Positions 1 to 64,000 of a DNA stretch of 64,000 nt are shown here, piece by piece. Each line of letters starts with the position of its first letter. The first letter of the stretch is position 1. This DNA is from Xestospongia bergquistia. Lineage: Eukaryota; Porifera; Demospongiae; Haplosclerida; Petrosiidae. The stretch lies in NCBI GenBank assembly GCA_963965975.1, contig OZ014411.1:8929501-8993500 (forward strand), given 5' to 3'. A program made the position numbers and the translations under genes. The notes beneath the pieces were generated by a model. The model was not told the origin of the DNA, made no database searches, and was given only the letters and a program-made list of their open reading frames with translations.

Positions 1-757
1 ACCTTGGTATATTTGAAAATTCCAATTAATAACCTATTTGCTAAGAAACTGAGTGTAGATATTACAATATACAATCAAAATCGAGTACCTAACACACCTG
101 GAAAGAGAGCTCGTGGTACCTGTTTTTATGTTAGCATTATTAAGTAACAACAAAAGCCTAATAAAAATCATAGTGGTGTACATGCCAAGAATGGAATAAG
201 GAATAATGAACCACTAACTGGATCATTAATTGGAATTTTCAAATACGCAAACAGTTTCAGAAGAAATTGGAATTGTAATGTTCGTCTTCAGCATCTGAAG
301 ATTAATGATAAATGAGAGTAATTATTTCAAAACACAAAGCCATCAATTTCAAAGTAGGTATCAATGCCATACCTGAATGTGACACACTATCCACTATTCT
401 ATTGACATAATCTCAAGATACAAGAGTATCTCATATGTTATCTATGACCAATATTTCTTTAATTAACTGAGACATAATACTGTGAATGATTTAAACAACT
501 TGACAACAGACATCCATTGCATATATTCTTAAGGTTAAACTTTTGAACTAAGACTTGTACAGTACTTAATAATTATGCTACATCAAATTCATGTGACATA
601 GGAACTGAACACTGAGTTAAAGCTAATGAACAATCAGCATAACTCATTTGCCAATTATAAGTAAGAGTAAGTGTATACATGACTGGATTGAACACAGATA
701 AATCAAGGAATCAAACTTGGGGTAGAAATCAGTAGATATGATAGATCACAATCTTAC
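1..757. repeat. duplicated flank and intron 1 segment of MBOAT copy A
   Basis: This stretch repeats, with moderate divergence, at about 13870-14630 and 23390-24420. There it forms part of intron 1 of MBOAT copies C and D. It includes a piece of the GGAATT-rich inverted-repeat family (about 200-300). It is therefore the downstream (minus-strand) side of copy A exon 1. No other coding sequence was seen in it. Confidence 0.7.
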
Positions 758-836
758 CCATTAGAATTCCTAGCAAAACTCGAGCCTTTGGTTCTGAGAT
801 ATCAGCTGTACTGTTTACAATCTGTGCTAGATTCAT
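758..836 (-). CDS. LPCAT3-like MBOAT acyltransferase copy A, exon 1 only (partial)
   Basis: This is a 79-nt first exon starting at ATG (836) and ending at a GTAAG donor. It encodes an N-terminus beginning MNLAQIVNSTADIS and ending GILMG, with one base left over (phase 1). Length, phase and sequence match exon 1 of the full copies at 14632-14710, 24421-24499 and 27011-27089. The remaining exons would lie left of base 1, outside the window. The exon is open and has a normal donor, so copy A could be functional, but this cannot be judged here. The alternative is an orphan exon left by segmental duplication. Confidence 0.75.
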
Positions 837-1429
837 TGTGAATATCAGTTGATCAATTATACAATAGTCAATCATTACGTATATTTGCACGGAATGTCAG
901 GCCCAGCTGCCAAAAATGACTCTGTATAAGTGAACAATCAAAGTAAACAACAGATTTCCCTATTAAGAGCAACAGATGCTCTACCCTTTATTGTTAATAC
1001 AGTGTGAACATAACAAGGAAATAGACACACTTTGTGGTCACATGGTATGATCAATGAAAGTATGGCTATACTACATTTTATCCTGCACATTTCAAGGGAT
1101 TAGTTGATGACTTGCTTCAAAACAATTTCAAATTTATAACAATAGGACATAACAGTTAACTGGCACTATTTTTTATTGTTGAGAAAATTGGTTAGAATTA
1201 ATAATTAATAATACAAATAATAGCCATCACATAATCAGCAATATTATTTTCAAGGTTTGATGATCAAATAACTTGATTACATTCTATGAAAAGATTCTCG
1301 TAATATTCAGAATAATACTTCATTACAAACTGTGATGGTTAACTTGATGATTAAGTAATGATTGACAATGTTGACTTACAATTTTTCGATTAAACAAAAA
1401 TATGACATACATCCTAAAATATTGGGACA
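837..1429. other. no gene; duplicated upstream flank
   Basis: No coding exon was recognised. The sequence is paralogous to the DNA upstream of exon 1 of copies C and D (about 14711-15060 and 24500-24700), and so may hold the promoter of copy A. No TATA-like or other motif stands out. Confidence 0.5.
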
Positions 1430-1875
1430 TATATATCAAAGGTGAAGTAAATATGATAATTGTATAATCACAAAAAACATCTTGTGCTTTTGGTCTCTTG
1501 GTGTAACAATATAAAGAAGAATTCACAATTTGTTAGTAAAATTCAGCATTTGATCACTCAGACAGCCATATTTGTCATCATCTAGTGTCTTCCATGGATG
1601 ACAAGTAGCCCTCACAATAGCAGAGTAAGTTTCTAAAATAACCTAATTATTGTTTTTAAAATTGACATCATCACTATTAAGGATTTACTACTCCACAACT
1701 AAATACATCACACAGTGGTGATACTTTGCCAGTCAGGATTTTAGGAGGAAAGTAACCTCCACTCTTGACTAACATGGGTGTAGTCCATTGTATGGTCTGA
1801 TATAGATTGTGGGAGTTCCCATGCAAATCCAAAATCACCAACAAGCTTTGAGAAATTAATACTATATCAAACACA
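1430..1875 (-). pseudogene. protein kinase C-lobe relic (IRAK/TKL-like)
   Basis: On the minus strand, 1830-1675 reads GDFGFAW (a DFG activation-segment start). After a one-base frame change it reads [26 protein letters not shown], which resembles the APE/subdomain IX stretch (PPE...G.vsp..DVFSFGVV). Further on, 1640-1530 reads CHPWKTLDDDKYGCLSDQ, and near 1510 another frame gives LYCYTKRPKAQDV, like the C-lobe Arg-Pro motif of subdomain XI. Frame breaks and in-frame stops make it a pseudogene. A sister piece lies on the plus strand at 16480-16640. The kinase assignment rests on short motifs only. Confidence 0.5.
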
Positions 1876-2689
1876 CTTAATATACTCATTGTGTTGAAAA
1901 CAACACACATATTATATATATACTAACTATAGTCTGAAATAAGGAAAATTTGATATGAATTAATTGATTAATTAAATTTCTGTCTGTTGAATTTTGTAAT
2001 ACTTTATATTTATTAAAACATTTATGTATCTATAGGTTAATTTTTATATTGAAACTAATTGACTTTTTGCATTACAATAAATTTTACTGATTGATGTTAA
2101 TTTTGGATTAACAAGAAAAAATTGACCAATTGATCTATTTTAGTGATATATATCAAAGAATTTGCATATACAGAGTTTAGAATACCTGGCTCTGCTAATA
2201 TGATTTACAGAGAATATGTTACTAAATGCTATTGAGTTATGGCACAAATTCTTGGCATAAAGTGAACTACTTTTACTTCTACAACATCAAATCATTTTAG
2301 AATTAATTATCAGAAAACATGTATTTTAAATATGAAGTAATATTATTTTTTTTATTTTTGACATCATTTTAATTTAATAACAAAGCGTTTATTATAACAA
2401 TGTTATATAGATAATTGCCAATAGATTGTGGAATTGATTAAACATCATCTAAACATTAGAATCAACTGAGTAAATATATAAAATTATAATGAAATAGATT
2501 ATTAATTTATACCATATTTCTGCAGTAGTTGTTCTTCAATATACTCTGCAATGATAATTCTGTCATTGACATCAGATAGTCCATTACATTGTCTATACTT
2601 GTATTTATATGCAGCAATCATGTAAACAACGTTAATGACGGAAATGAAAACAATATCTGTCTTATACTTTCAGATGCATGCATCCTAAT
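1876..2689. other. no feature seen
   Basis: AT-rich sequence with many short poly-A and poly-T runs. No open frame, splice-supported exon or clear repeat was recognised. Confidence 0.5.
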
Positions 2690-3525
2690 GGTGATCTTAC
2701 CTCACCCTTTATGCTGATGACATTCTTCTCTCTCAAGAAGCTTTTACTCCAACTTAACTTCAATGTCCATTGTTCAATCTAACATCAATCTCATTACATC
2801 GCGGATTAGCTCTCGTCATCTCACTATCAACTCCAAAAATACAAATACATGATTTTAAGTCCCCTCTGTTCTAAACTCCCTCTCTCTCTTCTTTTCTTAA
2901 ATGGTTCTCAACTCAAACATGTCAATTCATTTAAATATCTTGGAGTTATTATCACCTCTAATCTATCATGTTCTTCTCATATCCAATCTGTCAGCTCTAA
3001 AGCTCATCAAACCATTGGGATCATCTACCGTAACTTCTATAAGCATATTGCTTCTCCTCATACTCTTCTCTCTTTGTATTGCTCTCTTGTCATACTCTAT
3101 TTTACCTATTGCTCCTTTGTTTTGGACCCACCTGTATCTTCCTCCAATTCTGAAATTCTCGAGAAAACCCAACACTTTGCTTTAAAAATGCGCTTTCATA
3201 AATGGGACAGCGCTCAAATTTTAACCTTCCAACCCTCTCAACTCGTCACTAGATATTTTCAAATTATGCATTCTCTACAAAATTACTAACAACTTCATTT
3301 ATTTTCCTTCTAATATTTTCATTGACAAATCTCTGCCAAGTCATGCTTCTCGTCACTTTGATCCTCTCACCTTTACCATCACTTTTTCTCACTCATCTGC
3401 TTCACAAAACTCATTTGTCCGTTCTTCTTTTCTCTCTCTGTGGAATTCACTTCCTTATCATGTGAAATTTAACTCATCTCTAATCACTTTTGAATCTAAA
3501 TTAAATATGCTTTTTTACTGTATGC
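2690..3525 (+). mobile_element. LINE (non-LTR retrotransposon) fragment, reverse transcriptase C-terminal part
   Basis: The plus strand encodes LYADDILLSQE at 2707-2740, the YADD catalytic box of reverse transcriptase. After frame breaks, a 146-codon frame (2849-3289) contains the post-catalytic stretch FKYLGVIITSNLSCSSHI, typical of Jockey/CR1-type LINEs. Near 3415-3475 the C-terminal WNSLP-like motif appears. The element is 5'-truncated and has several frameshifts, so it is inactive. A relative in the opposite direction lies at about 57950-58950. It has no functional link to neighbouring genes. Confidence 0.8.
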
Positions 3526-3531
3526 AAAACC

Positions 3532-3596
3532 GTGTTTTTTTTTCACAAATCAAGTCAAAAATGTTTTCACAAAAGTAGTCCCTTTTGCAAATATGG

Positions 3597-3631
<35 letters not shown>

Positions 3632-3700
3632 CAAGTCAAAAATGTTTTCACAAAAGTGGTCCCTTTTGCAAATATGGTCATATATATATATATATGGTTT
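3532..3700 (+). repeat. tandem 80-bp unit with TA microsatellite at the LINE 3' end
   Basis: Two copies of a unit starting AATCAAGTCAAAAATGTTTT and ending in (AT)n run from about 3547 to 3690. They follow directly on the LINE fragment. A degenerate version lies near 59095-59170, ending in (CA)n. This is likely a LINE 3'-end repeat. The small reading frame across it is low-complexity. Confidence 0.65.
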
Positions 3701-4837
3701 TCCAAGAGGAAATTAGCCGTTACATTCCATATATTTAGACTAAGATGCTTTCAAAATGACATAAAGGCTTTTTTATCACAGCTAACTAGATTATAACAAC
3801 AATATTGAAAGGTATTTTTAAAATAGAGTACTTGACTTATTTGTAGTATTATTATCTCCCTCTTTTGCCTGATACTTACAATCATCTCTTATCCCCTTAA
3901 CAAGTAAACTGTAGATTTATAAACATTAACTTTACATTATATTTTTATTAGGAAACTACGTACTTCTGATCATGGACAACTTCTCCTTAACTTCTGTTTT
4001 GCTTTGATGGGTCTCTATATTATCTTAATTTTGTTGCCCACAGTCAAACTGAGTTTAGTAAATAACCAAATTGTTCTTTTTCACTGCTCTCTTTCTCACA
4101 TTGATACTATTGAAAAGAGCTTTTACAGTTGTTTTAGAACAAACTATAAATCTTTCTTAGAATGTTTCATAGTTTCTTGCAACTGTTAAGTTGATTAGTG
4201 TAGTTATTCATGCTAATAAGCCACACAGTTAATTTTCACCAAATGACACATGCAGAATCTTGAGGTAATTCCCCAGCATTTCCTTCACACAACCATGTCT
4301 AACAGTCTCATACCACTTCCAAATTACACTTCTGACTATCATTACCATATATATCATCAATATCACCTCAGTCAAAGAACTATAGGGTTGGAGATTCAGA
4401 CAAATATTGAGTAGTTGTGTTACTCCTCCTGTTGGAGTTAAGAGAGTGTAATTCTCATGGAAATTGGACAATGGTATAATTAAGCCATTTATTTAGTTTG
4501 TTAATGTATTGTTAATTACAGTTACTAGCCAATTGATGATATTGATATTCATGTATACATTTCAAGTTATTAATTTTGCATTTCTTGTAGTAGAAGGATA
4601 CAATAAATTTGGTTCTTACCTAACTTCCAGTTATCCCTTTAAACAATGATAATGGCAAGTAGGTAATTAATAAGCATTTAAGCCATTAATTGAAAGCATC
4701 ATAGTGAAAATGATGGACCTTCCTAAGATCATAAAAAAGAATAACATTTAGATTGAATATAATTATAATTTATTCATAAGATCATCCTGTATAGTAAGTC
4801 CTAATGTGCTGAATAATAAGTGTATGAGTTGTTATTT
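3701..4837. other. no gene recognised
   Basis: Unassigned AT-rich DNA. Frames of 61 and 80 codons are present (4004-4189 plus, 4229-4471 minus) but show no family motif and have AT-driven composition. No structure beyond short A/T runs was seen. Confidence 0.45.
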
Positions 4838-5116
4838 TATACGGAAGTCGAAGGCTTAATTTTATATTTTCCTTTGAAGTTTTCCAAAAATATTCCAATT
4901 CTACATTGCAGTTTTATCAATTCCTATTCTAGTTTCTATCCTTCGATGGAATTTTTAACAACTAAAACTTATATCCTCACCATAACCGGAAATATTAGAA
5001 AATAGAATTGGAATTGGTAAAACTTCAAAGTATAATTGGAATATTTTTGTAAAAATTCAAAGTAGAATACGATATTACGAAGTAGAATTGGATGTCCGCT
5101 TTCGGCTTCCGTAATT
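4838..5116. mobile_element. MITE-like inverted-repeat element, TACGGAAG family
   Basis: The left end reads TACGGAAGTCGAAGGC and the right end, reverse-complemented, reads TACGGAAGCCGAAAGC. This gives terminal inverted repeats of about 16-20 bp around some 280 bp of noncoding sequence, itself rich in ATTCCAATTC. The internal part matches 8590-8720. The same termini recur at 7760-8640 and 23570-23919, so this is a small non-autonomous DNA transposon family. Confidence 0.65.
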
Positions 5117-5342
5117 TTACAGTTCTCACTCTATTCTTCATTTGTAAAACTGAGTTTTCTGTAGCACTATATTCATTAAACTACAAGTTAAAAAGAAATG
5201 TACTACAAAAACTTTTGCACTAGTCTAAAGGATCTCTTCTAGTACTGGCATCAAATATGTTGATAATATTTACTACTATAATGTCAGGAGATCTTTCCAC
5301 ATAAATTGTGGATAACTATTCATATGCTGCTTTTGTTTTACA

Positions 5343-5640
5343 ATCAGACTTCGTTATCACTTTTATCCTCTTCTTGGTATGTTAAGTGAGAAATGGATGA
5401 GATATTAAGTAATCTTAGTTGGCATAACCATAATGTTTGTTAGATTCGTTATCGTCATGGTTTTATTAGTGACTCTATATTTCGTACATCTCAATACCAT
5501 TGCTGTAGTTGGTATAATATGTTTAGTTCTAACATTTTTTGGATATGGTTTATTTGAAGCTAATATGATCCAATATAAAAACACTGTTTATTTTACTTTA
5601 AAAGAGAAAAAAATGGATTGGAAAGCATGTTTAGATTGAA
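5343..5640 (+). pseudogene. multi-pass transporter-like fragment (possibly SLC15/POT type)
   Basis: Reading from 5343 gives IRLRYHFYPLLGMLSEKWMR, an in-frame TAA near 5406, then hydrophobic segments including GIICLVLTFFGYGLFEANMI. This pattern (WLAD/GRYK-like loop, then a long helix ending GLFEANM.Q) resembles helices 2-4 of proton-coupled oligopeptide transporters. It looks like one exon of such a gene with a stop. No flanking exons were found. The family call is tentative and a generic MFS relic is possible. Confidence 0.3.
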
Positions 5641-6479
5641 ATGCTTACTTGATACTAAGGTTTTGGTCATTGAAATACAGTTGTCTAATTACCTTATCAC
5701 AGGGACCCATTATTTATAATTACATTGACTGGTGTACATGTGGTTTCATTTCATCTTCCTGCCCTTTCTCCAATTGTGACATTTATATGGAGAAGACATG
5801 TAATAGTACCGCTGTTGCTCTGTAGGATACTTACATTAAATTTTAAAAAATCATTTGCCTTTTTATCTCACTACATTTTATATTTAAATTACTAAGTTTG
5901 GTGTCTTTCTAATAATCAATGCCTAAAATATGAATCCAAGCCCTAAATTCTAAGCTCTAAAAGCACATGCTTATATGCTCAGGCACTTGTAAAAACAGGC
6001 TTGTGGCTGCACATCACAGCAAGTTTAAGATTTGAAGGAAAAACAACGATAGAAATTGAGCAATCTTCAACATGTCAGTTGCTTTTGTAGTTAATTCATA
6101 AAGAAGCAAAGATGAAGGTCTTGTTTGAGGTCAGATGTCCTGCACAAAGGTCTCACCTTAAAATTAATGATGGTATAACTATAACAGACATGCAAAAAGC
6201 AAGAATGTACTTTATTAATTTTTGTGCTAGAATAATCTCATTGCAGGTTTTGTACTATTATAAATATTATTGTAGTTATTATATTATCAATTAAAAACCA
6301 TTAATATTATCAAAACTGAAATGTCTAAACAGCTGCTGACAAATAGAGATTTATTATTGAATCAGTAAGACACCTCAAACAGGTGATGTGTTACTGAGAC
6401 TGAGTGTTAAACTCAAATGAAGCAATTTGATTTGTCAGTATTTACTACCATAATTTACTCATTAATAAGGGGACTGATG
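5641..6479. other. no gene recognised
   Basis: AT-rich with no supported exon. The 60-codon plus frame at 6112-6294 has no recognisable motif. The text near 5700-5760 is shared with 8800-8840, which marks the edge of a duplicated flank. Confidence 0.4.
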
Positions 6480-7338
6480 AAGGGTTGTGAACCAATTAGT
6501 ACCAGAAAATCAAACTTCTGTTAAATAATATGCAACCTCAGTATTATGCTAATAGATTAGCAATCTTTAGGATGTGATCTAGGAACAGTATGGCAATTTA
6601 GCATAGCAAATTATTAAATCACAGTGGTAATCAAAAGTTAAAAAAATTGCTGTCAGATTTCTATTTATTTCTTTAAAAATAAGCATGCACCTTATTTCTA
6701 GGACATGGCCATCTACCTGATATTAAGTTTGTGTCCAATGAAATGATGATTGCCTAGTCACTTCATCCATACTCGCTCATCCTTATTATAGTTTGGCATG
6801 AACAAGACCTTTTCCTAAAGAGAAGGAGTTTGGAGAAAAATTCATAAACAACTTGTACAAGAGGAATGCTAATATGGTAAGGAGGTAGTTTATTTGTACG
6901 TGTCAAGAGGGTGTTAAGTATGTGTAACCAGAAATATGGCTGTTGATGTGGACAATCGTTTGCCCAAAACAACTGGCATAACTTAAAGGGAATGACTTAT
7001 AACATGAATGTACTGTAGGGAAGAGGAATGAAGACGGGAAGCAAGCAAGATATTAATATTTATTTCAGAAAAATTACAATTATAATATGTTTCACAATCT
7101 GGTGGCATAGATGTGACATTGAAGACCATTTTCCAGGAGCTATATAGATCACATTCTATTTTCTATTGCCATTCTACTTATGTTTAGATAAGGATAATAA
7201 TGTGATCAAACAAACATGTTTGTGTATCAAAACGACACAATTAGCTAAATAAGTTTTTTTATTCTACACTTAAATAATATTATTATTTTAATTATTAAAT
7301 TGTTTCATTAAATAAGATTCTATAAGTATACTGAATGC
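6480..7338. repeat. 3' flank of MBOAT copies, duplicated
   Basis: This stretch is closely paralogous to 8835-9659 and partly to 17930-18470 and 33060-33800. It contains recognisable shared blocks such as the TTTGGAGAAAA..GCATA..ACTTGTA segment. It lies immediately downstream (minus strand) of relic B, as its sister lies downstream of copy C, so the duplication included 3' flanks. Short frames inside are not conserved between copies. Confidence 0.65.
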
Positions 7339-7755
7339 CTAATCAAGTACTTTCTTTTTCATAGGTAGAACCTCATACACAGCAATCCATCCTACTCCAA
7401 TAATGTATGGATAAAAATAAAAGGAGCTCCCAAACTAAAGAACAAATTAAATAACTCAACATGAAGTATAGTTTATATAATATACATATTATACCTTAAA
7501 ACAAGCCTCCCATGACAGAATATAGAAGCAAATATATGCAAAAGACATCATCAAATTCTTCAATGTAAATGCAAACAGCCATACAGGAATATAGAGTGGC
7601 CATGACAACTGATTGATATCTCCACCAATTAATTCCTTAGTATAACTTATAAACTATAATACATTTAAATTTGTTAAGTATAATTTTTTTAATCATACCA
7701 GTTTTTCAGCTGGAACTAAAATAAATACACCAAAGAAAAAGATAAAATATCCAAA
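7339..7755 (-). pseudogene. MBOAT acyltransferase copy B, 3'-end relic (exons 14 part, 15, 16)
   Basis: Exon 16 (7339-7434, 96 nt, ending VLD-stop) and exon 15 (7495-7653, 159 nt) match the full copies in length and splice sites. Exon 14 starts at its donor (7699) but breaks off near 7755, where the GGAATT/TACGGAAG repeat cluster begins, before the catalytic WHG codons. No upstream exons exist between 7755 and copy C. It is a truncated duplicate and cannot encode an enzyme. It shows that the array once held at least five units. Confidence 0.85.
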
Positions 7756-8800
7756 TAGCTTCAGACGGAATGTCCGTCTGAAGCTTCCGTATCAAATGGA
7801 TCGTTTAATTGGAATTTTTAAATATGCCAAGGTTCGCGGAAGAAATAAGAAAAAGGAATTGGAATGTACGTCTGCAGCTTCCGTGGACGGACATTCCAAT
7901 TCCTATTTCCAATTTCAATATATCTGGTTTATACGGAGTTTTAATGTCCGTCTTCAGCTTCCCTTAATAATAGAACTACATTATACAACCTAAATCAGGG
8001 ACCCAACCTAACTGGAGACATCTCGCACTAACGCTCAATTCTAAGAGACGGCTCGTGGTATAGTCGTGCTCTGCGTTTTATTAAGTAACAAGTAAAGCTT
8101 AGAAATGGCACACATGGAATTAGGAATAAGAAATTGGAACTCATCAAGTGGTTCGTTAATTGGGATTTTTTAAAATACGCCAAGGTTCGCGGAAGAAATA
8201 AGAAACAGGAATTGTCTGCGGTTTCTACGGAAGCCTCAGGCGGACATTCCAATTCCTATTAACAATTTTAATATAACGGGGTTATACGGAGTTTTAATCT
8301 CCGTTCTCAGCTTCTCATAATAATAGAACTACAATATACAACCAAAGTCAGGGACCCAACCTAAATGGAAACATCTCGCTGATGCTCAATTGTAAGAGAC
8401 GGCTCGTGGTACTCGTGCTCCACGTTTACTAAGTAACAAAAAAGCCTAGAAATGTCGCACATGCCAAAAATGGAATTAGGAATGAGAAATTGGGCTCATC
8501 AACTGGATCGTTAATTGGAATTTTTAAATATGCCAAGGTTCGCGGAAGAAATAAGAAAAAGGAATTGGAATGTCCGTCTGCGGCTTCCGTAGGTTTCCGT
8601 AAAAAATATTCCAATTCTACTTTGCAGTTTTCCCACTGCAATTCCAATTCTATATTCTATCCTTCGATGGAATATTTAACACCTAAATCCTATATTCCCA
8701 CCCTAACTGGAAACATGTTGTTTTGCTCCATTCTAAGAGACAGCTCGCAGTGCTCGTTTCAGAAATGAAGCGAACACTGCGAGCTGTCTCTTAGAATGGT
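7756..8800. mobile_element. nested cluster of TACGGAAG/GGAATT inverted-repeat elements
   Basis: At least three overlapping copies (about 7760-7990, 7990-8330, 8340-8730) share a block of the form TTAATTGGAATTTTTAAATA followed by an AAGGTTCGCGGAAGAAATAA-type block, with CTGCGGCTTCCGT termini. A near-perfect hairpin at about 8728-8800 has arms reading CATTCTAAGAGACAGCTCGC. The small frames here are mirror translations of this repeat. No gene is present. Confidence 0.65.
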
Positions 8801-9659
8801 TATTTATAATCATATTGACTGGTGTACATGTGGTTTCTTCCAGAATATCAAGCTTCTGTTAATAGTATGCAACTTTAGTATTACGCTTATGGATTAGCAA
8901 TCTTTTGGATGTGATCTAGGAACAGTATGACAAGAATTGACTTAAAATTTATCATGGCAAATTATAAAATCACTGTGGTAATTAAAAGTTACAACAGTTG
9001 TGGTCATTTTTCTATTTAATTCTTTAAACACCAGCATGTGACATAGCCATCTACTTGGTATTAGGTTTGTGTTCAATGAAACAAAGATTGCAAAGTCACT
9101 TCATCCTTATTCACTCATACTTATTCTAGTTTGGCATGGACAGGCCCTTTACTCAGAGAGGAAGAGTTTGGAGAAAAGTGCATATACAACTTGTACAAGA
9201 GTAATGCTAATATAATAAGGAGGTGGTACATTTGTTACATGTCAAGAGGGTGTTAAGTATATGTAACCAAAATTATGGTTGTTGATGTGGACAATCTTTT
9301 GCCCAAAATATAAGTTTAAAAGGTGTGAATTTATAATATGAATGTACTAAAGGAAGATGAATGAAGAAAGGAAGCAAGGAAGACATTAATAGTATTGACA
9401 ATAGCCATATTTATTTCAGAAAGAATTATAATTATAATATGTTTCACAATCACATTGATGTGACATTGAAGACCATTTCTAGGATCTATAAAGATTGCAT
9501 GGTGTTTTCTATTGTCATTTTAGTTATGTATAGAAAAAAACAAGTTTGTGTATCAAAATTCCATAATTAGGTACATAGGTTTTTTATTCTCCACTTAATA
9601 ATATTATATTGGTTATTTAATTGTTTCATTGAATAAGATCCTATAAGCATGCTGAATGT
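8801..9659. repeat. 3' flank of MBOAT copy C, paralogous to 6480-7338
   Basis: Sequence collinear with the flank of relic B, about 80-90 percent similar by eye. It contains no exon. The 69-codon plus frame at 9361-9570 is interrupted in the sister copies, so it is not taken as a gene. Confidence 0.6.
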
Positions 9660-12600
9660 CTAATCAACTGCTTTCTTTTTCTTAGGCAGAACCTGATAAA
9701 CAGCAATCCATCCTACTCCAATAATGTATGGATAAAAGTATAAAGAGCTCCCAAACTAAAGGCAATCACTCAACATGAAGTATACTTCATATATATGTAT
9801 CATATACCTTAAAACAAGCCTCCCATGTGAGTAGAAAGAAGCAAATAAATCCAAAAGACATCACCAACTTCTTCAATGTAAATGCAAACAGCCATACAGG
9901 AATATAGACTGGCCATGACAACTGATTGATATCTCCACCAATTAATTCCTTAGTATAACTTATAAACTATAATACATTGAAGATTTTTAAGTATAATTTT
10001 TAAATCATACCAGTTTTTCAGCTGGAATCAAAATAAATTCACCAAAGAAGAAGATAAAAAATCCACTCCAGAATCCATGCCATATAGACAAAAACATGGT
10101 GGCAATGAAAATGGACAGGTATTGATTACCCATCCACTTTAGACGTTTATATACATTTCTTTATAATGAGAAAGTATGTACAATATATACAATAGAACAC
10201 ACAGAATGTACAGAATATACTACTTACCTTGCTACCCATTCAGTAGTTCTAAGATTGTTGGACTTTGTAACACTCTAAACAATGCAAGTAGAATTAATTA
10301 TTGATAAGTAATTGTTATAATTAAATTATTACATGTAGTAATGATGCTTATTTGTCATTAGCTAACCTGTACTGTAATCCCAAAGTTAAACAATATCAGT
10401 TTTACATTACACAAACCACCCCAGTCCACAGCACCATCTGGTTTCACACCATCATAAGTTATTCCAGTTAAAATAGAAGAACTTTCCTAGTATAAATGTT
10501 GCACATATTTCTATTCTTTTAATTATTAATTTTAAACAGAAAGGTTCACCCTGTAATAGTTACAAGACCCATTTTCAAAGTTAGTGCAATGTTAGATAAA
10601 ATAGTTAGTTGACTTAAAAATGACTTGACTGATTAAAAATTTGTGTGCATACATATTGTACACACACACATATACATACAACAATACCATTTGACTTACA
10701 AAAAACAATCTACCATAACTTTTAAGGTTTTTAAAACATTCCATAGCAATGTTTACTCAGTTGTGCAGAAAAGTACAATTATGAAAATTCTAAAGTGGGG
10801 CCTTGGCATTTAGGTTCTCATGTGATAAATTACAATAGTAACATCATATAAACTTACAGCAAAAATCCACACACATAAATAACAGTGCATAGCACCTGTA
10901 GCAGTTGGTATTATGACAGCAAGTCTGTATAGTAAACTACTATTCTATAGACATAATAAAGTGGTAGAATGATATATAGTATTAAGTGGTCGTTCTTACA
11001 AGATATTCATCAGTTATTACATATTGTAATGGGAAATAATGACTAAATACAATAAAGATGACAGTTGCAATCAGAAAATGTACAAATCTCAGCAGACTTG
11101 CAGGAACGCTATATAAGTCATATATCATTAATAGATTTTTATAAATATGTACCTGCTAGGTGTTATATTTCTGTCATATAGAGTTCCTGAAACAAACATT
11201 TGGTATCTTATGAAAGGAAACTAATAATACACTATAATAAATCAAAGATATTTTGACTACAAATGTATTACCACTGGTCCAACCAATATTGTACAAAAGA
11301 AATAGCAATATCCAAAGAACTGAAAAGATAGAACAGAAATGACAGATTATTAATATATCTCAGATGTATATTACTGTAAAAATTAATTAGTTGATTTAAC
11401 TAATATACATGGTTTTAGAAGTTATACAAAATGTAAACATAATACTATATTGATTACTAATGTATTATGACATTGATAGTTATGTAGCTATATAAACAGT
11501 AGAATATAGTAATGAATACAGTATTATGATTACTTGTTAGACCAAAAATAAATTTGTAATTGCAAGCTGTATAACCAATAATGATTAAATTAACCAATCA
11601 AATTTTACAATGATATATATACATATACCTCAATAAAAGAGGGTAGTTCTTTGATTTGAAATTTCTTTTGTTCTTCAGTCAACAATGTCTATAATTATTA
11701 TAATATTTATTGTTAGATTATGATCTAATTTATTTACTTCTTTCCTGCCACCATCATACAAACTAGTAGCTAAGTCTATAATATGAGTAGATAAAGTTGG
11801 GATTGTATACTACAACATATAATTGACTTACCAATTAACTTCAATACCATTACACATTGAGGAAATATCCAATTATAAGGATAAAGAACACCAGAGTAAT
11901 AAAGCACAGCATCCCCATATAAAAGATGACTCTTTAAAGAAAATAAAAATCAACTTTTGTCATGGCTTAAATTTGATTGTCACAAAAGTATTGTTTTGTC
12001 ACATAACAATCAGTTACCATAGTAACAATCCATGTTAAGAATAAGGAGAACTTTGTTCCTCCAAAAAGATATAGAATACAATAGACAATAATGATGTCTA
12101 GTAAAGAGTGCCAGATATCAGTACCTAGCAAGTGTAAGAAATGTGTTATTAGTTATAGACATATGTAGTGAACTAACCAAATACATAGTACATAATAATA
12201 AAACCACCAAGACTTGAAAATAAATTCTAAAATAATATAAGAAATAATGAATAAATAGAAACAAGATTATAATTATAAACATTATTTTAAAATTGTTCAA
12301 CAATGCTGATATTGTGATATTATGGCAAAATTATTGTTGTTAACTATGAAGAGAGAAAATATAATTATATTGATTCTAACAATTAGTCATGCTAAATTTT
12401 GGGCAAAGTGTCACATTTTATTGGTGAATTTTGGAGTTTAAAGCTACAAAATAACTTGCAAGTAATTTTACAAAATTAGAGGGTGTTTCCATGCCAAATC
12501 AATTATTAAAAATGGTAATTTATGAATGTGCTATAGAGTGGGTTGTAAGAGGATATCATGTCTTCTAGGACCCTAACATTGGTAACAGGTTTGATTATCA

Positions 12601-14710
12601 CATATAAACATAACATAAAGCTTTTGAAGATGACATGTTAATATCAATGTAGCTTAAAACAATCTTTAAACAGCCTAGAAGGCCTTGTGTGATAGGCAAA
12701 AATATGATTGCTTTAAGGTAAGTAGTCCTATATGTTTGTCTTAGTATTGTAAATGAGACAAGAACATTCCAAAAAGAGATGGTCTCATTTAATTTAAACA
12801 ATCAATTCCTTGTATCCTAATGAATAAATTAGTGTTTCAGCTTTTATACATGATATAAGTCTAAAAATGGAGTCATTGATCATCAGAGCATAAAGAAATA
12901 ATTCACAAGTGTGTCTTATAAGATAAAAGGAACTATACCTGGTATAAAGGATTACAATATTAATACTAGATACTACTGTTGTAATCCTTTTAAGAAAAAT
13001 GGGATATTTTTTGGTTGCAATAATAAATGAGTTAATTAATACATTGAACACAAGAGCCTACAGTAATGCAGTCATGATTACCTTGGCTAATTTTGAGTCA
13101 GTAACACTTATCAATTGTCGAAAGATAAAGGCCATCGGATAACCTGTAATGATACAATAATAGGTCAATATTAAATATATGTTTAACAATTTTCTATAAC
13201 AAGACTATAAAGGTATTTATTTGGTTAACTATATGCAAATTATTTGTTATTGTGATTAAAATAACTGTGATAACAAATCATTACGTAATAATACAAATAA
13301 ATGAATATGTAAATATCTCATTTAAATGTACAGCTTGTTGTAAACATTTCTATTAAAATGACAGATTTGAAACAATTCCAACTAAATGGAATAATGATGT
13401 GTAAAACGAAGGCATCTGAGAATGACAGTCACAGTAATAGTAGCTGTTCTGCTAGCTTTAATTCTAGCTCTTCAATTCTAGTAACTCTGTTTCCAACAGA
13501 AAAAGGTTTTTCTGAGTTATGTTGTTCATTTAATCATTGAATGATCTCTATCTTTGTTTTGCCAGCCTTTTTTATCTCTTAAAAAAAATATAAATATCTC
13601 ATAAATCTTTCCTCTCTTTTCTCAAAACATCTTTTTCATTCTCTTCTTCGTTTAGTCTTCCTATTGCTTACAAGTATATGCTAGTTTCCATAATTTAGAG
13701 ATAATTATAATATACGATAATGTACACACAGCCTCGGATGACCCCACCCACCCCCGTAGATGGATAGATTTTAATTACCAATAACTGTGTAACTCTCTCA
13801 AGCTTGTCCCACAGAATTCTATTTCATTACTATGGTAGTCGAGGACAGACATTACAATTTCTATTTCTTCTGTGCACTTTGGTATATTTGAAAATTCCAA
13901 TTAATAACCTATTTGCTAAGGAAGCTGAGTGTAGGTATTAAAATATACAATCAAAATCAGGAACCCAACACAACTGGAAACATATCACTCACACTTGATT
14001 TTAAAAGACAGCTTGTGGTACTTGTGTTCCACATTAATATTATTAAGTACCAAGAAAAACCTAATAGAAATTATTAATGGTGTACATGCCAAGAATGGAA
14101 TAAGGAATAATGAATTGGAACTTGTCAACTACATCGTTAATTGGAATTTTCAAATATGCAAACATTTTCAGAAAAAATAGGAATTGTAATGTCCATCTTT
14201 AGCAACTGTACATTGCTGATAAATGACAGGAATTATTTCAAAGCACAAAGCCATCAATTTCAAAGTAGGTATCAATGCCATAATCTCAAGATACAGAAGT
14301 ATCTCATGTTATCTATGACCAATATTTCTTTAATTAACTGATAGACCTAATACTATGGATGATTTAAACAAACTTGACAACAGACATCCATTGCATATAC
14401 TCTTAAGGTTAAACATTTGAACTAAGACTTGTACAGTACTTAATAATTATGCTGCATCAAGTTCATGTGACATAGGAACTGAACACTAAGTTAAAGCTAA
14501 TGAACAATCAGCATAATTTATTTGCCAATTATAAGTAAGGGTAAGTGTATACATGACTGGATTGAGCACAAATAAATCAAGGAATCAAACTTTGGGTATA
14601 AATCAGTAGATATATTAGATCACAATCTTACCCATTAGAATTCCTAGAAACAATTGAGCCTCTGGTTCTGAGATATCAACTGTACTGCTTAAAATCTGTG
14701 CTAGATTCAT
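9660..14710 (-). CDS. LPCAT3-like MBOAT lysophospholipid acyltransferase, copy C
   Basis: Predicted multi-pass ER enzyme that reacylates lysophospholipids. Sixteen exons were traced (14710-14632, 13143-13082, 12226-12178, 12124-12018, 11931-11832, 11775-11738, 11688-11629, 11319-11272, 11220-11153, 11108-11000, 10944-10858, 10486-10367, 10274-10228, 10158-10011, 9966-9808, 9755-9660). They give 459 codons including TAG, with exon lengths identical to copy E. Motifs match LPCAT3: IGYPMAF, YDGG, LVGP, ILTGI, WVARN.YKRLK and the catalytic IWHGFW. The MBOAT asparagine (NLRTTEW) is kept, although a nearby Asn seen in the other copies is Thr. The tail is lysine-rich (PKKKKAVD). Intron 7 contains a MITE. 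The family call is strong; substrate choice is unknown. Confidence 0.88.
11372..11617. mobile_element. MITE in intron 7 of copy C
   Basis: About 245 bp bounded by inverted arms: left CTGTAAAAATTAATTAGTTG, right ending AACCAATCAAATTTTACA. The internal arms GGTTATACA and TGTATAACC also pair. The same element sits in the same intron of copies D and E, and as a solo copy at 57483-57727. It is noncoding. Confidence 0.7.
13860..14631. repeat. repeat-rich part of copy C intron 1
   Basis: Matches the window start (1-757) and 23390-24420. The 13860-14200 part carries the GGAATTTTCAAATATGCAAA block of the GGAATT family. Here the paralogous site that is interrupted in copy D is uninterrupted (about 14115-14140). 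Confidence 0.65.
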
Positions 14711-16479
14711 TGCGAATATCCAGTTGATCAATTGTCTAATTATAGTCAGTCACTATGTATGTTTGCATGAAAGGTCAAGCTCAGCTGCCAAAAAGGACTC
14801 CGTATAAGAAAACTGTCAAAGCAGACAACTGGTTTCCCTATTAAGAGTAAGCAACAGATGCTCTACACTTCATTGTTAATATAGTGTAAACATAAAAAGG
14901 AAATAGACAACCTGTTCTAATTACTAAGAAACAACAGTTGCTCAGACATTTGTAATTTTAATAGTGTAAATAGAAGTGGTTAACAGGTTTCCCTATTAAG
15001 AGAAAGCAACAGATGCTCTACCCTACATTGTTAATACAGTGTAAACATGCATAGGAAGGAAATAGACTACCTGTTCTAATTACTAAGATATAATAGTTGC
15101 TTAGACATGTTTAATTGTAAAGAAAAAGCAACATATTCTCTCTAGGAATAAAACAATTCCTTTATAGATATTTTACATTGCATAGTTTGTTTGTAGATAT
15201 AGATTACCCAAACCGTCAAAACTGTGACTCCTAACTGATGTCTCAATTTTCAATAATAATAATAATTAAGGTATTATACTGTAATTGTCTTACAAAAAAA
15301 CATGTGAATGTAGGGTCAAAATTTTATCTGACACATGGATGGCTATGATAAGTTATTGTCATATGGTTTAGCAATCCATACTTGTATTGATGGATACTTA
15401 AATATCTATTTTGACTTCTAAATATCTTACTTTTAAGTTTTTCTCAAAAGATAATGTGGCTCAACTTGCTACCGACATATTGCGGCCCTGTGAGTGGCTG
15501 CTCAAATTTTGTTGAGCGTGTTAAAAACAGCCGTATGTAAACATAAATTAAAGTTGAAAATGTTCAGTCTTTTGGACTCAAGTTATGTACAAAACAATGG
15601 TCCTCTGATTACTATTCTGATTAAATAAAACAAATGAGTTTTCTGGTTTTGGAGCAGATATAGTCAATATGAGGAGACCAAGATAGCTGAGCTATCAGGA
15701 TAACACCCAGATGTTTGAAGGGATAAACTCTTTCTAAGGGAGAGCTATTGAGATAAAGTATGTAGTGAACTCTATAGTTGCCCTCTGTATCTACAATCAG
15801 ATTACTGTATTGAAAATTGCCAAGTAGATGCCTTTGGATAGGCTTTCATTTTAAAAACAAGTCTAATATGAAAGAAAGATCATACATATATGGGACCATG
15901 CATCAAAATCCAATGTGGTAAAAATTTAAAACTTTTTTTTTTATTTTGCATTATTATTAAATACAAAATAGAAAGTTGTTGGTCCTAATTTTGTTACACC
16001 AAGACATCTCGGTGGATTGATATGTTTGAGGTTATGAGTTTTCAACCTTACTACATTTCCTATAATTTCAGACACTACAAACTGGTGGAATACTTATGCA
16101 AAGTATGTATTTAGATTATTTGTAAATTTAACAGAAATGTTACAATAGGTATACACTGGTATACTGTACAGTTGACCTTATTTGTTAGAGCTATTAGAAC
16201 TTTTAGTCAACTGGAACTCACATAGAATTAGATTTAATTCAAAGACATCACTGCCATCTGGCAAACCAAACGACCTTTCTGCTATGTCCCATATTCATGG
16301 TACGTTTAACTGATATTGGTTATTGGGAAACCTTTATATACAAAATACATATATTGTAGGTGCAGACAATTACCTACAACCTGTGGATCACACTTTGTGG
16401 TCACATGGTATGGTTTAATAGTGATGATATCAATTTTAAAAACAATAATTAGGTTAGTTTAGAAACTTACTCTGCTATT
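14711..16479. other. upstream region of copy C; no gene
   Basis: The first part is paralogous to 24500-25400. No coding exon was recognised. A promoter for copy C should lie just right of 14710, but no specific motif could be assigned. A short purine-rich block near 14820-15060 is locally repeated (GCAACAGATGCTCTAC occurs twice). Confidence 0.5.
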
Positions 16480-16640
16480 ATGAGGGCTAAATGTCATCCA
16501 TGGAAAACACTAGATGATGAAAAATATGGTTGTCTGAGTGATCAAAGGCTGAATTTTATTGACAAATTGTTAATTCTTCTTTATATTGTTACACCAAGAG
16601 ACCAAAAGCATAAGACTTTTGTTGTGATTATACAATTATC
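16480..16640 (+). pseudogene. protein kinase C-lobe relic, sister of 1430-1875
   Basis: The plus strand reads YSAIMRAKCHPWKTLDDEKY followed by GCLSDQRLNFIDKLL. It is nearly identical to the minus-strand relic at 1640-1520. Here the frame stays open a little longer, and the Arg-Pro motif again lies in another frame. It is inverted relative to the first copy and adjoins the Ty3/gypsy fragment. Only a fragment is present. Confidence 0.45.
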
Positions 16641-16810
16641 ATATTTACTTTACCTTTGATATATAAGTCCTAAAATTTAGGATACAAATGTTATGTCATA
16701 TTTTTGTCTAATCGAAAAAATTGTAAGTGAACACGTGTCGATTATTATTTAAAGGAAGTAATCATCAAGTTAACCATCACAGTTTGTAATGAAGTATTGT
16801 TCTTAATATT

Positions 16811-17716
16811 ATGAGAATCTTTTTATGGAATGTAATCATGTTAGTTTATAATCTAGTTGATTTTCACTCAAAATGGTTAGATGCTCATATTATGCATAAT
16901 ATTACTTCCTCTAGAACCATAGAGAAGCTAAGACAGATTTTCTCAATTCATGGACTTCCAAGGAAAATTGTAACTGATAATGGACCGTCATCAGCTCCGT
17001 ATCATCCTTCCACCAATGGACTAGTGGAAAGGGCAGTACAGACAGTGAAAAGAGGACTTCAATGTATACAAGGTAGTTCCATACAAGAAAAATTGTCTAA
17101 GTTTTTATTCACACACTGGATTACACCTCATTCTACTACAGGTGTTGCACCTTCAGAACTTTTAATGGGACGAAGACTTCGATCTCGCCTAGATGGATTG
17201 TTTCCTAAAGTAAATAAGAAGATAGAGTCTTGACAAGAGAAACAGAAAGAAATTTATGACAAAAATTGATCCCTAAGAAAATTCAATGTTGGTGACCTAG
17301 TTCTTGCTGAAGATTTTAGAGCAACAGGGTCCAAGTGGATGCCAGGAGCAGTGTTGAAAGTGACAGGTCCTTTGTCGTACCAGATCAAGTTAGTAAATGG
17401 TAACACTGTTCATTGTCATATTGACAATGTTAGAAGAAGATATAGTGCAGTAGACATCAATGTAGCTACTAGTACAGACTTTAAACCACAAACAAACTCT
17501 GATAATGATCTAGCAGACATTGCCGTGGATTCAACAGTTAATTCAGACTCATTCACTGAACAGTCTTTTCCAGTCCTAGCTCCTACGTCTACTAATGGAC
17601 ATTCGAGTTCCCTTGAATCTCAAGTTGATACGTCATCTGTTGATGTGCCAGTACGTCATTCCACTCAAACAAGTAGACCTCCCAAAAGTAGTTTTCTATT
17701 TGTTAGTACTTATTGA
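16811..17716 (+). mobile_element. Ty3/gypsy retrotransposon fragment: integrase core and C-terminal domain
   Basis: The frame from 16811 gives an integrase core (DFHSKW, then VTDNGPSSAPYHPSTNGLVE). The stretch normally found between TDNGP and the APYHPS box is missing, so the core carries an internal deletion. TGA stops occur at 17231 and near 17265. After them, FNVGDLVLAEDF and WMPGAVLKVTGPLSYQI continue as the usual post-integrase domain, followed by a Ser/Thr-rich tail ending RPPKSS. Gag, protease and reverse transcriptase are absent. It is an inactive 3' fragment. Confidence 0.85.
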
Positions 17717-17769
17717 ATATTGTATGTGTTACATAGTAATTTTTGTATTTTGAGCTAAGGATAGGGAAG

Positions 17770-17926
17770 TGTGGTATTTCATTTAGTAATTAATGCATTA
17801 CTCTATGATGTAATATGTTTTGTGAGTAAATATTTAATATCATGTTTTGGTTGTTTAGTTTAGTTATCGTGTTATTGTTATTTTATAAAATTTGTCAGTT
17901 ACTATTAAAAGTACCAAAACACGACA
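17770..17926 (+). mobile_element. probable 3' LTR of the Ty3/gypsy fragment
   Basis: About 50 bp after the integrase-tail stop there is a purine tract (GGATAGGGAAG), followed by a block that begins TGTGGTATTTC and ends ACACGACA, i.e. TG...CA ends over 157 bp. No matching 5' LTR was found in the window, so the LTR call rests on position and end bases. Confidence 0.5.
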
Positions 17927-18470
17927 CCTAGGACATAATTATCTCCTTATTAAGTTGTATTCAATAAAATGAGGATTGCCAAGTCACTTCATCCATATTC
18001 ACTCATCTATATTCTAGTTTGAGATGGACAGGCCTTTTGCATAGAGAGGAAGAGTTTGGAGAAAAGTGCATTACAACTTGTATAAGAGAAATGCTTATAA
18101 AGTGTGAATTTATAATATGAATGCAGTAAAAGGAAGAAGAATGAGCAAAGGAAGCAAGCAAGACAGTTATAGTATTGCCAATAACCATATTTATTTCAGA
18201 AAGAACTACAATTATTATAGGTTTTGCAATCTGCAGGCATTGATGTGACATTGAAGACCATTTGCCATGAGCTATATAATATAATATTTTCTATTGTCAT
18301 TCTAGTTGTTTAAAAAAAACAATGTGATCAAACAAACATGTTTGTGTATCAAAACTACACAATTATCTACATAAGTTTAGTTGTTACATATTTTTATTTT
18401 GCACTTTAATAAGTTTATGTTGATTATTTAATTGTTTCATTAAATAAGATTCTATAGGTATACTGAATGC
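17927..18470. repeat. 3' flank of MBOAT copy D
   Basis: Collinear with 9060-9659 and 6720-7338, but with an internal deletion compared with them. No exon seen. Confidence 0.6.
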
Positions 18471-19489
18471 CTAATCAACTGCTTTCTTTTTCTTAGGCAG
18501 AACCTGATACACAGCAATCCATCCTAATCCAATGACATGAGGATAAAAGTATAAAGAGCTTCCAAACTAAAGAACAAATTCAATCACATAACATGAAGTA
18601 TAGTTTATATAATATATATATAAAACACCTTAAAACAAGCATCCCATTTGAGCAAAAAGAAGCAAATAAATGCAAAAGACGTCATCAAATTCTTCAATGT
18701 AAATGCAAACAGCCATACAGGAATATAGACTGGCCATGACAACTGATTGATATCTCCACCAATTAATTCCTTAGTATAACTTGTAAACTATAATACATTA
18801 AAAATTGTTAAGCATAATTTTTGAATCATACCGGTTTCCCAGCTGGAACCAAAATAAATTCAGCAAGAAAAGTGATAAAAAATCCACTCCAGAATCCATG
18901 CCATATAGACAAAAACATGGTGGTAATGAAGATGGACAGGTATTGATTACCCATCCATTTTAGACGTTTATATACATTTCTTTATAAAGAGAAAGTATGT
19001 ATAAAAAATATGATAGAATACACATAATGTACTGAATATATTACTTACCTTGCTACCCATTCATTAGTTTTAAGATTGTAGGACCTTGTAGCACTCTAAA
19101 CAATGCAAGTAGAATTAATTATTGATAACTAATTGTTATAATTAAATTATTATATGTAACAGTGATACTGATTTGCCATTGGCTTACCTGTATTGTAATC
19201 CCAAAGTTAAACAATATCAGTTTTACATTACACAAACCACCCCAGTCCACAGCACCATCTGGTTTGAGGCCATCATATGTTATTCCAGTTAAAATAGAAG
19301 AACTTTCCTAGTATAAAAGTTGTGGATATTATTAAACAAAAAGTTACTTTGTATATAGGTCCATTTTCAAAATTAGTACATTATGTTAGTTGGCCTAAAA
19401 ACTGACTGGCAAATTCAACTCAACCAATTAAAAATCTGTGTGTATAGATATTACACATACATATATGCAAATATATATGTATAAAGACA

Positions 19490-19521
19490 TATCTATCTAT
19501 CTATCTATATGTGCACATATA

Positions 19522-19571
<50 letters not shown>

Positions 19572-19600
19572 GTGTGTATATATATATATACATACATGCA
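19490..19600. repeat. TA/CTAT/GT microsatellite in intron 11 of copy D
   Basis: ATCTATCTATCT followed by a long (AT)n and (GT)n tract. Copy E has a (GATA)n tract at the corresponding intron position (30011-30044), and copy C has a short (CA)n there. Confidence 0.8.
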
Positions 19601-20297
19601 GATGTTAAAAAACACCATTGACTTACAAAAACAATCTATTATAACTTTAAGTTTTTAAAAAAATTGATAGCATAAACAATTGAGCAGAAAAGTAGAAACC
19701 CATGGCAATTATAAAAATTGGGTCCTTGACATTTTGGTTCTCATCATGATAGATTACAATAGTAACATCATATAAACTTACAGCAAAAATCCATACACAT
19801 AAGTAAGAGTGTGTAGCACCTGTCGCAGTTGGTACCATGACAGCAAGTCTGTATAGTAAACTACTATTCTATAGACACAATAAAGTGATAAAATGATATA
19901 TAGTATTAAGTGGTCATTCTTACAATATATTCTTCAGTTATTACATATTGTAATGGGAAATAATGACTTAATAGAATAAATATGGCTGTTGTAATCAAAA
20001 AATGTATAAATCTCAGCAGACTTGCAGGAACGCTATATAAGTCATGTATCATTAATAGATTTTTATAAATATGCACCTGCTAGGTGTTATATTTCTGTCA
20101 TATAGTGTTCCTGAAACAAACATTTGGTATCTTATGAAAGGAAACTAATAATACACTACAATAAATCAAAGATATTTTGACTATAAATGTATTACCACTG
20201 GTCCAACCAATATTGTACAAAAGAAATAGCAATATCCAAAGAACTGAAAGGATAGAACAGACATGACAGATCATTAATATATCTCAGATGTATTATT

Positions 20298-20527
20298 AAT
20301 GTAAAAATTAATTAGTTGATTTAAGTAATACATGGTTTTACAGGTTATACAAAATGTATTATATTGATTACTAATGTATTATGAAATTGATAGTTACGTA
20401 GCTATATAAAAAGTAGTATTATAGTAATGAATACAGTGATTACTTTTTAACAAAAATAAGTTTATTTTTTGCAAGCTATATAACCAATAATGATTAAATT
20501 AATCAATCAATTTTTACAATGATATAT
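20298..20527. mobile_element. MITE in intron 7 of copy D
   Basis: Orthologous in position to the intron 7 element of copies C and E, with the same inverted arms (GTAAAAATTAATTAGTTGAT and AATCAATCAATTTTTACA). It was present before the gene was duplicated. Confidence 0.65.
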
Positions 20528-22099
20528 ATACATATACCTCAATAAAAGAGGGTAGTTCTTTGATTTGAAATTTCTTTTGTTCTTCAGTCAACAATGTCTA
20601 TAATTATTATAATATTTATTGTTAGATTATGACTAATTTATTTACTTCTTTCCTGTCACCATCATACAAACTAGTAGCTAAGCCTATAATATGAGTAGAT
20701 AGAGTTGGGCTTATATACTAGAACATATAATTGACTTACCAATTAACTTCAATACCATTACACATTGAGAAAGTGTCCAGTTATAAGGATAAAGAACACC
20801 AGAGTAATAAATCACAGCATACCCATATAAAAGATGACTCTTTAAAGAAAATAAAAATCAACTTTTGTCATGGCACTAAATTTGATTGTCACAAATGTAA
20901 TGTTATGTCGCATAACAATCAGTTACCATAGTAACAATCCATGTTAAGAATAAGGAGAACTTTGTTCCTCCAAAAAGATATAGAATACCATAGACAGTAA
21001 TGATGTCTATTAAAGAGTGCCAGATATCAGTACCTAATAAGTGTAGGAAATATGTTAGTAGTTATAGACATATGTAGTGAACTAACCAAATACATAGTAC
21101 ATAATAATAAAACCACCAAGACTTGAAATAAATTCTAAAATAAAATAAGAAAGATTGAATAAATAGAAATAAGATTATAATTATAAATATTATTTTAAAA
21201 TTCTTCCAACAATGCTGATATTGTGATGCTACAGCAAAATCATTGTTGTTAACTATGAAGAGAGAAAATATAATTATATATTGATTCTAACAATTAGTTG
21301 TGCTAAATTCTGGGTAAACAGTCAATTTTCATAGGCTAATTTAGTAAATTAAAGCTACAAAATATCTTGCAAGTAATTTTTAAAGCAAAATTAGAGGGCA
21401 TTGCCATGCCAAATCAATTATTAAAATGGTCATCTATGAATGTGCTCTAGTGTGTTGTGAGAATAATGCTTTCTAGGACCCTAACATTGGTGACAGATTT
21501 GATTATCACATACAAACATAATATAAAACTTTTAAAGAAGACATGTTGATATCAATGTGGCCCAAAACAATCTCTAAACAACTTAGCAAGCTTTGTGTGA
21601 TAGACAAAATATGATTGCTTTAAGGTAGGTAGTCCTATATGTTTGTCTTAGTATTGTAAGTGAAACGGGCACATTCCAAAAAGAAATTCAATTTAAACAA
21701 TGGGTTAATTTGGAGAGAACTGTATATTCCTATGTCCTAATGAATGGATTAGTGTTTAAGTTTTTATACATGATATAAGTCTAAAAATGGTGTCATTGAA
21801 CATCAGAGCACAAAGATATCATTCACACGTGTGTCTTATAAGATTAAAGGATATATACCTGGGTACAAAGTATAAAGGATTACAATATTAACACTAAATA
21901 CTATTGTTGTAATCCGTTGAAGAAAAATGGATATTTCTTTTGTTACAATAGTAAATGAGTTAATTAATACATTTAATGACAGGAACCTTCACTGATGTAT
22001 TCATAATTACCTGAACTAATTTTGAGTCAGTAACACTTATCAACTGTCTAAAGATAAAGGCCATTGGATAACCTGTAATGATACAACAATAGGTCAATA

Positions 22100-23265
22100 T
22101 TAAATGTATTTTTAATAATTTTCTATAACAAGACTATAAAAGTATTTATTTGGTTAACTATACACAAATTATTTGTTACTGTGATCAAAATGACTGTATT
22201 AACAAATCATAACCTAATAATACAAATAATGAATATATAAACATCTCATTTAAATGTACAGCTTGTTGTAACATTTCTATCAAAATGACAAAATTAAAAC
22301 AATTCCAACTAAATGACTAATGATGCATAAAATAATTGCTATTCTTTACATAACTGACATGAGTACATTGTTATTTACAGAGTGACTGTAAATAACTCTT
22401 ACAAAATCATTAATATTTCACTAAAGCATATCAACCTGTTAGAATGTACACTTTCATATAATTCATTGGGCTTCAGACATATTTTAATATCATTACTGAT
22501 TGTGATGGGCTCATTGATGTGATAAGTGTTATTGTGTGTGATAAGTGTTATTATGTGTGATAGTATATTATTTTAGTTATCATTTATTTGGATTAGTGTT
22601 AATAACTGTTACTTGCACCTCTATTGTTCTTGTAATTTATGTTAAGTGTGTTGATATACATTTCTTAGCGCTAGTTTCTCTAGTGATATTTTTTCATTTA
22701 CACTATTCTTTGTTTTGTACACTATTTAAACACTGTTCTGTTTGTAATAAATTAGTCTTTTTTGTGATATTAAAATTACCCTGTCAACTTGGTGACTAGC
22801 TGTGCTTGTGTAGCACCATACCTCTTCTATCTAATCCTTCACACTAATAGTAATATAGCTAGGAAAATCTAGACCATTTAGTGAAACAATTCTGAGGCCC
22901 TGAACGAACAATATTGTATATGGGTATGATAACTAATATAGCTCTTTTAGTAACTATGTTTTTAACAGAAAAAGCTTTTCTGAGTTATGTTATCCATTTA
23001 ATCATTATATATTGGTTGATCTCTATCTTTGCCTTGTCAGCCTTTCTTATGTGTTATCTAAACTCTCTGCTTGTATTCATATCTGTCTCTCATTGTAAGC
23101 CATTGTTACATTCATTCAGCTCTGATTCTGCTTGTCTTCATACCCTTCATCCATGTCTGCCTCTCTCAAGCTCTTCTTGTCTTCTTTCAACTGTCTCTGC
23201 TCACTTTTTTACTTAAGTACAGACGTTTTGCTATTGTCCACTATAGTTTGGTGGCTACCAGTGCT
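22100..23265. other. copy D intron 1, unassigned part
   Basis: Shares blocks with 13200-13560 (for example the AAAGCTTTTCTGAGTTATGTT stretch). The 84-, 100- and 101-codon plus frames at 22545-23376 are pyrimidine-rich, lie within the intron and show no family motif. Confidence 0.45.
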
Positions 23266-23376
23266 GTGTTTGCCGAGTTAAAGCAGTTCAAAGCCATTTA
23301 CCCGGGTACACACACACACACACACACACACACTGACAGACTACACTTGCTATGCGCCCATGCACAGCGAGGTTAA
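23266..23376. repeat. 110-bp dispersed repeat with internal (CA)n
   Basis: Contains GAGTTAAAGCAGTTCAAAGC, then CCCGGGTA, (CA)n, and TATGCGCCCATGCACAGCGA. An inverted copy lies at about 27885-28010 in intron 2 of copy E. The two positions in the gene differ, so these are separate insertions. Confidence 0.65.
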
Positions 23377-23569
23377 CAATATACTATCAAAATCAGGTAC
23401 CCAACACAACTGGAAACATATCACTCACACTTAATTTTAAGAGACAGCTCGCGGTACTTGTGTTTCGTGTTAATATTATTAAGTACCAAGAAAAGCCTAA
23501 TAAAAATTATTAATGGTGTACGTGCCAAGATTGGAATAAGGAATAATGAATTGGAACTCATCAACTAGA

Positions 23570-23919
23570 TATGGAAGCCACAGACAGACATTCCAATTCC
23601 TTTTTCTTATTTCTTCTGCCAACCTTGGCGTATTTAAAAATTCCAATTAACGATGCAGTTGATGAGCCCAATTTCTCATTCCTAATTCCATTTTTGGCAT
23701 GTGCGACATTTCTAGGCTTTTCTTCTTACTTAATAAAACGCAGAGCACGAGTACCACGAGCTGTCTCTTAGAATCGAGGGTCATCGAGATGTTTCCAGTT
23801 AGGTTGGGTCCCTGACTTTGGTTGTATATAGAAGCTGAGAACGGACATTAAAACTCCGTATAACCCCGTGATATAAAAAATGGAAATAGGAACTGGAATG
23901 TCCGTCTGCGGCTTCCGTA
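23570..23919. mobile_element. MITE insertion with target-site duplication in intron 1 of copy D
   Basis: About 350 bp whose left end reads ATGGAAGCCACAGACAGACA and whose right end, reverse-complemented, reads TACGGAAGCCGCAGACGGAC. ACTAGAT flanks it on both sides (23564-23570 and 23920-23926). The paralogous intron of copy C reads straight through this point (about 14115-14140). Inside are the GGAATT-family blocks in reverse order. It has no coding capacity. Confidence 0.75.
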
Positions 23920-24718
23920 ACTAGATTGTTAATTGGAATTTTCAAATATGCAAACATTTTCAGAAAAAATAGGAATTGGAATGTCAGTCTTCAACAACTG
24001 TACATTACTGATGAATGACAGGAATTATTTCAAAGCACAAAGCCATCAATTTTTAAAGTAGGTATCAATGCCATACCTGAATGTGAAACTATCCACTATT
24101 CTATTAATATAATCTCAAGATACAAGAGTATATCATGTTATCTATGACCAACATTTCATTAATTAACTGATAGACGTAATACTTTGCATGATTTAAACAA
24201 CTTGGCAACAGACATCCATTGCATATATTCTTAAGTTTAAACTTTAACTAAGATTTGACAGTATTTACTAATTATGCTGCATTATGAACTAAAGCTAATG
24301 AACAATCAGCATAATTCATTTGCCAATTATAAGTCAGACTAAGTGTATACATGACTGGATTGAGCACAGGGAATCAAACTTGGGGTAGGAATCAGCAGAT
24401 ATGTTAGATCAGAATCTTACCCATTAGAATTCCTAGCAAAAATTGAGCCTCTGGTTCTGAGATATCAGCTGCACTGCTTACAATCTGTGCTAGACTCATT
24501 GTGAATATGCAGTTGATCAATTGTCTAATAGTCAATCACTATGTATATTTGCACGGAAGGTTAAGCCCATGCAGCAGCCAAAAAGGACTCCGTATAAGAG
24601 AACTGTCAAAGCAGACAACAGGTTTCCCTATTTAGAGCAACAACAGATGTTCTACACTTCTTTGTTAATACAGTGTGAACATAAGAAGGAAATAGACAAC
24701 CTGTTTTAATAACTAAGA

Positions 24719-24784
24719 TACAACAGTTGATCATACATTTCTAATTGTATATATACAATTAGAAATGTATGATCAACTGTTGTA
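24719..24784. repeat. perfect 66-bp palindrome
   Basis: Each arm is 33 bases with no mismatch. The left arm contains CAACAGTTGATCATACATTT and the centre is TATA/TATA. It could extrude a cruciform, or mark a MITE solo terminus or inverted junction. Paralogous DNA in copy C (about 14930-14960) has only one arm-like sequence. Confidence 0.9.
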
Positions 24785-26682
24785 ATGGGATAAAGTCTGC
24801 AGATTTCCTTATTAAGAAAAAGCAACATATTCTCTCCAGGAATAAAACAATTCCTTTATAATCCTTAGATATTTGACATCATATACTTTATTTGTAGCTA
24901 TAGATTACCCTAACTGTCAAGACTGACTCCTAACTGATGTCTCCATTTTCAATAATAATAATTATTAAGGTATTATGCTGTAATTGTTATACAAAAAAAC
25001 ATAGCGTCCAAATTTTATCTGACACATGGATGGCTATGATTAGTTATCGTCATATGGTTTAGCAATCCATACTTGAATTGATGGATATTTAAATATCTAT
25101 TTTGACTTCTATATATCTTATATTTTAAGTTTTTCTCAAAAGATAATGTGGCTCAACTTGCCAATGACAAATTGCGGCCAACAAGTGGCTTTTCAAATTT
25201 TCAGGAGCGTGTTATAAACAGCTGGTTTGTAAACATAAGTTAAAGTTGTGAATTCCGGAGTGTATAGTTCCCACTGTATCTACAATCAGATTACTGTATT
25301 GAAAATTGCCAAGTGGCTGCCTTTGGATAGCCTTTCGTTTAAAATACCAGTCTAATATGAAAGAAAGATCATACATATATGGGACAATGCATCAAAATCC
25401 AACATGGTAAAAATGTAAACCTTTTTTTTTTATTTTGTATTATTATTAAATAGAAAATAGAATGTTGGTGGTCTCAATTATGTTACTACAAACTGGTGGA
25501 TTACTTTTGCACAAGTATGTAGATTATTTGTAAATTTAACAGACATGTTACAATAGGTATACACTGGCATATTGTACAGTTGACCTTATTGTTAGAATTA
25601 TTAGAATTTTTAGACAACTGGAACTCACATAGAAATAGATTTAATTCAAAGACATCACTGCCATCTGGCAAAGTATGGCTATACCATATTTTATCAAGCA
25701 CATTTCAAGAGATTAGTTGATGACTTGCTTCAAAACAATCTCAAATTTGTAACAAAAGGACATCACAGTTAACTGGTACTATATTTATTCTTGAGAACAT
25801 TGATTAGAGCTGATAACTCATTTTCAAACTTTTATAATTAAATAACTTGATTACATTTTATGAAATGATTATCATTATGTGAAGAGCAACACTTCATTAC
25901 AAACCTTGATGGTTAACTTGATGATTACAACTTCCTTTAAGTAATGATTGACAAGTGTTCACTTATAATTTTTCGATTACACAAAAATATGACATAATCC
26001 CACATTTTTAAGACCTATATTTTTAAAAGTAAAGTAAATACAATAATTGTAGAACACAAAGACACATTCATTTTAAAAATAGCAATTACTAGTATGATAA
26101 TAAAATATAAGCAATTAACCTATTACAAGTGACATTTTTATGTGGAAGATACTTCATCACCATCAACACCGATAATGCATTGAAAAAGGAGTGGCTGGTC
26201 AACAAATATCTCAAGCAATGAAGAGAAATCCATGATTTTATATTGAGGACAATACCAGGTATACTCACAATTTGGATGAATTGAAGAAATAACAACAATT
26301 GGAATTGATGTATGTGAATATTTCAGACTTGGAGTGAGGTATGATGTGAATGAAACAGGTGTACATGTACAGAAAATACTATTGTCTCATACTTGAATGA
26401 TGGGAGTCTATGCATTCTAAATTCATGTCTTTTTGCAGCAGTATACAGCATGTATAAAAAACACTAATAACTTCTAATTAGTTAAATACTTATTGTCATC
26501 ATTGCTAGCTTCAGATAAAGTAACATCTGAAATTTATAAAAAACTTAAAGTTAAAATTTGTTTGGTGAAATAAAAAAATGAATATTAAAAACAATAATAT
26601 ACCCAAACAACCAAGTCTTTTTCTCAATTTGTGATCGCTTTCTTTATAGCACTGTTCTTTAGCCATATTTTAATTAACCTGT

Positions 26683-26720
26683 AGGCGTGGCTCTGTGCAA
26701 TCACATGACGCAAAGATAGC
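26683..26720 (+). promoter_or_regulatory. candidate promoter element upstream of copy E
   Basis: TAGGCGTGGCTCTGTGCAAT followed by CACATGACGCAAAG is a GC-rich patch in AT-rich DNA, 290-330 bp upstream of the copy E ATG. Similar GGGCGTG/CACGCC patches sit close before HS1BP3 (49885-49912) and the ankyrin kinase (52927-52936). It looks like a KLF/Sp-type GC box, but this is inference only. Confidence 0.3.
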
Positions 26721-27010
26721 ACAACATTCTATTGGCTTTGTTGAAATTTAAAAAATGAGCAGGACTGATTACCAATTCCTTTTAAAAAATAGTCTCAAAG
26801 CCAGAAGTTCTGCATGGGGGATGGAATTTGCATTCAAAGCTGGCGTTTTGCACTGATGTTAAACTCCCGCTCAACACTCAAAATACTTAAAACTACAAGT
26901 AATTAATAAGGTGTGGTTATCCAGTATCTTAGGAATGTGCTGCTGCTGGGGCATACGTTGCTAATTTTAACAGAGTAACTCTAGTGCAATTGATCAAGTA
27001 CATATTCACA

Positions 27011-30000
27011 ATGAATCTGACAGAGATTGTAAGCAGTATAGCTGATATCTCAGAATCAAAGGCTCGATTTTTTCTAGGAATTCTAATAGGTAAGATTGTG
27101 ATTTAACATATCTACTGATATTTTACCAAAATTTTGATTCCTAGATTTATCTGTTCTCAATCCAGTCATGTATACACTTACTCTTACTTATAATTGGCAA
27201 ATGACTTGTGCTGATTGTTCATTAGCTTTAGCTCAGTGTTCAGTTCCTATGTCACATGAACTTCATGTAGCATGAATAATAAGTATGGTATTGAAATAGT
27301 TGGTTTTGTACTTTGTAATAATTCCTGTCACTCATCAGTAATGAAACGATAATGAGTCTGTGAAGCCCAATGAATTATGAAAGTGTATATTCTAACAGGT
27401 TAATATACTTTAGTGAAATGGTAATTATTTTGTCACTCAAAATAATAGTGTACTTATTACAGAATAGTGATCATTTTACACATCATTAGTCCATTTAATT
27501 GGAATTGTTTTAATTCTGTTGTTTTCATAGAAATGTTAAAACCAGCTGTATATTTAAATGAGATGTTTACATATTCATTATTTGTATTATTAGGTTATGA
27601 TTTGTTATTACAGTCATTTTAATTACAATAACAAATATTTGTGTATTGTTAACCAAATAAATACTTTTATAGTCTTGTTATAGAAAATTGTTAATAATTA
27701 TTATATTTAATATTGACCTATTGTTGTATCATTATAGGTTATCCAATGTCCTTTATCTTTAGACAGTTAATAAGTGTTACTGACTCAAAATTAGTCCAGG
27801 TAATTTTGACTATATTACTAAGTGCTCTTGTGTTTAAATGTATTAATTAACATAGAAATGCATTTTGTTTACTGTCTGTTAATGCATTAACCTCGCTGTA
27901 CATGGGCGCATAGCGATAGTTACTATAGTCTGTCAGTGTGTGTGTGTGTGTGTGTCTGTTACCCGGGCAATCGGCTTTGAACTGCTTTAACTCAGCAAAG
28001 GAGCGTGAAACAAACAAAAAGCTTTTAAAGTCTGAAAAACCTTTGAAAAAAAGCACAGCTTTCAGTGAAGACTTGAGAATTCAATAAAAACCTCCTGCAT
28101 TCAGCTAATAACATTTTTCAACTTTTCAAAGTGAGAATTTTGGCAAAAATACTTCTTTGGAAAATTATGACAGTTTTACTAGCTTTTGGCAGAATCACTG
28201 ACTTTTACTAAGAAGTTGGAAAGTATTGGAACTTTTGTCAATTAGAGTGCAAAGTACCCACTAGACGCACTAAACAGTAAAGCTTTTCCCCTTGATTGAA
28301 GAGAAATGCTGAGTCATCAATAATTGTCTTGTGCATCACGTGAGATTACGTCACTTGAGGAGGCTAAAGTCTCTTGATAAGACCGCAGCTAGGTTAAGCA
28401 CTTTAGTTCATTTCATTTTATTTTAGAATTTATTTTCAAGTCTTGGTGGTTTCATTTTGATGTACTATGTACTTGGTTAGTTCACTGCATATGTCTATAA
28501 CTAATAACACATTTCCTACACTTACTAGGTACTGATATCTGGCACTCTTTAGTAGACATCATTACTGTCTATGGTATTCTATATCTTTTTGGAGGAACAA
28601 AGTTCTCCTTATTCTTAACATGGATTGTTACTATGGTAATTGATTGTTATGTGACATAACAGTACTTTTGTGACAATCACATTTAGTGACATGACAAAAG
28701 TTGATTTTTATTTTCTTTAAAGAGTCATCTTTTATATGGATATGCTGTGATTTATTACTCTGGTGTTCTTTATTGTTATAACTGGGCAATACCTCAATGT
28801 GTAATGGTATTGAAGTTAATTGGTAAGTCAATTATATGTTGTAGTATACAATCCCAACTTTATCTACTCATATTATAGACTTAGCTACTAGTTTGTATGA
28901 TGGTGGCAGGAAAGAAGTAAATAAATTAGATCATAATCTAACAATAAATATTTTAACAATTATAGACATTGTTGACTAAAGAACAAAAGAAATTTCAAAT
29001 CAAAGAACTACCCTCTTTTATTGAGGTAAAAATGTAAATACAACTATAAAAATGTATTTATTAATTTAATCATTATTAGTTATACAGCTTGCAATTACAA
29101 ACTTATTTTTGTTAAAAAGTAATCATAATACTGTATTCATTACTATATTCTACTGTTTATATAGCTACATAACTATCAATGTCATAATACATTTGTAATC
29201 AATATAGTATTATGTTTACATTTTGTATAACCTGTAAAACCATGTATATTAGTTAAATAAATTAATTAATTTTTACAGTAATATACTTCTGAGATATATT
29301 AATAATCTGTCATTTCTGTTCTATCTTTTCAGTTCTTTGGATATTGTTATTTCTTTTGTACAGTATTGGTTGGACCAGTGGTAATATACTTATAGTCAAA
29401 ATATCTTTGATTTATTATAGTGTATTATTAGTTTCCTTTCATAAGATACCAAATGTTTGTTTCAGGAACACTATATGACAGAAATATAACACCTAGCAGG
29501 TACATATTTATAAAAATCTATTAATGATACATGACTTATACAGTGTTCCTGCAAGTCTGCTGAGATTTGTACATTTTTTGATTGGAGCTGCCATATTTAT
29601 TCTATTAAGTCATTATTTCCCATTACAATATGTAATAACTGAAGAATATATTGTAAGAATGACCACTTAATACTATATATCATTTTATCACTTTATTGTG
29701 TCTATAGAATAGTAGTTTACTATACAGACTTGCTGTCATGATACCAACTGCAACAGGTGCTATGCACTCTTATTTATGTGTATGGATTTTTGCTGTAAGT
29801 TTATATGATGTTACTATTGTAACTTATCATGATGAGAACAGAACGTAAGGCCCCACATTAGAATTTTTATAATTATAATGTGTTTCTACTTTTCTGCACA
29901 ATTGCTTTAACATGTTATGGAATGTTTTAAAACATTAAAAAGTTATAGTACATTGTTTTTTGTAAGTCAAATGGTATTTTTTGACATCTGCATGTACGTG

Positions 30001-30013
30001 TATATATAGAGAT

Positions 30014-30045
<32 letters not shown>

Positions 30046-31006
30046 TGAATATATATGTAAAATGTATATTATGCATACAAATTATTAATTGGTTGAGTTA
30101 AAGTTGGCCAGTCAGCTTTTAGACCAACTCTTTTATCTGACATGATGCACTAACTTTTATACTAGGAAAGTTCTTCTATTTTAACTGGAATAACATATGA
30201 GGGCCTCAAACCAGACGGTGCTGTGGACTGGGGTGGTTTGTGTAATGCAAAACTAATATTGTATAACTTTGGGATTACAATGGAGGTTGGCTAATGACAA
30301 ATCAGCATCATTACTACATATAATAATTTAATTATAACAATTAGTTATAAATAATTAATTCTTCTTCCATTGTTTAGAGTATTACAAAGTGTGTCAATTT
30401 TAGAACTAATGAATGGGTAGCAAGGTAAGTAGTATATTCTGTACATTAATATTCTGTGTATTCTATCGTATATTATGTACATACCTTCTCTTTATAAAGA
30501 AATATATACAAACGTCTCAAGTGGATGGGTAATCAATACCTGTCCATTTTTATTGTCGTCACATTTTTATGCATATGGCATGGATTCTGGGCTGGATATT
30601 TTTTCTTCTTTTTTGGTGAATTTATTTTGGGTCCAGCTGAAAAACTGGTATGATTCAAAAATTATACTTAAAAATCTTCAAATATTTTATAGTTTTTAAG
30701 TTATATTAAGGAATTACTTGGTAGTGATATCAATCAGTTGTCATGGCCAGTCTATATTCCTGTATGCCTGTTTGCATTTACATTGAAGAATTTGATGATG
30801 TCTTTTGCATTTATTTGCTTCTTTCTGCTCACATGGGAGGCTTGTTTTAAGGTATAATACACATATATATAAACTGTACTTCATGTTGACTGATTGAATT
30901 TGTTCTTTAGTTTGGGAGCTCTTTTTATTTTTATCCATACATTGTTGGAGTAGGATGGATTGCTGTGTATCAGGTTCTACCTAAGAATAAGAAAGCAGTT
31001 GATTAG
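27011..31006 (+). CDS. LPCAT3-like MBOAT lysophospholipid acyltransferase, copy E
   Basis: Predicted ER membrane enzyme transferring acyl-CoA chains to lysophospholipids. Sixteen exons join in frame: 27011-27089, 27738-27799, 28427-28475, 28529-28635, 28723-28822, 28879-28916, 28966-29025, 29333-29380, 29432-29499, 29544-29652, 29708-29794, 30166-30285, 30378-30424, 30500-30647, 30693-30851, 30911-31006. The product is 458 aa (human LPCAT3 is slightly longer). Landmarks: SLYDGG near 142, TVLVGPV then a GTLYDR segment near 195, ITYEGLKPDGAVDWGGLCN near 280, the MBOAT asparagine in VNFRTNEW (N316) and the catalytic histidine in CIWHGFW (H352). The donor after exon 12 is GTTGGC, weaker than GTAAGC or GTTAGC in D and C. 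It is inverted relative to copies A-D. Confidence 0.9.
27885..28010. repeat. inverted copy of the (CA)n dispersed repeat in intron 2 of copy E
   Basis: Reverse complement of 23266-23376, including the TGCGCCCATGTACAGCGAGG-type block and (TG)n. A 69-codon minus frame across it reflects the repeat, not a gene. Confidence 0.6.
29038..29283. mobile_element. MITE in intron 7 of copy E
   Basis: Same element and same intron as in copies C and D, in the corresponding orientation. The arms are degraded at the 5' side. Confidence 0.6.
30011..30046. repeat. (GATA)n microsatellite, intron 11 of copy E
   Basis: About eight GATA units in a row, matching in position the CTAT tract of copy D. Confidence 0.9.
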
Positions 31007-31713
31007 GCATTCAATACACTTATAGGATCTTATTTAATGAAACAATTAAACAATCAATATATATATAATATTATTAAGTGCAGAATACAAAAAATGTAAC
31101 AGCTAAACTTATGTAACTAATTGTTTATTTTTGATGCACAATGTTTAGATATACTAGGTAACTTGATAAACCTTCAACCTACATGTATAATTATATATTC
31201 ATTATTGTATATTATTACATCATGTATCGATGTAAATACCGCATGCTTTTAGTAATTTTGTCAGTTGTCATTAGTTGTCATATTTGTTACAGCTGTTGTA
31301 GTTATCGTTATCATTATTATTACTATTGTCATTGGGTCGGTTGTCAGTTGTACAAATAGCCAGTTCTATAATTCTTCTCCAATCCACTTAGTCACTACAA
31401 ATGTGTTTGTCGATCACATTGTTTTTCTTCTAAACATAAATAGATTAGCAATAAAAACTACCGTATCATCTATATAGCTCCTGGCACACAGTTGTTTGAA
31501 GGTGTTACTATTCTTATAAATTTATAATATAAAAGAATTACAGATCAACTGTGATGAACATAGGATAATAATAATTGGTAATAAGGAGTTGGTAGAGAGT
31601 TAATCTGGAATGTTCTAGAAAAGATCAATGGGGAGTGTCAATAAGTGATAAAAATTTGTAAACAGAGAGTTGTTCAATGACAAACAATAAACTAGTCCCT
31701 CTAATAAGGTGCT
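31007..31713. other. no gene recognised
   Basis: 3' flank of copy E. The 70-codon plus frame at 31265-31477 is a GTTGTA/ATT low-complexity stretch. No exon was supported. Confidence 0.4.
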
Positions 31714-31800
31714 TTAACAGTGATTCTTGCTGAGATTCCCCGAAGTAGGTTGATGGTAAAGGGAGTTCATATTCCCAAACTTTCTAACACAAGTGGGACT
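31714..31800 (-). pseudogene. CPTC-motif reading frame relic
   Basis: The minus strand reads PTCVRKFGNMNSLYHQPTSG then NLSKNHC and a stop. It is clearly homologous to the open 47-codon frame at 38478-38621 (CPTCGRNFGNMDSLCC). Upstream coding sequence is not evident. It lies left of the cupredoxin-tail relic just as the other copy lies left of the cupredoxin gene. Confidence 0.45.
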
Positions 31801-32183
31801 ATAGACACAGCACATACTGTATAGCTGGAAATGACCAGACCTTTCTTCTATAGGGTGGAAGTGGTCAGGTTATGCTAGACTAAGCTTACATGCCCAAAGG
31901 GACAGTTTTATATTTTAATAAGAAATATCAAATATAGTGAAAGATCAATGTTATTGTAGAAGTGCGCAGGACAATTAAAATGATCAGATTGCTATATGTC
32001 CATATAATTATCTTATATATAAAATGTATTGCTTAATTAGGATTACTACCTGTCTTGATGAGATTTTGATATTGAAACAATTAAATTGAGTTTTAATAAT
32101 TGAACATCAGGTTATGGATTTTTTATTATTTAATTGCTGACAAACAGACAGAATAAAGATAATCATATACACACATGGATGCA

Positions 32184-32415
32184 TTATACAATAAATCTAC
32201 AAGCTTGATAAAACTTCGTTTTTCTTATTCTGGTTATATTAAGATCTTCAATGTTTGCAAATAGAATAGTAATATCAACTTTTTCACTGCATACATGGAA
32301 AAATATAATATGTGCTAGTGCAAAAATCCAGTAAAATACCTTAATGTAGGCTCTGTTCCTTATTATTGTCATATACTGAAGTAGTGTAAAATAATAACAA
32401 TTATATACTATTTAG
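32184..32415 (-). pseudogene. broken paralogue of the cupredoxin-like membrane protein gene
   Basis: The minus strand begins with the exon 4 start (an acceptor followed by YDNNKE-like codons), then jumps straight to the exon 6 end (ATTAAG followed by GTATTTT). After an intron comes a terminal exon starting SEKVDIT, whose splice phase matches exon 7 of the gene at 39219. The stalk, membrane segment and N-terminal exons are missing. It is a deletion relic from block duplication. Confidence 0.55.
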
Positions 32416-32479
32416 TCAACACAAATGTCAATAATTTTGTTCATGGTGTAGCTAGTAACAACATCAGTAATGAATGTAC

Positions 32480-32887
32480 AGCTCAATGACACCCAGAGGC
32501 ATGTCTTCATTACCCTTAGTTCAATATTTTCAGTGGTAGTCTCATTGAGGATCTTGATAAATCATGACATCATAGGGATAATACAACATGGCCCTTCATG
32601 CATTGTTGACCATCCTATAATGGAAAATTAGAATAAAGAACAGAAAATCAACTGCCATATGTTCCAGACTCATAGTAATGAAATGAACATTTCCAACAAA
32701 CTTGGTAGTTCTGTACCATACTGGCATTATTACATGGACAACAAGTATCAATGGTTTTATCCTGAAATAAACCACTTCCATATGTCCATATATATTTACG
32801 AGGATTATTATCACATGTAATGGATATACCATCAACATATATAGTATCAATACTTGGATTTGTAACCAAACCTCCACCTCCTAACAT
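32480..32887 (-). pseudogene. C-terminal relic of a fibrinogen-like protein
   Basis: Contains YVDGISITCDNNPRKYIWTY and CPCNNAS, matching YVDGVSITHGSNPRKHIWTF and CPCNNGS of the gene at 34077. Beyond a frame break come LWDGQQC, and then ILNETTTENIELRV matching LNHSTTDDIELRI. At least one frameshift and one in-frame stop are present, and the N-terminal half is lost. Confidence 0.7.
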
Positions 32888-32939
32888 AGACAGAAATTGA
32901 TCAGGTGATGAAATTGATGTCCTCTCACTTGTTAGGTCA

Positions 32940-33840
32940 GGTTAGGTCAATGCTATGATGTTGTTTATAAAACTACAGAGTAAGTAAATAAGTCACAATT
33001 TCACATTCTATTTAGACTTGCTATTGTGAAATGTAATTAAAGTTAATATACGAAATTTGTTGTTCATTCATCTACTTAATTCTTTCAAACTCAGCATGTA
33101 ACTTATTTATAGAACATGGCCATCTCTATTCAGTATTACATTAGTGTTCAATAAAATGAGGATTGCCTATTCATTTCATCAATATTTTCATAGCTTGGCA
33201 TGGCCAATGGCCAACCCCTTTGTATAAAGTGGAAGGATTTAGAAAAAAGTGCATATAAAACTTGTATAAGAAGAATGTTGATATCGAAGTAGGCAGTACA
33301 CTTGTTACATGTCAAGTGGGTGGGGGTATTAAGTAGGTATAACCAAAACTTACAACACTTGTGCTATTTAATCCTTTAAAAACCAGCATGTGTCTTATTC
33401 CTATGACATAGCCATCTACTTGGTATTAAGTTTTTGTTTAATGAAATGAGGATTGCCTGCTCACTTCATCCATATTCACTCATATATTTATTCTAGTTTG
33501 GCATGGACAGGCCCTTTGCCTAGAGAGGAAGAGTTCAGAGAAGAGTGCATATACATCTTGTATAAGAGGAATGCTAATATGATAAGGAGGTTGTACATTT
33601 CTTACATGTCAAGAGGGTGTTAAGTATATGTAACCAAATATAGCTGTTGGTGTGGACAATATTAATCTTTTGTCCAAAACAACTGTTATAAACTTTAAAG
33701 TTGTGAAATTATAACATGAATGTATTCAAAGGAAGATTAAAGAAAGGAACCAGGACATTAACACTATTGCTAACAGCCATATTTATTCAGAAAGAATTAC
33801 AATTAAATTTTCCAGTACCCATTTACCTTAGTGCTTGAGC
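32940..33840. repeat. two tandem copies of the MBOAT 3'-flank repeat
   Basis: 33060-33330 and 33370-33800 both match 9010-9440 and 6670-7060 (shared blocks around CATGGCCATCTAC, TTTGGCATGG and ACTTGTAC). So the flank sequence has also moved beyond the array. No exon seen. Confidence 0.6.
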
Positions 33841-34076
33841 TTTTGATTGTGGATAATAAAGCTGTTGAGTCTATATTTCTGTCGACAATCTCTTTAAAAA
33901 TTAGTAATTGTATAGTGATAATGATGCAATTGTTGATCTTGTAAGGGTGTGACTTGAATACTGCAATCTGATTGGCTACAACCGAATTTGGTTATCACAG
34001 TTATATATTTGACAAATAAGCAATCAATTCATTAAAAATATATCTATAACAGCAGCTTTAAGAGTCAATACTATTT

Positions 34077-35316
34077 TTATTTAATATACATGATTATCAG
34101 ATCCACTGGAGTGGCTTCATCAGGATATCCTTCACTGCTACATATTCTTAGCTCAATATCATCTGTGGTTGAGTGATTGAGAGACTTGACAAACCATGGC
34201 ATGTTAGGAGATGTACAACAGGGAACCTCTAAGTAGTCACATTGTTTGCCATCCCAAAGCGAGTCACTAGAGTAGAAAGTACTATATTGAACCACAGCAG
34301 TACCAGACTCACAATAGAAATCACTACCAACATATTGTGGTATACTTTCTGAGCTACCATTGTTACAAGGACAGTCCTCCCAATTATTATCTGTCTCTTC
34401 TTGCCCTCCAATAAATGTCCAAATATGTTTACGAGGGTTACTACCATGTGTAATAGACACACCATCAACGTAATTTCCCTCAAGTGAAGAAGATCCACCA
34501 TTATGTGGGTAGATACTATCAACACCTCCAAGCTGGTATCCCCTTATCTGTCCACATACTTGAGAATAGTGGTAACCAAAAGTAGAGAAAATGGTAGAAC
34601 TACACCCACCAATTCGTGAGTGAACTTGATCACAAAGTGGATATGTAATGTTTGGAAAGTTTGTAAAAGTGCTTAATCCAGTAGGACATGTCGCACCAGG
34701 CTCACTCATATTTACATAAACTATTCTCATCCAACCTCCCCTGCCATCACAGATACTAACCCCCATATTGCAATAAACTGATATAAATGAACCATTAGGT
34801 GCTTGTATTGTATAATATGCTGAAGGAGCTGCATTAAATTTGTCAATAATATGAGAACAATTGTCTAAATGAAGACTATTAATGTGCTCCACTATGTCAC
34901 AATAGACAGAAATTAAGGAACTATTTGGAGCACGCATTACATAATATCCAGACAGAGCTGAACTATTTTCTTTAAAAATCTGAGAGCAGTTAGAAAATGC
35001 TCCTACAAATTGAGACATTTTTTCTAATTGTTCCAACAATTCATTACTAGGTTCAAAGCCATGATAACATTCATTAGATATCTCAGCACAATATATCTCA
35101 GTACCATCTCTTATATACTCTTTACCAATGCAAGTTAAACTGTTGTCAAACTGGAGATGTAACTTCTTTGAGGAATTTGCTCAGAGAACTTGGCAAATCA
35201 TACAGGCTGCATGCAAGTGATGAAGGACATGATTTGACAGCAAGAATATCAGTAATATCTTCATTAGTTGTCATTACAACATCAAATAAGATAAACAGAA
35301 CTGCACAAAGAAACAT
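34077..35316 (-). CDS. secreted fibrinogen-like protein, 5' end damaged
   Basis: One long open frame (35184 to 34077) encodes a Cys-rich extracellular domain. It has two tandem copies of a fibrinogen-type start (NCSQIFKENSSALSGYYVMR and NCSHIIDKFNAAPSAYYTIQ, each ending VYC), then GRGGWMRIVYVNMSEPGATC, a Cys-spaced core, YVDGVSITHG, IWTF, CPCNN and a C-terminal DLIIMYIK. This resembles FReD-related proteins with a divergent C-terminus. A signal-peptide-like start (MFLCAVLFILFDVV, ATG at 35316) lies in another frame. Between them are a frame change and a TGA near 35187, where the paralogue at 37300 reads Leu. Either a small unrecognised intron or a broken 5' end explains this. An internal start at 35039 would lack a signal peptide. 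Confidence 0.65.
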
Positions 35317-36100
35317 CTTCGGTTATGGCTAAAAAAAATTCTGCAACAATTTAAATTCAATGTAAAAATAGATTGGTTGCTTTAGCTGGTTCATATATAA
35401 TTGATTAGTTTGCATACGCTTTGATATGGTTTATTGTTGATTTAACTGAATAATGGCTAGACAGTGACATGTTATTTCATGCAAAAAGTTAACATAGTAT
35501 TGTTATTTTTGCTAATGCTCTATGGGATTGACTGTTTATTTGAGCTAATATTAATTTATTTTTAAATAAAATGCTGAGTCAGGTCTTGTTATTATGTTTA
35601 TTGTTATCAATAAATAGTCAATCCCATAGAGCATTAGCAATAATAACAATACTATGTTAACTTTATTGTTGATTTAACAGGTGACGGTTTCTTTGTGCAT
35701 ATGGTTTATTGGTGATTTAACTGAAGATGGTTATACAGGTGACATGTTATTTCATGGAAAAAGTTAACATAGTATTGTTATTATTGCTAATGCACTATGG
35801 GATTGACTGTCTATTGTAGCTAATATTAATTTATTCTTAAAATAAGAAACTGAGTCAGGTCTTGTTATTATGGTTACAAGTACATAAAATTTCCAGGACT
35901 TTACTGTGTGCCTATTACGTAAGTCTTTCTATACCACCATTCTTATTATGGTCTTCTTTCAAATATTTGTATCACCATTCTACATTACATAAATTTTTTG
36001 AAATGTTTAATTTATGTACTTGTTTACATTGCTTTTTCATAAAACAATTACTTTTTAATAACGTTTTTATAATTTGAATCTATGTGTGAACATATATGTG
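35317..36100. repeat. direct and inverted copies of a 55-bp repeat
   Basis: A block containing AACATAGTATTGTTATT and TATGGGATTGACTGT occurs at about 35478-35535 (plus), 35612-35668 (inverted) and 35757-35812 (plus). A shorter piece is at 36545-36585. The first two form a large hairpin of about 190 bp. Flanks carry fragments resembling the GTAAAAATAGATTG MITE arm (35360, 37515). No gene. Confidence 0.7.
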
Positions 36101-37204
36101 AGTAAGTAGTTGAACTAACTGCATGTCATCAAACAGGGAGAGTATTCAAAGCTTTGTAATAATGACAACCTTTTTTATTAAAGTACTTGGAATAAGACAT
36201 CTAAAAGTGAATACCTCATAATTTTAAATGCGTAACTTCTGTATAGAATTAACCTTCAAATGGAGAAAGAACATTTTGCCATTCCTAATTAAGCAGTGGT
36301 ATCACTTTAGTCTTACCTGATACATGTCAACAGGGATTGACACAACCAATTGCACGTAAAATAATGTACATGTATAAATGAGTTAAAATGACATATTTTT
36401 AAGGTTAATAAATATGATGACAGTTTGGATTATATTATGATTAAAATAAACAGATATTTTAACACATTTGTGTACATCATTTGGTACAGGGTGGATGTAG
36501 CAAAGTTAGTTAATGCACTGTTCTGATTACATAATACACTGTTTTGATTACAAATATGCTATGGGATTGACTGTTAGCTAATGAGTAATAATTATTTTAT
36601 TTATTTTGAGATAAAGTAATGTCAGCATTAGGGTTGGTACTGCCTTTGCATTACTTGATGGTGAAGCTATATTCTTGTAGTGCTAGTGACCATCTACACA
36701 ACTTTCCATGCATTTTATGAGCAGAGAGACATTGTATGAGATTGTGATCAGTAAAGACTGTGAAGGGTATCTAATGAGATAGTACTAGATGCTAGCTTTT
36801 ACTCTGGATTGAACCAACTATTTGGATTTAGGGCATTGCCTTGAAGATGTTAATCATGACTGACAACATGCACGGTTTTGTTGCAAAAAAACACTGATAT
36901 GCTATCACTGTGTCACAGGCCACCCAGCCTCCTCCTTGGCCCACTTGTCACCTCATGACTTTGACCAACCCTATTACCATTATTACATCATGTCACTCAC
37001 TGGCCCACCTTCACCTTAAATCAATGTGGGAAATAATGTTGTGCTAGTAAGTAGAATGATAGATTGATACCAAATTAGTACTCTCAACACTCATAAAGAA
37101 CACCAACAATTTATGTGGACGTCATTCTTTCCAAGCCTACCATGCACATGGACCTATCATGGCCTCAGTTGCATTAATATTTTATTGTGTCTTTCTTTTC
37201 TTCC
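36101..37204. other. no gene recognised
   Basis: AT-rich DNA with a slightly GC-richer patch at 36900-37000 (CCACCCAGCCTCCTCC). No frame with a recognisable motif. Confidence 0.4.
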
Positions 37205-37463
37205 ACTCACTGTCTCTCTGATGATAACATTCATTTGATATCTCAGCACAATAGATTTCAATACCATTGTTCATACACTGTTCACCAATGTAAGTTAAAC
37301 TGTTGTCAACAGAACTTGCTAAAAGAACTTGGCAAATCATACAGGGTACATGTGTGTGATGAAGGATACAATTAATTTCACAGCAATAATATCAGTATTA
37401 TTTAAATTAGTTGTCATTATAACACAAAATATGATATAGATATAGAATTGCAAGATGAAGCAT
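37205..37463 (-). pseudogene. N-terminal relic of a fibrinogen-like paralogue
   Basis: From the ATG at 37463 the sequence follows the 5' part of the gene at 34077-35316, ending with EIYCAEISNECYH before unrelated sequence. In the relevant frame ICQVLLASSVDNSLTYIGEQ is open, showing that the TGA of the other copy replaces a Leu codon. An early in-frame stop follows the start. Only the first 85 or so codons survive. Confidence 0.6.
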
Positions 37464-38477
37464 CTTCAGTTAAGCTATAAGGATGATCTCTGCAACATTG
37501 TAAATTCACTGTAAAAATAGATTGTTTTTTTTAAACTGGCTCCTGATATGGTGATTGTTGATTTAGCCTAAGGATGGTTATATAGGTTTATATGTAGCAA
37601 AATCTTTGCAACACTGTAAACACTATTAACTGAAAATACATTTCTTTAATTGCGGTGTATATATTATAGTCATTTAGGTTGCATTGAAAATGTATTAAAA
37701 CATATCTTATTTCAAAAGATATGTGCATAGTGTTGTATAATAAAATTCAAAAAGGCAGCCCTTTCACAGAGGCTTAGACTTCATTTGTTTAACTATGACA
37801 TAAATCTTCATTGCTTTACCAATTGATGACAATTATATGTTTTTTTAGAAGTTTATTATTATCAGCATCTCATGCACCCTGTAATTGAGATAGAATTTGG
37901 TTAAATCAACTGATTCCTTTTTTCAGTGAATTAAGAACTGATTGGTTGATATAACCAAAGGAGCTTGAATTATATACTATTTGCGTGTAGCAAAATTATT
38001 ATTTGATGCAAAAAAGTAAACATAAACAGTTTTGATTACTCATATATACATATACTCAGGGACTGTTATGTAGCTATAATGTTATAACTAATAACATTCT
38101 ATTTTATGTAGTAGCCATTTGTACTATGTTAATATTATTTACGTTTAAACATTTCATCAATAATGTTACTTTAAGAAGCTAGAGTCCCAAAAATGTATGT
38201 CAACAGATTCGCAGCACAAATGAACAATTTAAGCAATTATGCATTGACTTATTCCAACATTTTATATTGTGTTATAAAGAAAAAATATAGACAACATCTT
38301 GATCATAAAACTTTGTGCATTGCCAAATTAGAACATAGACAACCTGAACCATGTTGTTCCAGACAATGTGATGTAAGGATAAGTCATACAGAATTTGCTT
38401 GGTTTTATAACTACAGAGTTTAACAGAGAGTTGGTCAATGGTATTACAATAAGCTAGTTTCTTTTACAATTAATATT
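37464..38477. other. no gene recognised
   Basis: A 76-codon plus frame at 38193-38423 is open but shows no family motif and has no supporting splice context. MITE-arm-like bits are at 37510 and 37930. Otherwise nothing. Confidence 0.4.
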
Positions 38478-38621
38478 TTACAGTGATTTCTCACTGAGAT
38501 TGCCCACAGTAGTTTGACAACAAAGGGAGTCCATATTCCCAAAGTTTCTACCACAAGTTGGACAAAGACCTCTCCTGCCTTGGTCATTGCTTTTCATTTT
38601 GTTGTCTTTGGTCTTATCCAT
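38478..38621 (-). CDS. small CPTC-motif ORF or terminal exon (47 codons)
   Basis: The frame runs from ATG (38621) to TAA (38478): MDKTKDNKMKSNDQGRRG then LCPTCGRNFGNMDSLCC and a short tail ending SEKSL. The CPTC...CC pattern suggests a small metal or disulfide knot. Its conserved core in a diverged relic at 31714-31800 argues it was once coding. It may be the last exon of a larger gene, because its lysine-rich start looks like a cytoplasmic stretch. No joining exon with matching phase was found. Function unknown. Confidence 0.4.
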   Translation of the reverse strand: MDKTKDNKMKSNDQGRRGLCPTCGRNFGNMDSLCCQTTVGNLSEKSL

Positions 38622-38867
38622 AGTAGTTGCTACTACACTTATATTTAGGTAGATGGGTTGCAGACCAATATGTCAAAGTGTGTTTGTAACTACTGTATTA
38701 TTTTGATTTTTTCAACTGTGTCCACACACTTACAAAGAATTCAAACTAAGACAGAAAATTACAATAATAAAATCATCACTGAGGATAGTTACAATTACTA
38801 TTGTAAACCTTGGAAGCATATAGTCTGTGTTATTTGGTGTGTTACTAGAAGAAAACTTTATCTATTT

Positions 38868-38869
38868 AT

Positions 38870-38927
<58 letters not shown>

Positions 38928-39040
38928 TTTATATAATAGATTGTATGAAGCATAATATCATTAATATCCACAATAGTATAAATAAATTACCTACATACAT
39001 GTACTGATTAAGTTTGATAATAAATCAGTTATATATATAT

Positions 39041-39099
<59 letters not shown>

Positions 39100-39105
39100 C
39101 TTGAG
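38868..39105. repeat. two (TA)n microsatellites
   Basis: Long pure TA tracts at about 38872-38922 and 39029-39098 with only one or two interruptions. Confidence 0.95.
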
Positions 39106-39218
39106 CAATTAAAATTATAATAATTGAACCTTCAATTACTTCTTCTCTTACTGAATAAACAAACAGAATAAAAAATAATTATATGCACACATGGATGTAT
39201 TACGCAATGAAGTGATTT

Positions 39219-41346
39219 TTATAAAATTTCTTCTTTCTGTTTTTCATTAGAATTTTCATCATTGCATATTGGGTTGTCTGCCCCATTTTTTGATTCACTG
39301 CATACATGATACAAAAATACAATATTTATTGGTACAAAAACATAGTAAAATACCTTAATGATTTCTTCTTTTTAAATAATACCACTGTTACTAAGATTAC
39401 AATAGCAATGATAACCAGAATAACCAGCACTCCAGGTACTGATCCAACAACTAACAAACTAGTACTAGCTGACGGTAGACTTTCTGTTGGTCTAGTTGTA
39501 GTAGTACTGATAGTCATCACAACTGTTTTGTTGAAAAAAATAAAAACAAGACATGCAAATTACAACTTTACCAGATACTGAAGTCATAGTCTCCTTATAA
39601 ACTAAATTAGAATAATATAATTCAAAATCATATATTCAACAACAGTAATATAACATACCTGTTCTGGAAACAGAAGTTTTTTTTGTGTTATCTACCAGAC
39701 TATCTGTAATTCTTCTAACTATTGTTTTACTAGGTGTAATAAAAATAGAAGGTAGTTTTGTAGATGATGCTAATAATACAATTTCACTATCTGTAGATTC
39801 TAGTATGAAGGAATTTGAAGGAGAGGATAAAAAGACTGAAGAGATCACATCTAGTACAGAAGTATAAGCTTCCGGCAAAGTAGTAGATGATGAAGTAGAT
39901 GATGTTATTGCTAATAAAAAAATAGTCACTCATGAAATCAGATTGTATATTCAGAGTTTTGTTTACTGACACTCACCATTAGGGTCATAAACTAGTATAG
40001 AGAATTTATAGCCATCCATACAGGGTCCTGTTCCTTTATTGTTGTCATATACTAAAGTGGAGTAAAATATTTACAACAATTATATTGGTTGCATCACTTT
40101 CATATATTAGCTTACTTGCAAAATAGTAAGTCTGACCAACTTCGTAGTTGACAGATCCAGGTAATGTTACACCTTGAATATTTAATGAAAGTGGAGTATT
40201 TTTACAGTGACCTGTTAACGAAACATATCTCACAACTATGGTATTAGAGTTGATACTTACCAATTTGGATATTAGATTCAATAAGAGGCTGACAATTATC
40301 ATACTGTACTTTATCCACATTGTATACTTGTACTGTAGTGTTTGGACAATATAATGTGACACTTGATTTAATAGGTACATTCAATGAACTGAAGAACAAA
40401 GGAAATTGGTGATTTTTGTAAGGTGATGATAGTATTAGGTAATTATATAATTAATGACATAATAAAAATACCCTTGAAGACTATAATCATTGTTGACATG
40501 ATTATAAAAACAATCATAATAATGACAACATTACTATGGAATGGGTACTATATCACTGTTACTGTGTCATCTTTTACATATCCTGTATAGTATATACTTT
40601 ATCATATGCATGTTGATGTTGTGTATAGGGTCTCAGTTACTATACAGATAATAGCTATGCTTGAATTGAAAACTAGTTCTTAAGTCTAACGTATCAAATG
40701 TATGCTTCACACTTTACAGTTATACTAGGATCTGTAGTTGTCCTTATATCGTATACTAAGTTCTTTCAATGACATATCTTTATATATTGTGACCAGATAC
40801 ATCTATTTGATATCTGTAGGTGCATTAATAAAGTACAATGTTCATTTTGATCATTTTGCATATAGAAAAGGTATATTTACCTTATTTGGAATATAAAGAT
40901 TTTATGAATAGCAAACTTACTACAAAATTCATTTTCTAAATGACTAAAGAAAAGCTCATACACACAAAAGAAAAGCCTTTGTAGTCATTCTGTCTCGATG
41001 TGACAATGCTATAACAACATTATTACTACATCAACACTAGTATTGATCAATTAAACATGAAGTCATTCATCCTATTATAAAACTAATTTTCACTATATCT
41101 GATATCAATTACGTTACTACTGGAAATTTGATTATAAGATTATAATTTAAACTTTTGCATACACTTGCTGATTCAGTCCACAATGATAAAGTTTAGATAT
41201 CAGACTTATCGTTTATCTTACCTGTTTTGGTATTTGGCCAGTTCAGTCATGGTCAAACTTAATGTTTTACTGAGTCCTGTTCCATATCTCATCACATTGA
41301 TCACAAGAAGTAACACAATAAATCTTTGATGAAGTTTTGACTCCAT
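39219..41346 (-). CDS. single-pass membrane protein with cupredoxin-like ectodomain
   Basis: Seven exons join in frame (41346-41222, 40388-40261, 40211-40116, 40051-39977, 39910-39659, 39522-39354, 39297-39219), giving 307 aa. A signal peptide (FIVLLLVINV, residues 9-18) is followed by a phytocyanin-like fold at about 42-143 with QVYNVDKVQYDNC, GHCKN, YEVGQTYYFAS and GPCMDGYKFSILV. A Ser/Thr-rich stalk (144-247), a membrane helix (252-275, VLVILVIIAIVILVTVVLF) and a basic then acidic tail ending KEEIL follow. At the positions where phytocyanins place copper ligands (Cys after YF, His before the disulfide Cys, Gln/Met after it) this protein has Ala-Ser, Pro and Tyr. A structural or adhesive role, as in ephrins, is more likely than electron transfer. 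Exon 1 and its ATG were chosen because they give a signal peptide and the right phase. Confidence 0.8.
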
Positions 41347-43304
41347 TCAATACTATCCATGTACAGTGGATAGTGGTTAATGCATATGAACAAGATGACG
41401 GTACGGGTAGTAGTATATATATATAGTGAATGGGATGTACTACAAACCTCTAAGTCATGTGTATGGCTATAATAACTGAGAATTCCAGTAAGTTCCCTAG
41501 GCAACTATCACCATAGAGTTACTGTATAAGCTAGTATAACCTTTGTATATCTTTCTTGTAGTTAAAGAAGCTAAACTATTGAGCCATAAACATCACTTAC
41601 TTATACATGCATAAGAACAAAGAAACATAAATGATTGATTAATGATAGCTGTTTCATGTGCATGTATATAGATGGGGTAATTGTAATGAGTGATTGTAAT
41701 TGATTATATTTAATTACACTTTTTACAGTAACTGCAATTTAATTGTTAATTGTCCACTAAAAATTGCAGTAATTGTAATTGAAGTAAATTACATTCACTA
41801 AGTAATGTTAATTAACCACAATTATATGAATTACTGGGAAAGCCCATCCTTGATTATGAATAATTGTAATTAAACTATATCTTCATTGTTTTAATCCAAA
41901 CATACTTCTAGTGATAAGACCCTTGTTTTTTAGTAAAACACTGATGCAGTTGAAACTTAATTCCAAATATATGTAATTATCTATTCATTATCATGTAATA
42001 ATATGTACATTTCTATCTAATGATAGTTGGTAATTGTAAATGTAGAAATAATTATAGTGCTATTATAATAACAATAAAATACCCAACAATGTCTCCATTA
42101 GTTAGTCCTGAATATTGAAAGATGATTTGTATCAATCATTTGAAATAATATATGTAGTATAATATATGCTTTAGAATAACATACTACTATGTTGTCTGCT
42201 CTTGTAAGTTTAGTGGTACTTGTTCAATGGATGATGTAGTTGTATACAGTGGAGGAACTGTGGTAATCCAGTTGATAATTTATTATTGCCAATTAATGTA
42301 GAAATGAAACAATATTTTAACAACATAATTTATCATCTGGGATTTGTAGCTTTGAATTATAATGAAACAAGCCAATGTATATTGTGCATTGATGGATTTA
42401 TGGATAACCAAGATACTGTCGTAGAATGAAGCACCAAATGATATGAATTTATCTTTTAACTAAAACTACAAACAATAATTAAAATGCATTGTGCTGAAAA
42501 TAACTATAACTAACTAAAACAATTTTAATAAGAACAAAACTAAGTAATACTAACTAAAATAAAACACTAAAACTAAAATAACACTGTTGTTAGATATTAT
42601 ATTATATGAGATATACTACAATAATGGTGAGGTGTTTGCAGGAAGCTGGCAGGATTGTTAATGTTTTAGGAATGGATTAGATTACAAAGTACATATATGC
42701 ATCTAGACTCGTACAACAAAGTTTGATTCCTTATACTCTTAGTAGCTCTTATACTTTGGACTGATAGAAGCTATAACCATGAATGAATTCTTACATGCTA
42801 CTCTTATCTATACAATCATTAACTCGGACATTATAAATGAAAGTCAGGTTGGTATTATATACTGAGTTGTATGTTTGATTTCATGTGTCTTTTAACTAAG
42901 AATTGCAGTTTCAAGATATATAGTTACACCATAAAACTTATTTCTAGTGCTACACACTAGAAGAATCTATTTCCTTTGTAAAGCCAATTTACAAGAGGCA
43001 ACAAGTAGTTTCATTCATAATAGTATTAATAATATACTGATAACAGTGCCAGCCATTATCTTCATAACTTATGTGTTAGACTATTGCTTAGTTTACCACT
43101 AGATGGTCCTAATTTTCATGTTAGTGCTACACTGTATTGCTGTTTAAGTTAAAACTAAAAATTGTGAAACCTATAACATTGGTAGAGTGAATTTTTATTA
43201 ACAAAGTTAAAATTGTCAAAACAATAATGATATTTAGTTCTACAAGTAGTTAAAAAATAACCAACTATTAATGACAAAGTGATAACATAAAGTAAACATC
43301 ATTA
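41347..43304. other. no gene recognised
   Basis: About 2 kb of AT-rich DNA between two minus-strand genes. It has TAATTGTAATT runs near 41680-41870 and ACTAAAA runs near 42460-42580, but no exon or recognised transposon. Confidence 0.5.
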
Positions 43305-46300
43305 TTATAATAACAATATGTCGGAGAGATCTAGTTTGAATAGTGTTTTTAATTTGCTAATTGAAGCGAGATATAGTGATAATACAGCACCTATGACCTA
43401 AGATAAGAACAGAATAAGGTCATTGAAAATGATAACTCAGAAAATATGCACATACATTCAAACTATATCTACATGCATATAAAAAATTTGCTGATTTTAC
43501 ATTTTTATCAATACCAATTAGCATTTTGTGGTTTATGCATGTTATAATAATGGTTTGTGAGGTGATATTTCTATTAACCACAAAAATGTATACAAGTCAC
43601 TCACATGTGTATTGTCTGAAATATTCATGATTATGTTGGGGGTCACATATGTGTGTGTGGTTGCGTTGTTAACAGTTGTTATGAGATAACAGTATAAAGA
43701 AATGTTTCTGTATTAGCTTGACATAAATCTTAATTTTAAGTAAAATGTTGATAGTTGTCTTGATTGTGATTCTGTTGTAGACATTTTTGGTAATATAAAA
43801 GTCAGTTAAATGAAACTATGGTACAGTTAAGAAGAGCTACAAGCATGCAAGGTGAAGTGGAAAACCTTGTAACCATAATTGGTTAAGTGTCATTAAATTG
43901 ATTGACACACAATAATGTAATAATTGAAGGTCAAAGGTCAATAATATTGAACCAGTAAGGAAATGATACAGTTTATATTTTTAAAACAAAGAATTGGGCT
44001 ACTAGAATAGAAATGACTCTGTGTATGCATAAAGTAACAATCAAAGTACAGTCTAAAGGCAATAGTGGTTTGTGTTTACTAGTAGCTCTAGTGAGTGATG
44101 CCTATTATCTATTAACTAATGTGTTAGCATACTCTTTTAGACATACGACATTATTGGGACATTATTGGGACGTGTCTTAATACATGTAATATTAAAGCTT
44201 ACATTTGATATAACTAGTGATATTCCATAGATAACTGTCCACTTTAGTACATAATATAGAGCATCTTGACAACCCTAAAAAAGTAATGACAGTTACTCAC
44301 ACATATAATTGAAACAAATACATAGACTAGATGTCCCCATGACTTCATTGACAGTTAATACAGTAATATACAGTCATTGCATTATGTGACCAAGTGAGTG
44401 ATAACTCAGACAAGTATTTATTGGATAGTGTACTTAAAATAACTAATCATGTTATAATACTTTATGGCTGTCTTATTAAAAGGATTATTCATATAAACTG
44501 TAGCCTATTGGCTACAATTGAACACTACTATAAGAATTTCCTTTTGTTATTATGAATATGGCTTTTGTTATCTTGAGTATGGAGGTGTATACTGAAAATA
44601 TTATATATCTTAGTTTCTGTTAGTTTATCCCAACAAAGTCTATTCTATCTGTATATATAGTAAGTACATGTCATAAACACTTACATGTAACCATGCTGGT
44701 TCATTGACTGGATTGTACGGAGATTTCTTTGTGTAGTATGGCATGATAATTTGCTGACAATGAACTGTCTGCTCAGCTGTTTTAGGATTACATGAACAAG
44801 ACTCTGGTAACTGACTGTTATGTTGTTCTAAGTACTTGAAATTATAAAGTGCCCAATCAGTAGGTCCAAAGAGACCACAACATTGAAACTGAGGCAATAT
44901 GAAATATATATTGTAATAGTAAAGACAGTATTTGATAAACAGTAATATGTATGTATTGTGTGTACATTATATTACATTGTAGCAATATGGGCTTATGATA
45001 TAAATTAGGTAGTTACAGCCAAAGTTGAGAGTGGAGAGTCATTTGAATCATAAAGACCAGTTTGATGGTACCATGTGTATATAGCATTTTAACAGTGAAA
45101 GGTACAGCTGAATATACAGTGCAGTGTAAACTATTCAAGTATGATTGACAAAACTGCTTTAATCCTTTTCACAATCTTAGCAAATTTCAAATACTAAGTA
45201 CTAGAGCTTGAAAAAATCACACTAATACTTTAAAATAACTATTGCACTACATAATTAGGTAGCACTTATATCTTACATGATATTGACTTACAACATACAT
45301 TACATGTCATGTACAAGTACATGTCAATAATATTACCTTTTTCTGACAATAGTCCACTGCTGAGTTGACAGAGCTTTGATAATAATGGTCACTGGGTAGT
45401 CGATATAGCATGATGTTGGTTGTCATAGTACTATCAAATGCACCTTTCTGTAATAACGAAAATAGCAGTAGTCACTTATGATTACTAAGTCAATATACAT
45501 TTTACTATTGATTGTATGTATATAGTTATTATCACAGTTACTATGTGGTATAGTCAAAATTACCTTATAAGGAGATAAAGTGTACTAGGACTAAAACTTA
45601 ATGATCTGTATAGTTATTATTAGCTACAGATACTGTATACATTTTTGCATGTATGTACATGTAATTACATATATTTTAAAATGCTCAAGATGTGTTACTT
45701 AGAAAATCACCCTTGATCAATATGCTTTCATTATATTATTATAAACACTTTTCTTGACACATTATTGTGATCTAACTAAATTATTCATTTACAATGTTTG
45801 TATGTTACTAATTAAACTACAAGACATTAGACTCAAGGTATTAATAGTAAGTGTTGGAGAACTTTAGCAGTATTATAAGATCTATATTTACCAATGTATC
45901 AATTGCTTGCATACATGATACATCATATAACAGAGTACTATTGTAAATGAGCGAGATCGCATAGTTTGTATTTATTTAGTGTGAATTATCCTATTTGTCA
46001 ATCAAGTACCATATTTGGTAGATATAATCAGAGAAAGTTTATAGAAAAATCTCTAAATTTTTTTTGTCACATTACAATACATTATATCATAGTTGTGTTG
46101 TATTACTTACTATTTTTAGAAGATACATTGCTCCAAACAGAAGACACACTATTTCTATTATAACCACTGGAATTAATAGTAAAGTATACTATAAAAAGAT
46201 AAAGTTTACTTAATAATAATCTATCACAGTCCAGTCACATTAACTTGATTTCTTTAATAGGATTTACAAAACACAAATTTATAATCATTTAATGTAGAAG

Positions 46301-48879
46301 GCTTTGGAACTATACAACAAAGTTTATAGTAGACTTGAATTTTGTAAACAGGAAGTGTTATCTCATGATTGGAACTTAACAAGCAGTTATGTAAAGACAA
46401 CAAAGGTCAAAGTCTACATGAATAATACTTTTAATGTTATTTTAGATAAAAGTAATAGTCACATCATGTTGACCTCATATCTTAAGTTATGCTTGTAAGA
46501 AGATAGCCTAGGACACTTGTAAACAGAAACACTAATTCTTTTTTTACAATAATAAAAGATGCATAAACGTTATATTATGATATCAGTATATACCAAGTTT
46601 TGAAAACAATTTGCTTGGGAAAAACTATAACTTACTTCAATATACAAACCAATAATTGACATTAATGTGATTATAACCTCTTCATTTATTAGTGTTAGTA
46701 ACTTACATATTCTAGTATAGGTTTAATGAGTAATAATCCACCAATACAACCTAATATTGATAGTGTGATAATGAGAACACCAGCTATGAACATTACAGCA
46801 CCAATAATAATATAATAGTGATTATCTATAAACAAAAAGAAATAAAAACAACATTGTTTGCAGTGTTCGTGAACATGTACATATATACATAGGTACACGT
46901 ATATACATGTATTTAGACACATGAACAACAAGTATAGCACTGATTAACAAGACATATATATGTGTACATTCATATACACTGTAGTTCTATCATACTGACA
47001 CAAAGACAAACGAACTAAAACCTTCCGACATGCACTGGACAGTATGGGTTAACATTTCCTTGTGTACATGACTTTCTTGCTAAACATTGTATCAGTTTGT
47101 GACATAGTAACATAATAAACAAATTGTCTCTAATTTTTTGCATTACAAGTAAACACTTTGAAACCCTGACATAAGACAGTCAATGAGTGCATGCTATTAT
47201 CTATTTTGACCTATACAATAAATGAATGTTTGTGCTAGGGATAAAAAAAACATTTCCCTTTATTAAGTAATAAATAGATACTTGTACATGTACAAATTTG
47301 TCTACTTTGTAATTAGCCAAAGAATATTCCATGAATGAATTACTTTACATTGATTGGTATAACTATAAACTATTTGTGTCTCTGATATATATTGTATATA
47401 CACTTTGTACACCTGTCCACATAAAAACCATTTAATGTATACTATTATTATAGTCTGATTGTTAAGACCCACATTAAATAGAGTGGTTACACAGAACCAC
47501 ATGAATATCATAGAGAGGGCTTCTAAATTCCCTTGACATAGTTCATACTATATACATATAATAAACATTAACTGATTAACATACCTATTATAAGTGAGAA
47601 TACAGACTGACTTCGAAAGATATCTAGTCCAGTACATAAAAATGTTAATCCAGTAATCTGGAATAAACAGAAAAGACAATGTGATCATATTATACCCGAA
47701 AAATATTTAGTATATTATAATTATAATTATATGCTACTTAATATGGGAACAACATATATAGCACAGAAATGAACAGTTGCGTATATATGGCCATATTGTA
47801 CATAGGGTTTTCCCAAAATGGGTCACATATAAACTTCCATTCTATCTTATAATTATGATGTTAATAATACCAGAGCATATATATCACTGTACTGGAATTA
47901 ATAGAAAATAGAATGCCAGTCAATCCCTTTCAGGAATTGATCTCATGTATTTGATAGTCTTACAAGGCATAATCAAGTAGTACCTAAAAGTATTGGTCAC
48001 TATCCATTAAAAGAGTAAGCTACTGCTAATAGGGACACTTGAGTTCGTCTTTTGAAATGACTTTGAAACTCGTTCACCAAAAAATCATGATGTGCTGTAA
48101 TTTGGCATGTAATATTTCATGTAGAACAAGTTCTTCTACTACAATTCCCCAGACCCTTCCCTGTCTGTTGTTCAATCATTGGGGTTGGGTCTGGTTTGTG
48201 AGACTAGGTATTAGATGTGATAGTAGAACTTACACATGCACACTTCATGACATACAACAGAGCTCATTAATACACAACAGAACACATACAAGTAAATGAA
48301 TTATTTGAGCGACAAACACAGCAATATAAGTACAATACACTGTTTTATATACAGTGAAATATAACAGGTATACATAGATATTAGCTGGTTACAAACTGTT
48401 AGAATCAGTCCTTTTATATCATAACACACCAGATGTGGTAACAGTCTAGATGATTAGCTATTTAGCAGCAGAACAGATAATAACAGACGAGACTGACATC
48501 ACACAAAACTGATATCATGTACACGTACATTGACTGATATGCTATTGAAATACTAATGTAATAACTTCAATAAGGAGACTGTTATACAATTGTAGACACA
48601 CATGTCATCTAATGTTATAGCATAACTTGTATGGAACCAAAAGTACTTCAAAAAGTACATGTACTTAGAAAACATTAGAAAGGTTAAGCACAAACTTGAA
48701 GTCACTTTTAACAACAAGAGCTTATAGTAAATACTAACACTCTGACAATTATAATTAAATATTTTAAGTATCAAATTACTTTGCACCATGTCTATACACC
48801 TGTATTCTATTTCATAAAAACTAGCAATTTATCAAATACTCACCATATCTATTGATATGGTACAACAATATAGAGTATT
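43305..48879 (-). CDS. tetraspanin (first short exon unresolved)
   Basis: Four-helix membrane scaffold protein. Exons 48879-48844, 47657-47585, 46825-46707, 46188-46111, 45447-45337, 44888-44685, 44274-44203 and 43397-43305 join in frame. They give helix 1 (YCCTISIDMITGLTFLCTGL), helix 2 (IIIGAVMFIAGVLIITLSIL with GC), helix 3 (IPVVIIEIVCLLFGAMYLL), a large extracellular loop with the diagnostic CCG (FQCCGLFG) and further Cys (SCSC, HCQ, GCQD), and helix 4 (IYGISLVISNVIGAVLSLYL), then a short basic tail ending SDILLL. The coding start is missing. The only nearby ATG with a good donor (49592-49565, MMATKQNSW) leaves phase 1, whereas phase 0 is needed. It is head-to-head with HS1BP3. Confidence 0.85.
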
Positions 48880-49564
48880 CTAATAATAAAAGAAATGTAA
48901 TTGTCATTTCAAATATGAAATATGTACATTAACATTTGTAGTAGGTCAGGTAAGCTCTCAGGACTTATATTTGGAATAGTAACTTATTACTACTAATAAT
49001 GGTATCAAGCATCAGTTGAAGGATCTCCCTAGATACTATACTATACATTATAACAAAGTCTTGATTTGCCTTGAGAAAGCCTTTGTTATGTTATCACATT
49101 CTATACCATGAGGTCATTTGAAACTTTTTCTAACCATTAATAATGAACGACAAGTCATGTCATATATTATTATATGCTAGTATAAATATTGAAACATAAC
49201 TCCAGAAAGCTCTACATGGTCCTTCCTAGTTTCTCCCTATCCTATCAGTTATTATGATGGACTCCTGGCTCTTCTATATGTCAGATTTGGTATTCTACAT
49301 ATTATTAGATTACTATAGTCAACAGTTTTGTATATGCTGCTATTGTTAGATATACGTAATCAGGACAGCTTAGATAATAGTACCTGTTTATTTAATACTC
49401 TAATGCACCATTTTAGAATTACAGTATAGCTTCCTAACATTCTTGTCAAGTTAACAGAGATATTGAGGAAGGATCTTTACAAAGAGCTATCCTAAATGCT
49501 AGTCTTGTATGGTGAGGTGGCTTGCAAGACTTACAAAATATTTCATACATATTTTAATACTCAC

Positions 49565-49592
49565 TCCACGAGTTTTGCTTCGTGGCCATCAT
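49565..49592 (-). other. candidate first exon of the tetraspanin (phase mismatch)
   Basis: ATGATGGCCACGAAGCAAAA followed by a GTGAGT donor. It sits where a first exon is expected and faces HS1BP3 about 340 bp away. Its 28 nt leave one base over, while the next exon (48879-48844) needs phase 0, so a further small exon or a different start must exist. Confidence 0.25.
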
Positions 49593-49869
49593 TTCTTAGC
49601 TACTATAAAGGTTATTAGCTCACCAACAAAAGGATATTGTAAATGAGAAAGACAAAAATAGTCCCATTCGTAAAGTTGACCGACAAAACACGTCTTGTCC
49701 TTGTCACTGGATTCAATAAATATTTAAAAGGTCCTAATATTGACAGGGCTATTCGCAAAAGCTTAGATGCCCTCCAGAAGTCGACCTCTAACTTCTTTTT
49801 CATACGATAATTACTGGAGACAAGTCTTAGAACTTGCATTGTGGATGACATTACACACTCCAACCAGTG

Positions 49870-49934
49870 GGAGGTGCATAAGGAAAGGACACGCCTTTTA
49901 TTATTATGGGCGTTACCTCCCCTTCGAGACAAAG
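49870..49934. promoter_or_regulatory. compact promoter region before HS1BP3
   Basis: A GC-richer patch (GGAAAGGACACGCCTTTTAT, GGGCGTTACCTCC) lies directly before the HS1BP3 ATG and within 350 bp of the presumed tetraspanin 5' end. The GGGCGT/ACGCC core recurs before the ankyrin kinase. The role is inferred. Confidence 0.35.
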
Positions 49935-52684
49935 ATGCCTACTGTGGTGGCTGTCACCAAAAGGTATTTTTACTCCATAGATAGTTGAAGAGATGTACGT
50001 ACGTATATTCTGTCAATATTTCCCTATGTTACTATATAATGTAACGGATAGCACTGTACTACTGTGTATAACATACTTTATGTAATATCATTGTAGATAT
50101 TACAGTCTACTAGCATTACAAATATGCTTATAAGTAAACACATTAGCTTCTATACTAACTTCTCAAAGAAATCTGTTTTGTATATTATATTGAACAACAA
50201 ATATCAAACATTTTGAATGCTCGTTTTATTATATGATTTTTGATGTACTTATTAGGCAAATTAAAAATGTCAATACAGGTACTGATATTAATGTACCTAG
50301 TTTTCAAAAAGCTAGTTCACCACGGAATGTAAAGGATTATCACGTTGTAGTCATATCACGACTACCACACTTTAAACTACCAGAACACAGCGAAGATGAT
50401 GTAGTCCAATTTATGGTAAGTTATAGAAATGTGTTAAATACAACACACAATTATTTTCACAGTGTGCTTTGCTGCTAAATTCAAGACTGTTATCACGTCT
50501 TAATAGTCTTATGAATGCAGTGATCCTAACAGTTTATAACCAGCTCAATGCCTATGATTTCACAAGTAGACTGACACATGCTTTCATACATTATTTAGAG
50601 CACTTGCATTACCATGTTTGTTCCTCTAGGTAATATATTTATAATAAAATCTATAATCCATCAAGTCTGCAAATGTATTTTTATACATATATACTTATAA
50701 TTAAACTTGTCTACCTCTGATATGCTTAATAAAACTCTCCTAATTAAAGAAAGGTTTCCTTTATTATAGATGATTTATATAATTTACTATATATTATTAC
50801 ATAATAAGACTGTTCTTAGTAATATTACATAAACATTGTCATATTTTGACACATTACAAAAGTCAATTAGCAATATTGTATACACTTTGTAACACAATCA
50901 GTAGTCTAATAGTTTTCTTTGAAAACATCAACATACTCAATGATATCATCATCTCTATTGCAGTTATACTAACCAATATTATCACATTTATAGGTACCCA
51001 GAGATTATAATGCATTTGAGAAACTTCAGAAAGAGCTTTTAGAGCAATTTCCATCTTTAAAAATACCAGATCTTCCTAGAAAACATGTCCTATTTATGTC
51101 CGAGGAAGACTTGGAGGATAGACGAGTATCATTTGACTGTCTCATGACTATTGTTTCTCGTAGCACTAGACTTGTGACAAGTATACCAATTTTACAGTTT
51201 TTAGGAATTGATTTATTAGCTGATAGAAAGTATACCAAAAGAAGAGCAGAATATTTGAAAAGTAAAGAGACAAAAAGTAGCACAGAAAAAGAAGAAGAAG
51301 ATGAAGATATATTTGGAGAGAAAGTGTCACCAGAAGTAATCAAATCTGATGCCAAGACATCTCCAGATGAAGACAATGACTTGTTTTCAGAAGAAGTTAT
51401 TACTAAAACTAGCATTACATCATCTAATGATGATAAAGGCAAGTGAAATCAAAGTACTCAATACATCCAGTCATTAGCATACATTGTACAGTCATATTAT
51501 ATTGTATTTTAGTACTATATTAAATTGATTTGAAGCTTAAATCAAGATCTTTTTCTAAACGTTTTGTCAATCTTTAGTATTTTTAAAAAGCCATTGACCT
51601 ATTTGCATTGTACGTTTACATGCCTTGATCTGTACACACGTACATTTAAATTTTGTTCAAATAAAGAACTCAATTAACTATAAATACATGTAAGAAAAAG
51701 AAATTATAACAATTTGATGTAATTGATATGACTTACAAGTTCTTCTTTTCAGATCTGTTTGAAAGTGAACCCATTTCTTTGACAAGAACACCCAAACTCT
51801 CTCTTCTTGTTGACGACAATGACATTACTCCAACAGTTCTTGAATCTGAAGATACAACTAAAGAAAATTTGTTTGCAGTGATAGAAGATAATTCAGAGCT
51901 ATTAAAGTGAGTAATAATGGCTTCATAAATAACAAGTCTTGTCTTTAGTATAATTATGTATAGTATCTACATTTACATTTAGCATTTAATGTTCATATCA
52001 GAGAATCCCTGTTCTGACTTAATCATGTAATATGACAGTGCAATATATTATTATTAAGTATAAATAGCAAACATCTCTAGTATTAATGAGTTCTACATTA
52101 AAAGAAAGAGAAGATACAACATAAAAGCATTTTATTAAACTATGATATTTTCCTATACATTTGAAGATTGTAATTGGCTTAATTCAAATCATTATTATAA
52201 CTTGGATCTGAAAGATCTTCTGTCATTGTTTTCTTTGAGGATTTTTTTGTAGCTTTTTATCTTGTGGAAATCAGATCTACTAATTAACTTATTTGTGATT
52301 TTGATTATCTGTGAATTTTGTTAACAGAATAACTTACAAAGTTATAGCATGATGAAAGCGTGTCATAATTGTAAACTTTGTCAGTTTATTATATGATTTC
52401 CTATTAAATTGTATTGCAGTCCAATGCTAGTATTCCAAATTTTATTGAATTGTGCTTATTCTTGTAGTGTCTCTGATACTCTTGATGATGTACTCAATAT
52501 TTCAAAAGAAAAGCCAAAACGTAAACCTAAACCAGCTATTAAGGCAAAACCATTGGGATTGTCTTTGTTCGAGGAAGAAGATACAAGTGCAAACTTATCC
52601 AAAATGGGTACAGATGATATCACTAAATATATACAGCAGAATCAATCTAAAGATGATGATGATGAATTAGATTTATTTAACTAA
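49935..52684 (+). CDS. HS1BP3: HS1BP3-type PX-domain protein
   Basis: Five exons (49935-49963, 50256-50415, 50994-51438, 51753-51906, 52468-52684) give 334 aa. The start MPTVVAVTKRQIKNVNTGTD aligns with the vertebrate HS1BP3 N-terminus, which settles the first exon. A PX domain at about 10-140 follows (DYHVVVISRL, EDDVVQFM, LPPLPRK-like IPDLPRKHVLF, RRVSFDCLM, FLGID). An acidic, Lys-rich linker with repeated LFES/DIF-type clusters comes next, then a basic KRKPKPAIKAKP stretch. The C-terminus TDDITKYIQQN.. DLF matches the family's final motif. The family binds phosphoinositides/phosphatidic acid on endosomes and restrains autophagy. Intron 3 begins GCAAGT (a GC-AG intron), because the nearby GT site would break the frame. 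The next gene starts 260 bp downstream. Confidence 0.9.
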
Positions 52685-52894
52685 TAATAATGTGTTTTAT
52701 GTAGTACTTTATGCAACTGCTTTACACTTTATTTGATTGGCTGATTGTTTTTTTTTTAATTATTTTATTTGTTGATGATTACATTTGTTGCCATTGTTGA
52801 CATTAATCTACACATTGTACCATCAGATCCTTCTACCTTGTTTTTGCTCTTATGACGCATACGCGACTTAACTTTTAGTTCCTAATTAAAGCCC

Positions 52895-52944
52895 AAGTCA
52901 TGCTGACCCCACCCACATAATTTAAGAGGGCGTGTCTTGTTACG
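52895..52944 (+). promoter_or_regulatory. short promoter region of the ankyrin-kinase gene
   Basis: GACCCCACCCAC at about 52904-52915 and GAGGGCGTGTCTTG at 52926-52939 form a GC-rich island in AT-rich DNA directly before the ATG. The whole upstream interval is only 260 bp. It probably holds CACCC/GC-box type sites; inference. Confidence 0.35.
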
Positions 52945-55900
52945 ATGTCTCGAGAAGAACTAGTAAGTTCAGTGTGTGTTATTATCAAGTCACTCGACGG
53001 AAATTATTAACTCGACGATAATTACAATGTGTATCATAGCGTAAACAAAACAAAACATGAGCGCATTACATGTATACATTATATTTATGACAGACTAAGG
53101 GCACGTGTATCTTTATCTTTTTTAGAACAAAAAATTATTACGTGCGGCTAAAGATGGTAATGTAGATGAAGTAAATATAGTTATTGCTGAAGGAGCTGTC
53201 CTTGATGCCAATGATTCATGCTATGTAAGTTTATTTTGTATACAAGCTATATAATTATCAAAGATAAAAGAGGATTAATAATATGTTTGTATGGTTAGTC
53301 TCATGTTTTGACTGTTCCTTGTCAACTAGTGTGTCAAATGTATAGGTTGTAGCTTTACGAGTAGTTTTAAAATCACAACAGTTCAAATATTTGCAAAACA
53401 AGATAAGCAATTCCTTGCATGGGTATTGTTGCATGTTCCTATACCTTGTGTTTATATGGGCTCCTATTATAACATGCATAATATTATATAATTTGCTAGT
53501 ATGCCCTAGTGATGTAGATGATAATTATTTAATTTATTCACAGAGATCCTCCTACATTAGTAGTTATTCATAGCAATAACTGATAACAATTAATGCCCTG
53601 CCCACAATATATATAGACTTATAAATGAAATGATCAAACTAAATTTTCACATTTTATAGGAATCTTTTATTAATTTTATGACACCGAATTACATTCAGTT
53701 AGTATATGCCATATATTAGATTTTAAAGTATTTACCTAAATCTTATTCATCACAACAAAATTACCAGTAATTAATTATATATGCTGGTTCATGAAAATGT
53801 ATATTAATTCTTTTATTATTTTTATTGTAAATTGAAGCATTCTTTATAAATGCTATTAAATGTTATCCTTTTCAATAATCACAACCATCTCTTTATTCTC
53901 TATAGTTACAATGGACAGCACTTCATTATGCAGCTAGGAATGGGAATTATGATATTGTATTCCTATTATTAGATGTTGGTGCTGATCCAAACTCTACTGA
54001 TAACGTAAGTATTTATCAATACAGTCTTATTATGGTCTTGTTATCGTGATTTCTATATTTTATGCTTTAAACACATAATAGTTGCTTATAATGTGTTAAT
54101 ATTATGTATTAATAGTCAAGATGATATGTGAATGAGCCTGGTTGTTTTACTATATTATGATTATACTAGTATATGCCATGTCTTTGATTCTAAAGTAACT
54201 AAACATCTATTTTTAGAGTGGTGTTACTCCATTGCATCTTGCAGTATATTATGGCCATACTGAGGTGGCAAGCTTGTTAATACAAGCAGGAGCAGACCTT
54301 GATGCCACTGATGAAGTGAACTGTACATGTACATTATCTCAAATTTTATTGTCCTTTTGTTGTATAGGCTGGTAATACCCCTTTACAGGATGCTTGCTCT
54401 AAGGGTCAAGTAGAGTGTATTGACATGTTACTATCTACTGGAGCAGACTCAACTATTAAAAATAAAAATGGAGAAACAGCTGCAGACCAAATTAAACCAA
54501 ATGATGAAAACAGAATCAAAATATTACAACTTTTAGAAAATAAGCAGATGTCAATACAAGGTATAAATAATGTAATATGTGTACTGTATACTGTAATGAA
54601 ATATTTGAACTAATTAAGTGACCTATTCTATAGGATACTTACTAGTTGTTCAAACTGCATGGTTTAAATTTAGTATGAAAGGGGCCATATAATTTTGTGG
54701 TTGGTGTGTGCTACCACATATATGACAGATTGTGTTATACAAGGTGTTGTGTTGCATTATAATATGACCTTATAATGAAAATAGAATGTTCAGTTATCTA
54801 TTGTTTATGCCAGTGAGGTATCATTCTAAGTTTGTCATGAACATTGCTATATTATAAGATGATATTGAAGATTGCAAATCTTGCTCATTACATTGTAGTA
54901 TTTATATTCAACAATATTAGTTTAATGGATTAGGGATTTGTTTAGTTTTTTTAACTGTTCATAATAATGATTCCAAATAAATGCATCTTATCTTTTCATT
55001 TAGTAACTAAATTTGAAGGAGCAGGGGTACGTATTAATCAGAAGATTACTAAAGAATTTGTGCAAGAAAAAGATAAGAAAATCCGGCAAATATCTCAAGA
55101 ACTTGAAGCTACACAGACTGAATTGGAACAAACAAGACAACAGCAGGTAGAAGTAACGACAACTCTTGAAATGGAACTTCAAAGACATGAACAAAAATCA
55201 CAAAAACTATATCAAGAGCTGCAACAAAAGCATTCTACATTTGAACAACAATATAAAGAAAGAGAAAGAGACCTTAACAAACAGCTAAGTCAAGCTACCA
55301 CATCAATTCAGCTACATCATGAAGAAAAGCGGGACCTGAATCAACAGATTCAAAAAGCTAATGAGGAAAAAAGAATTCTTAATCGGCAGCTCCAGAAACT
55401 TATTACTGCACTTCAAGACAAAAATGACAAAGAAAAAGATTTGAAACAGCAACTAAAAGAAGCTAATATGTTATGTGAGCAACAACATGAAGAAAAAAAG
55501 AGACTGGATAAACAGCTCAATAATCTACTCCAGCAACACCATACAGAAAAAAGTGACCTGAATCGACAACTCTTGGAAGCTAGAACTCTGCTTCAACGAC
55601 AACATGAAGTGAAAAGGACCCTGGACCAACAGCTTCAAGAATCTGATAATCAACTTCAGCTACAACATGAAGAAAAAAGTGATCTTAACAAACAGCTTGA
55701 AGAGACTAACAATCTGCTTCAACAAGAGCATGAAGAGAAAAAGATCCTGAATCAACGACTCCAAGATCTAATTCAGTTACATCATAAAGAAAAAAGTGAA
55801 CTTAATCGGCAGCTTCAAGAGACTAGCATTCAGCTTCAACAAGAACATGAAGAGAAAAAGATCCTGAATCAACAACTCCAAGATCTAATTCAGGTACATC

Positions 55901-56829
55901 ATAAAGAAAAAAGTGATCTCAATCAACAACTTCAAGAAATTACCATTGCATATGAACAAATTCAACAGGCTAATAACTTTCTAGAAGAAAGTATTCAACA
56001 GTTACGCATAGAAGCGTTTCAACAGAGACGCCAATCTCAGACTGAGCAACAAGACTATGAAGATTCTCATTGGGTAGTGAGTGTAGATGAAGTTAATGTA
56101 ACACAAGAATTGATTGGTAAAGGAGGATGGGCAGAAGTCAGAGTTGCCAACTTTAGAGGTATAAAAGTGGCTGCTAAGTGTCTACATGAGATTATCTTAT
56201 CAGACTATAACATAGCCATTTTTACACGTGAAATGTCGATAGCTGCTCGTGTTCGTCATCCCAATCTTCTCCAGTTTATAGGAGCAACATTAGAAGGTAA
56301 ACCAATAATACTATCAGAACTTATGCCCACTAGTTTACGTAAAGAACTTGAAAAGACTCCTTTAACTCGCACTCAAATTATCAAAATTGGTAAAGATGTT
56401 TGTCAAGCATTAAATTACATTCATCTCTGGAAACCACACCCCATACTTCATCGCGATGTTAGCAGTCCTAATGTTCTCCTTGAACCATGTGGTAATGGAC
56501 TGTGGAAAGCCAAACTATCTGATTATGGCTCTGCAAATCTCGCCCACCAAATATGTACAACTGCTGGTCCAGGTTCTCCAGCATATTCTGCCCCCGAGGC
56601 TCCATTCCCTCAAAATCATTCTCCAGCAATGGACGTTTATAGTTTTGGAGTATTGCTAATGGAAATGATTCTTCGCCGACCTCCTCCTCCTACCATAAGT
56701 GAGAGACAATTACAAGCTGATACTATCCAGTGGAAGTCATTGAAACCTCTTGTTCAAAGATGTATTGCTTATGATAGTCAAAATAGACTGACAACTAGAC
56801 AAATTCTACTTGAACTTGATAACCTCTAA
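52945..56829 (+). CDS. ankyrin-repeat / coiled-coil / TKL-like protein kinase
   Basis: Six exons (52945-52962, 53126-53224, 53906-54004, 54217-54315, 54368-54560, 55004-56829) give 777 aa. Residues 7-105 are three ankyrin repeats, each coded by its own 99-nt phase-0 exon (LLRAAKDGNVDEV; TALHYAARNGNYDIV; TPLHLAVYYGHTEVA); a fourth (TPLQDACSKGQVECI) opens exon 5. Residues about 185-520 are a Gln/Glu/Lys-rich coiled coil with a repeat of about 39 residues. The kinase domain (about 535-775) has the glycine loop GKGGWAEV, VAAK (K561), HRDVSSPN (D654), DYG (D676) in place of DFG, an SAPEAP APE-equivalent and DVYSFGVLL. Catalytic residues are present, so it should be active, most like TKL kinases of the HRDVSSPN type. 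Likely a cytoplasmic scaffold kinase that self-associates through the coil. The upstream start at 54967 in the last exon's frame is intronic. Confidence 0.9.
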
Positions 56830-57482
56830 AGACTAGCAAATGAATGATTTAATTGTATTCTAGCATAATTAGAGAAGTATTGCTTTTTTTGTTTTGTTAC
56901 TTAATTTTAATGAAAGTGAAATGATTTACATCAACTTTATCATTTGTGATTTATTTTATTCGAAGATAATCCAATATCTTACAATTGTAATGGTGTCACA
57001 ACTTTAATATCAACATGAGCAATTGTTTACCAAATTGAGTGGAATCATAGAAGACTGAATATGAATAGTGATCTTATAGTTAGATCACTGGACTGCCAGA
57101 TAAAAGATCTAGTATGTAAAAACTAATTTTAGTTTTTTGTTAATTACTGTTTTCCTGTTAATCTCTATTGTCTTTTTTAATTTTCTATTGTTTTCTTGTT
57201 TTAATTGTTTCATTTATTTTCCATTGTTCTTTTATATTCTATTTTTTTCTTTTTTAATTTTATTTTATTTTCTTGTTATTCTGTCGCTTTTGTTTTCTAT
57301 TATATTTTATTTTCTATTATTTTCTAGTTTTTATTTTCCTTTGATTTCTTATTTTTCATTTTCTTATTTTCCATTCTTATATAAGTATATGTATATTATA
57401 TTTCATGCTCTTGTGGTGCACAACCAGTAATGCTATTGAATCTTATTAGCAATCTTATGAATTTATTACCAGTATGATGAAT
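56830..57482. repeat. 3' flank and T-rich low-complexity tract
   Basis: 57125-57385 is almost pure T with scattered A and C (TTTTATTTTC-type units). The 97-codon Phe/Leu/Ile frame across it is an artefact of composition. No gene. Confidence 0.7.
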
Positions 57483-57719
57483 ATATCACTGTAAAAATTG
57501 ATTAGTTAATTTAACCAATACATGGTTATGTGGGTTGCAAAGTAACCTTAATACTACTTTGATTACTAATGTACTATGAACTTATTGGTTATGTAGCTAT
57601 ATAAACAGTAGGACATTAGTAATGGAAACAGTATTATGCTTACTTTTCTAACAAAAATAAGTTTGTAATTGCAACCTGTATAACCAAATAATGGTTAAAT
57701 CAACTAATCATTTTTTACA

Positions 57720-57727
<8 letters not shown>
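57483..57727. mobile_element. solo MITE, same family as MBOAT intron 7 elements
   Basis: Long terminal inverted repeats of about 55 bp: left TATCACTGTAAAAATTGATT...GGTTATGTGGGTTGCAA, right TTGCAACCTGTATAACC...AATCATTTTTTACAGTGATA. The total is about 245 bp, noncoding, and it is followed by a (TA)n tract. Both ends are better preserved than in the intronic copies. Confidence 0.8.
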
Positions 57728-57770
<43 letters not shown>

Positions 57771-57949
57771 GTATATTAAAGTCTTTCTGACTGGACTCTC
57801 TGTTTTCATATTTATTTTAATCAAGTTCACCATGTTTCATTTTTGGTTATTTAATCTTAAAATTAATATTTATTATTTATTTTTTTTGTTGTTTGTTTTA
57901 AAAGTTTAGGGTTCAATGTTGATAAATACATTCAAATTTTAGATCGTTT

Positions 57950-58950
57950 AAAGAAGACATAATTTAGAAATAGAGTGATAAGTTGAAAAGGATGAAAGTT
58001 TAAAGCTTGAGAGAAAAGAGGAATAATCACTGTGTCAATTACAAAAGTACTTTTTAAAAGAAAAGTGCTGAAAAAAAGAGTTTTTTCAGAATTGATGGAA
58101 GATGCTGAAGGGTCCCAGACAGAAAAGCAATAGGTAAAATAGGCAATGACAAGAGAGCATTACAATGTGAAAAGAGTTAGAGGAGAAGTATGCTAATAGA
58201 AATTATGGTCGATGACCCCAATAGTTTGAAGAGCTTTAGAGTAAAAAAAGATTGGTTGGGGAAGACCTTGATAAATTGGAAGAGATAATAACACTGGGAT
58301 ATATAATGAGTTGACACATTCAGGTTGAAAGCCATTTAAGAAAAGAAAAAAAAGGTTGGCTGAAAAAGAGGAAGACTTGCATGAAATTATCGTGTATTTG
58401 TTTTTTTAGAATTGATTGTGAGATGAAGAGAGCAAATCCATGATGTAATGAGATTGATGATGAATTGAATAGTGGAGAAGAAATGTCTTGAGATAGAACA
58501 ATGTCATTAGCATAAAGGGTGAAGTTTGCTGCAGTGGAGGTGTAGTTTAGCAAGGTCATTTATATAAATGATGAATATGAGAGGGACAGATTTGAACACT
58601 TGTGGAACAAATATGTTTGACCACAGACCAAAAAGACTGTGGTGGGAGAAGTGAATAAATTATAGAAGAGTTTCAATTTTAGATGTCTAATGTAAGTGAG
58701 AGTCTTATTATAATAGGGTAAGTATTTGGTCTAAAGAGAAGGAGAACCAATTCTTTTTTAGCAGAAGAGAAAATAGAGTTTCTTATCTTAACTTGATTAA
58801 TGGAGGAGCGATTGACCTAAGGAAGATATGGGTTGGTATACATGTTCAATAGGAATAGTAGTGGTCATGATAAGGAGGAAAAGTTCTTTAAATATGGCCT
58901 AAGAAGCATTAGAATCAGACAAGGGAAGTAACTCTTTCCAGATAATGAAG
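57950..58950 (-). mobile_element. LINE fragment, reverse transcriptase, minus strand
   Basis: The minus strand reads FTLYANDIVLSQDI at about 58540-58500, the RT catalytic box with Ala-Asn-Asp instead of ADD. The following sequence (CTATTCAA..ATCATCAATCTCATTACATC) matches 2770-2810 of the plus-strand LINE, and 58200-58260 matches 2985-3060. It is the same family in opposite orientation, truncated and frameshifted. Confidence 0.7.
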
Positions 58951-59089
58951 GAGAGGAAACATTTTGTGACCTGATTTGTAAAAAGAGACCATGTCAAAAC
59001 ACCTTTAAAATATTTGGTAAGCCATCAATGGTTGTGCATATATAATAACAGTATACATACAAAGCTATTTTTGAACTGTTTTACAGAGG

Positions 59090-59175
59090 TCCTTTTTCAC
59101 AAATCAGATCACAAATGTTTTGCCAGAAGTGGTTCCTTACTATAAATCAGGTCACACACACACACACACATATAT
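59090..59175 (+). repeat. LINE 3'-end-like unit with (CA)n
   Basis: CCTTTTTCACAAATCAGATC through (CA)n resembles the 3532-3690 repeat unit that follows the other LINE. Confidence 0.5.
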
Positions 59176-59206
59176 ATTCTATTGCATATATCAAATTATT
59201 GAATGC

Positions 59207-59325
59207 AAACTGAAAGTAGACACAATCATTCCTAACATACTATAAGATTAATTGTTGAGTCAATCTGATAGTATGTTAGGAATTAAAACAGCATGATGTT
59301 TACTTTCAGTTTGCAGCAAATAATT
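59207..59325. repeat. imperfect hairpin, 45-bp arms
   Basis: GCAAACTGAAAGTA..CATTCCTAACATACTAT and its complement ATAGTATGTTAGGAATT..TACTTTCAGTTTGC enclose a loop of about 25 bp. It looks like a small folded-back MITE. No gene. Confidence 0.75.
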
Positions 59326-59457
59326 TGCTACATACATGTAACCTCCACAGGCATATCTTGGTTAGCTCAATCAATAAATATTTAATTCAAATCCTCTAGT
59401 AGAAAAACTGAGCTCTCCACAAGTAACAAGATATTAAGCTTTGAACCCAACTATAGA

Positions 59458-61235
59458 ATGACAAATACTGAGAATAGCAAAGCTGAAATGTGGCTCTCCA
59501 GTTCATCTGATAATACTACTACCTGCTGTTGTTGTTGTAACATTGCACCCAAACTTGCAAAACGTTTGGAAGTATCAGCGCTTGCTATCAGTATAATTGT
59601 TGTACTGATGTTGTGTTCCATCCCAATAATAATTCATATTGACCATGTAAATAAATCATAGAGACTTAAGATCATCAATTTATATCTTCTCTTTCTATAT
59701 AGGTAGTGTAGAACAGGCAGGCAAGTATAACTACCAATAATGACACCACTAAAAAAACAATGAGTTGAATTTAATTAATTAAGTATCAAAATATCCCACT
59801 CATTATAATTATGTTCATATAATTCACATGTATATTGCTCCTAGTTATTTATTTTTTGGCATTTCTAGTGTTCCAGCTATGCATCACAGACTTGTACACA
59901 AGAACATTTATCATGGAGTTTTGTTCCTGCTGTTAACAATGTCTCTAACTGCAATGCTAAAGCATATCCAGGAAGTGCTTGTTCCTCTTTTCTCTCAAGT
60001 TGGCAAATCTGTGCACTCGGTAGATCAACATCAGTGTTTGTAAATGACTCCGATTTACTATCAGAGTGCACAGGTTTACCAACTTGAGACAGGTTATATT
60101 TTCCTTCAATATTTATAGTTTATATGACAGTTGGTTATTGTACTGTAGGTGAGATATTACTTTGTGTGTTTGTTTAATGTCTCTTCTCCCTCTCGTTCAC
60201 AGGTCTTTTTGTGATTATATATCACCAATAAATAGATCCAAATTTTATTGCAGTTCTACTGTTATAACAAAAGAAAGCTTCAAAAATTCTACTATATTTT
60301 GTAAAGTAGCAGGTCATTAATGATTTACTATAGTGTGGACTTAAAGTAAATGAGTGAATAGATATGTTTGTTTCTTTATTGCTTTAGGAACAATGTTTCA
60401 TTACTTTTTGTTCAACATGACACTATGGTGGTTTGTCCATCTTTGTTCAATATTCTATAAAGTCATGTTTCCTTTGAAAGCACAACAATATAAGAAGAAA
60501 GAAAAATATGTTCATATTTTATTATTTATTGAATGTAAGCATCAGATATCACTCACAAAAATTAATGAATTCTATACTCACAAATATTATAGATGTTACA
60601 TGTCATGAACCTTAATAATACTACTTATACATTCAGCACTGCTCCATATATACCTTATATTCTTTCATTTTGAATCTAAGTGTCTTCATTCCTGTACTGG
60701 GAGTATCATTAGCATACTCAGTTCCAGATTGGGGTTATGTGGATGGTGATTTTTTATGTGTTCCTCAAAACGCAAATCTTTGGTACTATTCAGTAACACT
60801 ATCTCTTAATATTTTATTAGCTACTGGGGTCTCTTTGTTTATTCTTATGTTCTGGAAACTTCATAAGGTACAGGAATATTAGAATACTTGAATAATAGTG
60901 GTTTCTTATAGCACCAAGGTATATTTTGTGTCAGAAACAAGGGTAGTTTTAGAATCAGTACAGCAGAGAGAAAAATTCTTTTTGTGCTATGTTATTATGT
61001 TATACTCGGTGTAGTCATGTTGCTGTATTATGGATTGTACACAGCAGATCAAGATTTGCTCTTGGATGCCCTAGAGACCTATTTGCATTGTCAAGCATTA
61101 GGACATCCACCTAATAAAACATCACAGTACGATCCAAAGGAATATCAGCAATATATCCACCCAGAGCTTGCAGCAACTACTTATTTGTTAATGGGGTTCA
61201 CTACCACAGCAAATTTAGCATTTGTCATCAACTAG
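59458..61235 (+). CDS. Frizzled-like receptor, apparently lacking helices 1-2 of the bundle
   Basis: Exons 59458-59646, 59869-60073, 60388-60534, 60681-60867 and 60912-61235 can be traced. The N-terminus has a CCCCC run and a hydrophobic segment (ISIIVVLMLCSIPIIIHI). A Cys-rich ectodomain follows (CSSYASQTC, NCNAKAYPG, CSSFLSSWQIC), spaced like a Frizzled CRD. Then come a TM3-like helix (NMTLWWFVHLCSIFYKVM), TM4-TM5 (VFIPVLGVSLAYSVPDWGYV then DFLCVPQNANLWYYSVTLSL), TM6 (AERKILFVLCYYVILGVVML) and TM7 (TTYLLMGFTTTANLAFVI). Exons 2 and 3 splice in phase with no room for TM1-TM2. Exon 3 leaves phase 1 but exon 4 as drawn is one base short, so either the model or the gene is defective. Class F is the best match, but a sponge-specific relative is possible. 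Confidence 0.5.
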
Positions 61236-62599
61236 AAGACTACTGGTGGCAAAATTGTATTTTATTTAGAATATTACTGCAAGAAAATGATAAAAGACTG
61301 GTCTGCCTGATGTTACCTGTTACTTTCAGCATTTGAAGCTGAAAACAAGCCACTTGAGTTTGCATATAATAAATTTTATAATTAGTTTTTTCATTGAGCT
61401 TAGAATGTGTTTGTTAGATCACCATAATTAAATATTTATTTTTAAAAGATTATTATAATAAGTGATAAAATACATTGCCAAGTGACATTTGTTGTCTTAA
61501 GTATATTTGTCTAGCTTATTGCTGTGTTTGTTCTTGTTAAATCTAGAGATATATAAAGGGTAGAGTTATGGGTGGAGCTAAATTTTTAAATGTAGTGTAG
61601 CTTAGTCATCTTTCTTAGATATTAAATTATTGTAAGGTCAATAAAATGTGAAACAATTATGCACAGTATCAATAATTCATGAAAAGTCACGTAGATTGCA
61701 TGCATAACTTAAAAGAGTTATATAAACATAGTGAAATCTATAACATGAACACACATTGAATACAACATAATTCTCTAATAATAATAGTAAAAGATTTACA
61801 TGCGCTGAGTAGTGGGAGCATTGTCAAAACAATTAAGTCTTCGATAATAGATTGCTGTCCAGTTTAATAAGTTTACAGAGTTGTTGTGTATTACATGTCT
61901 CTTCAGTGTTAATGAACTAAAGTTAAAACAAAAACAAAGAATATAAAATTGTAGTTGGTATCACTAGTTAGATATATCAGAAGTGGTACAGTGCTAAACT
62001 GTATTAACATAATTATTGATAATCTCAAAAACTAGGTAACTATTGATTGAACAATTAAATATCTGCAGCATGTCAAACTGATTTATTCTCACAAAAATCT
62101 AAAACAAGACTCAAACTTAATTATTCTTTATTTAGTACATTTACAGAGTCTATTTATATAGCTAGTACAGTATGGACAAAAGTGAGATACTATGCCACCA
62201 TAACATTATTTATAAATGTTACAGTGTATAATCTTTAAAATCCAATTGCAAAATGACAATTGTCAAGAACAATAATAGTTGACTGTTTAGTTCATCTTAT
62301 AATATATATGTTCTTACTAGAATAATAATTTGTAATTGATAAAGTTATGTGGTAACATACAAAAACACTAGTTTTTGTAAGTAATGCTGTATTAGACAAT
62401 AAGATAACATCAAAACACTGCTTATAAATAAATTATAATATTTTCCAGTGTTAAATGTCAAACTTAAGTTTTTCCAGTAGTGACCATTATGACCTACTTG
62501 CTAATGTCTTACTCTTCTCTCTCTCTCTCATTTGTAAATCATTATTTAGTAGGTTTTGACAATCTTTGTAACAAAATTCTATAAAACTATTAGAAAATA
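61236..62599. other. no gene recognised
   Basis: 3' flank of the receptor gene followed by AT-rich DNA. A CTCTCTCT tract lies near 62516-62530 and (AAT)n near 62598-62610. No supported exon on either strand. Confidence 0.5.
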
Positions 62600-63400
62600 A
62601 TAATAATAATGTCTAATTGGTCATAAGATCACAATTAGTGCTGCTATAGATATATTATGTACAGTTGCTATATTGATATATATATATATATATATATGTA
62701 GTTGCTATAGGAATGTTGTTGTAGTTATTGTTACCATGGTAATAGTTGCTATGATAAAATACTTAAAAGTTCCCAAAGTAATAATTGCTGTAGTAACATA
62801 CATGAACATGGTGATTCAATTAATTTTTGGGTTTATATCCTTCCATGTTTTTGAAGATTTTATGTATCTGATTGATTTCAAAACTTGCCGATTACACATA
62901 TAAACTAAGGATTGCGTATGAATTCAATATCTGGTAAGTTTTAAGAATGCTTCTGACAAATTTGGAATAGTTATAGCAATAAAATTTTCCATTGAAAAGT
63001 GTAGAAAATAGGTACTGTGACTAAATTCTTCACATTTTCGTTTTTTGTGAAACTTGCCAATTTTACCTGGAAATTAAACAGTCATCAATAATTAAATATT
63101 TCACAGGTTTTTACAATGTTTGTAAAAAAACTGAAAAAAATGGAATAAAACAATTAGTTATAGTCTTAAAACAATAACTGGCATAATGGTTATAAGATCA
63201 CAGTTAATTTTGCTTTAGTTATATGCATACAATGCATAAAGGTAATGCAATGATATGTATGTAGTTGCTATGATAATGTTTTATTATGATTGTTACCATG
63301 GTAATTGTCGCTATGATAAGATACATGAAATAGCTAAAGCAATTGTTGCTATAGTGGCATACATGTATGTGATGTTTCATTTTTAGGTTGATTTTATTAT
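62600..63400. repeat. diverged direct repeat, period about 560 bp
   Basis: 62620-62830 (GGTCATAAGATCACAATTAG ... GTAGTTGCTAT ... TTACCATGGTAAT) is repeated at 63180-63395 (GGTTATAAGATCACAGTTAA ... GTAGTTGCTAT ... TTACCATGGTAAT). The first copy has a (TA)n tract after GATATA. Small frames across it are not conserved between the two units. Confidence 0.65.
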
Positions 63401-64000
63401 ATGGCCCATTTTTAATGTTCAGCATCAGTTAATTGCACTATAAACATGTGCAATGATTTAAAAAATCATCCCATATACTTAAAGAGATAACCAGTTTAGA
63501 GAAAGAATGCCCATGTATGTTTGATTGGTAAATATAAAATGAAATAACAGTCTTTGCACATCTATTTTAACTGTCAATGACATAATATTTCATATCTAAA
63601 GTACTATTAACATATGATACTATCATGCCAGCTTGTGTTACATGCTGTAATATTGATCCATATATACATATATATATATATATATCATGTATTAGTCTTA
63701 ATAGACAGGCTACATGATCTGGGAGTACTTGCTATCCTATATTTTTAAACAACATTGAGGAAGCTATCTGATGTTAATTTTTCAGGACAATTCTTATGAA
63801 GTATTTTATCTCTTTTACTGGTATGGTCACATAAGATTCAGCTAGTTGGAGACCTCTCTGAGTATCATTGTAGAGCGGATCTGAACTCAATTGAAGAATC
63901 ACGGAAATATACGGAATTGTATACTGCTAACGTACTGTCGCTAAAATAATAAGTGGCGATCTCCCAAACGGTCGCTACGTGTTAAGCACTACCGTAGCTC
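63401..64000. other. no gene recognised
   Basis: AT-rich with a (TA)n at 63660-63684. The last 100 bases are GC-richer (GTCGCTAAAATAATAAGTGG, CGGTCGCTACGTG) and may be the edge of a repeat or gene beyond the window. Confidence 0.4.

Follow-up and report, generated by a model that had tools for sequence, protein, structure and literature searches.

Animals usually have just one gene for LPCAT3, the enzyme that determines which acyl chains membrane phospholipids carry. Why, then, does one locus of the demosponge Xestospongia bergquistia carry a row of LPCAT3-like genes, and are these genes decaying, misassembled, or under selection to differ? The locus lies in a 64,000-nucleotide stretch (the window, C1:8929501-8993500, in a searched genome whose 21 contigs total 146.46 Mb), and comparison of the window with itself reveals large homologous blocks in its left half. 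An earlier note had described there a tandem plus inverted array of five LPCAT3-like genes, A to E, "in all stages of decay", and had proposed a recent expansion of membrane-lipid remodelling genes.

Gene models for all five copies were recovered at the places given in that note (Table 1), and the family match is not a chance one. The two copies that were scanned, C and E, score far above the cut-off of 27 for Pfam MBOAT (PF03062), with E 2.2e-33 and 116.4 bits for C and E 3.4e-33 and 115.8 bits for E. In a search of solved structures with copy C, chicken LPCAT3 was the best relative (7f3x, E 6.2e-64), ahead of MBOAT7 (8erc, 2.6e-12) and PORCN (0.016). The copies share with chicken LPCAT3/MBOAT5 (7f3x, 7ewt) an MBOAT domain and align with it over nearly the full length at 30-34% identity. 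MBOAT7/LPIAT1 (8erc) is likewise an MBOAT lysophospholipid acyltransferase with a WHG motif, but its match to copy C is far weaker.

The structures of the copies bear out most of what had been claimed for them. C and the inverted copy E, both spliced by hand, are complete: each has 16 exons encoding 458 amino acids, every intron is GT-AG, and all sixteen exon lengths agree (79, 62, 49, 107, 100, 38, 60 and 48 nt for exons 1-8; 68, 109, 87, 120, 47, 148, 159 and 96 nt, stop included, for exons 9-16). D and B were modelled with a spliced protein-to-DNA aligner written for the analysis. D departs from the C and E exon lengths at one place, exon 3 (21134-21087), which has 48 nt rather than 49; a TTTT run has become TTT, shifting the frame at codon 50. 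The rest of D is open, with 15 of 15 introns GT-AG. B is a 5'-truncated, three-exon 3' end, made up of exons 15 and 16 and the final part of exon 14, whose reading frame is open. A had been seen as an exon 1 with its body outside the window, and extension to the left located that body: the whole gene (C1:8925428-8930336) is intact, with all 458 codons, GT-AG introns and a stop after codon 458, so that A as a decayed or solitary exon is rejected. The offsets between exon 1 copies, put at about 13.9 and 9.8 kb, measure 13,874 and 9,789 bp. D and E stand head to head, their start codons separated by 2,511 bp; the note had already described the region between them as divergent.

Table 1. Positions of the LPCAT3-like copies and related features (window positions, unless a contig is named)
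Feature	Location	Strand	Description
Copy A, exon 1	758..836	-	Spliced alignment; start at 836
Copy A, exons 2-16	C1:8925428-8928946, left of window	-	Spliced alignment
Copy B, relic	7342..7752	-	Exon 14 end 7752-7699, exon 15 7653-7495, exon 16 7434-7342
Copy C	9660..14710	-	Intact 16-exon LPCAT3-like gene, 458 aa; exon 1 starts at 14710; hand splicing
Copy D	18474..24499	-	16 exons, one T missing in exon 3; exon 1 starts at 24499; spliced alignment
D/E intergenic region	24500..27010	.	Divergent; pieces homologous to X2/X3 intergenic region
Copy E	27011..31006	+	Intact inverted 16-exon LPCAT3-like gene, 458 aa; exon 1 starts at 27011; hand splicing
Whole array	C1:8896975-8960503		32 kb of it left of window
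X2/X3 intergenic region	C1:8911266-8913934		Homologous to D/E intergenic region
Q1	C1:10523056-10527524		Intact LPCAT3-like copy
Q2	C1:10550554-10554918		Intact LPCAT3-like copy, 27 kb from Q1
T1	C1:21.30 Mb		LPCAT3-like model
T2	C1:21.31 Mb (C1:21307600-21310600)		LPCAT3-like model
U1	C6:25.6 kb		LPCAT3-like model
S1, S2, S3, S5, S6, broken S4, one fragment	C6:2.46-2.51 Mb		LPCAT3-like

Several repeats accompany these genes. A 353-bp tandem repeat (7791-8579) adjoins the break of relic B, and related sequences occur in the first introns of A, C and D (104-303, 13830-14198 and 23373-23998); the repeat is possibly a mobile element or a recombination substrate. Positions 16415-16853 are an inverted copy of 1259-1680. 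At 16793-17716 an integrase-like open frame (a weak Pfam rve match, below cut-off) is followed by a frame without a match, perhaps a decayed retroelement.

The array continues beyond the window. To its left, besides the body of A, lie four further members, two of them intact, one truncated and one a relic, giving nine members found, in the order X1(-), P1(+), X2(-), X3(+), A(-), B(-), C(-), D(-), E(+). X2 is truncated, retaining exons 1-11 plus pieces of exon 12, and the relic P1 preserves exon 16, some of exon 15 and a fragment of exon 8, interspersed with the pieces of X2. A mosaic inside X2 (C1:8904311-8905085: exon 8 piece on the plus strand, exon 12 piece on the minus strand, exons 15-16 on the plus strand) looks like the remains of a divergent partner of X1. 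The phrase "all stages of decay" claims too much: X1, X3, A, C and E, five of the nine members, are intact, D has its single-base lesion, X2 is truncated, and B and P1 are relics.

The proposed recent expansion is supported by a search of the genome with C and U1, which found 17 LPCAT3-like gene models, 14 of them (X1, X3, A, C, E, Q1, Q2, S1, S2, S5, S6, T1, T2 and U1) without frameshift, internal stop or truncation; this sets the sponge apart from the chicken LPCAT3 system in having at least 14 lesion-free models in one genome. The other three are D, with its one frameshift, the truncated X2, and S3, whose first exons are ambiguous. Because only the best candidates were scored, the locus counts are lower bounds, and the starts of S1, S2, T1 and T2 were inferred from in-frame ATGs just upstream. 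X1, X3, A, C, E, Q1 and Q2 agree in the length of every one of their 16 exons; in the S, T and U models a few exons differ in length from those of the array copies, and U1 and S3 have one GC-AG intron each. Q1 and Q2 are 99.6% identical over 4.5 kb, with longer upstream pieces at 97.8-99.2%, and could be a very recent duplication or a duplicated haplotype.

Other features were met in passing. The window contains a single 367-aa open frame with no Pfam match at E 0.01 (34077-35180), an open frame with a PX domain (50994-51446, E 2.7e-9) and a single 624-aa open frame in which a repetitive coiled-coil-like stretch precedes a protein kinase domain (54955-56829, E 7.6e-32). Elsewhere in the genome, cathepsin-L-like matches cluster at C9:1502757-1523261 and C9:3183978-3187133. 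The active site could be read in 12 of the 13 segments examined; its catalytic residue is Cys in 11 of them and Ser in one (C9:3186392). Among PDB entries this Ser-type segment, joined by hand from pieces, matches cathsilicatein (1.5e-25) and silicatein alpha (9.4e-25) best, with only a slight lead over cathepsin L1 (1.1e-24); silicateins are described as spicule proteins of marine sponges (PMC6233156), and the segment is thus modest evidence for a demosponge host.

How did the array arise? In a nucleotide tree its members form one clade with Q1 and Q2 (support 100/100). C joins D (98/94), A stands beside them (85/91), X1 joins X2 (97/94), and E and X3 have no supported placement. In the protein tree, where the chicken and MBOAT7 branches are long, the order runs from U1 and the T copies through S6 and the remaining S copies to the array. 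The D/E intergenic region is homologous to that between X2 and X3 in pieces along its length (72-95% identity, with an internal stretch inverted), and the region upstream of X1 matches parts of both halves of it, which leads us to conclude that on at least one occasion duplication copied a whole divergent pair. Matches of A and C to the D/E region that exceed 100 bp are confined to its first 1.56 kb, at the D end. E as a simple inverted copy of D is rejected: the tree joins D to C and leaves E unplaced, and the upstream flank of E resembles that of X3.

Sequence has also been exchanged between copies. A run test for gene conversion detected a tract linking D and E that covers 151 bp or more of exons 10-11 (global p 0.016), plus another, between X3 and D, in intron 11 (p 0.034); the remaining 19 of the 21 pairs were not significant in this test. 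Mean intron identity is 0.91-0.97 for introns 3-6 and 8-10 and 0.75-0.92 for the other introns. Synonymous divergence broadly parallels the introns, being low in exons 3-9 and also in exons 1, 13 and 15. Intron 2 of E (27851-28410) has about 50% identity to its counterparts in A, C and D and cannot be aligned with them, and a stretch within it (27887-27999) resembles part of intron 1 of D.

The copies can be compared with the LPCAT3 structure. As described in PMC8617236, LPCAT3 takes in acyl-CoA through a vertical tunnel, from which the acyl chain bends into a side pocket; a horizontal tunnel accommodates the lysolipid, and transfer is driven by N352 and H388. Among 13 sponge copies compared, the catalytic Asn352 and His388 are kept in all 12 that cover these sites (X2 is truncated before them), as are the CoA-docking K365 and K368; E401 is conserved as well. 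The catalytic histidine sits in WHG in every model covering the position except T2, which has RHG. Unlike in chicken LPCAT3, two further CoA-docking residues are changed, K373 being replaced by Q and R409 by K in 11 of 12 covering copies, with S6 the exception. Of the headgroup tyrosines, Y143 has given way to I, L or V in all 13 copies, and Y298 is L in seven and C in one, with Y kept in five; Y151 is kept in 12 of 13, and Y394 is Y or F in 12 of 12. The side-pocket residue F344 has become G, I, V, M or L.

We therefore asked with codon site models, written for the analysis, how selection is distributed over the protein. Q1 (a near-duplicate of Q2), S6 (diverged), T1, T2 and U1 were left out, and X2 contributed its first 295 codons only. 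Pairwise dN/dS is 0.39-0.80 among the array copies and Q1/Q2, the Q1-Q2 pair, with no synonymous change, being excluded. For the 12 copies M0 gives an omega of 0.58, and M2a is preferred over M1a at p 4.5e-10, with 6.4% of sites at omega 4.0; for the six intact copies of the C1 type, in which Q2 represents the Q1/Q2 pair, the corresponding p is 1.8e-6, with 3.9% of sites at omega 6.8. Comparison of M8 with M7 agrees. Such site tests can be inflated by gene conversion, and because conversion breaks the assumption of a single tree, we repeated the test segment by segment, each with its own tree and without X2. The signal persisted in exons 10-16 (p 3.3e-7), including exons 10-12 (p 1.6e-5) and 13-16 (p 0.0016) taken separately; segment-specific trees gave no positive selection in exons 1-2 (p 0.95) or 3-9 (p 0.85). 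A pN/pS of 2.5 in exon 1 had looked like positive selection, a reading we reject because pN there (0.129) equals the mean divergence of intron 1 (0.129) and the test of exons 1-2 with their own tree is not significant.

To locate the variable sites, 21 residues named in PMC8617236 were mapped onto the copies through the alignment with chicken LPCAT3; L155 of that source, where the chicken sequence used has W, was retained. Seven of them, including E401, are catalytic or CoA-docking, and their mean posterior omega is 0.26. The other 14, which lie along the acyl side pocket, at the phosphocholine site or along the sn-1 chain, average 1.53 versus 0.71 elsewhere over the 12 copies (permutation p 0.0004; stratified by exon group, p 0.00025) and 1.96 versus 0.71 over the six intact copies (p 0.0001). 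Model-free counts of residues at the contact positions give p 0.00055 and 0.00245, and the enrichment holds without the two exon-1 residues (p 0.00175). The strongest sites in the 12-copy fit, with chicken numbers in brackets, are 308 (F344), 259 (295), 413 (449) and 315 (351, beside catalytic N352), followed by 19 (57), 262 (Y298) and 20 (L58, posterior 0.81). Site 308, in the side pocket, has a posterior of 1.0 and keeps it with segment trees; with these trees, sites 19, 20 and 262 drop to posteriors not above 0.8, and the pocket enrichment weakens (exons 10-16, p 0.021; 13-16, p 0.06; 3-9, p 0.13). When the whole contact set is shifted along the protein, the mean is 1.60 at offset -1, 1.53 at 0 and 1.37 at +6; since -1 scores as high as 0, the enrichment is regional rather than residue-exact. 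Statistically, then, a small class of sites with omega above 1 is enriched at or beside the predicted positions of the acyl side pocket, headgroup and sn-1 chain.

Could the same pattern come from relaxed constraint, the copies being redundant dosage duplicates in an ordinary birth-and-death process, most of them on the way to pseudogenes, with variation in the pocket simply tolerated? The overall omega of 0.58 agrees with this, D, X2, B and P1 are indeed broken, and the pN of exon 1 equals the mean divergence of intron 1. Moreover, the private changes of seven copies (72 nonsynonymous, 25 synonymous) are near neutral, which implies that relaxed constraint does contribute. As a full account, however, it faces a class of sites with omega above 1 (p 1e-6 to 1e-10), catalytic residues that stay invariant while adjoining pocket sites change, and 14 of 17 models free of frameshift, stop or truncation, and we consider it the less probable, though still a serious, explanation. 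A narrower doubt concerns D, which would be a sixth intact array gene if its missing T were a sequencing or assembly error. The lesion is the sole one in 16 exons with intact splice sites, and D has no further signs of decay, its private changes (13 nonsynonymous, 3 synonymous) resembling those of intact A (13:1) and E (14:4). A run of four Ts is, however, short for a long-read homopolymer error, and we think an error somewhat unlikely. That allelic haplotypes were stitched side by side, the alternative raised in the earlier note, is very improbable for the window, because A, C, D and E differ by 11.5-14.2% when their introns are pooled (by 6.6-9.0% in introns 3-10 and 12-15 taken alone) and occupy a fixed, differing order, with different neighbours and orientations, inside one 28-Mb contig, even if the Q1/Q2 pair at 10.5 Mb is a possible case.

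We accordingly favor, with moderate confidence and from sequence comparison, a young LPCAT3-like array that is turning over, in which birth-and-death expansion would be combined with diversifying selection around the predicted substrate chamber; "stages of decay" should be replaced by a description of this kind. Duplication created the copies, the divergent gene pair being copied as a block at least once, and with rearrangement, truncation and a short gene-conversion tract it produced the present mixture, in which relics and one frameshifted copy stand among intact genes. The copies have retained the catalytic Asn and His and vary in the predicted chamber walls. Rodent Esp and Mup genes, birth-and-death families under positive selection (PMC3477143), offer a parallel in their recent duplicates within one genome. 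They differ in that gene conversion had, according to the abstract of that source, only a small role, whereas the D-E tract is supported here, and in that the sponge genes encode a membrane lipid acyltransferase with its variable sites around the substrate chamber.

What might the variation be for? The copies are probably ER-membrane enzymes of the Lands cycle, which would transfer the acyl group of acyl-CoA to a lysophospholipid, and duplication may have sampled different acyl-chain or lysolipid preferences. The excess variation near the predicted lipid-holding positions suggests that members of the array may be diverging in the lipids they prefer. The demand could conceivably come from the very long, unusual acyl chains of demosponges: sponge fatty acids of at least 24 carbons are reported as a major share of membrane phospholipids (PMC7840048). 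A link between the array and these demospongic acids (PMC7840048, PMC2992992) is speculative. In its fullest form, a toolkit of lysophospholipid acyltransferases with differing acyl-chain and headgroup preferences, tuned by positive selection around the substrate chamber and shuffled by conversion, that loads demospongic acids into specific phospholipid positions, the idea is a long shot. Among the matches listed in open-licence PMC literature, we found no description, for sponges or more widely, of an expanded LPCAT3 or MBOAT family. Overall, the 14 or more lesion-free copies, with their variation around a predicted chamber, would amount to a natural mutagenesis series for acyl-chain selectivity, and they make it testable how demosponges build fatty acids with at least 24 carbons into their membrane phospholipids.
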